From positions 1,016,001 to 1,080,000 of the forward strand of contig OU696573.1 in assembly GCA_916048095.2 (NCBI GenBank): DNA of 64,000 nt. Direction: 5' to 3'. This DNA is from Sacculina carcini. Lineage: Eukaryota > Arthropoda > Thecostraca > Sacculinidae. Under the pieces are notes generated by a model. It was not told where the DNA came from, ran no database searches, and saw nothing but the letters and a program-made list of their open reading frames with translations. A program made the position numbers and the translations under genes. Shown here piece by piece: positions 1 to 64,000 of the stretch. The stretch's first letter is position 1, and each line of letters begins with the position of its first letter.

Positions 1-939
1 GAGCACTGAGCACAATTGAAAACAAGCACAATAAACAACAGCGTGATGTCGCCCAGCCTTCCGACTTCAAACATAAACACTTTATGCATAAACACACACA
101 CACACACACACACAGATATGCAAGCCACAACACATGGCGTGGTGCGCACAATTGAACAATGAGTCATCGACACAGACCAGGGGCGCACTGTCAAAGACCA
201 CGTGCCAGCGACCACGCGTCATGCAGCAAAAATAAACCAGCGTACCAGCGATAAAAGCAACGACACAGCCACGCTAAACAAGATTGCCATATCGACACAA
301 AACTGTGCAGATGTTTTTGAGAAACGTTTCTGCTTTTGGTTATCAGACGAGGGAAAATGTGCTATCTCGTAAAAGTTCGATAAATGTTCAATGAAATTGA
401 GTGGAAAAATGAAGCATGTAGTGTTGACTCACAGTATAATCCTTTGGCCCAGTGAAGAAACCAGAATGAGTAAATGAATAAAAAATAATTATTATAACAC
501 AACACACGCAACACTTGCACAGCACCGCACTAACACGCGCACGTCCACACACAACAACACTCAAACGGCAACTGAGACAAGTGCGTGGTTTGGCGCCAGT
601 AGTTATCAAAGTGGCCGCCGCAAGGATGGTGGCGCTGTAGTCGCCCAAGTGGAGTCAAGTCCATGTCCAAGCCCCAGAACATTACGCTCAATTGACACAT
701 TGCAGCGGCAGCCTTGCACCGTCCACTGATCAACTCAATAGGGATTAATCAACAGCAATACAGAATGGCGAGCCGAGGCACAACTAGTCCAATGGAAAAA
801 CTTGATTAAACTACTCAATACAAAAAGCAATACTTCTGGTTGATTTTGCAAGATATTATGACAACAAGAAATGGAACGAAATTATATTTCTGAAAAAAAG
901 CAAGCCAATTCAATTCAAACAGTGGGTTGTAGCGTACAC
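1..939. other. Intergenic sequence, no gene seen
   Basis: No open frame here resembles a protein. A (CA)n run lies near 91-114. The only short frames (388-733, minus) are cysteine-rich by composition and lack splice or start context. I see no RNA gene. Confidence 0.5.
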
Positions 940-1640
940 CAGGGTCGGATTTAGGGGGGGGGGCAAAGAGGGCACCTGCCCAGGGGCCTCAGCATTTTAG
1001 GGGGCCTCAAAAAAAGACCCAGGCGTGAATAACTTCAGTAAATATATAAGGAATATAAGTTTTTTGAGTCAGAAATAAAACAAAAGTATGGATATTTATG
1101 ATTTATCTTTCTTCATCACGGAAAACTGCAGTAAAACCAATCAGCGACTTTGACATATCGATAAGCAAATTTGCAAGGGTCAAGTCTCGTAAAGTGTCTG
1201 GTCTGTAAATACAGATACCACTATAGTTGTTTCTATTCTACGAATAAACTTTGGTTTTTATTTTAAGATTGGCGGCACTGAGTATGGGTCATGCTTCCTA
1301 ATCACCTTGGAAAAATGGTCTGTTTGTACAGTCAGGTGTGAAGAGTTCTGATGAGTGAAGGCAAACTAACAATTTAGATTTATGGTAATAAAAGATATGC
1401 TATTTATTTGGCATTGCTTTTCATAATCTTTTCACACTCGAGTGTACATAGTCAGGAGAGGTCATTTTCCAAACGTAATTAAGATGACCAACATTCATTA
1501 CTGGTAGGACCGGCAATGATTCCCGGTGCAGCTTACAGCTCTCCCCGGTGAGGCTTGCTTCGATCGCCCCCCGCCTCAAGCAGGGTAGGCCTCCACACAT
1601 ATATTGCCCAGGGGTCTCCACATACCTGAATCCGGCACTG
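940..1640. mobile_element. hAT-type MITE, about 700 bp, with target-site duplication
   Basis: The left end begins CAGGGTCGGATTTAG and the right end finishes CTGAATCCGGCACTG, so the termini are imperfect inverted repeats. The 8 bases to the left (gcgtacac, 932-939) and to the right (gcgcacac, 1641-1648) match at 7 of 8 positions. Inverted ends of this kind with an 8-bp duplication are the signature of hAT superfamily DNA transposons. No transposase frame is visible, so it is non-autonomous. An internal G run follows the left end. Confidence 0.7.
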
Positions 1641-1742
1641 GCGCACACAATTCCATGGGTGTAGATCCTGGAGTTATGGGGATGTACTAGATCCCTATGG
1701 GAATATACAACTGTATATATTGTACAATATTGCCCTATGAAC

Positions 1743-2213
1743 ATATTAGCCACAAGCGCTTGTATACTCCCATACTCTGCAATAGAGCAATATGTTCACC
1801 TCGGCCAGTGTAGTGTCAAAGGCGTATCAAGTGCGGTGAGTGCGACTGTGGTGTGTGGTCAATATGTTCACTTTTCGCCATAGCGTAATTTCAGTGTTTT
1901 TCAACACAACGCACGAGTTCGTATACAACAGATAGCTAGCACCTAACGTATTGTGTGTGGTTATTGGCTAGGTTCAGTAAGCTGACCTAACCAAACTTAA
2001 CCTAACCTGACCAACCTAACCTAATCAATAACCACACAGTACGTTGTGTGCTAGCTATCTGTTGTACACAAACTCGTGCGTTTTGTCACACAAACCACAG
2101 TCGCACTCACCGCACTTGGTACGCCTTTGACACTTCACTGGCCGAGGTGAACATTATTGCCCTATTGCAGAGTATGAGAGTATTCGGGCGTTTGTGGCTA
2201 ATATGTTTTTTTC
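1743..2213. repeat. Long imperfect inverted repeat (foldback element)
   Basis: The left arm (about 1743-1966) reads attagccacaagcg, then catactctgcaatag, then cacctcggccagtg, ending gatagctagcac and ggttattgg. The right arm (about 2028-2213) gives the reverse complements in reverse order, ending cgtttgtggctaat. The arms differ by an insert of roughly 45 bases in the left arm near 1860-1910. The loop (about 1967-2027) is rich in CCTAA/AACCT motifs. The transcript or single strand could form a hairpin of nearly 200 bp. It is probably a foldback transposon or a MITE with long inverted ends. Confidence 0.8.
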
Positions 2214-3100
2214 CGAAGCCAATTTTTCCGTGCACAGCTCACACGAGAATCTAATCAGTCTGGCCAAACTTCACATTGCATGACATAAAAAACGTTGACG
2301 TCATGCCATCGACCCAGCCCGCACACACACACACACACACATACACACACACCTGCGCAATTTGGCTGCTACGCTTGAAATGCGTACGACCTTGACTTTG
2401 ATGAGCCACACACACACACACATGCACACGAACACGCACACACAAACACACACACGCGTATACAACGGTGACAAATCGATAGGCACAAGATGCGCACACA
2501 AACACACATACTTACCGAGTTGAATATACACAGACCAGAGGGAGAAAGCGGAGAGAGAGAGAGAGAGAGGGAGAGAGCGGAGGCAGTAACTGAGCGATAA
2601 ACCCGATCAATGGCTTACAGGTTTCTGGCCACGAAAACTGGTCTATTACGGCCTAGCAACGCTGAAAACTGAAAACTTCAGCCATCAAAACAACTGAGTT
2701 TGAAAGATAAGCATTCATAGACGAATATCAGCTTATCAGAGATGAATATCATCATCATCATATCATATCATGTATTTGTCACCAACATATAATTTACACC
2801 ATCGTTGTAAAACATATAATTTACAACATATAATTTACATCGTAGTTTTGATGAAATTGTAAGCGGCGTGAAATGGTCAACGTTGGCCGAAACGCCAAGC
2901 CCAAATCAACAACAACAACCATCATCGTTGTGACAGGGACCCACATAAGCATGTGCTTTTTTTCATGTGGGCCCTTCCTAATTAATAAAGACAACGTACA
3001 AAAAGACAGTGACACCGTAACAAGATAAAAATAATTACAACCAATATAGGCACACTGCTGAATCAGTCGATCTTCTCTCGACACGTCGAAGCATCACTGA
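2214..3100. other. Intergenic, CA microsatellites, no gene seen
   Basis: (CA)n runs occur at about 2323-2352 and 2408-2455 and a GA run at about 2552-2580. The cysteine/valine-rich minus-strand frames here are translations of these repeats. Short direct repeats (ataatttaca type) occur near 2788-2838. Nothing else is supported. Confidence 0.5.
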
Positions 3101-3262
3101 TTTATTTACATTTATTTTGATTCATCCCTTCAATGAATTTCTTTTTAAATGTCTTCAATGTCCTACTTTGTTTGACGCATTTTCGTATTTCATTCCACAC
3201 GGTTACTCGTCTTACGCCCAAGCTTTGCTGTCTAGCTCGAGTTCTCGGGAACCTCTTTACAT
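3101..3262 (-). mobile_element. Non-LTR retrotransposon (LINE) 3' coding remnant
   Basis: On the minus strand this stretch reads as the extreme C-terminus of a LINE reverse transcriptase: a RRVTVWNEIRKCVKQS-type block, then LKTFKKKFIEG, then a stop. The WN(x)L/I and FK(x)xL pattern is characteristic of the end of ORF2 in CR1/Jockey-like elements. Only about 50 residues survive, so it is a 5'-truncated dead copy. Confidence 0.55.
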
Positions 3263-4486
3263 CTTCACTTTACATCCATGAAAGGCAAACGACGGAATGA
3301 AAATTACCATAATGTAATCAAAACATCCTTAAAAACGAACTGAAAAGTCATCCTCGAAGTGAAGATTTAAATTGATAAATTGCAATTTGGCAAACTGAGT
3401 TAAAGTGCAGATTTTTAAACAGAAATGTTATAGTTTCGCTGCACTGCTTGTTCGTTTTGAGGGTAGTCCCAGTGCCCTCACGAGTTGAAAACACGTGAAT
3501 ATTGCCGAGTGCTCATCACTGTCTCTCTCATTATGTAATGCAAGTTTTCCGTGTAAAATACTAAAATAGATTATATAACTATTAATACCTTCTAATACAA
3601 AGCTGTGCTTTCTATCGCTTTCAGTGATAGTGCATCTGGCAACGTAGCACGAGAAATAAAACAAAAACTGACCAAATGAAATCTGATTGTTATCTCACAG
3701 ACAATAATTCACCGCAAGAACGGTAAATAAACACAAAATGGTTGAAAACCCCAGACTGAGAGGCTGCAATAACATCAACATTGACCCGCCGTGTGTCCAA
3801 CCTCATAGAAGAGCACTTCTCGAATTAGGCGCTCGAGGTGAGAGCGTTTGAACGATGAACAACGTATTTTTAAGTCTTCTCTGTCCAAGATTTCACTCCA
3901 GATTTGTGCAACGACAGGCTTAGATCTAAGACAAAACGCACGAATAGAACAACATTCATGTGCAACTGACTCACCTTCCATCCGCCAAAAACATGCTGGG
4001 TAACCCCTAAGAACATCTGAATGCTGAGCAGCCGAATAAAGATTAATACAAACAGTCAGTCGAATGATAAATATAGCAACAAACACTAAAAATTCGGCCA
4101 CAGAAAACACTGCCTCCAATAACATGCCATACCACAAAAATCACAAATACAACGCACTTGATACAAATAGGAATGTCCCACCAAAATTGGGAATTTCAAA
4201 TGTTCTTGCTGATTCTATTTCGAATGTTTTATTGTTCAATACGGCGTAAAAGTGGGTGGATGATTAATTATTCTCTGAACAAATAAAAAATTCCAAATAA
4301 TAGCCAACAAACGCCAATAACAACAAAGTAGAATTGTATTAATTGTGAATGTTATAAAGACCAGCGGGAGCACACGTGTACACGTATCCTCACAATAACC
4401 CCTCAGACTAGCACTCGTACACAGCTCGGTTAAATAAAGTTTAATATACATACAAAATCTCGATGCTCCTCTCTTTTCCCATCTAG
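3263..4486. other. Intergenic or 5' intron of the CYB561D-like gene
   Basis: A 120-residue minus-strand frame (3775-4137) contains a hydrophobic N-terminus and a cysteine/basic C-terminus but matches no family I know. It may be a transposon fragment. The missing first exon of the downstream cytochrome b561 gene may lie here, but I could not pick it out. Confidence 0.35.
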
Positions 4487-6265
4487 TTTCGGTGAAAGTG
4501 TTTCATTCATATGGTTTGAGCGACTTCACAGCAAGGTGTGCTGCGTTCTCTGGTCAGATGCTGGTGGCGACGTGTATCGGCTGCTTGTGGGCGGCTTTCA
4601 TCGTGTACTTGTGCGACCCCGGCTCTTCACTGTTCTCGTGGCATCCCGCCTGCATGACCGTTGCTGTGAGTATCACCCACGAATATCTCCCGAGCAACTC
4701 AGTGACTTAAACCAGTGTTTCTCAGTCTTTTTTTGCCGTGGCCCCCTTCAACACAATGAGAGTTCTTGTGACCACCCATAAACAGTTCGTGACCCCCCTA
4801 GAATTCCCTGTGGCCTCCATAGACACATGGATCGTCGCGACGCGATATATCCAAAGGATTAGCTCATTTGCGCCGGTGAATATTCCCACTAACCACCAAA
4901 ATAATACCACGACCGTACATACAGGTAGGGTCAGCACACGAATGTTAATACACGAATGTTGGCGGATCAATCACACACGCCAGGCTAACACCGGGGGTCT
5001 CACTGTCGCGGCGGATTACACGATTGAAATGTATAACATCGACAATAATAACAGAGTAATACATTTTTTAAACTAAATATCTTCAGGTCCGTGAGAAATC
5101 ATGGTGCCCCCTCATTTTTTTAATTTAGTCCTATGAACCCTCAAAATCACTCAAAAATGGCCCACGGCGGAGCCGAATTTCATTGGGCGAATTTCGTAAT
5201 CCACAGCCCCTGTTCACCCAGCAGTGAATGATGGTACCAGATATCAGTCATGTGTTGTGTCATGCATTCTGGGGGTAGCTCTCTCTAATACGTCTTCCGT
5301 CCTTGTGGCGCCATAGCGTGGAGAGGGTCGGCTCTGCGGTGACAGCGAGCTGCACGGGACACACCTGTGTGTTCATAAGCTTCGACTTCTTCCCGTGTGG
5401 CAGCTGTCACTTGTAGACCTTTAACCTTAACATTTTAACCACGTTTAGAAGCACTGACGTAAACAATGAATATGCCAGGGGTTTGCGGTTCGAGCCCGGT
5501 CCAAGTTTCTTTCATCAACACCTTCGTTTGCATCCGCTGGCCCCGACTTTACATGGGTAGACAGCGAGCCACGTGGTATAAACTGGCAAGTTTTCTCGTA
5601 TAACTTTTCAGCGCTAATTCACGAATATTAATAATTGGAAACTTCTTTCAACGGTGTGTGTGTGTGTGTGCTGGCAGTATTCCGTGTTGATGTGGGTGGG
5701 CGCTTTACTACCGCGAGCTTCCCCGGCTGGCCGCAGTGGCTGGTGGGGGCGCCACCATCGCCAACCACTGCTCTCCTACCGCCAGCGACTGGTGCTTCAC
5801 TGGCTTCTCACAGCAGGGGGCGTGGCCTTGGCTCTGGCCGGCTTTGTCGCCATATTCGCCAACAAGCAGCGACGAGGCGGCGACGTCGTTCACTTCTCGT
5901 CGCCACACGGCCGCTATGGCCTGGCGGTGGTCGGCTGGACGCTGGCACAGGCGGCCGTCGGCGTCATCCTGCTGTACCGATGGCCCGCACCGAGCGCCCC
6001 TCCCGCCGGGGGAGTGAGGGGGGTGGCAGTGCGCGTGCTGCGAGCTCTCACTCTGAACAAGCACACGGTGCGAGCGGCTCATGCGCTATCAGGTAGTTTG
6101 CTGCTGTGTTGTGCCTTCTACAACAGCTGGTTGGGGGTGCGGTCGGCGTGGATGGTGGCCGTGTTACAGTCGCTGCCCGTGACATATGTAGCCGTGTGTG
6201 TCGCCTCCTCGTGCGTGCTGACCACACAGGCATATCACGTAGTGCGTGCACTGTTCAAATTCTAG
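4487..6265 (+). CDS. Cytochrome b561 domain protein (CYB561D1/D2-like transmembrane reductase), 5' exon missing
   Basis: Two exons are deduced: 4487-4665 and 5678-6265 (stop TAG). The first begins with two bases of a split codon after a TTTTCCCATCTAG acceptor, so an upstream ATG exon is still to be found. About 254 residues are visible. The cytochrome b561 core is clear: PGSSLFSWHP at the end of the first exon, LVLHWLL, a HFSSPHG segment and a VRAAHALSG segment supply the four histidines that bind two haems in this family. Five or six hydrophobic helices are evident. Family members pass electrons across membranes, often from ascorbate, and the D-type proteins sit on endomembranes. The second exon is GC-rich. 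Its acceptor CTGGCAG is preceded directly by a TG run. The intron carries a hAT-like repeat and a SINE fragment. Confidence 0.85.
4713..5160. mobile_element. hAT-like MITE copy in the CYB561D-like intron
   Basis: It starts CAGTGTTTCTCAGTC followed by a T run and then a characteristic tggcccccttcaacac segment. Related sequence recurs near 10565-10850, 25903-26174 and 26385-26790 in one or other orientation, including the shared tatggggccacaagg and ttcaccgacgta motifs. The right end is not clean. The family is inferred from the CAGTG-type terminus seen in the better preserved copies. Confidence 0.5.
5162..5432 (+). mobile_element. SINE, head-truncated copy
   Basis: This is the body of the tRNA-derived SINE described at 7453: it contains agatatcagtcatgtgttg, cttgtggcgccatagcg, cagcgagctgcacggga and the ttcataagcttcg segment, and ends in a TTTAACC-like tail. 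The tRNA-like head with the promoter boxes is missing. Confidence 0.75.
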
Positions 6266-7452
6266 AACTCAATCGCACACACACACACATAAACTAACAC
6301 ACACTCACAAGCATTTGGATACACATGCGTTCACATAGGCTTATCTACATTATTCAATATGCACAGGATATAAACACAAATATTTATTGGTATCGAAAAT
6401 GTTAATTGAGCTGTAAATGTGCGCTGAGGTGCCCCGTGGTTGTTGAGCGTGCGCTATTTGCACGAGGTCCTCCGCCAGATATTGGAAGGCGCTTCCAGCG
6501 AATTTTTGCTTGTGATAATTGTAATTAACACGATGATATTTTGGGCATATGAAGAATGCAATGCTGTCTGTATCAAACACGTATTTGCAAATAAACGTTT
6601 GTTGATATTTTGAACGAAGATACTTCGGTCGAACAGACACGAGCTTTCGGAAAAACGATACACTTTTACACGCTGAAATTGTCATAATCGTACACAGCGA
6701 TTAAATGGAAAGTGCACCAGTCAATATTGCACATGTCTGGGTTTCATTTCACTGAGCGCCATCGCCATCTGGCGGCGAAAGCGCAGAAGCTCTGGTTTGC
6801 TGAATCGCAGACAGATGGCGCTATTGTCAGCGCAGTTGAGTCGCAGCGTGACCAGAGGCTGCATCAATTTAGTGCCGGCGCTAGTGTCCAATAACACACA
6901 AACACACGCTGCAGAGCCGAAAGTACCCAATATCCAAGTACCCAATATACCAGCATTCAAACTCAGCACAGGGAATCGAAACCTGGAGTAATTGGCTATA
7001 AATTAGAGTAAACACTCTATTTAGCACATCCCGACGACTAATTTCTGTACATTTACTTTCCATTTCTCAACAGTGAAGAATCACCCACACAAGTTATGAA
7101 CCACTGAACCGGATCACACTAGAATGGCAGCTATACTAAACATTAGTGATTAAATTCACCTGCCGGCAGCCACCACGTCCAAATCCCAGGCAACCGACAA
7201 AATTGGCGGCGTGCCAGAACACGTGCCTGATGTTTGCGGGCACTTTTCAACGGCAGTCGATAATGTTTCCAGCCACATCGGCGGCGTTCTGACAGTAAAT
7301 AAATTATTTGCGGATACAATGTCATGAATAACGTGGAATATTACGGCTGAAATGATTTGTACATAGTGTTAGCAAAACTGGTATAACTTGTAGCAGTAAG
7401 CATTAAGTCTCATGTTAATTACAAAATATACTGATAACAATATACGATTTGT
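6266..7452. other. 3' flank of the CYB561D-like gene, no further gene seen
   Basis: A possible polyadenylation signal AATAAA lies at 6590-6595, about 325 bases after the stop. Short direct repeats (agtacccaatat) occur near 6920-6950. The open frames here are short and look random. Confidence 0.4.
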
Positions 7453-7775
7453 GGACTCCCTGGTGTAGTGGTAGCACACCCGTCTCACAAGCGTGAGACC
7501 CGTGGTTCGGAACCCGTCGGAGGAGAATTTCATTGGACGAATTCTATAATCCCACAGCCCCTGTCCACCCAGCAGTAAATGATGGTACCAGATATCAGTC
7601 ATGTGTTGTGTCATGCATTCTGGGGAGGTGGCCCTCTCTAATACGTCTTCCATCCTTGTGGCGCCATAGCGTGGAGAGGGTCGGTTCTGCAGTGGCAGCG
7701 AGTTGCACGGAACACACCTGTGTGTGTTCATAAGCTTCGGCTTCTTCCCGTGTAACAGCTGACATTTAACCTTCT
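7453..7775 (+). mobile_element. tRNA-Val-like SINE, full-length copy
   Basis: The head reads ggactccctggtgtagtgg with an A-box-like tggtgtagtggtagcac, an anticodon-loop-like ctcacaa (CAC, valine) and a B-box-like ggttcggaacc. A unique body of about 230 bp follows (agatatcagtcatgtgttg, cttgtggcgccatagcg, ttcataagcttcg) and a TTTAACC-like tail. Other copies lie at 5162, 24568, 47041 and, inverted, 52751. RNA polymerase III transcription from the boxes is expected for such elements. Confidence 0.85.
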
Positions 7776-7874
7776 AACAAATAATAAGAATAGCAATAAT
7801 ATAACACAATAATAATATTAATTTAAATGTAGCAATATTACAAAGATAAATTAATTCATTAATTCACGTTTCTG

Positions 7875-8108
7875 TCAGCTGAATGTTAACCTGAGCGCCG
7901 CGAGCAGCTCTTTTATAGCAGCAGGTCGTCGTTGCCATGGCAACAAGCGGCGACAAACAACACTCAGCAGCTGAATACAACCGCTGAAACACACAGCGGC
8001 TTGACTGCACGGCGATTGACCCGCCACCTGGTGGTAGACATCAGAAGCTTGTTGATAATCTCCGTGCAAATGCGCCAGTGCAGCTGACACACACACACAC
8101 ATACACAT
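7875..8108 (-). CDS. Doubtful second exon of an unidentified minus-strand gene
   Basis: A minus-strand frame ends with a stop at 7875. It contains a TPR-like phrase (HLHGDYQQASDVYHQ) and an AIKELLAALRL end. An acceptor (TG run then TCAG) would place the exon start at 8083. Its frame does not join in phase with the exon at 8417-8515 unless a different donor or an intermediate exon is used. The alternative frame that does join in phase reads LHWRICTEIINKLL. I cannot decide between them, and neither may be real. Confidence 0.2.
   Translation of the reverse strand: MCMCVCVSAALAHLHGDYQQASDVYHQVAGQSPCSQAAVCFSGCIQLLSVVCRRLLPWQRRPAAIKELLAALRLTFS
7931..7944. promoter_or_regulatory. RFX X-box-like palindrome
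   Basis: GTTGCCATGGCAAC is a perfect 14-bp palindrome that matches the RFX factor X-box consensus (GTNRCC-AT-GGYAAC type). X-boxes usually lie upstream of ciliary or neuronal genes. This one lies about 570 bp downstream of the tentative ATG at 8515 and about 2 kb before the syndapin start. Binding is inferred from the sequence only. Confidence 0.45.
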
Positions 8109-8416
8109 ACGTTATTAATATTATTTACAGGCAAATCCAGTGACATGATCCAGAGAATTTGAGACACAAACAGAGAGAATTTAAACAGAGAGAATGTAAA
8201 CAGAGAAAATTTGATAATTAAGAATTTAGTCAGGAAGATGAGAGCAAATGAAGAAAGAAACAAAATAAAATTAAATTATGAAATCAAAAGGCGAAATAAA
8301 AGTGTATATACACCAGCGTGAAACAGATTGAGATATCATGAAGAGAGCATGGTGTGATCAAGATGTCAGATTGAGATAGCACGTCTGAGATATGATAAAC
8401 AGCACAAACCTCTCAC

Positions 8417-8515
8417 CAACAGACTGAGATCATCCGCGCTGATTGATTCTTGTTGAGAGAAAAGGTGCTGGGTCTCTTTGGGCGCCCGTGTCAGGCCCAG
8501 CTTCAAGTCGGCCAT
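8417..8515 (-). CDS. Candidate first coding exon of an unidentified minus-strand gene
   Basis: On the minus strand an ATG (8515-8513) opens 33 codons beginning MADLKLGLTRAPKETQHLF and ending ISADDLSLL, directly followed by a consensus donor GTGAGA. An acceptor-like TTGCAG lies three bases before the ATG, so a 5'UTR exon may lie upstream. Composition is balanced and free of repeats, unlike the flanks, which argues for coding sequence. I do not recognise the protein. It would be read divergently from syndapin. Confidence 0.42.
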
Positions 8516-9735
8516 TATCTGCAAGCTAAATACGAACAAATATTATGGAGAAATCACATCAAGGAACCAAACAGTATGCGAACGGTGTAATTATATGAGT
8601 AAATTAAAGCGCGTTTGCTGGTGTTTATATCAGTCATCATCATTGTAAGTAGAGTTTAGGTTTTAGCATTTTGGTTTTTAGACCCGACATTGACGAGCGG
8701 TTGAAACTGTGTAAATAAAATTGAAAATACATCGACTCAATGATTGTTCATACCTTTGCTGATATTTCAGTTAAACGGCAGCGTGGCTTACGCGAATCAT
8801 CCGCAAGCTACAACGTTCAAGAAGACATATTTTGGCGTAGTCTGCGATTTCACACAAAATAACCAAGCTGACTCACACGCATATTCTGACTCCAAATGAC
8901 AACAACGGCCCGAAACTGTATCAAATTGAAGTGAATTATCTCAAGCAAATTAAATAACATGTATTCAGTATAAGCCAACATTTACCTGATAGTGACTACC
9001 GCCTCATTTTCCTTGAAATTAATACTGCGAGGCCGAATGAACGCCTGAATAAATGAAGCCAAATTGTAAATAAAGCATAGAACCACCGTAAATGACTACA
9101 CTGCGCAATTTGTGTGCTTGCTGTCTAAGTTCCAGTCATTTCATTAATTTATGTGTTTCATCTTAAAATCATTTTTATAGAAAAAAAGACCTACCAAAAT
9201 AATAGGTTATAGACTTAATTCCTACCAATTAGTGTTATCTGAATCAATATGGTTAATCTTGAATACAAATGAAAGACGTGAGGTATGGAGCTTCTAGCGG
9301 ACAGGTACACAAGCTCCGTTACCGGCAGTTGTGTGTTGCGTGTGCGTGCTGGTGTGTTGTGTGTCGTGTCAGCGTTTTTATGAGTGATAGCATTCAGATA
9401 TAAATTCTTCCTCTAATTCATCAGCAAGAAGGTAATAATTTTCAATCAAGTGTTTCTACTGTATTTAAACTAGGGCATTTCCATTACTGTTCTGCCGCGC
9501 TATTATTCAAATGCATTTCCATGGAAAACAGTGTTCAACTGCTTAATTGATATGTTTTGGATTGATTATACGTTTATGCTGCTGTAGGTGTAAATTTTTG
9601 CAGGAATTTTCGAAACACACTTATCTAAATGGCTCACACTTAGTTAACCGGTTAACTTCTTACTTCGTAATGAAAGCAGTCGTTTTCATCAGCGAATTCA
9701 TTCACCATGTTTTGACGATTGGGTTCTTCTTTCAG
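8516..9735. promoter_or_regulatory. Upstream region of syndapin, possible shared promoter
   Basis: AT-rich sequence with no convincing protein frame. A stretch around 9290-9430 ends in AAGAAG before GTAATAAT and could be a non-coding first exon of syndapin, whose next exon begins after TTCTTTCAG at 9736. If the minus-strand gene at 8515 is real, this is a divergent promoter region. Confidence 0.3.
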
Positions 9736-9882
9736 GCAGACAGCAATAACGTCGCTGGACGGATGTGGATGCTGTGACAAACAGCCTTCTCCACGTTGCT
9801 TCTGATCAAGTGACTGTTGATCGCTGTGGTCGACGGTTTGTGGGAGTGCGAGTGTTTTGTGAAGGGGAATCGGTGATTCGCC
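9736..9882 (+). other. Synd: 5'UTR part of the syndapin start exon
   Basis: The acceptor TTCTTTCAG ends at 9735. The exon then runs without an in-frame competitor to the ATG at 9883. The leader contains short upstream out-of-frame ATGs (for example in gatgtggatgctg), which may reduce translation. Confidence 0.55.
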
Positions 9883-12800
9883 ATGTCGGTGGGCAGTGAA
9901 GAGAATCTTCTGACGTTGGACACTGGAGGCTCGTTCTGGGAGCCGGGCAACTACCGACGCTCAACCAAACGCATCGACGACGGTCATCGTTTGTGTGATG
10001 ACCTGGTGCGCATGGTCTCTGAGCGAGCCGAGATCGAGAAATCGTACGCCAAGAGCCTGAAAGCGTGGAGCAAAAAGTGGTTCGACACCATTGATAAAGG
10101 TAGGCAGGTCACAACACTCAAACAGTTGCACCTCTTCGTGTTGGAATACTTGATTGGAGTCTTCTTTTCATCGCTACCTTTCATAACATATTCATAGGTT
10201 ATACGTTCGTGTATGTGCATTTGTCACAGTCCGGTATGGTTATAACCACAACATTGCGAATATAAGCGTGTTTTGTTCTGACTCAAGTTGGTTAGTTCCT
10301 TCACTATCACGAGGCATGATTCCTTCACTATCACGAGGTTTAGTTCCTTCACTATCACGAGGGCTGATTCCTTCACTATCACGAGGACTGATTCCTTCAC
10401 TATCACGAGGGTTGATTACTTCACTAGCCCGAGGGCTGATCTTGTACGCAATTGGTCAGTCAGTTTGGTTGTTATGCTGACATGTCTGTGGTCGCAGTGT
10501 ATGTGGAATATCCAGTATGTATGACGATGATTTATCATTTTAACCATTTTGCCTGTGCCTGAGACCATATGTCACGTGCGGCTATTATCTCAAGGCCGCG
10601 AGAAGTTCATGTTGTGTGCTCACCCCAAGTGTACGCCAGGTCGTGGTGTTGTTTTGGTAGTCAGTAGGAATATTCACCGACGTATATGAGCTCTGGAGAA
10701 ATAGCGACGCGACTATTCATGTGTATATGGGGCCACAAGGACTTCTAGGAGGACCAAGGACTGTTTCTGACTGGTCACAAGGACTCACATCGTGTTGGAG
10801 GGGTTCATAGCAAGGAAAAGGTTGAGAAATACTGTTGATGTTGATGAAACGAATGCGTCCAGATTTCGAACCGCCAATTAGTTTTACGAGAGTTCGGCAC
10901 CTAAGCCAATGAGCTGGCTAATGTCCAGTATGGCAACATTCCGAGCTATATTGTCCTCAGCGCTTGGTCTGGTCCCTTCATCCGCTGTTGTGCATTGATA
11001 TTCTCTACGACATGTTCAAGGTTGATTTCCTCCAAAATGCCGAAGTATATCACTAATTCCCAGCTTATTTTTCTGGTTATAATTGCACTGCGTTCTCCAC
11101 ACACTGAACACATTTTTGAAGTGTAATATAAATATTTTATTTATCCATTTCATAGAAGTGGAGGAACGGAAGGGGTTTGAACTCGGAATATCTACAGATC
11201 ATTGCATTCGCTCACTCTCTAGCTGTGCTTACCATCCGTGTCAGTGGTTGTGACGCTGCATGACCTCACACAGGGCTCCTGTCTGTGTGTATGTGTGTGT
11301 GTGTGTCACCATTGACACATACAGTCTGGCTGTTCATGTCCTGTGTGCGTGGAACACCTGCCCTTTCTTTTGTGCAGCCGCCACGTGCGTTCAAGTTCAG
11401 CGCTCACAAGAAAAGTGCACGTGTGTGTGTGTGTGTGTGCGTTATGTGTATCCTAGATGATATTCTCCCGATTTTATTTGCGTTTCTTGATATGCGAGTA
11501 TTTTTCCCAGTTATCATGTGCGTTTGTGCTTCAATAGTTTTTCTTCTTGTTTGTATTTCCTGTATTATTTCACATAGCACAGGTTAAGACATGAATATTT
11601 GGTTCACTTACGAACTAATATTGAGGAAGACACTTTGTACATTAAATAGAGGAAAAATATTGAATATTTCAGGTCTTATACACTTCAAAACATGTAAATT
11701 AATGTACAAAGTTTTTTATAAAAAATTGCACAAAAATCCACAGATTTGTTTTGAAACAAATCCTCGTCGTCCCGACCTGTTCCTAGTTCAACACAGAAGA
11801 ACATACGCCAGAAATCAAGCTTTGACCATAAACGGTGTGAAGCTGTGGAATGAATTGGTGAAGAACAAAGAAATAATTCTGAGTGACATGACGTCTATGA
11901 AAAAATTCACAACATGCCTATTCAACACCATTCTCTTAAAATATATGTAATAACAAAGCCCAATGTTGACTCAATTGCCTGGTGGAGATTGCCGATCTTC
12001 TTATGATCTCATTATGAAACTGAGCTCTTGCTGAACTGTAAATTTGAGGTACAGCAAGCAACGCGTCTATTACTTGCCACTGCACATTTCCAACTGAGCT
12101 AAACTGTATATATGTTTTTTCATTTTCTTCTTTTATTTTATTTGTTCTTGCTTTTTTCAAGGGATATAAGCCTTTATGGCTTCCCCCGACACATGAAAAT
12201 ATGTTGTTTGGTGTTATTATATGTTTACTGTGTCGTTTCGAAATACAAAAAAAAAACTCGCTTCGGTTCACTTGAATGTAATCAATATAATTGCAATACA
12301 TTTACACGGTACATTTTTACTACATTTTAATGTTATTTAATGGAGGCGTTTCATGTTATTCGTTTACATGTATGTTTGTTCCGTTGATGGCCATATCTTG
12401 AAGCTTATTATAGGCGCTTATCGCGTGTTTCTTGCTCATTATGGCGCCTTTATCTGGTTCCGATTAGGACAGGGGCGTTATTGGTGTACGCTGGTGTATT
12501 CTTGTACACCGCACCATTTTCTAGGTTTTATCTGACGTCGTATCATTCGCCTGACTAACTCCAAACTCCCGCCTGCCTGGAGACACCTTCGATTAAATGG
12601 TGCTCACATTAATGACCACTATTAAGTGCCAGCGTGTGTTAGTGCCAGTGTTTATTTATGCACGCTCGTTTGCGGACGCGTCTTGCGCAATCATTATTGA
12701 CATTCCTATTCGACAACAATTGGTACACACACACACACACATACAGACAGACACTTTCTCACACTCACACTCGATGTATCAAGTGGTGATGTATCTCCGA

Positions 12801-15800
12801 GAAATGTTGATGGTGATGATGATGGTGAGTAGCCCTGCTTTCCAGTGCGGGCTCGTTTGCAGGAGAGAATATCCACCTGGACGACCAGTGTCCATTGTGA
12901 TGTTAGTGTCCGGTTGTTGATAATGCACTACCGCGACAAAACCTGTTGTCGCCTCTCACTCTCTCTGTCTCTGTGTGAGTGTGTCGTTACAAGCTTGTTG
13001 AGCTGTCGCGGGGGTTGATATGAATTGTTTTGTGAGCCACCGTGTGTCTGTTTACACGCTGCAACCACACAGATGTACGTGTCATGTTTGTGCCTGATGG
13101 TCATGTTTGTGTGTGTTTACATTTGCGATCTAGTAACTCCATTCCTCATAGAGAGAATGTTGGCTGGTGTGATCCTCTTGTTATTTAAACCACTGGAGAT
13201 TAGCCGCACACACCGATATTTGTTCTCATCGGCTTCATATCATATTCCCTGAGTATTGTCATTGTATTTATCATCGATTCCGATCAGACTGGTTATTTGC
13301 TTAGAAATCAAGGCAGGACTAAGGTATTATTTGGTTGCGTCGAAGTGTTTAATGATTGGTAGAGACACAGGCTAAACACAGCTTCTTTTTCCAGCGTAAT
13401 TATCACCAAATGTTTCATTGCTCAAGTCCTCACATTTTTTTTTGCTGGCGTATAATCTCGATAATGTCAAGTTTGGTCACTGAATTGTCTTCAGAAACAT
13501 ATTCACTGTGTATTTGATCCGCTTTTCACCGTCTTCCTCAGTGTTCGTCTGTTTTGTACCTTTTACGTTCGTTGTTGGCCAAAATTCCACTGATCAGATC
13601 TATCATGATCTCTCGATGACCTGTCAGCCACGTAGAGTACTCTGGCACGCGCCTGTGTGTGTGTGTGTGTTAGGACCGGAGTATGGAAGCACGGAGTCAG
13701 CGTGGAAATCGGCGCTGGTGGAGGCGGACCGGCGGTGTGAGCTGCACTTACAGGTGCGCGACAACCTGCTCAATGATGTGCAGAGCAAAGTCAAACAGTG
13801 GCAGAAGGACAACTACCACAGGGTGAGCCAACACACACACACACACGGGGCAGCCTCCACCAGACTGTGTCGTTCTGAATGGGACGATTGAACCTGAACG
13901 ACTCCCACGAGTGTTTTCCAATGAAATGGTGCCGTATCACGCACATATTTGTGGGTCGTGATTGGACTGTGTACTATGAGTGGGGATTATCCCACCTAGA
14001 AAGTCAACATTCATCTTTTGCAAAGGGAAAATTGCAACAGATCACGGGATTCCCAGTTGTCCGTGCCGATTTCTGTGAATTGTGCTGTCAGAGATCTGGT
14101 TTATGTTGTACCCTCCTGGTAATTTCCACTACCGTCGTGTTGGGATGATTTGCACTCACCATCCACTTCTTTTAGTTCACTAATCCTACCATAACCTGGA
14201 TTCACTTGGACAGTCTGCCAATGGTTTGACAAAACTACGAGTTATTACTAGTGGTCTCATATAACACTAATATCATCTCGTGACTGGGTGAATCATAATA
14301 GCGGTGTGGTTTAGTCGTCGTGCACCACTACCAAAATTCTTCACTCAACGTCGAGTTTCAATGACATTCAGTTGGCATTCAGTCGTGTGGGCTGATTTTT
14401 TCGACAACAGTGAGATATGTCATTGTGGATTTTTGTTCATATATCACGTGCTCATACACAGAACGTACCTTCACGGAGCTTGTGCGTAGGCGGCCATTAT
14501 TGACTCACTTCACCGTACACGTTTTTATCGGCACGTGTTATGAGATTTTCGCCGAATCAGTGAATTATTATCGCATTGTTTTATGAACACATCTGGTTTC
14601 TTCAAATAGCGACTGTTATCGAGTTCTATTTGCGTGTTCGTTGCGTTCATTCTTTGTGTCGTCACGATTAATAACTGGTCTTGGCGCTTCATTTCGTGCT
14701 GCCATTTTGTCTACTACATTCTTGACAGATGAAAGCTACGATTTTGTGTCAGGATTATGGTGAGTACTCTATAGTTCTTATCGTCGCGAATGACAATCTG
14801 TCTTACGACGAATGAAGATCGTGGTTGAAAAAGGGAAAGAAGCTTGGTGTATGTATGCATTGGAAACTGGTGACTTCGGGTCTTGAATGTTTCAACAACC
14901 GCACGCTTTTTTCTATGCTCATATAAATCCCCAAAGACTCCCTGCCTGGTTCATGTTGAGAACAGGGATAATACGCCTACGCTTCAGTCCCGTCTCTCTT
15001 TCTCATTCTTGTTAGGTTAGGCAAGGTTAGACTCTGTTAGTTAGGGAAGAGAAAGAGAGCCTGGACTGGAGCGTAGGCGTAATGGTCCGTAGACGTAATA
15101 TCCTCAGCTCTGTTCTTGTTGATACTATTGTTATTCGCACGCGTGTGTGTGTGTGTGCAATAGCACACACACACACACGCGTGCGTATTATCCTCTTTCC
15201 TTGCACTGAGTTTGGTAATTGGGCCTATGCTAATACGTCTGCTGCTGGTGTAGTCCACTTCACAGCTCTCGCCTGCAACTCCTGCTTGGTATGCATGCGG
15301 CGATACACACACCTGTTTGTGTGCGTGTGTGTGTGTGCACGAGATAACCAGCAGCGGGGCGGTCAAGGTCGCTGAAGGTGACCGAAATTACGGCCACGTG
15401 TGTCAAACAGGATCGACAACAAATTGGTGGAGAACATGTTCGTGTATTGTGCAGCCGTCTGATAATTGATGCCAGTCACACATGTTCTCCATCTCACTGA
15501 AATTCTAGCAAATCTTGCGGTATCTTGCTATTTGAACCGTGGTTCTCAACCTTTTTGTGAGATCGAGTACCACTTGGAGGTCCCGAGTACAGTCGCCGCC
15601 TGGTACCACCTGGTTCCAGAGAAACTCAGCTCGATCAGATATCAGTGTATTTACATAATTGTACAAGTACGAGAACACAGGGATCAACTGATAGAAACAT
15701 GTTGTGTCTGCTTCTTCTCCAGCAGCTGGTCAATGAGGCACTAGCCGTGCGAGTAGCACAGGTTGGGAACCACTGTATACTGGATCAACCGCTGCTTACG

Positions 15801-18800
15801 TCGTGTGTTCAACCACTTGAAATGCGTATATCCACCACTGCTTGTACTATTGGTCAATTCCTTGAAGTGAATACGTTTTTTTCTGGAAGGAAAGGCGAGT
15901 AAATGAAATGTTTCATGTGGGGATGAACCTGAGTTTCACCATTGAAAACTGGTGTTCATTACGTCAGGCTGGCTCATGCTTGTAGTTCAGTGTTTTCTTT
16001 AAATTACCAGTCTGTTAATTTTATCTGCGCTTTCTTATTATTCGCTCTTCCGTGTCATTTTCCTAGTGTTTGCTCAATCTCTCTCATCAAAGCTAGTTTT
16101 GACAGCCTATGCTGTATTTCTCTCTCATTCTTTTCCATTTTTGTGTCGTCGTCTGTGATCTATCTCCATCCTTGTGACGTATTTGTGATATTCTCACCTG
16201 ATGTCTGATTCTGTAGCATCGCAAACACACACACACACACATGCGCGCTTGTTCACCTGCTATGGGCGTGTCAGTTCGAATGTGTACCTGTGTGTCAGTT
16301 CAATGTGTACCTGTTTGTGTGACATTGAATGACTTGTTTAATCACACGTTTCCATGTGGAGCTGATACTAGCGCTCATCAACGTGTGTGTCTGTACATCG
16401 CCTACATACACACATGCATAGCGCACATACACATTTAACCTTGGCAATAACTGGCTGGATGAAGGTATCGGTACACCAGCTGTCTTAGCGTGTATTTGCT
16501 TCGCTTAATATCTCTGTTCTTTACTTGTGTGTGTGTGTTGTGTTGTGTTGTGTTGAAAAGCGCCATCCTGATAGACACACACGTGCGTGCATAAGCAGAT
16601 ATATGCATGCACGCGTGCCTAATCGACTGTTGTACGTTGTAAACACGTGTGTGTGTGTGTGTGTGTATGTGTACATACTCATACGCACATTTTTTGCATA
16701 CATTTACAACTACCTACATCTCTTACTCTCTCTTCCTCTTTGCCTGTCTTCGCGGTCATATTGACGGGTGTTCAACTGAGGCTGTTGCTGCAAAACGTTA
16801 CCTGTGCGTGTCTAACTTGTGATTTGTGATTTGTGACTTGTGATTGGTATAGTTGTACGAACATGCAAGGATGTGTGTGTGTGTGCATGTGTTTGTTAGT
16901 TATATTCTTGACAGAGGTGCATGGAGGTGTACAGGCACCGGATGTTTGTTGATTGAACATGCTTTGTGAGTGGAGTTGTTCTGTAATGAACATGTAATAC
17001 TGAGTGGTTGAACAAGTGTAGATGTGGGAACGTACAGCTTGAACGTGCATGCTCCTGCGGACCCCTCCGGCGATGCTGCAGTAAAAAGCAACGATCACTT
17101 CCTGTGGTGATGATTGCGAGTTGCATCATTCATGTGTGTGCGTGTGTGTTTTTTGTCCGTGGTGAGCTTCACAGGTACGAAGTAGTAATGTGAGTAGTAT
17201 GTGTTGAAAACTTGTGAAACCCGGTGTTGAAGTACTGGCCGTCTCTTGTGGATTGAAGTTTTATCATTTTTAAGATCCGTTGAAGCCAGTATTTAGACCT
17301 ATTGTTGTGGTAAAAGTTTGTCTCACGAATCTCCCTCGAAAAATATGTGTATTTTTCCGAAGATTTCTAGTCGGCAGTTCAGTGCGGCAGTTATGTGATT
17401 GTTTCTTGAGCATCTGTTTGGCTTTATGAGCCCTGTCATGGTGGAGCGGTCTAGTGTTTGTTTATTATCATGCAGTCACTCATGTTCCCTAAATTAGCAC
17501 ATGTATGTCCTTGTTATGTACATATGGCTGTCATTTCATCGCTGCTCCGAGTTCAAGTTTCTTGACTGTGTCGCTGCTCTTCTCATGCACCGGGGCTGTT
17601 CTCCAGATGTTCGTCCAAGAGCGTTGACGGTTGTGCTACTTGCTCACTGTTGGCTCAAGACAACGAGGATGCGTTTAGCGAAGTAGCGGAATTCTAGATG
17701 TGTTTCCTACATGTGAATCCTAGTAGAAATCATGTTAAAAATGATATGAAATGGGGGCAGAGAAGTTGTAGGGAATATAAGTATATAATTTATATAAGTT
17801 GGCTCATTGAGAAGTGTGGGGAATCAGAGAAAAAAAGATGTCGAACAACTGAGCTATAAGAATAATTTATATTTGACTTCAGACTTGTGATTTTATCAGA
17901 CTTTACATATAGTATGGTTGATTATGTGAGATGGTCGAGATGGCGTATGAGCTCGTACTGATTGAATCTACTGCCAGCATAGTGGGCAAACACATGAACA
18001 ATGAGAGTAGGATCTAGTCATCATTGTTCATCCTCTCCTTTACTCTCTCTCTCTCCTTCTATCTGATTGCCTGTTATCCCGCGCCGGTGATTTCTCCAAG
18101 CGAGTTCTTTCATCAGACGTCCTAGTCCTGACGTAGTTATCTGGAATATCCCGTGTGATGTGTTGTGTTGGACTCGCTTGTTGATTGCTTGGCTCCTGCT
18201 AACCGGTTGCAAATGACGTAATGACGTATGTTCATATAGTTGTGTGTTTGTGGGGGTGTCTGTGGTTGGTTTGCTTTCACGTAATGTTCTGCTGTTTTGC
18301 GTGGAAGTGCGTGATTAAGTCATCTCATCCTGGCGATCATCAAGAGGAAAACGAGTGACGGAATCATTTTTTCATACGGCTAGCATATATGAGCATTGAG
18401 TATTGTGTTTTGCTTCTTATTTGAAAGCCGCATTTACCGGCGTCGGTGGATGAGGCTATTAGTATTGTCAGCGGTGCTAAATTTCAACAACACCTGCCAA
18501 TTAGCGGTGCGTTGCGGTGTGACTGCGCGTGCGTAGCTGTTTGTCGCTTGAAGGCACCTGTGTGTGTGTGTGTGTGTGATTGTCGGACGATTAATAAGAC
18601 CAAGACTCAAGTGCGTTATCTTTTGGTAGCGGACTGTTAGCGTTGGCAACATCATCATCAATCATATGCTGTACTGTGCGACCGAACTGGACTTTTGGTC
18701 CGTTCCGCGTGCACCAAACACCAGCTTCAACCTGCCACACTGATTCTTGATGGCGGCTGGCACGTGTGATTGCTAGCGTGTGCTTGGTGCACAGGTTTTC

Positions 18801-19572
18801 CGACTGCTTGTTAAGTCTGGTATCACTGGTGTTATCTGTGCTTTGATGAGTCGCTCGGTGAAAAGACCGCATATACTTGGCATCTTCGGCTGGAATTCTA
18901 CATGGTTCGACCAGTATCAGTACAAATCGTGGGGCTAAACAATATGTTACAATAAGAAAACAATATGTTATGAACTTCCAGAAAGTTCATCGTATTTGTT
19001 GCCGAGTGGAGCAACGATTTTAAACAAACGACTTCCAAATGTGATGTCATTGTTAGGAGGCCCGTTTTTGGACGGTGATTCAACATCCGTCTTCATTCAT
19101 CATCTTTCTCTTCTTGCTGTGTGTCGTTCGCTGCTTGTTGATGTCTGTGTTCGAACGTCTGGCGCGTAACTGTTCGTGCGGCCCACGGAGAAGAGCATTT
19201 GCTTGTACGCGCTTGTCATCTTCCAAACCTCAAGTATTCGTGTGTGTGTGTGTGTGTGTTTGTGTTAAGCCGAGCGGAAAACGACAAAACACATACGGTG
19301 ATGGCTCTGTCGGAGGTCCTCCCGGCGACAAATCACCCGTCTCACTACTCTCTCTCTTTCTCTCCACCTCTCACCCGCTTCCAGGCTTCTCCTCACTTTC
19401 TTCTCCCGGCGCGCTGTTGTTGGTGTCTTCCGCCACCAGTTTGGGAACACATTCGATAGTGTGTGTGTGTGTGTGTGTGTGGGTGTGTGTTTGTGTTTCA
19501 CTGATTTCATGGCCGATGGCCCATGGTTTGTGTTGAATCATCCACGACATTTGTGCTATTTGTGGCACAATT

Positions 19573-19639
<67 letters not shown>

Positions 19640-21123
19640 TCACTCAGACACTCCTGTCGTTTCCCGTTATTCGGCAGTGTCAAAGCTTCTTGTATTCCGG
19701 TCGTTATTGGCATAATCAGTGGTTTTTAGGATGCGATTATTTCTCGTGTTATCGCTGCAGTGTTGGTTTTCGTTCACGCCCATGCATTTCCATGCACACA
19801 CTTATGTCGTAATGTTTGTGCTTCTAGAAAGAACGCTTGCTGAGTGTTTGGATGTTTAACTAGAAAAGTCCAAATGACTACGAAAATCAAGTCGCGTATT
19901 GTCTATTACCGTGCACATGAGCTCAAAATCTGGACTTCAAGTTCCAGCTGGTCTGGAATGAAGGTTTCATCGTCTTATCACTAACCACTTGATCAATTTG
20001 TCTTCCATAACCGTTTCTTAGCATGACCTTTCTCAGTTCTCACGGTCTTCCAAACAAGATTTTGCGACTTCATACTGGTTCAGGACCCAAATATTGTTAA
20101 TCCCTGGTGGTCAATGGATCGTCAACTCCTCGATGGGTTTGTCGCTGTCTGTCTGTTCGGATATCATGATGTGGTTCCTTGTAGGACTAGAGTAACCTCG
20201 TTTGATGTTACTTCGATGAGCAAGTTGGCAGGATCCCCCAAGTGACTGACACATTTACTGCCTTCATCTTGCTATTCTGATGTGCTCAACCGTTGTTGTT
20301 GTTGTCCTATCGCATCGTTGTGTGGTCCATTTGCCAGCATTTCGATGTGGCACGTGCATTGCTAGCCAGCCAGCTCCGTGCCGCTCGTACACTACGCTAG
20401 TTGACCTCTCACCCGTTCCACGTGGCCGCTGAATTATTCATGACCTCCGGGACCACTGCGTGCGGATGCCGTGTTTTTGATTCACCTGCCACCGACTGAC
20501 TGGGTCGCTCGGGCGTTTGTCTCTCTGTGTGTGTGTGTGTGTGTGTGTGCAAGTGAATTTGGGTTGATTGTTCGCTTCACTAGCACCGTTATTTCTTGTT
20601 GAGTCAGTGATGCCGGCGTGCATGCCCGGTTTTCGCGTATTTAATTCCTGGTGCATCGGTCCGTGATTGCCAAGTATATGGGTGATGTGTGTGTGTGTGT
20701 ACGAAACATTCACGCCAATACAATGCAATACTACACCAAAACTACGATGTACTGATAAATACAGCGGTTAATTGATCGATAGATAGGTAGATGGATGGAT
20801 GCGGAGAAAGATATTGCGTGTGTTCAAATATTTATCCTTGTCTCAATTTTATATCACTGTTTACTTGAAAATGCTTGAAGCGCAGCGAGATATTACCAAG
20901 GTAGAAAACGTGGAAGAAGTTGTGTTGTCTGTAGGACTAGTGGATGATTACTACATACACACACGAGCAGTAATAAGCTGACTGATAATGGAACACGAGA
21001 GCACGTGTTCTTCTCTCGACATTCTCCTCATTCTCTGGCTTCATCAACACTCCTCTCTAGCTGGCGGCCATTGACCGCATCGGCAGTTCCCACGCGCTCC
21101 TGTGGCACATACACTTGCTGTCC

Positions 21124-21169
<46 letters not shown>

Positions 21170-24100
21170 GAACGTTTCTGACACCTGTACATCCTGTTTG
21201 CTGGTGATGCGTGAGTGGAGCATTGCTCACCTTGTTCACCGCTTCCTTCACCCATTATTGCCATCAACAACAACAACAACATGTATTTGATATAGCGCAC
21301 CTTCGAGGACGAAAGCGCGAGCAGTAATAAAAGTATAGACACATGGAGACCGGCATGGAGACAAAAACAAGCGGCACAAATCGACAGAAATTAGATGGGT
21401 GCTTGCACTCATCGCTTGGGGTGCTGATTCTGTGAGAAATTTCCCGAATTTCAGTGTTTCCGGTGAATATTGGCAGGATCCTGAACAATTTCCTTTCACG
21501 AGCGAATTTCAGCGTAAAAAGGAGTGACTCAATTGCTTGGAAAATGTAGTCTTTCAGCAAACTTCACTCTCTATTCACTAATGTGCACTAATGTACACAC
21601 CACAGCGCCTAGCAAACCGCTCTCGTACACGTATACATTAATAAAATCTCAACACACACACACATGTTCTTTTTCATATAGGTAACTTTTAGACTTCTTA
21701 TTCTGATGTTGTTGCATTCAGTATTTATCCGGAAGACAGTTTTCATTCTTTCTGTAAATGTCCCTGTCATTGTTAATTGACAGTTGATGTCGTTCGCCCA
21801 ATGTTCGTATTAATTTTATTACCTTCATTTGTCTTTGTTGCACTCTCTCTCTCTCTCTCACACACAATGACTGTGACGGACGGCTTGATCTGGTCCAAAC
21901 GCTGATATTTCTGCTAATGATCTCAGCTGTGTGTGTGTGTGTGTGTGTGTGTTCCGCTTCTCTGCACACGTGTGTGTGTGTGTGTGGGCGCTTGTCATTC
22001 TACTGTGCTATCCACCTACGGTAATTTGTATGCTTGCGCGTGTGTGCGTGTGTGTGAACACATAGTGGAAATTTCCTAGCGCGTTGGGGACCATCAACAT
22101 ACGGGCAGCTGGTATAACGGTATAAAACACACACACACACATACACAGGCAGGCAGGCATGTGCGTATTTCAGACATGCACAGAGGTGAGGAAAACTTGT
22201 CAGCGTGCGAGTGTGGTTGTGGCGTGCCTTGATTTTATGCTGGACATTCTCTAGCAAACACACACACAGGGAGGGGAACCGTTGCACTGCTTGCATGACC
22301 TGGTCAGTGGGGGCAGGGGGGTGGTGCAGACTGGCACAAACCAGTAGCATATCTCAAATGGATGCAGCGGGATTGTGGATTGGTGAACGATCAATCCACA
22401 ATCCACTCAGATACGCGGCCACCGCTGCTGCTGCCGCGTGTTTCAAATACCGAGCTCAAACTATGCACAGAGTCAGAGTTCGTGCGTGGGAGGCTGGTTT
22501 CGCTATGGTCACCATGACAACGGTAGGTGGGCCCACATGTCAACACACACACATGAGGGAAGAGAGAGCGAGGTGCCGACTCACTGGAAAAGACCATAGT
22601 TCGTTTTTCTCGCCGTTTTGTTGATTCAACATTGTTTTGTTTTTATCTGTTTCTTGTGTGTTTTTCACCGTCGCTCGCTAATCTGTCGCCTCTGAGTGTT
22701 TGACGCCATATGGTCCAGGAACATGTGGTGTGATTGTTGAATTCGGTCGTTTGCTCAAGATGTGAGCGTCATTATGTCTAATTCCAGTAATTACCTAGAT
22801 TTTCATTTGAACTTTGTGTTCTTGAAGAGAATGTTCCACTTTATGCGTGAACTTTTTATGCAAAAAATCAAGTATCAATTTGTCTGGGCGAATTATCTTC
22901 ATACCTGTGTTTTTATCAATCCGAATTCTTTGATTTTAGTTTCCAGTGATTTTCTGACATTTAACGTAGTGGAACAACTGATTTTATCGGATTTATCAGC
23001 GCTATTGTGCGTAAAATGAGGAGTTGGCTCACTGACCTAGACTATTGAATTTCTACTTGACGTTCAAGCTTATGTCTCGATGGTGGATTTTGGTTTGATT
23101 TCTTATTTCGATTGATCAGATTCAAGGTCAGATGTTAGTTGGCAATATGTTGCTCGTCTCCGTGTAGTTCAGCCAATATGCCAGATGTTTGATGGATTTT
23201 TCAGTCTCGTGATTTTTTGGTCCGTGCTCTTTCGATTCGCCATTTCACATATCGAACAGTTTTGTTGTGTTGGAATTTATCACGTGCGTTTGTGTGTGTG
23301 TTTTGCAGTATATGATGCAATTTAAGGAGAAACGGGATATTGACGACGCGTTCAAGAAGGCCCAAAAACCGTGGATTAAGCTGCTCACCAAGGTACCCTC
23401 TCTGTTCACGTGCTTAAGCACTCTCTCCATACACCATGTCTATACGACCTGCGTCACACAAATAGGGTGTGTTCGTTTCAACTTCAGAAGTCCTTCAGAA
23501 GTATTTCTAAGCGTTCGACTCTATATGCACACACACACACACACCATAAGCGCGTGCATACGTTCACTCTAGCTGAATTACCATTTTCTATGCACGCGCG
23601 GGACCTTCGATCTGTCTTCTCTGAATGTGTCTAATTATGCGGCCGTTTTGTGCGCGTGCGTGTGTCTGTTAACCGTGCCATTTGTCGTGATAGTAGCTGC
23701 TGATATGGCCCGAGGCCATCGGTGACCTTTTTGTGCGAGCGTCATCTGGTCATCGCTCACGTACGTCACGTGACCATGAGGTGTTGACCTTGCTGGGTCA
23801 ATACACTCGGTCATATTTGCTGCTACCGGGCGAATTATTATTTCGCGAATTATTCTTCTAATTTGTATAAATGTTTGTCTCAGCGTGATAAAATGATTGG
23901 TTCACCCCGCTGCGGGCTCAACTACAATGTTATTCATCGGTATCAAGCAGAGTTGGTCGAAACTTTTCCTGTGCTGGGTTTGAACCGCCAGTCGCATATT
24001 TCGCTATGTCTACCTGTGAGTTCAACTGTCGTAATTTCGGTCTCTTATAAATGCGAATCTTTTTCAGTGATCATGGTATTTGCCGTATTTGGGAAATTTA

Positions 24101-27100
24101 GAAAGCCCAGAAAGTATATTTATTGTTTAGAAAGCCTTATAATCGTAGACATTTGAAGATCTTAGTTTGTTCACTGGGTAACCATGGCAACAGAGGTCTT
24201 GTAACCATGAAAATCACGTTTCTATGGCACAAACTATGAGTGATGAAAACTTGTGAAATCCTGGATTCACCCAGCTTCACTCCAACATCTCTGGGTGGGT
24301 GTTTCCAATAACTGTACGTTATCCTTTCTATCAAGCAGGAATTTGTTGTGCTGTGAACAGACCCACTTGCACAGGAAGTGTAGGGTGATACGGCAGGATG
24401 TACCATGAATAATGTGTATGTGTGTGTGTGTGTGTAAAGGTGAATAAGGCCAAACATGACTACCACTCTGCATGCAAACATCAACGAACTGTGTCCGTGC
24501 AGGAGAGAAACGCCACCGGAGATGATTCCCTGTCCTCGGAAGCGGTGAGTGTTGATGTATGATCGTTGGACTCCGTGGTGTAGTGGTAGCACACCCGTCT
24601 CACAAGCAGGAGGTCCGTGGCTCGAAACCAGCCAGAGGAGAATTTCCTTGGGTGAATTCTATAATCCAACAGTCCCTGTCTACCCAGCAGTAAATGATGG
24701 TACCAGATATCAGTCATGTGTTATGTCATGCATTCTGGGAGGTGGCCCTGTCTAATACGTCTTTCGTCCTTGTGGCGCCATAGCGTGGAGAGGGTCGGTT
24801 CCGCGGTGGCAGCGAGCTGCACGGGACACACCTGTGTTCATAAGCTTCGGCTTTTTTCCGTGTAGCAGCTGCCACTTGAGGCAGTTAACTTTTAATCGTC
24901 TATTCTAGTGCTGATGTCGTTCGTTGTGTCTTCCACTATGTTCCATGTTGCCTCCGTTCCTATTTCATAATATCCACTTCTTTTAACGTTTGAAGCTTTT
25001 GTTAATGTTGAACGATCATGCCATATAGAAGCATGTCTTCAATTGTGTAATGATTATTTAAACAATGTTTTCAATTCAATTGAATCAATGTGTACAGGTT
25101 TTGTGTTGTGCCTAGTTGAAAGTGTGTACGCATATATCTACCTGTTGTCTACCTGTCTGGTGTATATAGTCAGTGGCGGTGAGATCAGTGCGGTTATCAA
25201 TAACTCGCTCAGTTGAGTGGTGCCACAGTGGCTCGTGCGGTGCTGTTACGAAAGTGGACTGACAGCTAACCGGTCGAGATTTTCGTTGTTGTCTCACACG
25301 ACTACTAGGCAGCCAGTCAGTCAGCCACGCCCTCGGCAACATGTTGTTTCTAATCGGCCACCACCCGTGCTGCCGTCTCCCCACCTCTGTCTTGTCTTGC
25401 TCCCGCCCCTCTCTCTTTCTCCGGTCTGCCTCTGTGTTCGTTTTTGTGTGTTGTAATGTGAGGCGGGTGTGCGTGCGTGTATGGGCTGCTCGAAGTCACT
25501 GGTGTATTTCCCGCTGGTCACTTTTTCCTATCATTGCCTCTACTCTTTCGTCTTTATCTCCCTCACTCTTGCTCTGGTCGTGTATGTCTGATTGCGTTCA
25601 TCTTAACGAATCCTGGATAGAGGAGGTGTTGGTAGTTTTGCGCGTGTCAGTTTGAGTGGTGACATCCTCACCCTCACTTCTTGTAGAATACTGGTTCTTG
25701 ACCTTTTTCCACTGTGTTCGCACTATTTTCAAATGAGAAGTCAGTTCTCGCACCTTACAACTCCTGTTAGAAAAAAGACTGCTTTTCAGGGAAGTATATG
25801 AAGCATAGGCAAAAACATATTTTTTCTTCAAATTTCTCATGAATCCTTGCACCTCTTAAAACTAGTCTCACACCCCCGGTTAAGACCCCTTGTTGTAGAG
25901 CATTGTTTCTCAACCTTTTTTTTGCCATGACCGCCTTCAACACAATGCGAGTCCTTGTGATCCCCAGAAACATCCCTTGGCCCTGCTAGAAGTCCTTGTG
26001 GCCCCATATACACACATGGATCTTCTCGTTGCTAATTATCCACACTTCTACGACAACTTGTTTCAGCATATATTTTTCGTGGCTCGTGAGAAACATGGTA
26101 GCCTCCCATTTTTACAATTTGGTCCTATGGTTCTTCAAGGAAATCCCGTGACCCCCGGTTAAGAATCATTGTAGAGGAACCTCCATCCTGTTAGCATAGA
26201 GTTCGATGTTCCAGGATTATACCAGCTACATATTGTCACTACATATCGACTGGTTTAATGGATTTCTCGGTGTTGTTGTGCAAAATTCAGAAGTTGGCTC
26301 ATTAAGAAATGGGGAATCAGAGAAAACAGGTTACTGACCAATGATCTTTCTATAACCAGATCATGTGAGCCTTCTGGACCAATGTTTCTCAACGTGCGTA
26401 TATGACCCTCTTGGGGGCCATGAAATTCTTTTGAGAGGACTTAGGACCAAATTTAAAACATAGGGGCCACCAAATTTTTGTCAGGGGCCACGAAAAATTC
26501 ATGTTGAAAATGTGTATTCCATTAATGTCATCGATGTTGTACATTTCAATCTTGTGATCCGCCGATGTCTGTGTGTGCTCACTCCACTTGTACGCAGGGT
26601 CACGGTGTTGTTTTGATGGTCAGTGGAAATATTCACCGACGTACAAGAGCTCTGGATAATTTGAGACGCGACTATCCATGTGTATATGGGGCCACAAGGA
26701 CTTCTAGGAGGACCACTGACTGTATCTGTGGAGCCACAAGAACTCGCATCGTGTTGAAGGGGGTCATGAGAAGGGCCGGTTGTTCTAGACATTGTACACA
26801 TCAGCCTAAGAACGCTTCATGTGTGTGTGGTTGTGTATGTGAGGAGGTGGATGCGTGTGTGTTGGCGGTTGTATATCTGTGTACGTGCATGAGTTTGTGT
26901 GCCTGCGTTTTTCTGTCCAGTGCACGTGAGATCTACCCTGTAATTATCTGGCGTGTGTGCATGTATGTGCATGTGTGTGTGTGTGCGTGTGTTTATATGC
27001 ACATGATGGCGAAAGTGGTGTTTTTGCTGTACTGGTGGAGCATCTCGTTGCTTCTCACGTGCATTTCTCTGATGATTTTATCTGTCGATTGATTGCATTT

Positions 27101-28279
27101 TCTCACGATGTAATTAATTGAATACCAATGTTTATTTCTTGTTCAGGAATTTTTGTGTGCATGCATCATGGTGTAATAATATAATACTGGAATTAGGCTA
27201 ATTATTTCGCGAAATATTCACACGAATACGAGCGTGCAGCATGGTTAGAATTGACCAACAGTGTGGCTTTATGCTAAAACATTGTGTTCAAACGTTCTGT
27301 CGTGTTTTTCAACAAATTTACTACCGTAGTGTTATTACTGTACACTAGTGGTTCTTTTTTAGTGTTCGCAACATTTCCAATTCAGCAGTCATTTCCCGCA
27401 TCCCCGACGTAATAACAAACATTTTGTATTCATTATCCATTCGTATAACTTTAAGTTACTTCAAGCTGCTTCATTTCTTTTCCAGAAAAAATATAAAACA
27501 TAGGTAAAACACATCTATTTTTCTATTTTTCACAGGAATCCTCGTATTCCTTTAGGAACCTGACTCGCACCTTCTAGGGGTGCGGTCACCCACGTTTAAG
27601 AGCGCGTGCTGTACCCCGGTCACATCCAGCAGGGGATGGGGAAATCATGCTGGCTCGGATTTGTATTTGTGCTCCATTTGAAGCCATATGCAGTCTTGCA
27701 GACTCCTAATGTGTGCTCTGTGGTGCTTCACATGCTGTCTGTCTGTGAACCGTTCCCTGTCGAACATCTGAGTTTGTGCCATTGATTTGCGACAGTCTAC
27801 TAGTGCATGTGCTTGGTGTTGACTGGCTTCTTTGGGTGTGGCATGTATTGTGGATGTCCGGTTGCTCTGTGTGTTCTAGTTCTGTGTGTGCGGCTGTAAT
27901 CCTCTTAAACAACATGATCCTCGCAAATCCTCTGCAATTCGCCCGTGTCACCAACATATTTGTACATGCCCCTGTTCATCTCGACAACCTGGACAGCTTC
28001 CTTCCTCTTTTGCTTATTGCTTGATTACTTATTCGCTTGTGTCCAGATGAAGAAGTTGAACGATCGCGTTCTGAAGGCGAAGGACGAGGTGTCGCGCACC
28101 AAGGGTCGCTACGAAGCTGCTCTGAGGGACCTGGGCGACTACAATGGCCAGTATGTCGAGGACATGCGGTCCGTATTCGAGCGATGTCAGCAAATGGAGA
28201 TGTGTCGACTGGAATTCGTGCGACAGTCACTACTGGCACTGCAGAAATGTCTCAACATCTCTGCCGATGACACGTCAGT

Positions 28280-28345
<66 letters not shown>

Positions 28346-30855
28346 TGCGACATTATTGCTTCATAGGCTGTTTTATTGTGTTCATTGAACGATTAAAGAG
28401 GTGGTGTGTCATCACATGTATTGTCCTCTATTTCTTCCTCACCAAAGTGAGACGAATTAGCCATTCACATCACTCATAGCTTCTGCAATAATCAGCGTTA
28501 AAAGATACATTTGGTTGTTGCCTATGTCACATTAACTGGAAGCATTCATGGTCGATTTATGCTCATGTATTCCATTCAAGCTTATTTTATTGTCTGATTA
28601 AACAAGTTTGAACATGTTTGAACATGTTTGCGCGTGCAGGTTGTCTCAAATATACTCCGAGTTTGATGAGACTATTATGGCGGCCGACAAGGATAATGAC
28701 CTGATGTGGTGGAGCAACAACCACGGTGTCAACATGCCCATGAACTGGCCGTCCTTTGAGGTCAGGTCATGTCATGTCACTGTGTCTGTAATGTGAAACG
28801 TTCAATATCAGTATATGTATATTTACGGTTTGTGTATTTGATATTGTTGGTTGTGTGCAAATATGCACGAGCGTGTTAGATTGACAGCTATATCGCACTA
28901 TTTTCCTCTTCGTAAACAATTATACCCGTTTTTTTTGGTATTTCATCCTGTATACTGCGTATCATGCTGGTTTATCTTGTAATTTCCGCTGCATATCTCG
29001 CAACGTTTACAGTTGATTTTGTGGTATTTTTGAAGTTCACGAGGATATGAGCTGAAGAATCATGCGATGTAATCATTATTTTTAGTATTTATCAAGGACA
29101 CAATGGGTGTCTGGGGCTTATATTATACATCAGAAATGCCTAGACGGAATATAAGCTCAACAAAAATGCATGAACACATAACATCAATGTTTTATTTTGA
29201 TCATTGCTTCTAGCGATCCTACCTGGAGAATTCCACAGACTGCGTACCGCGGCTAGAGACGAAAATGAATGTTGTAGAACTGAGAATAGTTTAGATCTGA
29301 TAACTGAATCACACAACTGCGCATGTTTGTGTCACTGTTTGAGTCCAATAATATCGTGCATTACGCTCAAAGGATACTTTGTGCTGCTGCACGAATGATA
29401 TCAGTCACGTACGCTTGATTTCACGTGACAAGCGTTCTTTTGTGCCTCCTTTCATTGTGCGGGTTGATTTCACATAGCATTGTACGGGTTTAATTCAGAA
29501 TCCAAACGATATAGTGTGAATTGTGAATAACAAACTATAAATATTCATATCTTTATCCAATTCAGCCCGAATTGATGGTAATTTTTTTGCGCTGCACTGA
29601 TTGCAAATTTTCTAAATGTCATTGAGTTCATTTGTGTCTGTTTACCCTATCTTCTCCTAAACCGATTTTGATGAAACTTGGTCCCTAGGGATAAAATGGA
29701 TGCAAGAAGGTAATAGGCTAGGCTTTGTTGACCTCTTATTGCTAGGTGTATCTTCTGGTCCCAAATTATTTCATCATTTTGCTTCTTCTTTACCCTCTTA
29801 TGTAATCTGTCCATAATGTGTAGTTGGTTTAGGATATCAAGGCCGAATTGGGGGTATGCAGCTTTGGATCTGGTTTGTGGCCAGACAAAGCTGCACGTCT
29901 ACTTAATTAATATTTATTTCTTCCATAATGTAACGTAAATGTAAGCATTCTACACGCGGGTTTATGTAGAAACTGAGAGTATTGAAGCAGTTTTAGGTGG
30001 TCGGTTTATATGCAATGCAGGATTATACTGCAGTCTTTATGGTTCTCAATCTTTAGCCTGACATTTTCCATTGTTTTTTCTTTATTTCTTGTCATATATT
30101 CACGTGATATATGTTCACGTGCACTCTTACAATGACCGCCTCTTGTACTCAAATTACACTAGTTTCTATGTCCGGTTGATTTTGCAGTTTTTAATCAAAC
30201 CTAAAACGTCTCACCCGTTCCTTTTGCCTGTCATTAAATCATGCTTGTATGTTTGTGTGTGCGTGTGTGTGTGTGTGTTCGATATTACACGATGGTAGCC
30301 GGGCTAATAGAAGCCCGGTGTGTCCGTTTCAACACGACGCATACACTAGCGGTCATTGCCCCCGATTTGCACGCGCTTCTCTCGTGCTAATACATCGAAC
30401 TGCACCTGTGTTGTCCTGCGGAACCTGTGGCTTTGTTCCGCTCCCCAAATTATCGTCAATTGTTTTACTTTTAGTTTGAATAAATGTGACAATTCACGAG
30501 AGGGGCGTCGAGCAAATATAAATTAGGATAAAATGAACAAATTCTTGGCCGAACTGAGAAAGAAAGCTTATTTATCTGTTCATTCGGAAATGCTATAAGA
30601 CGTTGTTGGTCATGTCTGTATCATGTCTTGTTTGTTCCACTTCATATCAATACTTTTTGTGCTATTCACAAAGATTCAGTCAACTTTTCAAGTCAGTTTT
30701 GTTGTTGTGTTTGTGCGTGTTGTAGGACTACAGCGAGGAATTCAGGGATATATCGTCGGGACGCAACAAGAAGGACGTGATTGGTGATGGCACCATCACT
30801 CTCATTCATCAACGAACTGTGTGCGATGATCTACCGGTAATCACGCACTGACACG

Positions 30856-30898
<43 letters not shown>

Positions 30899-31856
30899 AT
30901 AGACTTTCAGACCAGTTAAATCAGTTTCTATCTATATAACAAGATAGAAATACAAACGGGGTAATAACAAATCTATTACCTATCTTAGTATCTATTTATT
31001 ACCTATATAATCTATTACCTACCTATAGTAACCTATCTTCCTTGAAATTCCCAGTATTTCACACACTATCCAGTCTTTCTTTAAATGCTCCTACGCTGTT
31101 AGCTCCTACAATATTCTCCCCAGTAACTGATTCCAGACATCAACACACACCTGTATATGGTAAACTATACTTCCTAACATAGTGTACGTCTGTGCGTGTG
31201 TATGTGTGTATGTCAGGATTATAACACGGTGACGCGTCTGACCTCGACTACCACCACCAGTAACCTCCCTCACAACCAACAACAACAACATCATCAGCAA
31301 CGTAGCAGATCTCAGAGTCGAGACTCAGCCTGCTCACCTCCACGACTCAACAACAAACACCTCAAAAACATCACCTCAACACACATCAACAACAACAAGA
31401 GTAACAGCGGCGATAACAATAACATGAACCACTCGTCGCGACTTGGGCTCGGCTCCACTGGTTCCACAAACGTCCGCCAGATGTCGGGAGATTCGGCCAT
31501 TCCCAGCATTTCCAACAGGTCACATTTCACAACACGTGCGTTTGTATGTGTGTGTGTTTGTATGTGTTTGCATGTTTGTGTATGTGTGCTTGTGTGTGTG
31601 TAAGTGTTTGTGTGTGTGTTTGTGTAAGTGTTTGTGTGTTTGTATATGTGTGTGTGTGTGTGTGTGTGTTTGTTTGTGCGTGTGTTTGTATGTGTGTGAG
31701 TGTGTTTGTGTGTGTGTATGTAAGTGTTTGTGTGTATGTGTGCGTGTTTGTGTATATGTATGTGTATGTGTGTGTTTGTGCCTGTGTTTCTCTTCTAAGG
31801 TCTTCTATCCTTTTCGCATAATCAAGAGATTCACTAAAAGTGGTCAAGGAAAAGCA

Positions 31857-31899
<43 letters not shown>

Positions 31900-32032
31900 A
31901 TATCATTGAAAAAGCCAGCCCCCAAAAAACGTTTATGTTTTGGTGCATGTTTGTATGTGTGTGTGTGCTTGTATATTTGCGCATATATATAAGTTGATGT
32001 CGGTTTAATTTTGAGCGCATGTTCATATGTGT

Positions 32033-32064
<32 letters not shown>

Positions 32065-32352
32065 CCTGGCAGCGATGACACGGCCACCGACGATTGCTGG
32101 GACGATGAGGACCACCAGCGCCACTTAGCGGCTGAGAATTCGTCAAGTTGCGGCGGTGACAGTATAGATGGCAGCAGTGGCGTGGCGGTGAGAGCATTAT
32201 ATGATTACACGGCGGCCGAAGACGACGAACTAACATTCGTGGCCGGTCAGAGTTTGTATAAACTGGGCGAGCCAGACGACCAGGGCTGGTGCCAGGGACG
32301 TCTCAATGGCCGTCTGGGTCTCTACCCGGCCAACTATGTTCAACCCATCTAG
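9883..32352 (+). CDS. Synd: PACSIN/syndapin: F-BAR and SH3 endocytic adaptor, complete
   Basis: Nine coding exons join in phase: 9883-10099, 13674-13822, 23309-23392, 24440-24544, 28047-28273, 28640-28760, 30726-30836, 31217-31518, 32073-32352 (stop TAG), giving 531 residues. Exon 1 begins with ATG in a 5'UTR exon starting at 9736. Residues about 10-285 form the F-BAR domain ([62 protein letters not shown]). Residues about 340-440 are a low-complexity Ser/Asn/Gln linker. The last 57 residues are an SH3 domain ([36 protein letters not shown]). Syndapins bend membranes and bring dynamin, N-WASP and synaptojanin to endocytic sites. No NPF motif for EHD proteins is visible. Intron 2 is 9.5 kb. 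A polyadenylation signal lies at 32520. Confidence 0.96.
10289..10440. repeat. 24-bp minisatellite in syndapin intron 1
   Basis: About six tandem copies of a 24-bp unit built around ttcactatcacgagg. Because 24 is divisible by three it creates repetitive open frames on both strands, which are not genes. Confidence 0.85.
10565..10850. mobile_element. hAT-like MITE copy in syndapin intron 1
   Basis: It shares tattcaccgacgta, gtgtatatggggccaca and aaggacttctaggagg with the copy at 26385-26790. It ends in aaggttgagaaatactg, the reverse complement of the CAGT(N)TTTCTCAACC terminus typical of this family. Confidence 0.55.
11583..11950 (+). mobile_element. LINE reverse transcriptase C-terminal remnant
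   Basis: An open frame of 119 residues encodes a [19 protein letters not shown] stretch, then [19 protein letters not shown] and a MKKFTTCLF end. The RT(Y/F)..R.....G..LWN..P-like layout followed by a short helix is the usual C-terminus of ORF2 in Jockey/CR1-type non-LTR elements. The open frame suggests a fairly young but 5'-truncated insertion, in sense orientation in syndapin intron 1. Confidence 0.65.
15538..15775. mobile_element. hAT-like MITE, degraded
   Basis: The left end reads cgtggttctcaaccttttt and the right end aggttgggaaccactg, an imperfect inverted pair of the CAGTGGTTCTCAACC type. No clear 8-bp duplication remains. Confidence 0.6.
19577..19634. repeat. (CA)n microsatellite
   Basis: A near-perfect run of about 29 CA units in syndapin intron 2. 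Many shorter CA/TG runs occur throughout the window, and this is among the longest. Confidence 0.95.
21262..21405. repeat. Dispersed ACA-tailed repeat, copy 1
   Basis: It begins with an (ACA)n run and continues atgtatttgatatagcgcac and cttcgaggacgaaagcgcg, ending near tagatgggtgcttg. A close copy lies at 44262-44420. The (ACA/TGT)n end suggests a retroposed element with a simple 3' tail, seen in antisense. Confidence 0.7.
22508..22521. promoter_or_regulatory. RFX X-box-like palindrome
   Basis: GTCACCATGACAAC fits the X-box half-site pattern with an AT centre, with one central mismatch to a perfect palindrome. It lies in syndapin intron 2. Confidence 0.3.
24178..24191. promoter_or_regulatory. 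RFX X-box-like palindrome
   Basis: GTAACCATGGCAAC matches the X-box consensus closely and lies in syndapin intron 3, about 250 bases before exon 4. Confidence 0.4.
24568..24900 (+). mobile_element. tRNA-Val-like SINE, full-length copy
   Basis: It begins ggactccgtggtgtagtgg only 23 bases after the syndapin exon 4 donor. The ctcacaa anticodon-like loop, a B-box-like ggctcgaaacc, the shared body and the short TTAACTTTTAAT-like tail are present. Confidence 0.85.
25903..26174. mobile_element. hAT-like MITE in syndapin intron 4
   Basis: The left end is cattgtttctcaaccttttt and the right end ggttaagaatcattg, an imperfect inverted pair. Internal tgcgagtccttgtga and gtggccccatatacac segments are shared with the 4713 copy. 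Confidence 0.6.
26385..26790. mobile_element. hAT-like MITE copies, nested or rearranged
   Basis: The left part begins caatgtttctcaacg. The right part (about 26585-26790) matches the 10565-10850 copy over gttgttttgatggtcagtgg, ttcaccgacgta and tatggggccacaaggac. It may be two partial copies. Confidence 0.5.
27345..27605. mobile_element. Degraded hAT-like MITE
   Basis: It opens with ctagtggttctttttt and closes with cacccacgtttaagagc. The ends and the interior (ggaacctgactcgcac) resemble the other copies, but the termini have decayed. Confidence 0.35.
28278..28342. repeat. (AC)n run directly after the syndapin exon 5 donor
   Basis: The donor GTCAGT at 28274 is followed within a few bases by a run of about 30 AC units. 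See the splice-site finding. Confidence 0.95.
31010..31185 (-). mobile_element. LINE 3' coding remnant in syndapin intron 7
   Basis: Nearly the same text as 54770-54920 and, reversed, 58420-58560: caacacacacctgtatatgg, ctgattccagacatc and attcccagtatttcac. Read on the minus strand it gives a VWNQLLG-type motif then a FK.RLD-type helix, the ORF2 C-terminus of a CR1/Jockey-like LINE. Confidence 0.6.
31541..31790. repeat. Long degenerate TG tract in syndapin intron 8
   Basis: Interrupted TG/TTTG repeats fill most of the short intron 31519-32072, with perfect runs at about 31859-31899 and 32030-32064, the latter ending eight bases before the acceptor. Confidence 0.9.
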
Positions 32353-32865
32353 CAAGCGAGTGTGGCGCCCTCTATATAATGAACATTCACTGATGTCTGA
32401 TGTGTGTGTGTGTGTCGAGAAAGCCAGAATGAGGCTGGGCTATAGACATATATTCAGGTGGCAATATCATATTTGTGTGTGTTTTTCTGTTTATATTAAA
32501 AATATGTGTGTTTATTTGAAATAAATATCATATGTTACGCTGTTTGCCGTTGGTTTTTGATGTTTGTATGTTTTTGTTTGTGTTTTGTTCGCTGTCGTGT
32601 GATGTTTGTTGTCACTGTTTTTTGTGTGTTTTTCGCTCGTGTTCTGTGTGTGTGTGTGTGTGTGTATACAAGTGTATGGGCAAGCGGTAATGATTTTTAT
32701 ACGCTTTGAGGTATGCAGCGTTATACCTTGGTGCATCATATGTGGTCTTATACACCTTGTGAGTAGATCGTATGAGCAAAATTCATACACGTGGGATCAT
32801 ATCTTGAACACAATATTTATTCTAGCTTTGGTGCACTTATGTGTGTGTGTGTGTTTGTGTATGTT

Positions 32866-32904
<39 letters not shown>

Positions 32905-34258
32905 ATGTACCCCGTGCTACACTCATCAATACATGAGCAATGCTATCTGTTAGCATGCTACTGTGAACAGTTTCAAGAATATTATCAGTATATTTGATAC
33001 TGGAGTACTGGTGGATTTCCTAGAAGAAATGCTTAAACGCAGATTCTGTGAACAACTTTCTGCATTAGTTGGTTCAGTTTGCTTTTACTTTGTTTTATGC
33101 TAGTCATTTAGGGATATTCCTCAAAAAAGAGAGATAAAAATTCAATGTTTCAAATGAATATCAATCAATTTAATTGATTCAGTTATGCTTTTAAATATGG
33201 ATAAAACTATAAAGCGAAGTTGATGAAAATTTATGTTTAATATTTATTAATCATGTAGGCTATATTTTTATAAATGATTAAATCATTAAGTGTTTTTAGT
33301 TATATGTTGATTTATTTTGTACTGGGTGATTTTCGTGCCAGTTCAATCATGGCTGTATTTTCGGCACTCAATGGCGCACAATAGATGTCGTTTTCTCGGC
33401 TCCCTGCATCTGAGCCTAACCTGTGCTATATGCAGTAACCAATAACAACAACAACAACATCGTTTTCTCGTCTGTGATGACAGTTATCTTTGTTTCCATT
33501 CTCGTAATTTGAGTAGGAGTCATAAAGGCGTGGAAGAGGGATACTATGAGAATGCAGGTTTTAATAAGCATGCGATTGAAATGTGCTCTATATTATACAC
33601 AACTATGTATTGAGTAGCGATTTAATTATGTGTTAATTGCGATTTAATGGTAGTGACATCTGTGGGCAAAAACTTGAATTACAAGTTGGCATTTTTATCC
33701 GCCTATAATTTGGCGCATTTTGTCGATTTTCGCTCTATTTGTCCGTTTTTTCGTAAAACTTGCGATATCCGCCAGTTTCTGTGCACGTGAATTTGTTTTT
33801 CGCTTGTTGGCAGTTATTTGGTTGGGTATCTATTTTCCCAATTGTGTAAAATTTATTATTTTGCTTACTGATTTTCATTACATTTTAATTTATTTCATAC
33901 ACCGTTTAATTCACTGTTGATTTCCACTAAAATCAAGTAATTTTTCCAAAAGTAATTAATCATATTGGTGTACTTAATATATACTAATTTACTCGTTTGG
34001 AAGAGAAATATATTTCAAACGCAAATATTTGTACCAAACCTCAAAGCGACCTTGAAATATAACATACAGTCTGTATGTGTGCTTGTTCACCATACACGGC
34101 TATATGTTTGTATGTCCGTGTGCTCGGCCTCACCGTCAAGCGACTTTCACCTGTACGTGACGTCATGTGATGACGTCACTGCTGCGATCTCTCCCGAGAA
34201 TCCAGCGATCTCTCTTATTAGTGCAGTGTTTGTCTGTGTGTGTCGTGTGACGGTTGAA
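32353..34258. other. Syndapin 3'UTR and intergenic AT-rich sequence
   Basis: The AATAAA at 32520-32525 is a likely syndapin polyadenylation signal. TG runs lie at 32647-32664 and 32870-32903. A short (CAA)n run is at 33444-33460. No other coding signal is seen. Confidence 0.5.
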
Positions 34259-35885
34259 ATGCGTTGTGCAAGCAGTTTGTGGTCCAATTTGTTGGTGATT
34301 TCTGCCTGGCTGTTGATTGTATTGATATTTGTCGGTGGAATATCAGGTGAGAGATTCATCTACCTTCCTCGCGGCGTGTTGCATGGAGTTTTACCTGAAG
34401 AAACGCGTAATGTTCTTGCGCTTGCGATATCTGTAATCTTTCTGGATTAACTTCATGCATAAAGATGTGAACGACAGGCAACATCTCGGGATTAAACCTA
34501 TTTATTTATTTAAAAAAAATCTTTTTTCTATATCAATAAAATGTCTTCCAACTTATTTATCAGCCGATAATTCAGAATTTATTAAAAATGCAGAAAATGA
34601 GCTTGGAATTGCGTGAAATCAATGAAAATACATGTGAATTTATGGAATAAATGGATGAAATAAACTCGATTTCCACACTTTTGGAGTAAGCAGACGCAAG
34701 TTTTATTTAGCTTTTCAAGTTGTGATAGGTGTTGCGACCTTCACATTGCTTCTTGCTTGATGAGTCATTTTGACCACCATATTGCTTTCCCAGCTTTCTC
34801 CACTGCGGAACATATTTTGTACAATCAAAATTCATTGAAATAACTCGTGACATTATACTCTGTGGTACTTCTTTTTCGCAAAAATATTGCGTTGAATTCA
34901 GTCTTCGCTCAGAGTTTAATTTCTCGCATTCACTTTGGATAATGTTTGATTCTCAATTTGCGAAGTGACTCGTACTTCCGAAGTGCATCAAGCGAACATT
35001 CAATCAACTCACATTTGTTTCACATTATGTTCATCTGATAGCATTTGAGCAGCGTCGTTGTTTTCGCTGCCGGTCGCGAGGGGGAGAGGGAGATTGTCGC
35101 GACCCGTTCACCGATCACGGAGGCAATGTGTCTGCCATCGTGGCAGCCTCACACAGTAACGGCATCCACGTGGAGCCGTGCGCCTCGGGCTGGTGCAGGA
35201 AAACTATAGAAGGAGACACAGGTAACTGTTCAAATGCCACGTGTGTGTGTGTTCTTATATACAAATTGCCACATATAATTGCAACCAAACTGTGGACTTT
35301 TTTCACGCAGAATGATGAATTTGACGAAGACGATAGAAAAAGTAAGTAATAACAGAAAAAGAGAAAGAAAGTGAAAACAGAAAATAATAACAAATATACA
35401 AAAAGAATGTAAAAACAGAAAATAATAATAAGTAATATCAAAAAAAATAGAAAGAAAGTGAAAACAAAAATAAATGTATATAAATTTATTAAATCATAAA
35501 TTAATATCACCAATAAGCAAGGCAAAAAACAAGCAACTCCCACACTGCACGTGACAATTGATATGAGAGCTTGTTATTTTGGAGCGAAAATTAGTCCGAT
35601 AATTACTGAACTTTGAAGGCAACAATTTTGTTGTTGTTGTTTTATATGTGTTTGTTTGTAGACTATTTGTCCGCCACAGACCGTCAGTGTATGCAGCGAC
35701 CCCCGTCTGACCTCAACGAGCGCTGTGACCTGGTACGTCACGGCAGGTCACGCACTGTCTTCATGTGCATGTGTCGCGGTGACCTGTGCAACTCGGCGCC
35801 TCGACCTGGTCACGTGACCGGGTCACTGCTGTTCGCCTGCACTGCCGGCTCACTTTTGCTGTTTGTAGTTAATTTCTCACGGTGA
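34259..35885 (+). CDS. Secreted, probably GPI-anchored Ly6/quiver-type protein
   Basis: Three exons join in phase: 34259-34346, 35042-35221 and 35662-35885 (stop TGA), 163 residues. Exon 1 encodes a signal peptide (MRCASSLWSNLLVISAWLLI). The mature part starts CFRCRSRGGEGDCRDPF, and the domain ends with CMCRGDLCNSA, the closing CxC...CN pattern of the Ly6/uPAR fold. Ten cysteines are present, as in the quiver/sleepless subgroup. A possible N-glycosylation site (NVS) follows the second cysteine group. The last 25 residues are hydrophobic and end NFSR, as expected for a GPI-anchor signal. Such proteins tune potassium channels, nicotinic receptors or septate junctions in insects; which applies here is unknown. 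It lies between syndapin and synapsin on the same strand. An AATAAA at 36249 may end the transcript. Confidence 0.82.
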
Positions 35886-35954
35886 CCTGACCTGACCTGA
35901 CCTCACGTGGGTCAGGATGCTGGTTCATGGATTAGCTGTCATGTTACAGGTCAT

Positions 35955-36018
<64 letters not shown>

Positions 36019-37038
36019 GTATTAACACTGGCTGTATCGTGTACACAACGAGCGACATTGACTGAAATGACACGGTGGCAGGCGTGACATGGGGTCATTG
36101 ACCTCGTGTCTAATATTTGAGTCAAGTGGCTAAAGAAGAGCGACCAGTTTAGATATGTCTACTCACTCACACTCACACACACACACACACTGACACACAC
36201 ACACTGACACACACACACACACACACACAGGAAGTCATTAGAAATGAAAATAAACAAATTCAGGTTGATAAAAACACACACACACACACATATTTGTCCT
36301 GTTCTGTCCCCGACATTAAATTACCCACTGGGCATCGCTTTTATACCCTACTGGTGGGAAATTTCCCATACAGGCTATGTACCGATGTCGTAGACATTGG
36401 GAATTTGCTGTTTGGTGGTTTTCTCTTAGGTTATTGTATATTTGTTGTTTTGATTTTCGCATATTTTGTGTCACGTGCATAGTTGATTCACTGTCTGTCA
36501 TTTGTCAAGTCTTGCATGTTCAAAATGTGTCTTCTTGTGTGAGATTCAAGTATTATGTGATATGTTTTGTGCAAGTATGAAATACAAATATATTTTTGTT
36601 TATAATTTGTGTCTACAATTTATGTTGAAACATTTGTGATTGTCATTTTTCTAGTCAATAATTGTTCGTTGGTCATAACAGCACCGAAATAAAGGAGAAT
36701 ATTTTGAGCTCAAATAAGAGAGAATATTTTGAAATTACATCTGAGCTCAATACTAAAGATGAAATGGGCACAGAACGTAAATGTTATAATTCGCTTGTCT
36801 TCAATCTCCATAAACCTTGTCCACAATCACAACGAAATCATATTGAATCAGTATATTTATATAATCAGTCAGCCTTAATTTGTTGATGTAATAGTCCATT
36901 GTATTACATCATTACTGGAAAATAACAATTATAAAACTTATTTTCCTCCTTCTGTTTTTTCTATATCCGCGATTATCGTTTGATCGTTGTTTGGCTCGGA
37001 AATGTGCGTGTGTATGTATGTGTGTGTTTGTGCATGTG

Positions 37039-37110
<72 letters not shown>

Positions 37111-37616
37111 TGTGCATGTGTGTGTGTTTGTGTGTGTTTGTGTGTGATGTGCTTATTTAGACACGGCCATATTGCGACATTGATTCAAGCTGGTAGTTTG
37201 CGTGATGGCCACCAGATGGCGCCAGCTGCACTATCTGGACTATTGATCGTACCAGCAGCTATTGCTTGCTTGCGTGTTTGTATGCGTGTGTGTGTGTGTG
37301 TGTGTGTGTCAAGCCAACTGCAACAAGCCGATTGCCGGTAGGTCGCCAGACAGACATACAAACTCGCCGACAAACACACACTGACTGACACACTCACAAG
37401 CACCAAGGCGGAAGAGTAGGTCGCGCAGTGTCGGGCAGTTGAAAGGGTGATTTTTCCACCATTTCCGGCATCGATTTTGCGAAACTTTCTTTCTGGCATT
37501 TTGTACAAAAAAACAATGATATCGCTGGCACATTGCTAATTTGTTCTATTCGATGTTGTATTCGTTGTGTGTGTGTGTGTGTGTGTTTGTCAGACTAAGT
37601 GGCTTTGGTTGAACAG
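35886..37616. other. Intergenic or synapsin 5' intron, TG/CA tracts
   Basis: Long TG runs occur at 35960-36018 and 37039-37090, a CA-rich block at 36166-36230, and a TG run at 37566-37590 just before the first visible synapsin exon. The synapsin ATG exon should end here or further upstream with a phase-1 donor, but I could not identify it. Confidence 0.45.
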
Positions 37617-40600
37617 CATCCGTCATCGAAACCGTCAAGATTTCGTCCTTTCTCAACTTCAAGCAATCCTTCACCAGCAATGTCTCCAGCCTCAAGAGGA
37701 GGTGAGAAATAGGCCATGTGACTCTTTGCTTATGATAGAGAACTGTTTTCAATCATTTTCTTGTCGGATTTGTGTGAAATCTTTCAAGATTTTTCCACTG
37801 GCTCGTGACTTTTTTCCTCTGATTCTTCGTTTCTTTAAATCACTAGAAACAAAAATTAACACATACATAGTGTGAGGTGTGAGTGATAAAAACACATACA
37901 TACATTTGTCCTGTTCTGTGCGACCTTTAATTCCCCACTTGGTAACAGCTCCTCCATTACCCACCAGTGGGGAATTTCCCACAGTCTACGGAAAACTGTG
38001 TAATAACATGCATGTTGAGTAACGCAGCACTGTTTACATTTACATTTACATTACTATTTACTATTTACATATCGCAGCACTATTTTGCTGTTTATCAATA
38101 TGTATATATATATACATATTGATAATATATAGGAAATTATTCCGCAGAGTTGGTATATTATTTATTATTATTTGTGTTGTCTAAGCCTTTGTTTTCGGTC
38201 GATAATGTTTTTGTGTTCAAAGTTTTGTGAAGTATTGATTGCTTTCCCAAAACTGAAGTGGCGAAATACGAAAAATATGTGAAGATTTTTCTGCATGGAT
38301 ATTTTGGTTGAAGCGAAGGTATTTCCAATGGTATCATAATTACCCTAGAGCAGTGGTTCCCAACCTTTTTCAGCTTGTTACCCAATTTAGCATCCCATAT
38401 TTAGCATGTTACCCCTTTGTTACTGTACATGTTACTGTAAGCATTCACACACAAACGCACACACACACAAACGCACACACACAACTATATATAACACGCC
38501 GTATGAGCAATACAATATCCCCACAATGCAAACAATAAACATAATATGCTAAGTTAACATTAATCCCAATACAAGGTACCGCAATGTTTTCTTGAATTTC
38601 AGAATTCTTAACATTTTCCTGTCACCCCTACATTACACCTGAACAATTGCTTAATTACCCTCAGGGGGTAATTTACCCCCAGGCTGGGAACCACTGCCCT
38701 AGAGAAATCTTTGAAGTGACATGTGACATACAGGCATACAATAATGTGAACACACACACACACACACCCACACATTTTGTGAGAAAGCAATATCATGAAA
38801 TTATTTTCCAGTAATGTTTTTTCCAACATGACACGAAATATCTGCCATTCTGGTAGACTCACATATTTCGTTAGATTAAACAATTTTGCATTTCTGGCAT
38901 ACTTAATTGGACTCCATTATTTGCAGACAGAGGTGAAATTGCCCACCTCGCTCGTGACTTGTATCTAATTAAACCTCTGTCGAGAATATTGCCACAATTT
39001 CCACATGTGATATTCAATTTGAAATATTTCGATATTGTGCGACAGTGAAATATACGGACAGAATATACATATTTTTGGCTTATTAGATGGCTACATAAAA
39101 TGATAAATAAACCAAATATACTTAATATATTCTAGATATACCAGTGGTTTCATAATACAATATCGATGAAGATCTTAATTAATTCGGTTTAATACACACA
39201 CAAACACATATGCACACACACAAACATGCACACACACACACAAACATGCACACACACACATGAACGTGCACACATGCACACACAAACAAACATGCACACA
39301 CGTACACACACACACACAAAATAAAAATTCAAAAAAATCGACCGTGTTGTATCTGATTGCTCTTTATACTTGCGATTTGACTGTATATTTTTTTACTCTC
39401 GTGGTACGCGAGGATAATACAAGTTTTAGGTGTTTCCTAGTGAAATATAGACAAATAAATAAAACTACACCTATGATATATTATACTTTTTATTTATTTT
39501 AAATTTTTAAATGGGAAACCTCAAAAAAGTAGGCTCCAAGATCTTATCGCGTCCAAGTGATTATCTGGCTTCATCGATGCGTTTCATATCGATGTTTGGC
39601 TGTACTTGGCTTCGGTTAATGTTTTTGGTGAGATAAGTGATTGTAATTGTTCCACTTGATCACCGCCAGACCAGCTGTATCGTGACAGTGCTCCATCCAG
39701 CATCGCTAATAATCTAGTCATTTCCTCGCGGACGAACGTAATTGATAAGCGCCGTCACATGTCACTATTATTCACGATTCTCCCGGGAAATGCAGGAATT
39801 CTTGCTGAATGTGTCAATGTGTTGACGCTCAAACTAACAATCTATTGTGATATACTCATATACCTCTATACTCCCCATGCCAGACTCAAGCGCAATACAA
39901 AACACAGTACAATCTATCGTTGTATGCGTTCATCACACATCGACTGCAATATGCTGATACATACGTTCCACTGGCGGGTCCAGAGAGGGGCTCAGGAGGC
40001 TGCAGCCCCCCCCCCCAAATGTTTCCATCAACTCCTCATAACCAAGAGGTTCAATAAAAGAGGTCAAGAAAATGTAATTTTTCTGTATAATTTGTTGATA
40101 TGAGCATTATCGCAAATATATTGCATAATGATTCATGTATATGACTGATCGCCCCCAAATTCAGCCCCCCAAATTAATTCCGCCCCTCCCAAAATCGTAC
40201 TCTGGATCCGCCACAAATACAGTCATTTATGTTCTCCCTTTTGCACCAAATATTTCTTATTTGATTTTTTATTTAATTGTTCGCGCTCAATAAATAATTA
40301 ATTCAGTTGGTGCCAACATCCTGGCTTTTTGATGCAATCCAAATTCCGCTCCATGCTGCTTGAAAAAAAGAAGAGGGTCAGCGTAGCCACAGGAGGGTGA
40401 TGATCCCAATATTGCGGCGGCGAAATGTCAAAGCTCCAGGTACATTCAAGGTATACTGGTTGCAATACCTTTGGTGTATTGAGACAAATTCTTGTTGAAT
40501 CAGCTGAATCCGTTATTGTCACTGTTCAACAGCCTTTTACAAAGCCGATTTATACAGAGAGAAAACGCAAACACTTAACACAGACTGGTAGGGACAAATA

Positions 40601-43600
40601 TCAAAGGTAACGATGGACCAAATAAAAGCCCCGAGTCAAAGCATCGCCTAATCGCCGCGCCACATCACACATCACACATCCTTGTCATTGCCACATCACA
40701 CATCCTTGTAATCGCCACATCACACATCACACATCCTTGTCATCGCCACATCACACATCCTTGTAATCGCCACATCACACATCACACATCCTTGTCATCG
40801 CCACATCACACATCACACATCCTTGTCATCGCCACATCACACATCCTTGTAATCGCCACATCACACATCACAAATCCTTGTCATTGCCGCGCCACCTGGA
40901 CCAACACCAATTCAATGAAGCCAGATAACAACAGTCCTTGATCAACGTTGATATTGCGCCAGATTCAGCCAGGGCGATCTGGACTCCGAGTTCGACGACT
41001 CCGACGAGATCCGGCAACGACAGCTGCGGAATGTGACCTCTCCTCCGGCCACCGGACATCCGTCCTCCTCCGTCTCGACCTCTTCCACCACCACCACCAC
41101 CACGGCTCCATCCTCTGGTGGACCGTCGCATCGTCCACCGTCTGAAAGTCACCAACAACAACAACAGCAACAACAGCAGGAGACAAGTGGAGGGGGAGGA
41201 TCGTTCAGCTTCGGCGGCTTCATGACGTCATCACGCACCACTTCGGCCCCCACCAGTCCCAGCAAGTCCCGCGAGTCTTTCCTACAGCGAGTACAAAGTC
41301 TGACGGCTGGAGTAGCAAGGTTAGTGGGTCGTTCGGACAGAAGATGTCGTCCAGAATTGCCTATGTATTTGTGTCTGCATGTGCGGCATTATACCTTGAT
41401 TTGTATTCGTGATTAACTATACTGTGAATGTATCATGGCAGTGAACAGTGCCAGTGTATTAAGCCTGCGTCAATATTGTTTGTTTTCTCCCAGACCGGAA
41501 ATTCTCTCGCGACAATCACACAACAAGGAACATTGTTTCACTCTGCTGATCATCGACGACCAAAACACAGACTGGTGAGAACATACACTCACATACACAC
41601 ATACAGACACACACAGACAGACATTGACATAATTTAGCCAAAGGTGGATGACATATGTGTCGTAAATATAGCTTAGCATAAATAACATAAAACATTTTAT
41701 ATCATGGAAAAATTTCATTTTACTAAGCGGATAATTTTATATTGTACGATTATTACAAACTCTATAACATTTACTAATATATATGGTTTTATAATTTTTT
41801 ATAAATTGTCCATATTAAGATATATCTATATATTTGTATTTTCTTGTAATGTCAGGTCGAAATATTTCCGAGGACGCCAACTACATGGGGATTATGATAT
41901 CAGAGTTGAACAGGCTGAATTTAGCGAATTATCAGTGGTTGGCAGCACTGAGAACGGCGCCACGGTTGTCATGACAACGCAGCGTGGAGGAAACAAAGTT
42001 TCCAAGTAAGTCAGCCGCTTAATTGACAACATTTGATGTTTTTTTTCAGTTGGAGCCAAGTTTTTGATCCAGTTAAATGTACACGGTAATCATGTGATGT
42101 TTGTTGTTGGGAACTTCGCTTGATATCTGTTTTTGTCGATTTTTTTTCTGGTGTGTGAAATACATGCCCATTTACTATTGGACATAACAATTAGAATTTA
42201 TGTTTTGAATATGTATGTTCGAGCATTTGGGGTTTTTCATAAGACATTTTTATTGCTTTAATGTATATTGCTTTAATGTTATATTTAATGTATATTGCTT
42301 TAATGTTTTTGTTGCTTTAATATAATATAATTTATTGGGTTCATCGAACGATCGTCGGGAATTTACACGCTAGACGCCATTTTTGTATTGAATTTTTTAT
42401 ACAAATTAATATTTATGGTACGTTTTAATTACTATTAATAAAAATATTGTTTTAAATTATAATTACAAATATTTTTGTACTAAAATTAACTAATTTGTGA
42501 GTAATGTCTAACAAGATGGAATTTGTCGTCATTTTAAACATTTAGATCGTTTAAGCCTCATTTCGTGCTCGTGAGGCAAAACATACGCGATCAACCTGAC
42601 GACTACAAGCACATTCTGCTGGGTTTGATGTACGACAACGTTCCAGCCATCAACAATCTGGATGTCATCTACAATTTCCAGGTGCAATTTCAAAAGTAGA
42701 GGAAAATGTCTACACTGAAATAAAATACCTTTTCCCTTGTGATAAAATCGGCTTAATTCATTATTAGTATATAATCTACAATTTTCTTATCAATTTTTAA
42801 TGAAAATATTTCTCAAGTTATCACGCTTTTGATATTCAAATAATCCTCCAAATTGTAAATTCAGCCATAATATGCTAGATCATTTGTAACATTTTTTTCT
42901 CTGATTCCCCCCTTCTTAATGAGTCATCACTTCATTATTCACAGCAGAAATCCGATTAATTAATTCGTTACACCAAATCAAATGTGAGGAAGGCGCTAGA
43001 AACAAAACTATTCGAGTTGGGATTGTTGAAATCACACACACGTATTTGTCATTCTGTCCGACCTTCACAACGGATCACTGGGCAGGATCACAACGGATCA
43101 CGGGGCAGGATCGTCATGTTGATCCCGGTGGCGGATCCAGAGTGCAATTTTGGGAGGAGCTGAATTTATTCTTTTGGGGAGGGGGCTGAATTTTGGGGGC
43201 GATCAGGCATGTGCATGCATCATTATGCAACGTCTATGCGATAATGCTTATATCAACAAATTGTACAAAAGATATATTTTTAACTCTTTTGGTTATGAGG
43301 AGTTGATGAAAAACATTTGGTCGATCCGCCAGCCATATAATTATCTAAAAAAACTGATTGAATATACACACAACCCAACAAAAACCGTTTTCTTGACTGC
43401 TTATAAGCTCTGTTTAATATAGATTATTCATCTTTCTCACTGGCTGGTGAATTTTTGTCTGTTATCTGTTATTTTTGTCCAGGATAAGCCATGGGTGTTC
43501 GCTCACATGCTGCAAATACAGAAAAAACTGGGCAAAAACGTGTTTCCTCTGATTCAACAAAACTACTACCCCAATCACAAAGAAATGGTAAGTAATGTGT

Positions 43601-45557
43601 GAACACATAACATCTTAACATCTATTATATCCAGGTTATTTTTCCACACAATCTTAGCTCATTTTTCTTGCATACACGTGATTGGTATCCTGAGGATACC
43701 ACAGAAAAATTTACACAAAACTTCTCATTTTTCACATAAATATAATTTTTACACATAAAATTCAAATTTACGCAAACGTTTCAATTTTACATATGTATTA
43801 TAATTTCACGCTTAAATTGTATTTTTAGGCTTAAATTTTGCGCTGTTATATTTGTCATTATATCTTTTTTTTACCTTATTTAATATACGTATTTAAATTT
43901 GATTTTATTCATGCTGTTATCATTATCCTATTAGCTTTATTGTCTGTTTGAATGTCTTATTCACTTGACTGTCAACTAATGTGTGTGTGTGTGTGTGTGT
44001 GTGTTTTAATGTGATGACCCCAGATGACCGCTCCGCATTACCCGTGCGTCTTCAAGGTGGGTCACGCTCACAGCGGGGCAGGTAAGGTGCGAGTTCAAAC
44101 GGCCACCGAGTACCAGGACATGACCACCATGGTGGCTATCACTGGCTCTTACTGCACCACCGAGCCACTCATCGACGCCAAATACGACCTGCATGTGCAG
44201 AAAATCGGCAACACTTTCAAGGCGTTCATGTGAGCAGTGACTGGTTGTCATGGCAACGTCAAACAACAAAAACAACAACAACAACAACAACAACATGTAT
44301 TTAATATAGCGCACTTTCGAGGACAAAGGCGCGAGCAGGAGCAGGGTAATAAAGTGTAGACACAGAGCGGTATGGGGACAAAAATATGGAGCACAAATCG
44401 ACAGAAAGTGCATGGGTGCTTGATCTTGTGCTGCTGTAGAACAGTATAGATGATTATCACGCTTGTGTATACCAGAGATAATCAGAAAATAAACCAAAAA
44501 TATATCGTAAAATCTCTATTTCACCGGCATGTCGTTTTATTTTTCCAATCTTCACTCATAGTGCCGTTCAATTAGAGGTTTTACGGTAAATTAGTTGATA
44601 GAGATAGAAGTTCCAGCGTCATGTGGCGTTGATGTTGACAGGCGCAAGTCGATCAGCGGCAACTGGAAGACAAACACGGGTGCGGCCATGTTGGAGCAGA
44701 TGCCTGTGAGCGAGCGACTGCGTGGCTGGCTGCAGGCGGTCAGTCAGATGTTCGGCGGCATGGACATGTGCTCGCTGGAGGCCCTCGTGGACAGCGAGGG
44801 TCTCGAACACATCATCGAGCTGAATGACTCGGCCATGCCGCTGATGGGAGACACGCAGGAGGAAGATCGACGTCAAATTGTCGACCTGGTCTGCTCCAAG
44901 ATGCAGGTAACAGGATGATATTGTGCAGTGGTTCTCAAACTTTTCCTCACCCAAAATATAGCACAATTCAAGCATCGCGACCCAAGCCTTGTTATACTGT
45001 ATGTATAACAAATACATACAGTTATTGTCTACGAACCCTTAGCGACCAAATATAATGGCTTGGCGACCCGAGGGTTGGGAATCACGGACAAATTATGGGG
45101 TTGTAGTTAGAGGTTTTCGTTGTGTGTGTGTGAGGGTTTATGCTTCTTGTATTTGCTTGTGTGTTGCTTTGCGCAATGTATATGTATGCTTGTGTGGGAG
45201 TGTGTGAGTAAGTGCGTGTGTTTGCAAAGTGCAGCGTTTGCACAGTGCTGTGTTTGCAGGGTGCGTTCTTGGTATCGGGTGTCGTGTTGCGATGTGAAGA
45301 TTTGTGTGGGGAGTGGTGTTCGGGCGTTTTTGTTGGGCGGTGTGGTTTTGTAGGCGCGCGTGGGAGCGCGCCTGTCTTTTAATACATATTGTTACAGAGG
45401 TATATATGATTTGATGTGAGGGCTCGATGAGCGGAGAACAGGATGCAGAATTCCCATGGAGAGGATTTCTGCTGAGTCGTGACATTTCACGCTTTCACTC
45501 TGATTCTACGCTCTTCTCAAACTCATTGTTCGTGCATTCCTGAATCATTTTGTCAGC

Positions 45558-45589
<32 letters not shown>

Positions 45590-46259
45590 AGCAGTATTGT
45601 TGCAGACCCCCGGTGGTGCCGGGTAGCAGTTCCGGTGGAGTGAGTGACCGACCCGAGCAGACGAGACCGGCTGCAGTGCCTCCTCCACGTCCTCCGAGAC
45701 CAGAGGAACCTCCGCTTTCGGCCGGAATACAGCCGACGTCCTCTGCTGAAACGTCTTCTGAGCTGAAGCGACGCGACTCGCAGGGTATCCAAGACTCTTT
45801 TTCCGATGTTACCAGTAGATTATATAGAACAATGATTCCCCAAACTCGCAAAAAATTTCACCATTGTTTGTTGCCACATGTTGAGAAGAAACACTGGGAG
45901 ATCGAGACTTGTGACAGGTATCAGCTAGTTCTAGTGATTATGAGGTGGAATTCGTTGATGATGAATGTTTATTGTGTGTGTGTGTTGCATCAGGATCACA
46001 GAGCGGAAGTGGTGCTGCAGGCACAGGGGTGACTCGATCTGGTTCCCTCAGCGGAGAACGAAGAAGATCTGGGACTCAACAGAGCGGCTCCTCTGCCGCA
46101 GGTTCAACTTCGTCTTCCGTCACAACCGCATCGACCACTTCTTCAGCCAAGGTCACACGTCAAGGATCGGCTGGTCAGAGCGACGGCAAGACGGAGGACG
46201 GAGAGGATACCATGACCAACTTGCGCAAGACATTCGCCGGAATTTTCGGCGACATGTAG
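37617..46259 (+). CDS. Syn: Synapsin, N-terminal exon missing
   Basis: Ten exons join in phase: 37617-37701, 40963-41319, 41494-41574, 41856-42005, 42546-42681, 43483-43587, 44024-44229, 44642-44906, 45595-45784, 45994-46259 (stop TAG), 612 residues visible. The first carries domain A ([12 protein letters not shown], joined to FSQGDL), giving the RRFS protein kinase A site across a splice junction. A Gln/Ser/Thr linker contains [20 protein letters not shown]. The ATP-grasp-like domain C follows ([62 protein letters not shown]). A proline-rich region and the C-terminal domain E block ([16 protein letters not shown]) complete it. Synapsins bind ATP and coat synaptic vesicles, clustering them and releasing them on phosphorylation. 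The first visible exon has no in-frame ATG, so a start exon lies upstream. Polyadenylation signal at 46913. Confidence 0.95.
38351..38696. mobile_element. hAT-type MITE with perfect 8-bp duplication, in synapsin intron
   Basis: The left end is cagtggttcccaaccttttt and the right end aggctgggaaccactg. The flanks are identical: ccctagag at 38343-38350 and 38697-38704. The perfect duplication shows a real, fairly recent insertion of a 346-bp non-autonomous hAT element. Confidence 0.9.
39969..40213. mobile_element. MITE with CACTGGCGGGTCCAGAG ends
   Basis: The left end cactggcgggtccagag is complementary to the right end ctctggatccgcca. A C run follows near 40008-40017. A truncated relative begins at about 43129 (gtggcggatccagag). 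Confidence 0.6.
40640..40890. repeat. Tandem repeat (cacatcacacatcc units) in synapsin intron
   Basis: Units of about 26 and 35 bases alternate, made of cacatcacacatccttgt and atcgc pieces. The array ends about 75 bases before the synapsin exon at 40963. Confidence 0.85.
41965..41978. promoter_or_regulatory. RFX X-box-like palindrome inside a synapsin exon
   Basis: GTTGTCATGACAAC is a perfect 14-bp palindrome. It is coding (part of ATVVMTTQ), so it may be chance or a dual-use site. Confidence 0.25.
43129..43250. mobile_element. Truncated MITE in synapsin intron
   Basis: It starts gtggcggatccagag like the element at 39969 and carries ttttgggaggagctgaat and gggggcgatcaggcatg, the last echoing gactgatcgcccccaaa of that element. 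The right end is missing. Confidence 0.5.
44244..44257. promoter_or_regulatory. RFX X-box-like site beside a synapsin donor
   Basis: GTTGTCATGGCAAC lies 14 bases after the donor at 44230. It fits the X-box consensus with one asymmetric position. Confidence 0.35.
44262..44420. repeat. Dispersed ACA-tailed repeat, copy 2
   Basis: An (ACA)n run is followed by atgtatttaatatagcgcac and tttcgaggacaaaggcgcg, ending near gcatgggtgcttg. It is closely similar to 21262-21405 and in the same orientation. Confidence 0.7.
44926..45087. mobile_element. hAT-like MITE, degraded, 19 bases after a synapsin donor
   Basis: The left end is cagtggttctcaaactttt and the right end gagggttgggaatcac. The target duplication is no longer clear. 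Confidence 0.55.
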
Positions 46260-47040
46260 CGTGACAGGAGAGCAACAGTGGCTTGGCTGGTCGTCCGGCA
46301 TTACTGCCGGCGATGTTTGTGCACGGTGTTGACCTTTGTGTGTTCGTTTGCGTAATGTTGTTGAGAGCAGCGTTGTTTCTCTGTGAGAGGAAGTGTTATC
46401 GTCTGTTCTGAGTATTCAGTTTGCCAACCAATCACGAAATGGCCGTACTTTGCAAAATCGCATTTATTATAACACCATTTCACGAGCAGGAGTAGGATTT
46501 CGAGCAGGATTTCAGGAGTCATCCGTGGTGCATTCTTAATTTGACACACGAACCAATGTATATCAGCGCATGCAGTGTATTAAAACTAGTGTGTACTTGC
46601 CGCCAATATTCTGTGTTGTTAGCTGATGCAAACTTTATGTACCGCTAGTATTTTGACAAGTGTTTACTCTCATTGCAATAGAGCATAACGTTGCGTCATA
46701 TTTATCAACTCGCATGATTTCTGCTTCATTTCGGATACATTCCACTCATTCTTATAGCACGTGAAATACGCCTGCAATTTTGTGTAACCTCGTTGGCGGT
46801 GTTATCGTATATATTCGACATTTCATTTACCCGGGAACATCAGCTTTGTTCTCGACTCTTGTTCTAGTCCATATCGGTGTGAGCTTCATGAAATGTACAT
46901 TGTCTAGTCAGGAATAAAACGCGTGGGACGTCCGCAATATCCGGCCCACGCCACAATCATATCCAGAATGAGTCACTCAAGAAGTGCCAACAACCATAAT
47001 TATCAAACCTCATACCTTTGCTTTGCTAGGAATTAAACGG
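46260..47040. other. Syn: Synapsin 3'UTR and intergenic sequence
   Basis: The AATAAA at 46913-46918 is the best polyadenylation signal, giving a 3'UTR of about 670 bases. No further gene is seen before the SINE at 47041. Confidence 0.5.
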
Positions 47041-47380
47041 TTGTTTCGGTGCAGTTGTTAGCACACCCGCCTCACAAGCGGGAGGTCCGTGGTTCGAAAC
47101 CCGGCGGAGCAGAATTTCATTGGGCGAATTCTACAATCCCACAGCCCCTGTCAACCCAGCAGTAAATGGTACCAGATATCAGTCATGAGTTGTGTCATGC
47201 ATTCTGGGGAGGTGGTCCTCTCTAATACGTCTTACGTCCTTGTGGCGCCATAGCGTGGAGAGGGTCGGTTCTGCGGTGGCAGCGAGCTGCACGGGGCACG
47301 CCTGTGTGTTCATAAGCTTCGGCTTCTTCCGTGTAGCAGCTGCCACTTAGGCATTTAACCTTTAACCTTTAACCTTCAAC
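47041..47380 (+). mobile_element. tRNA-Val-like SINE copy
   Basis: The anticodon stem-loop is well preserved (cccgcctcacaagcggg), followed by ggttcgaaacc, the shared body and a TTTAACC tail repeated three times. It lies between the 3' ends of synapsin and SET. Confidence 0.85.
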
Positions 47381-47777
47381 GACGCCACACCAGCCGCCGC
47401 CAACAAAGATATATTTTATGGGATAATACCCACTGCGGGCTCAATGCAGCCTAATACTGTCGAGCCAAGCCCTGGGGACACGTGCAAAAACAACAGCCGA
47501 GACCACACCCGAGACAATGTATTTGAAAGTTACCGGCGGTGGCACGAAATGACACGATGAAAACTCACAAGCAGACCGGGACAGACACAACAGGAGTGTT
47601 TAGTTAGCACATCGCAATGCCATCTGTATACCTAGAACAGCGTGGTGTTGCAGATAAAAGTGCACGTGTGTTTGTATGTATGTGTGTGTGTGTGTGTGTG
47701 ATGTTTTGTTGAAGTGTACAGGAGCTGATGACAGCAAATTGAAGAAGCGAAAAATGAGCAGCAGGAAAAGCAGCAGG

Positions 47778-49259
47778 CTATTCATCTTCTGCTCCGTCTT
47801 CCTCATCCTCGGCCAACTCGTCTGTGACAGGCAAACAGAACCACATGAACCTCAGAAAACCTCCGACATCAACCCATTCACCCACGACGATAATATTGCA
47901 TGAATAATAGTAGATTATCTGATGTTCAATCTATAAGTCTTTGGAAACTGCTAGGAGCGGAAATAGGCAAACTGACCTTCATCCTCCTCTCCCTCCAGAT
48001 CCTCATCCTCCAGCTCGACAACGTCTTCATCAAGTCCGTTCTCCAACTCGACATCGGGAACGAGGAAATACTGCAGCGGATTGGGCCACATGTCGTCCTT
48101 GATCACCTCAGCGATCTCGTCCTGAGACGGTTCGTCGTGATCCTCCAGCCACAAGAAGAACGAGCGCGGCTCCATGTCCATCTTCTTGCTGCGCTTGTCC
48201 TTCACCAGGCGTGCGTTCACCTTGGCCGTCAGATCGACGCCCTCCTTCCACTTGATCTCAGTCGACACGGATTTGTGCTCTACCGCGCACACACAATACA
48301 TCGGCCACAACACAATCAGACCGCCACACCAAGCAGTGATTCTACCGTAGATCAACTCTATAACCAGTAAGTGAAGCAACTGAAAAGGAAACTACGCCCT
48401 CGCACGTGTCACTAGAGCAAAGTCAAGCTCATACTAAATGTCAAATATAATTCAAACTGTATATGAACCAACATAAAACGCGTCAGATATGTGCGTTCAA
48501 GATATCAGTCGTACCACACAATAGAGTCAAACATTAGCAGCGTTAAATGATAGTCCATAGTGTAGCTTACCTGCAGAGCCCAGGTGAAATTCTTTCATGA
48601 GAAATTCATTCGTGAAGTACGGGTTGGACTGAAAATGGAACTTTATCCTATACCCTGACTTGATGTCATCAAACTCCTCCACCTCGACGCGCGACAGGTA
48701 ATTGAGACACTCCTCTTCCTCTTCGTGAAGTATAGCTGAAATCTGTGGGTGGTTGACAAACTGAACAAGAAACACGGTCAAGGAAACCAGCATTTCAAGC
48801 AAAACACAAAATTAGACTACCATATTCAGTGCAATAATTAACGAAAATCGTAACGATACACTGCCCGAATACTAGTCCTCAAAACATATCCAGTGAATAT
48901 TACAACGTTTAATAAAGAGAAATCTAACAAAAAATTGAAGCCAAACGAGCACGATATTCATAAATCAGACCACGAAACTGATGAAAAACCGAAAAGGATA
49001 CAGCCGTCATCCAGAAATCGGGAATCCTTTTGATGATGCTGCTTCTCTTCTCATAGAGAGGGACTCTTAGTTTGTTGTACTTCTGCTCAACTTTCAAAAT
49101 CTCATCGCTAGCCTTCTCGTTGAGAGCGTCGATTTCATTCTGACAGCTATCAATTTCTTCGAGGGTTTTCTGAGTCTCTGGATCAAACTCTTTTCCATCT
49201 TCAGCTTCGTGAACTTCTTCCTTCTTGGCTTTCTTCTGAGGAGGACCTTCAGCTGCCAT
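47778..49259 (-). CDS. Set: SET / TAF-I nucleosome assembly protein family, complete
   Basis: Four exons on the minus strand join in phase: 49259-49002, 48760-48571, 48279-47977, 47821-47778 (stop TAG), 264 residues. The N-terminus is lysine-rich ([10 protein letters not shown]). Residues about 25-85 are the long dimerisation helix ending RIPDFWMTA. The earmuff domain follows ([77 protein letters not shown]), and then an acidic Glu/Asp tail. SET binds histones, inhibits protein phosphatase 2A and blocks histone acetylation in the INHAT complex. Length fits the family (about 270). It is transcribed away from RSBN1, about 1 kb apart. The acceptor of exon 3 carries a TG run on the transcript strand. 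Confidence 0.95.
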
Positions 49260-50226
49260 GATAGATACACAAGAATACAGAAAACACGGCAACAATCAAC
49301 TGTACGAATCACCGCCAAATCCACGCCGCTAGAAAGGAGGCAATCGCGACGAGCATTTGTAGTCTTACATCGTAATATTGGAATCACAATTAATGATGAT
49401 GCCATTATTGATTAAACCACAACAACGTAAATTCTGAGTTAATTATTTTAATATTTAAAAAACATTAGCCGACAGCTGACAAAGACACGACGACAACTTC
49501 CAGTACCTAAACTTCGGAAAAAAATGTTTTTATATGTTAGAAAAAGCGAAACTCCCTTATAATATAAATTTAGAGTATGACAAAATTTTTGCAATAACAG
49601 ATGCAAATAAATTATTGAAATTACATAAATTTCCATTCACGACGCAAAACAACATATCGTCTTCCAACAGAATTGTGGTGTGCGTAAGTTTGTACTATGT
49701 ATTGATGTGCTCGTTTTAGTGTTTCTAGCATTTTCATAAAATGAAATTTAATATCGTATGTCTGAATCGTAACATGCGTATGATTGTTTGTATCTGGTTA
49801 TCGTATTCATACTTGTGTAATTATGCCAATTAGTATGGTGTTTGTTATATGCTTTGTTTGCCTTATGTTTTTATTGTTTCCGTCGTATTGGGTTGCTCTA
49901 TGATGGCTAGCATTTCTTGCGAAATTCGAATGCTGCTGCATCGCGAGTTCTTATCTGTAAATTCAAATGTTTTGTCGAGTGGTTTCATGGTTGGTCTTCG
50001 CCTCACTGCGAAGTGATTAGTGAGCCTTTGAGAAGCCAAGTGAAATATTTCGTATTCGAGGTAATTTTGCTTAGGTGGATGCATTGAGACTGTGCGTTTG
50101 TTTATTTCCAGATTTTGACTGTCGTGCGAGTTTTCTAGAGCACCTGTTGACGTGTGGTTAGTAAAGCGCATTTTTCACAATGAGGTTCGCGTGCTGCTTG
50201 AGAGTGGCCTCATTTATCTGCTGACC
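49260..50226. promoter_or_regulatory. Divergent SET / RSBN1 promoter region
   Basis: The two start codons face away from each other across 967 bases. The region is AT-rich except beside SET and holds no convincing coding frame. The open frame around the RSBN1 ATG extends back to a stop at 50116, so the RSBN1 start exon may begin after TTATTTCCAG (50111) or be the true first exon. Confidence 0.45.
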
Positions 50227-51480
50227 ATGCCTGGTTCAACACATGACACCTGCCACTTGTCCAAGCAGAGCGGTATGGGCGAGCTTCACACCGATGACCT
50301 GTCCGCCAGAACATCACGTGACCCCGTGACCTCGCTGTGCGGTCCCAGGTCAACGGACACCACTGATAGAGGCGCCAGTTTTCCGGCTCGTGTGTGTGCC
50401 GGAGAACGTCCGGCCCGCCAGGTTTGTCCGTCGCTGAACTCCGACGTCCGTGTTGATGAAGACTTGAAGTCGCCGCAGCAGGCAGCTGAGGAGGCTTGTG
50501 ATGCACCGCACGTGCCAAACAAATGCAGCCTCACCCAGATTGTCACAGCTGACGTCAGTGTGGGAGATGATGAAGCGTCGACCGTACAGGGAATCATCGC
50601 AGCTACCACTGTCCCAGTGCATGGTGGTAATGATGCTGGTAATGGTGACAGTGAATTACCATCGACCGTTGTTACCACCAAGCCCGCGACCGTCGATGGC
50701 GGAGAGTGCAGCTCGTCTAAGGCCAGTCCTTCCGACCGTCCCCGGCCAGAAAACACGACTGATGGTCGTCGAAGACGTTCATCCGATCATCACCGTCGCA
50801 GCCGTCGCCATGATTGTCAGCGGTGTCGCGAGCGAGCGCGCGTGCGTCGCTACAACATCGGCGTGCAGTGTCGGCGTGACAAGACGCTCGGCAGACTGGT
50901 GAGCGGTGGAGGCGGGGCGGCGGCGATGCCAGCGCCTCTATCGGCGGCCGGCGCCAACTACAGCAGGCGCGGACTGCAGCGCTACTCAATGGCCGACTAT
51001 ATGCACGTACAGGTGGACAGCAATGGCGGAGCTAGTGTGGTGAGATTGTATCAGCAGCAACTCACTGGCCTCTCGACGCAACAACTCGACCTTCTCGTCG
51101 ACCAGTTCTTCCAGGTGCCCACTACACTCTCACACACATTCACGCATACACGCATACACACACATACACACGCATACACACATACACACACACTCGCATT
51201 CACACTCACACACACTCACACACACATACACGCATACATAATCACACACTGTCACTTGGCAATTTATTGCGGTGTTCCATTGCTCTATTTGGCAAATTAT
51301 ATCCTTTTTAATGTTTTTTTTTCTTCGGGTGTTTTTTTTTGTGTGGGTCAAAATTGTGCTTTATTTTTATGGATTTTCTTGGAGAATGCAAACAAATGCT
51401 CGGTTAGCATCAGTTTGCTCTTTTCTCCAATAGGACTCATAAGATCAAGTGGTCTTCATCAGTCCTTCTAGTGTTGGCAT

Positions 51481-51523
<43 letters not shown>

Positions 51524-52307
51524 ACTCACCTAGTTGTGCTCACCTAAATGTGTTTACGGAAAATGAGCTGGCGTTGTCCCGTCTCCATATCTCCGTATTT
51601 ATTTATTTCCCTCCTAAATGAATTTATATTTTCGGTCGCTACGGTGTAATTACTCGAACAATTCCACTCACCTATACATCTGAAGAAGCTAGGGACATGA
51701 AGAAGCCGTGTGTCGAAAACGTTGGTACTAATAAACGTTGGTACTCAAATATATTCAGACATAGTGCCCGATGAAGTTAGTGCTTTAAATCTATAATTAT
51801 TCCGGGTGCGTGAGTCAAGTTCAATTTGGATTCATCTATAAGGGAAGATATTAGCTTAAGATTCCTTCTGCACCTGGTTATTTTTAGTTTCCTCATTTAA
51901 TTCATACATGTGTGTGTGTATGTGTGTGTGTATGTAGGAGGTGTTTGCCGAGGACGAACATGGATGTGCCCGACACGTGATGGGAATAGTGCACGGTGGC
52001 GCCACCTACCTGCCTGACTTGCTCGAACATCTGGCCGAGCGCAGGCCGACGCTGACAGTCAAGAATGACGTGATGAGCGGTGCGGCGTCGCGCGGCGATA
52101 TTGAAACTCAAACTCTCTCCGCTTATGTAGAACAGGTCAGCTCCTCTCTCACTCTCTCTCTAACTCTCTCTAACTCTGTCACTGGCTGAGTGATTGGGTA
52201 TATGTTTTTCGCAAGTGTTGGTGTGTATGTGAATGTGTATATGTGCGGGTGTCTGTATATGTGTTGGTATGTGTGTGTGTGTATGTGTTTGTGTCTGTAT
52301 ATGTGTT

Positions 52308-52343
<36 letters not shown>

Positions 52344-55300
52344 TCTGTATATGTATGAATGTGTGGGTATGTTTGTGTCGATGGGTGTGTGTTTTTCACG
52401 TTTTTATGCCTGTGTTTCTGCATGTATGCGCGTGCAGGTTCGTCGTAACTACAGTGGTGGCACATTTCGCTACGGGCCGCTGGATCACATCTCACTGGTG
52501 GGCACTGTGAACGAGGAGTGTGGCGGTCTTTTTCCCGACATGCTCGCGCAGCTGGAGTCCAGTGCGTTTTTGCGTGCTGTTATGCCGTGGGGCCGGTTGT
52601 CCAATGTGTGTGGTCTGCCGCCGCATCAGTCCAACGACGGGCCGATCATGTGGACCCGGCCTGGCGAACAACTCATTCCCGCCGGCCATCTCAACGCTCG
52701 CAGCCCAATCAAACGCAAACGGTACCACCACCACTACATGCATGTAAAGGTTCAGAGTTAAAGGCTGCTCAAGTGACTGCTGCTACACGGGAAGAAGCCG
52801 AAGCTTATGAACACACAGGTGTGTCCCGTGCAGCTCGCTGCCACCGCAGAACCGACCCTCTCCACGCTATGACGCCACAAGGACGGAAGACGTATTAGAG
52901 AGGGCCACCTCCCAGAATGCATGACACAACACATGACTGATATCTGGTACCATCATTTACTGCTGGGTGGACAGGGGCTGTGGGATTGTATAATTCGCCC
53001 AATGAAATTCTCCTCTGCCTGGTTTCGAACCACGAACATCCCTCTTGTGAGGCGGGTGTGCTACCACTACACCACGGAGTCCAACTTAACATATCGACAT
53101 ATACTAACACACACACACACACGGACATACACAAAGGCACACACACATACACTGACGAATGTGTGTGTATGTATGTCTGTTTGTCATCAGCCAGTTGTTC
53201 TGTTCAGCAAGAAGTCAAACATTCATCGTAATATTATAATTGTTGAATAAATATGTGTTATTTTCTGGTTGATAATCAAAATTCTGACATTCCATTGCAG
53301 TGTTATTAATTGTGAATTTATCAGGAAAACTGTCTATTTTTCTGACTGTCGTTTCTCATAAGCTACTTGTTATTGAATGTGTGTGTGTGTGTGTGCTCTG
53401 CTCTCTCCCTCTCCATCTTTTGCCTTGTGAATGCATGCATTTGTGTTAGTGCATGTGTATGTTTGTACAGCGCCTTAGAGACCCTTTAGGTGTAGGGCTC
53501 TATATAATTTTTTTCTTCATAATGTAATGTAATAATAATGTATGTGTGTGTGTGTGTGAGTGTGTGTGTGTGTGTTATTGCAGAGGTGCGGGTATCAATG
53601 AGCTGCGCAACTTGCAATATTTACCGCGCATGTCGGAGGTGCGTGAGACCATGTACGAGGATCGCACGCGCGCTCATGCAGATCACGTCGGACATGGACT
53701 GGACCGCCGTACCACCGCCGCAGTCGGTCTGTCTGTCTGTCTGTGTGTGTGTGTGTGTGTGTGTCTGTTCGAGTGTCTGTCTCTCTATGTGTATATGTGA
53801 TACATATGTTTGTGTGTGTGTGTTTGTATGTGTATATGTGATACATATGTTTGTGTATGTGTGTGTCTGTTTGTGTATATGTGATACATATGTTTGTGTA
53901 TGTGTGTGTTTGTATGTGTATATGACACATATGTTTGTGTGTGTGTGTTTGTATGTGTATATGTGATACATATGTTTGTGTGTGTGTGTGTGTGTTTGTA
54001 TGTGTATATGTGATACATATGTTTGTGTGTGTGTGTTTGTATGTGTATATTTGTGATATATATGGTTGTGTGTGTGTGTCTGTTTGTGTATTTATTTGTG
54101 ATACATATGTTTGTGTGTATATGTCTGTTTGTATGTGTATATTTGTGATACATATGTTTGTGTGTATATGTCTGTTTGTATGTGTATATTTGTGATACAT
54201 ATGTTTGTGTGTGTGTGTCTCTGTATGTGTATATGGGGTACATATGTTTGTGTATGTGTATATGTGATACATATGTTTGTGTATATGCGATATATAGGTT
54301 TATATGTGTATATGTGATACATATGTTTGTGTGTGTGTTTGTATGTGTCTGTTTGTGTATTTATTTGTGATATATATGTCTGTGTATGTATATGTCTGTT
54401 TGTGTGTATATTTGTGATATATATGTCTGTGTGTGTGTGTTTGTGTGTGTCTGCATGTGTATATTTGTGATATATGTCTGTGTGTTTGTGTGTGTGTGTG
54501 TTTGTGTGTGTCTGCATGTGTATATTTGTGATATATGTGTGTGTGTTTGAGTAGGCGTGTTGAAGGCGGTACATTGTGGCGAGTCGTACAAGTACAATCG
54601 TGTCACCAAAGACGTGGTGGCATTTCACGCGGCAGACTTTCACACGCTCGTCGGCAATCTACAGTTAGACCTGCATGAACCACCCATGTCTCAGGTATGT
54701 GTGTGTACTCAGCTATTTGATTAGCACAGGAGATGAGCTATGCTAGTACTGTCCTGTCTCCAACCCACCCTCTAGTAACCTATCTTGCCTGAAATTCCCA
54801 GTATTTCACACTATGCAGTCTTTGTTTAAATGCTCCTACACTTTCTGCTCCTACAATATCCTCCCCAATAACTGATTCCAGACATCAACACACCTGTATA
54901 TGAGAAACTATACTTCTTAACATCTCTCAAACATCTAGTCGTTTTCAGTTTTTTCCATGACTCCTCTTGCCTGAATTATCCCAAACTATACAATTATCCC
55001 TATCTAACTTTTGCATACCTATTATATGTCTAAAAATATTAATCAAGTCGCCTCTTAGCCTACGCTGTTCTAAAGATGGTAAACCAAGCACTTTTAGTCT
55101 TTCCTCATGTGTGTGTGTGTGTGTGTGTGTGTGTAGACTGTATGTTGGGTGGAGGACGCCAAGTTGAATCTGCTACGTCGCGACGGAGTGCGTTATTCTC
55201 GCATTCAACTGCACGACAACGATATATATTTTCTGCCCAGAAATGTGATTCATCAGTTTCGCACGGTTACTGCAGTCACCAGCGTAGGTGAGTGCATTCT

Positions 55301-56404
55301 CGCTCTTTCTAGACAGTTCCTCTCAAACTCTCTCTTTTTCCCGTCTCTTCCTCTCTCACTGTTATCCGATTGTTTCATCCGCATTCTCCCGTTTGTGTTT
55401 TGGGTTTGTGCTTGTTCTCATTCTCTTCTCTTTTATTTGTGCATTTAAATTACACAAAACACAATTCTTATACACAATGTTATGTGATAGTTTTTCAATA
55501 ACTCTTGTGTGTGTGTGTGTGTGTGTCTCGTGCAACTTACAGCCTGGCACGTGCGCTTGAAGCAGTATTATGGTGATTGTGAGCGACAGTCGCCGACACC
55601 CGAGCTCAAGCGAGATAGCAGACACGCAGTCAGTCATACAGATATTGCCGCGCGTCACGTACACTCATGCACCGACACACAGACAGACAAACAGGCGGGC
55701 GGCAGTGTGTCAGTGGCCACCTCGACGGATATCGTAGAAGGCGACGACTCGCCGGCTACTGTGCCACCGGAAAAGCATAGGTCTCATTCGACGGACGTCA
55801 AATCGACGTACGTCAAGTCGACGGACGTCAAGTCGACGGAGGGCATATCTTCTGGTGTTAGTGTGACTCAGAAGAGCTCTGTTGACGTGAAATCCAGTGA
55901 CGGCCCGTCCAGAGGCGTCAAATCGACACACGTCAAGTCGACGGACGTCAAGTCGACGGAGGGCATATCTTCTGGTGTTAGTGTGACCCAGAAGAGCTCT
56001 GTTGACGTGAAATCCAGTGACGGCCCGTCCAGAGGCGTCAAATCGACACACGTCAAGTCGACGGACGTCAAGTCGACGGACGGCGAATCACAGCGCAGTG
56101 GCAAGCGGAGACACAGCAGCAGTGCCAGTGCGTCGAAGAACAAGCGTGCGGCGAGAAATCACAGCGGGGAGGGGTCGAGAAGCGGCCGCAATGTCTCGCA
56201 CGTCGGCTCTTCAACAACATCTTCCAGCAGTCACCAACGAAGACGTCATCACACGAGCAGCAGCGGCGATTCTCACCGTCACAATCATCATCACAATCAC
56301 AATCATCATAGGAAAGATCGCAGACGCAGTAGCGCTGATAGTGGCGCCCCCACGACGGCAAACTCACACACTAACACCACAACTGTTGTTTCTTCCAGCG
56401 AGAC

Positions 56405-56435
<31 letters not shown>

Positions 56436-56471
56436 AATCAGGCGCCACTTACGTCTCCATCACTTCATTGA
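50227..56471 (+). CDS. Rsbn1: RSBN1/KDM9 family histone H4K20 demethylase, complete
   Basis: Seven exons join in phase: 50227-51114, 51938-52135, 52438-52721, 53584-53726, 54555-54694, 55137-55287, 55543-56471 (stop TGA), 910 residues. Residues 1-240 are low complexity, with a basic [20 protein letters not shown] stretch. Residues about 255-610 form the conserved RSBN1 JmjC-like core: [109 protein letters not shown]. The HAD at about 488-490 and His at about 590 fit the Fe-binding HxD...H set. Worm DPY-21 and mouse RSBN1 remove H4K20me2. The tail has 40-residue repeats, a poly-His region and a poly-Gln run. The ATG at 50227 (gaccATGc) is the first in frame. Confidence 0.93.
51126..51250. repeat. 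CA-rich tract after the RSBN1 exon 1 donor
   Basis: Interrupted CA/CACATA repeats start 12 bases after the donor at 51115. The other end of the same intron has a TG tract (51905-51934). Confidence 0.9.
51500..51890. mobile_element. Probable LINE-derived fragment in RSBN1 intron 1
   Basis: It contains tatgtactcacctagttgtg and ctgaagaagctagggacatg-type text reminiscent of abundant arthropod, especially decapod, non-LTR 3' ends. I could not read a protein in it. Confidence 0.3.
52751..53082 (-). mobile_element. tRNA-Val-like SINE, inverted, in RSBN1 intron 3
   Basis: The reverse complement reads ggactccgtggtgtagtgg, then the ctcacaa loop, ggttcgaaacc and the shared body, ending in a short TTTAAC-like tail at about 52751. 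It begins only 30 bases after the exon 3 donor. Confidence 0.85.
53734..54550. repeat. Degenerate TG-based satellite in RSBN1 intron 4
   Basis: About fifteen units of roughly 40-55 bases contain gtatatgtgatacatatg or gtatatttgtgatatatatg joined by TG/TTTG repeats, filling almost the whole intron. The unit includes a palindromic atacatatgt-like core. The long CVCV and Thr/His frames on both strands are its translations. Confidence 0.9.
54700..55100 (-). mobile_element. LINE reverse transcriptase C-terminal remnant in RSBN1 intron 5
   Basis: On the minus strand it encodes [20 protein letters not shown], then INIFRHIIG and a [12 protein letters not shown] block, followed by the VWNQLLG/FKARLD end. 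This order is the thumb and C-terminus of CR1/Jockey-type LINE ORF2. Related copies lie at 31010, 58332 and 60430. Confidence 0.75.
55797..56085 (+). repeat. Rsbn1: 120-bp in-frame tandem repeat in the last RSBN1 exon
   Basis: Two nearly identical 120-bp units (starting about 55797 and 55917) and a partial third (56037) encode 40-residue repeats built from [16 protein letters not shown] and [13 protein letters not shown] pieces. The period divides by three, so the frame is kept. Within each unit a shorter gtcaagtcgacggac repeat (15 bp) occurs. Confidence 0.95.
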
Positions 56472-57866
56472 CTGTTTGTTTTTGTCGGTTTCATCGGTTT
56501 TTATTTATCGTTAGCGGTGCTGTCAGCGTGTGTTCACGTGTTTTGGTTGTTGTTTTTTCGCTCATGGTAGTAATTTGCTCGCTGTGTGTTTCATATATGC
56601 AGCTGAACCAAATCCAGCATCGAATACAAAAAACACACACACACATTTATATATACAAATACTCTTGAGTTACATTGAAAATGATTGTTTTCGTTTTGAT
56701 TATATTATATAGTGTTTTGGCAGGCAGAACACGTGTGTGTGTGTGTGTGTATCAGGGCGTGCACTGTTTGTAATAAGAAATATTTTAGCCACGAGTGTTT
56801 GTGTGTGGACCTTTACCTTCGTGCTAAATCATCCCATTTTTCCAATACATTGTTTGGCGTTGTGTTTGTGTGTGCTGTTGTTTAAGTTATGTGGAATCAA
56901 TCATACGTTCATAACTGTGCAGGAAATATATTGTAAGTAGGAAGAGTTTATTTGTATTTTGTGACGTCATTACAAGAATCGACTGAAAATGGCACTTTAT
57001 AAAAAATATTGTAGAAGTAAAGAGCTAAAATATTTGTATACATATTCAAATTTGATATATGAAATAATTTTTGTAGAACACGGTTATTTTTGCCAAAATA
57101 CATTTTATTTTTCAACATTCTCTACAATACTTGCTTAACATGAGTTTTTTTTTGGTTTTCATGATTTTCTGGTTGAAATAAAATTATCAACAGAATATTT
57201 CATAAGTTAACTGGAATTCTAGCTATAATATAAAATACTGGTGCTCTAGGTGACATATTAAATACTGGAGTTCCGGGAAAAATTCGCTGCTTTGATTTCT
57301 GCTTGCAACAAAATTGCGCCAGTGCTTTTGAGTGCGTCATAAGTGTCTTGCTTGGATATGACTTGTCTTCAAGGCGCATTCATGTTTTATTCAATTAAGC
57401 TCACTTCTCTGTTTTTGTCTTCTGTTTGGAGACATTTGATTTATCTACTGCTTCAACCGCCGTTCCTCCTTTCAAGTGGGAGCGAGCCGAGCTAGGGGAT
57501 GTCGGGGGATCTGCAGTCATTGAAATGTTGGTTCGTGTCTGAGCTGTCTCACGCGCGCGCGTGTGTGTGTCGGTGTGTCGGTGTGTCGGCATGCCATTGT
57601 GCCCGTCTTCGAGTGGAGCCTGCATTCAGTGCTGATAGTGGAGTCGCGGTGGTGTTTGTGTGCAGCACGTGCACCAGTGTTGCGCAACTTTTATTTTTGA
57701 TTTGATCGTGAGCGGAGGTGTTTTCGTCACGTTTGCGCGTGCACGTTAGCGAAGCCATCGAACCAGTGCGTCAGTGTGTGTCAGTGTGTGTGCTTGTGAA
57801 TGTGTGTTCAGTTGTGTTTTGCAATTTGGCGAGTGAGATTTCGCACAATCAAACAGCAACGCGATC
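56472..57866. other. RSBN1 3'UTR and upstream region of the next gene
   Basis: A possible RSBN1 polyadenylation signal is AATAAA at 57177. From about 57480 the sequence becomes GC-richer with cgcgcgcg and TG runs, probably the promoter and 5'UTR of the gene starting at 57867. Confidence 0.45.
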
Positions 57867-57915
57867 ATGAGCTTTCTTTTCGGCAAAAAGAAGAAAAAGG
57901 ATGGCTCCGAATCAG
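57867..57915 (+). CDS. First coding exon of an unrecognised gene (start MSFLFGKKKKKDGSES)
   Basis: An ATG after cgcgatc opens 16 codons, then a phase-1 junction at a consensus-like donor (tcag then GTGAAT). The N-terminus, hydrophobic then strongly lysine-rich, resembles membrane-binding starts of some ESCRT or adaptor proteins, but this is too short to assign. The GC-rich leader upstream supports a true 5' end. The rest of the gene must lie in a long intron's distance downstream, perhaps beyond the window. I found no second exon. Confidence 0.5.
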
Positions 57916-58059
57916 GTGAATTTTGTGGATTTAATTTGTAATTATTTTGCTATTTCATATTTATTTATTGATCTCCCTATGTTGTTTTCATTCGTCACCC
58001 TTAAAATACCGATAAATTCACCATTGTATCCATCCAACATAACTTTCACGTATGGATTT

Positions 58060-58331
58060 GGGTGGTTTTTGGATCCAATCAAACAGTGGCCCAAAAAATG
58101 CGAAGCCCCTCCCCCCAAATATTAATCATAGACATTAAAATTTCTTGCCACTGTAAATGAAGTCCTGTAATTTGGTTCAAGTTCGAGGACTGAATCAGTG
58201 TGCCACAGTCCCTTATTATAATATTATGTAGTCAGCGTTCGAGTGTAGCTCTTCATGATTCACCAGGTCCCTCAACTTTTTCCTTAGCCCCCCGCCTCAG
58301 CTCCCCCATCGGAAAATCCTGGCGCCGCCAC
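58060..58331. mobile_element. MITE with GGCGCCGCCACT right end
   Basis: It shares gacattaaaatttcttnccactg, tgaagtcctgtaatttggtt and gttcgagtgtagctcttcat with the element starting at 63751. The right end tcctggcgccgccacta is the inverse of the cagtggcggcgcca start at 63751. It abuts a LINE tail at 58332. Confidence 0.7.
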
Positions 58332-58640
58332 TACAATCAAAAGTTAGATAGGGATAATTGTATAGTTTGGGATAATTCAGGCAAGAGGGGTAATGGGAAA
58401 AACTGAAAAGGACTAGATGTTAAGAAGTATAGTTTCCCATATACAGGTGTGTTGATGTCTGGAATCAGTTATTGGGGAGAATATTGTAGGAGCTGAAATT
58501 GTAGGAACATTTAAAGCAAGACTGAATAGTGTTAAATACTGGGAATTTCAAGGAAGATAGGTTAGAGGGTGGGTTGGAGACAAGACAGCACGAGCATTGC
58601 TCATCTCCCGTGGTAAACAAATAGGTGAGTACACACGCAG
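58332..58640 (+). mobile_element. LINE reverse transcriptase C-terminal remnant
   Basis: The plus strand reads [20 protein letters not shown] and then, after a frameshift and stops, the [18 protein letters not shown] / FKAR end. It ends gaggtaaaca-like, then taggtgagtacac. The frame is broken, so it is a dead copy. Confidence 0.7.
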
Positions 58641-60163
58641 TGTGAAAACACTTCACGAATTGTTGAGGTAGAAAAATTGTCATTCGTGAAAATCGGACAG
58701 GCAAGTGCAGATCTAGATTTAGCACGAGATCTGCCCGCAAACTTTGAACACCTCCGCGCTTCAATAATGTCAAACATTGTGCGACTTTTTGTGGGGTTTA
58801 TATGAAGGAAAGTTTTGATTTGATATCAACAATGCATATATTTATTTGATTACAGCAATGCATTTGTATTTATACGCTCATAACACTGCCTTGTATTATA
58901 GTAAGCTAATTTTATTAGGCAATATATATAATTTGATGATTTCAAGAAGTACATCTGGCTATATATGCTATTGAATAATATTAATCTAATGTAATATGAT
59001 CCAATGTGTGTGTATTGTAATGTTGACTCATAGACAATACCTTAAACCATTTTTAAGCTCGTTCGTAGTTAAGTAAGCTCAAGATTTGTAACATATGCTT
59101 AGTGAGCAAGGATTAACATGCTATTTTAAATTTGTTTCATAAATTTATTTTGATTCTGGCAGTCAGTTCTGCTCAATAATAACAAGATAATTAATACGAA
59201 AATGTGCATAAAACAGTTAGCAGCAAGTATTTTGTCAACTTGTCCTTGTTATTATTTTCACTTGCACAATCACGGGTCAATGACCTCACAAATGACCTCT
59301 AGCTGCGCTAGTAAGTCTATTGCTCTGAAAGACGATTCGAAGATGAAGCGGAGTTTTAGCGATTTGTCTGTGTACAAATGTGTGGTGGCGATAATCATGT
59401 GATGTGGACCGGTTATTGAACCAATCTCCATATAATGTTAATGTACACGACGGCCCTTCAATCAATCAATATTTAACTCCAGTATATCCAGTCATCTGTA
59501 ACCTATCTCTCTCTCTCTTTCTCTCTCTATCTCTCTCTATCTGATTCCCCTGTTTACAATGAGTCATCTCTTCACTATCCACACAACAGCGCTGATAAAC
59601 ACAATACATTCAGTTGTTAAACCAAATTGTTTATGTGTGTATGTGCGTATGTGTGCTTGTGTGCATATGTGTTTGTGCGTGTGTGTATGCGTTTGTGTGT
59701 GTGTTTGTGTGCACGTGTGTTTGCTGGTATAGACGTAATGTCAGTATGCTTTGCTGGTTTTGGTTTTCGCTTATTTTCTTGTCGTCATTTATTCTTATGT
59801 CGTTGTCGCTTAGACTGGTGTGATGGTGTTGTGGTGTGATGGTGTTGTGATGTGATGGTGTTGTGGTGTGATGGTGTAATGTTATTGTGTAATGATTTGA
59901 GTTGGGAATATTATGTGGTAATTTTTGGCTTTTTATGTTTTTATTATGTGATGAAAAATGCAAAAATATGTTGTCGAAGTCACCAAAATATGTTATTCAA
60001 TTTTACTATATGATGTTAATTTTTTACTCTTTTGTAGATTATATGTATTTTAAGCATATATCTAGCGACATTCCACTGGGGAGCCACCCTTAGAGAGGCA
60101 AATTATTCGTAGTACATGGCGGAATTTCTACCATGATTGGGTCCTCCCGATAAGATAGGGGTG
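58641..60163. other. Intergenic or intronic, nothing coding recognised
   Basis: AT-rich. Repeats include a CT-rich tract (59500-59540) with a gattcccctgtttacaatg module, TG-rich 59632-59730 and a gtgatggtgttgtg tandem (59819-59880). The frame at 59202-59402 (KMKRSFSDLSVYKCV) is open, but I cannot support it. Confidence 0.4.
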
Positions 60164-60329
60164 TAGTGGCGGCGCTAGGATTTTCCGCTAGAGGGCTTAA
60201 CAAATGCGAGGACTTGGCGAATCACTAGGAACTACAATCGAAATGGTCAGGATTTCTGGGAAGCTCAGAGTGGGTTTGGTACGTTTGAGGAGGCTTCAAC
60301 CCCTCCAAGCCCCATTGGTGCCGCCACTG
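60164..60329. mobile_element. Short hAT-type MITE with target duplication
   Basis: A 166-bp element starts tagtggcggcgctagg and ends ttggtgccgccactg. Flanks taggggtg (60156-60163) and tagtggtg (60330-60337) match at 7 of 8 positions, the hAT duplication length. Confidence 0.75.
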
Positions 60330-60429
60330 TAGTGGTGCCATTTTGGAATGAGTCAGAGGTTCGTGACTCCCGCCTTCCAGCTGTCATATGTCTTCTTAAA
60401 CAGTTATGTCGTTGGTCGAAACAACTTCC

Positions 60430-60650
60430 GATTTTCCATTTTTTTCTTCCCCGTAAGACATCTATAAACTGAGATTAAATCACCTCTAACTCTCCTATCT
60501 TCTAGCGTTGTCAAGCCTAACTTTTTTAATCTGTCGAAATATGCCAAATGTTTGATGCTTCCTAATATTTTTGTGGCTGATTTCTGTACCTTCTCCAGTT
60601 TTTTAATTTGTTTTTGTAAATGTGTACCCCAAACAATGTCTGCGTATTCT
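60430..60650 (-). mobile_element. LINE reverse transcriptase remnant
   Basis: Minus strand, with frameshifts: QKSATKILGSIKHLAYFDRL, KKLGLTTLEDRRVRGDLI and SVYRCL. This is the conserved ERL..LGL.SLE.RR.RGDLI motif of LINE ORF2 ends. Confidence 0.65.
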
Positions 60651-61277
60651 ATGGTGGTGTGTGTGTGTGTGTGTGCTTGTGTGTGTGTGTGTGTGTAAAC
60701 GTATCGTTAGAGTTTGCTTGTGGTATATTTGACACAATACTCTTTGGCAGGAATTACAATGCTGATTTCTTGGAATTTCACTTGGTTGGTTGGTTGGTTG
60801 GTTGGTTGGGCTTGGTTTGCGTTTTGTTTCCCTGTCATGTGTGTATGTGTGTGTGTATGTGTGTGTGTTAGCCATATTTTTTGCTATTCACGTGAATTAA
60901 TGTACAGGTTGTCAGTCAATACATCAACCACATTGAACGTCATCATCATGTATTTACCGAACAAATGCATCAACTATTTTTATTTTTCGTTCACATTTGA
61001 CAGGTCGGTCTGGCGGGAGGCTGTTCCATGATAAATGACTGGAACGCAGACTTGTTCTTGCTAGAACCATTTATTTCTTGCATTCAGCTGAGAAGCTCTT
61101 TTTTCACGCGCACTGAAATTGAATTCAATTACAGTTGGCATAGCGCAATCTTCTAAGTGGCGGTGAATGCAAAGCTGATTAATCGTGGAACATATCCGTT
61201 TATCCGTACTCCGTTTGTCCGTAGCTTGATCAATGGGGTCAGTAGCAACGGGCGGAGCTCCCAGTATTTCTTTAGAT
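60651..61277. other. Intergenic or intronic, TG tracts, nothing coding recognised
   Basis: TG runs at 60656-60695 and 60839-60868 and a (TTGG)n run at 60782-60808. Short frames are repeat-driven. Confidence 0.45.
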
Positions 61278-61552
61278 TAGTGGTTCTTAACCTTTTTTCT
61301 CACTGATTCCCCACTTCTTAATGAGCCATCTCATAATTTTCCACACAACACAGCGCTGATAAATTCAATAAATTCAGTTGCTACATCAAAGTAAATGTCA
61401 TTAGAGGTCATTGGAGACAAAAATAAACGAACTTGAATTGATACAAGCACACATAGTTGTTCTGTTCTGTCCGACCTTTAGCTTCCCACTTGGCAACTCT
61501 TCCATTCCCCAGCAGACAGGGGAATTCCCCACACACAGGTTAAGAACCACTG
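61278..61552. mobile_element. hAT-like MITE
   Basis: The left end tagtggttcttaacctttt and right end aggttaagaaccactg are inverted repeats. The flanks ctttagat and gtctagac agree at 5 of 8. It contains tgattccccacttcttaatg, a module found scattered near 17799, 26293, 42896 and 59540. Confidence 0.75.
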
Positions 61553-62231
61553 GTCTAGACATTCCTTGTGGATGATAGCTGGCGGAAAATCGATAGACAC
61601 CTGCTCGTTCGCTAGTGCACAATAGGCCATTTTGGCCATTTTCGCTACGACTCGGCAGAACGTCGGACCTGTTTTTTGCTCTTGAAATTGGCTGTCGCCG
61701 GTGTGACACGTCCACCGCCCAAAATCCATACTGAATGGACAGTGGGATTGTTGAGCAGCACCTCAATTCATTGATCGCATGCTCGTGCAGTGCACGTGAT
61801 CCTGGTCGACGGTGAAATTTGCATTTGATTTGAGTGATGGCTGCAGGCACGTGTGTTATCGCAGGAAATTGCTGCGAATTCAATGTGGTCTGTTCTTGTG
61901 TTCTGTTTCGAGTGTCAGTTATGTTATATGTTCTAAAATGCAAGTATTTTCTTTAAATATTTTCCTATTAATATTATTTTCCTCAAGTCATATCAATCTG
62001 GATAATCTTTCGATCAGCTGTTTTGCATTTATGAGCCGTCGTATTTGCTTCGTGACACATTTAATACACACACAAACACACACACACACAAACACACACA
62101 TAGTCAGCTGGTGAGTGGGCGCTCACATCTTATCTCTACTCATCTACGCTGTTCGCCTGACGGACGAATAATCAAATGTATTATCGTCCTCGTTGGCGTG
62201 CAATTAATTGATTCCGACATGAAACACTCAC

Positions 62232-62324
62232 GCTCTCTCCCTCCTCCGCTGCTCTGTAATAAGAAGCAGCACTTTGTCCAATGTAGCTGCATCGATCTCA
62301 TCCAACCTGATAATTCCACTATTT
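62232..62324 (-). CDS. Candidate internal exon of an unidentified minus-strand gene
   Basis: On the minus strand a 93-base exon lies between an acceptor TGTTGTGCAG (62325-62334) and a consensus donor GTGAGT (62226-62231). Both junctions are phase 2, so the exon can be kept or skipped without shifting frame. It encodes a protein-like segment (SGIIRLDEIDAATLDKVLLL, then ITEQRRRER). The acidic/hydrophobic spacing followed by an arginine cluster looks like a helix. Read in the same direction, a long TG-rich tract (complement of 62364-62690) lies just upstream of the acceptor, as for other genes here. I cannot name the family, and no partner exon was found in the window. Confidence 0.45.
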
Positions 62325-62363
62325 CTGCACAACAGCACAACCGTCATTTTCTGCTTGCAGAGA

Positions 62364-62462
62364 CATACACACACATACATCAACACACACACACATCAAC
62401 ACACAAGCATACACACACACACAACACACATCAACACACATACACACACATACACACACATA

Positions 62463-62504
<42 letters not shown>

Positions 62505-62600
62505 TCAACACACACACACATCAACACACAAACATACACACACACACACCAACACACACATACACACATCAACACACATCAACACACACAAACACACATC

Positions 62601-62643
<43 letters not shown>

Positions 62644-62712
62644 CAACACACATCAACACACAAACATACACATACACACTCTATGTGTGTGTGTATGTTT
62701 GTGTGTTGATGT
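62364..62712. repeat. Long degenerate CA tract (CACACATCAA / CACATA units)
   Basis: Roughly 330 bases of CA repeats interrupted by atcaac, ataca and aagc, ending in a TG-rich palindromic switch near 62680-62712 (tatgtgtgtgtgtatg). The long Thr/His and CVCV frames are its translations. Confidence 0.95.
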
Positions 62713-63138
62713 GTATGTGTGTATGTTGGTGTTTAAATCAGTCAACGTAATTTTGCAGTGCTTAATTGCATGCAATTGCTGTTCTAATTTGTGATCGATG
62801 TGTTCGTAATTGCATGTTTGTGTCTGCACGTGAAATGCAAGTGTCATGTAGCAGTTTGCACGTGCACTGCGCGTGTGGAGTGCATTTTCTTTATCTGTTC
62901 TTTTCAGGTTTTTCAGTGTTCAGGAACGTAGGGCTGCTTCGACAGGACATTTTGATTTTCACGAGCAATTTTGAGTGAGTTTCTTTATCTGGAGAGTTTT
63001 TTACGTTTCCACATCTGTTTCGTTTGCTCGCTTCGTTCGTTTTCGTGTTTGTTTGCTGGCATGCATTGCATGTGGCGTTTGGTATCGTGTACTCTAGATT
63101 CTGTGTGTATGTGCGTGCGTGTGTGTATCAGTTAGTGT

Positions 63139-63178
<40 letters not shown>

Positions 63179-63750
63179 TTTACACGTGTTTCTTTCACCA
63201 TCTTCTCTATCTATTCTTACTTCTCTATTCTTCTTCTTATTTGTCTATTTTGGCTTCTGTTTTTGTGTGCAATTTTGTCTGTGTGTGTATGTATGTGCAT
63301 GTGTATGTGAGTGTGTGTTTAGCAAAGTCTCGAGCCGGTGTCTGTCTCTCTCATTGAGTGTTTCTGTATGTGTGTGTGTGTGTGTTTTCATTCAATTTGC
63401 TGTCCAATCCACGCGCCAATTTGGTCTCAAATACTGCATTATTCAAGCAGTTGTAATCCTGTCTCCATTAAGTCCCATTATGTTGGGCTAATGCGAGTGT
63501 GTGTGTGTGTGTGTGTGCGTGTGTGTGTGTGTGTATCTCAGTTCACACACTGCTTATAATCTTGTCTCATATCGTATCGACACTCTATCATTTCATCTAT
63601 GTGGAAATGTTGTTTTATTACATTCGTGAATGGATCTAATTTGGAAGTGAGTGTCGAATACTTAATCCGACATATCTGCGAGCTATATTTATACAGTTGG
63701 GACATACGGATGACGAAAACGACGGATGGCTGATTGATTTTGCAACGACT
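62713..63750. other. Intergenic or intronic, TG tracts, no gene seen
   Basis: TG runs at 63135-63176, 63368-63384 and 63498-63535. No frame has protein-like composition. Confidence 0.45.
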
Positions 63751-64000
63751 CAGTGGCGGCGCCATGAGGGGGGGGGGGGGACTTTAACCCCCTAAAAAAT
63801 ATGACAAGCCTCAAAAATCATAATCATGGACATTAAAATTTCTTACCACTGTAAATGAAGTCCTGTAATTTGGTTCAAGTTCGAGGACTGAATCAGTGTG
63901 CCCCAGTCCCTTATTATTATAATGTTATGTAGTCAGTGTTCGAGTGTAGCTCTTCATGCTTCGCCAAGCCCCTCAACTTTTTGCTTAGCCCCCCATCGGA
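63751..64000. mobile_element. MITE with CAGTGGCGGCGCCA left end, cut by the window edge
   Basis: It starts cagtggcggcgccatgag, followed by a G run, and then matches 58105-58310 closely. It reaches the window end within the accccccatcgga segment, so the right terminus is outside. Confidence 0.75.

Follow-up and report, generated by a model that had tools for sequence, protein, structure and literature searches.

The association between TG runs and splice acceptors that an earlier note had drawn from this stretch of Sacculina carcini DNA (64,000 nucleotides in all, which we refer to as the window) is real and extends beyond it. In the genes we sampled, introns end in a tract of U and G. The tract marks the acceptor end and the sense strand specifically, contains (TG)≥4 at about 60% of acceptors and is looser in some others, with no enrichment of pyrimidines and no clear CA counterpart at donors. 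The signal is a general U/G tract, of which perfect TG repeats are one form, and some acceptors lack it. The pyrimidine tract is a standard part of the metazoan acceptor, on which gene finders and splice predictors rely; a U/G run in place of U/C before most sampled acceptors would be an unusual change in the way intron ends are marked. We consider it probable that this tract is the constitutive 3′ splice signal, putatively bound by PUF60 and/or by diverged U2AF65 paralogues.

Twenty-six acceptors were placed in the window, 14 through tblastn homology to PACSIN, synapsin and SET (41494 being counted here despite a weak match, E=1.5) and 12 carried over from the earlier note on the basis of an AG and an open frame only. 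A perfect (TG)≥4 or (GT)≥4 lay within 60 nt upstream of 16 of the 26 and (CA)≥4 upstream of none, against a background at + strand YAG sites between 4487 and 56000 (n=1196) of 6.1% for TG and 4.1% for CA. The original tally had been about 16–17 TG-associated acceptors in 30. TG runs precede 6 of the 14 homology-placed acceptors (p=1e-4) and 10 of the 12 carried over, so the carried-over sites are richer in TG than those picked independently. All 16 of the + strand acceptors originally listed have an AG directly before them. The tracts, with the basis of each exon, are as follows:

5655..5677, + strand: UG tract and AG before CYB561D-like exon 5678, (TG)8 at 5655-5670; carried over
13654..13673, + strand: UG tract and AG before syndapin (PACSIN) exon 13674, (TG)8; tblastn
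23291..23308, + strand: UG tract and AG before syndapin exon 23309, (TG)5; tblastn
24419..24439, + strand: UG tract and AG before syndapin exon 24440, (TG)8; tblastn
31182..31216, + strand: interrupted UG tract and AG before proposed syndapin exon 31217; reading frame only
32028..32072, + strand: UG tract and AG before syndapin SH3 exon 32073, (TG)13; tblastn
37566..37616, + strand: UG tract and AG before proposed synapsin N-terminal exon 37617, (TG)10; no homology confirmation
43980..44023, + strand: UG tract and AG before synapsin exon 44024, (TG)12; tblastn
45559..45594, + strand: UG tract and AG before proposed synapsin exon 45595, (TG)15; carried over
45973..45993, + strand: UG tract and AG before proposed last synapsin exon 45994, (TG)6; carried over
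48280..48298, − strand: SET exon 3 acceptor with its short UG tract, the position of the AG being ambiguous by 2 nt
51909..51937, + strand: UG tract and AG before RSBN1 exon 51938, two (TG)5 runs; carried over
52378..52437, + strand: weak UG tract region and AG before RSBN1 exon 52438; carried over
53543..53583, + strand: UG tract and AG before RSBN1 exon 53584, (TG)8 and (TG)7; carried over
54487..54554, + strand: UG tract and AG before RSBN1 exon 54555; carried over
55108..55136, + strand: UG tract and AG before RSBN1 exon 55137, (TG)13; carried over
55506..55542, + strand: UG tract and AG before RSBN1 exon 55543, (TG)10; carried over
41456..41493, + strand: counter-example, synapsin acceptor 41494, pyrimidine-rich (T+C 0.74), no TG run
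28010..28046, + strand: counter-example, syndapin acceptor 28047, T+C 0.70, no TG run
4450..4486, + strand: counter-example, CYB561D-like acceptor 4487, T+C 0.81, no TG run

The TG run that had been read before 31217 proves to be a UG tract lacking a perfect (TG)4, whilst the tract at 52438, described as a looser case, is indeed weak, and SET exon 3 carries its short run on the minus strand as reported. The ordinary C/T tracts at 41494, 28047 and 4487 show that both kinds of acceptor coexist.

Outside the window we sampled 109 acceptors of the 264 Mb genome in myosin, CCT and kinesin genes, three conserved families and not a random draw, using 48 of 86 myosin, 45 of 59 CCT and 25 of 123 kinesin matches and leaving out one myosin exon beyond the DNA extracted and one single acceptor with <110 nt upstream. 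Many of the unused kinesin matches are single-frame motor domains; kinase exons were rejected as a test set, the PF00069 matches listed lying in long single frames. Acceptors were placed by protein continuity and frame, site assignment assuming AG and GT or GC; all junctions are predictions based on homology, reading frame and GT/AG, with poor scores for several of the paired introns and of the kinesin introns. The earlier note had proposed a strand-aware count of TG against CA with intron-middle controls, and in this three-family sample the two are far from equal: (TG)≥4 lies within 60 nt upstream of 67 of 109 acceptors against 80 of 576 mid-intron windows (p=5e-24), and (CA)≥4 of 0 of 109 against 69 of 576 (p=6e-6). 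The claim that no acceptor carries a CA run, which in the window alone is not significant (0 of 24 + strand sites, p=0.37), is therefore borne out in the larger set. High-confidence pairs (score >0, no profile deviation) have TG in 25 of 33 and CA in none, and by family TG runs occur at 29 of 39 CCT, 28 of 45 myosin and 10 of 25 kinesin acceptors; 42 of the 109 have no (TG)4 within 60 nt. Across the genome the pattern (TG)8N7AGGT occurs 1758 times and its reversed form 605 times, a suggestive count to which repeat decay may contribute.

Between positions −30 and −4, T+G is 0.779 in 84 acceptors against 0.515 in 600 control YAG sites, T+C is 0.535 against 0.536, with no pyrimidine enrichment, and G exceeds C in 73 of 84 against 235 of 600. 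The suggestion that TG replaces the pyrimidine tract fits these values outside the window, but the replacement is a broader U/G tract, 30 of the 109 acceptors having no (TG)3 in the final 100 nt of the intron. Over all 109 the composition is A 0.132, C 0.099, G 0.329 and T 0.44; mid-intron G (ca. 0.175–0.179) lies below C (ca. 0.212–0.214), so the G excess at acceptors is local and whole-intron strand asymmetry was rejected as its source. The TG signal is weaker in kinesin acceptors (n=25; T+G 0.735, T+C 0.553) than in the other families. At position −3 the 84 acceptors have C at 0.73 and T at 0.19, a preference that is partly built in because site assignment rewarded YAG, and the AG-free stretch upstream has a median of 63 nt against 14 nt in controls; in 7 of the 84 it is ≤10 nt, and these are perhaps misplaced sites. 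A search for a branch-point motif at the sampled acceptors gave no clear signal.

The same figures bear on a rival account, in which TG repeats are tolerated microsatellites that survive near acceptors because they hold no AG and are half U, CA repeats are purged, and ordinary U2AF65 reads the U half, with no new signal. TG repeats are common across the window (108 runs of at least 4 units), and according to PMC7703929 U2AF65 can accommodate most degenerate tracts. Mid-intron DNA is, however, free of the AG constraint, yet its TG frequency is far below that at acceptors, and G (0.329 against 0.175) and C (0.099 against 0.214) are shifted as well. This TG excess over unconstrained DNA makes tolerance alone insufficient, and we regard it as unlikely, whilst its mild form, in which the U half is read and G tolerated, could still apply as a mode of binding.

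Lin et al. 2016 reportedly described zebrafish introns in which the donor carries (AC)n and the acceptor (GT)n. In a model of this type (GU)n before the acceptor pairs with (AC)n after the donor and joins the sites, leaving U2AF2 dispensable. These introns are covered in parts of PMC6093180 and PMC9198270, the former giving donor-acceptor AC/GU pairing in ~10% of zebrafish introns. Our acceptors share with them the sense-strand GT repeats just upstream, and CA runs do directly follow some window donors (syndapin near 13822 and 28280, synapsin near 41575) and several CCT donors, with (CA)4 at 5 of 19 kinesin donors. Against the zebrafish ~10%, however, stand ~60% of sampled acceptors here, and CA within 60 nt of the donor occurs in 14 of 72 introns, compared with 69 of the 576 mid-intron windows, which is not significant (p=0.09; TG 9 of 72), whilst donor CA and acceptor TG show no association within the same intron (53 introns, Fisher p=1.0). 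For the strong-donor pattern AAGGTAAGT, the genome holds 2 matches with (CA)5 in the next 32 nt and 12 with (TG)5 there (8 distinct places); these counts agree with the absence of pairing but are hard to calibrate, the reversed-pattern controls being 96 and 104. Donors thus lack a clear CA polarity and do not support the pairing model; with no significant CA excess at donors and no co-occurrence we rejected it as a general rule, and consider it very unlikely as the explanation.

Another account would make the runs regulatory UG elements, CELF or TDP-43-like sites controlling alternative splicing and not a constitutive signal. TARDBP is known to associate with GT repeats (parts of PMC13174678) and TDP-43 N domains are present at three loci, but in the conserved CCT and myosin genes the UG tracts stand before the majority of the acceptors sampled, and they occupy the position expected of the pyrimidine tract, itself missing; we give this account hardly any weight. 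Judged by published biochemistry (PMC7703929) and residue comparison, PUF60 and an odd pair of U2AF65 genes appear better reader candidates than CELF or TDP-43. According to section 21 of that source, PUF60 seems to bind poly(GU) with still higher affinity than poly(U). One PUF60 locus (C31) lies over the family cut-off, and a second, PUF60-like locus (C16) lies below it, with RRMs and no UHM found. The C31 copy keeps Y132, F172, F174, K201, R204 and N207, the UG pocket (numbering set from Y132), two of these contacts being wholly or partly main-chain, so that the conservation of those two is weak evidence.

U2AF65 (TIGR01642) gave two genome matches, of 421 and 412 bits, over the curated cut-off of 310.3. 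They are the only recognisable U2AF65 genes, each occupies a single open frame, and they are arranged head-to-head. Relative to the human chain, RRM2 is changed in the two copies at N268 (P/G), N271 (T/S) and N289 (H/H), residues which we take to contact uracil. Of the human RNA contacts in RRM1, the linker and RRM2, both copies keep R146, Q147, N196, K225, R227, V254, D256, K260 and F304, and in the + copy T252 is replaced by D. Most of the RNA contacts named in PMC4786784 are conserved in both, so ordinary U binding may persist. A TDP-43 head-to-head pair and a PTB/hnRNP-L-like gene in a single-frame inverted pair are also present, so there is no need to see the doubling of U2AF65 as a response to UG tracts.

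In our favoured reading of a constitutive U/G signal, a tract lying some tens of bases or less from the intron end, ahead of a CAG acceptor and in many cases expanded into (UG)n microsatellites, would fill the role of the polypyrimidine tract. U2AF-family proteins that tolerate G, namely PUF60 with its UG pocket intact and/or the two U2AF65 paralogues, would bind it and bring in U2 snRNP at a branch point that lies upstream of the long AG-free stretch. Slippage of a dinucleotide repeat would lengthen such a tract harmlessly, which would explain the pile-up of TG microsatellites at acceptors. The wider proposition, that the lineage switched its default 3′ signal genome-wide from U/C to U/G with co-evolution of the reader, falls a little short of an even chance; here either PUF60 would have replaced U2AF65 in the constitutive role, or the pair of single-frame U2AF65 paralogues would have gained G tolerance through their RRM2 changes, their UHM halves being kept alike by gene conversion. 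If default U/G acceptors are true, the pyrimidine-tract signal can be rewritten in an animal, the genome offers a natural test of U2AF65 and PUF60 specificity, standard gene prediction may be expected to perform badly on it, and its TG microsatellites are functional sites rather than neutral repeats, whose length may tune splicing.

A literature search for a genome-wide UG acceptor found none, its coverage leaving subscription papers mostly outside. The canonical, U2AF65-read metazoan 3′ splice site shares C/T at −3, a tract adjoining the AG, an AG-free zone and richness in T with the acceptors described here, but these have G in place of C and T+C at background. Human PUF60-activated exons have UG-rich tracts and a longer AG exclusion zone (parts of PMC6093180 and PMC7969005), both features found here, yet they form one regulated class, whereas the UG tract here is apparently the default. 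Tunicate non-canonical introns accompany diverged U2AF2 paralogues (in part of PMC13326754), a likeness both in the two diverged genes and in the altered intron ends; tunicates, however, break the GT/AG rule, whereas here it is the tract that differs, GT/AG or GC/AG being presupposed by site assignment. By the definition in PMC6339879, a source whose consulted sections put purine-rich acceptors at ~4% in metazoans, such acceptors number 3 of 24 in the window and 23 of 109 in the genome sample. REPA G tracts, which those sections place between the pyrimidine tract and the AG, likewise bring G near the AG, but GGG occurs within −15 to −3 in only 4 of our 109 acceptors, where G mostly alternates with T.

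The earlier note had claimed that TG runs precede splice acceptors in the window, always on the sense strand, and all 16 of its forward-strand acceptor coordinates have AG immediately upstream and TG-rich DNA before the AG. With window gene models partially rebuilt by tblastn, 26 acceptors were placed, 14 via homology and 12 taken from that note on reading frame only. At least four TG units lie within 60 nt in 16 of the 26 (6/14 homology-placed, p = 1 × 10−4; 10/12 note-derived) and at least four CA units in 0/26, as claimed, leaving 10/26 with no such TG run; as background, 6.1% of forward-strand YAG sites (C or T, then AG) across the window gene region have such a TG run and 4.1% a CA run (n = 1196). 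Tandem repeats also occur in the window: a 120-bp repeat (2.4 copies, 97% matches) in the final RSBN1 exon, within its open frame (window 55796-56084) and a compound 24/31/55/86-bp array in the synapsin region (window 40658-40888).

The note's check, TG against CA with intron-middle controls, was carried out on myosin, CCT and kinesin exons searched in the animal's own genome (264.4 Mb, 43 contigs), the DNA around part of the matches being read (48/86, 45/59 and 25/123 matches, respectively). Sites were placed by profile continuity, open frame, phase, a donor matrix and a bonus for C/T at −3 (the base before AG, counting back from the exon start), with no other intron composition used, yielding 109 acceptors and 72 complete introns. 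The polarity holds in this three-family sample: TG runs of at least four units lie within 60 nt of 67/109 acceptors vs. 80/576 mid-intron windows (Fisher p = 5 × 10−24), and equivalent CA runs at 0/109 vs. 69/576 (Fisher p = 6 × 10−6). All families show the same direction at unequal strength (CCT 29/39, myosin 28/45, kinesin 10/25), and high-confidence pairs give 25/33.

The enrichment in the sampled genes is one of U/G and is specific to acceptors. Between −30 and −4, 84 myosin and CCT acceptors have T+G of 0.779 (G 0.339, C 0.095) and T+C of 0.535, vs. 0.515 and 0.536 at 600 YAG sites from those introns that served as controls, so the tract has no pyrimidine enrichment; kinesin acceptors (n = 25) have 0.735 and 0.553. 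TGTG density peaks at −10 to −30 and has dropped to mid-intron values at roughly −150 to −200. The suggestion that TG replaces the pyrimidine tract is supported in the sampled genes, but not for every acceptor, as 29/109 lack any (TG)3 in −60 to −4 and ordinary C/T tracts precede some TG-less window acceptors (28047, 41494, 4487). The (TG)3-less acceptors show a weak bias likewise (G 0.22, C 0.16 vs. 0.175, 0.214 mid-intron). C stands at −3 in 73% of acceptors, a position where placement favoured C/T, and GGG tracts are rare (4/109). By the definition in the accessible part of PMC6339879 (at least 5 purines in −10 to −3; about 4% in metazoans), 23/109 sampled and 3/24 window acceptors are purine-rich.

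Striking CA runs follow the donors of a few introns and brought to mind zebrafish introns whose two ends base-pair through (AC)n and (GT)n (as excerpted from PMC6093180 and PMC9198270). The numbers give no support to such pairing as the rule: CA occurs at 14/72 donors vs. 69/576 mid-intron windows (p = 0.09), TG at 9/72, and donor CA and acceptor TG show no co-occurrence within an intron (53 introns, p = 1). Genome-wide, the strong-donor pattern AAGGTAAGT has (CA)5 after it in 2 matches and (TG)5 in 12 (8 distinct places), counts we take only as a pointer because reversed-pattern controls were much higher (96 and 104). Sampled donors (loci L032-L069) have G at +3 in 0.53 of 87, though the placement matrix favoured A, and are therefore GTGAGT-like rather than GTAAGT.

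Its position, its excess over mid-intron and the missing pyrimidine tract lead us to infer that the U/G tract is the functional acceptor signal; the result listings of the literature searched for a genome-wide U/G acceptor held no description of one. PUF60 is our first candidate for a protein that might read it. One locus passes the TIGR01645 cut-off (contig C31, single frame including the UHM), and a second, PUF60-like locus on C16 falls below it, with RRMs present and no UHM found. The six residues around bound UG named in the available part of PMC7703929, some of them main-chain contacts, are conserved in the C31 protein; the same text puts PUF60 affinity for poly(GU) apparently even above poly(U). 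The acceptors resemble those of human PUF60-activated exons, where, according to the parts of PMC6093180 and PMC7969005 available, the tract is UG-rich and the AG exclusion zone long. Here the median length free of AG is 63 nt vs. 14 in controls, although 7/84 acceptors have 10 nt or less.

The second candidate reader is a diverged U2AF65 pair, the two matches over the TIGR01642 cut-off, each one open frame; no third, intron-split gene was recognised among the weaker matches.

Splicing-factor pairs and loci in the animal's own genome (G000; C, contig; L, locus)
G000:C26:1032220-1036661 (L070), U2AF65 pair, head to head, near-identical UHM ends, diverged RRMs
G000:C26:5886003-5886991 and C29:895365-895583 (L078), TDP-43 N-domain loci

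Over their final 360 coding bases the two U2AF65 copies show 98.6% identity, and similarity continues about 50 nt beyond the stop, while the proteins share 73% identity over 386 aligned residues, as if gene conversion had kept the UHM alike while the RRMs diverged. Compared with the human chain, both copies change three RRM2 residues that presumably contact uracil, N268 (to P/G), N271 (T/S) and N289 (H/H), and single copies differ at Y152, H230, Y302, K328 and R334. Of the contacts named in the accessible part of PMC4786784, all are conserved but T252, replaced by D in one copy. A PTB/hnRNP-L-like gene likewise forms a single-frame inverted (tail-to-tail) pair (G000:C8:8602377-8611471), with exon-split matches on C10, C31 and C21. 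Of the three loci carrying a TDP-43 N domain, two are in head-to-head orientation with about 550 bp between them. Duplication among splicing factors thus does not single out UG readers. The SF1 control gave a single match.

Other single-frame features in the same genome
G000:C20:3.26-3.46 Mb, C24:7.69-7.78 Mb, C15:7.16-7.31 Mb, C31:15-87 kb, C35, C6:4.50 Mb and C19:1.73 Mb, clusters of kinase-domain frames
G000:C11:1.88-2.06 Mb (many clustered) and further contigs, single-frame kinesin motor domains

The clustered frames, about 1500-2900 aa long, hold several protein kinase domains spaced roughly 1.2-1.4 kb apart and are intron-less between domains. Beside exon-split kinesins, 24 kinesin motor domains were matched over their full length within one frame, one of them with two stops.
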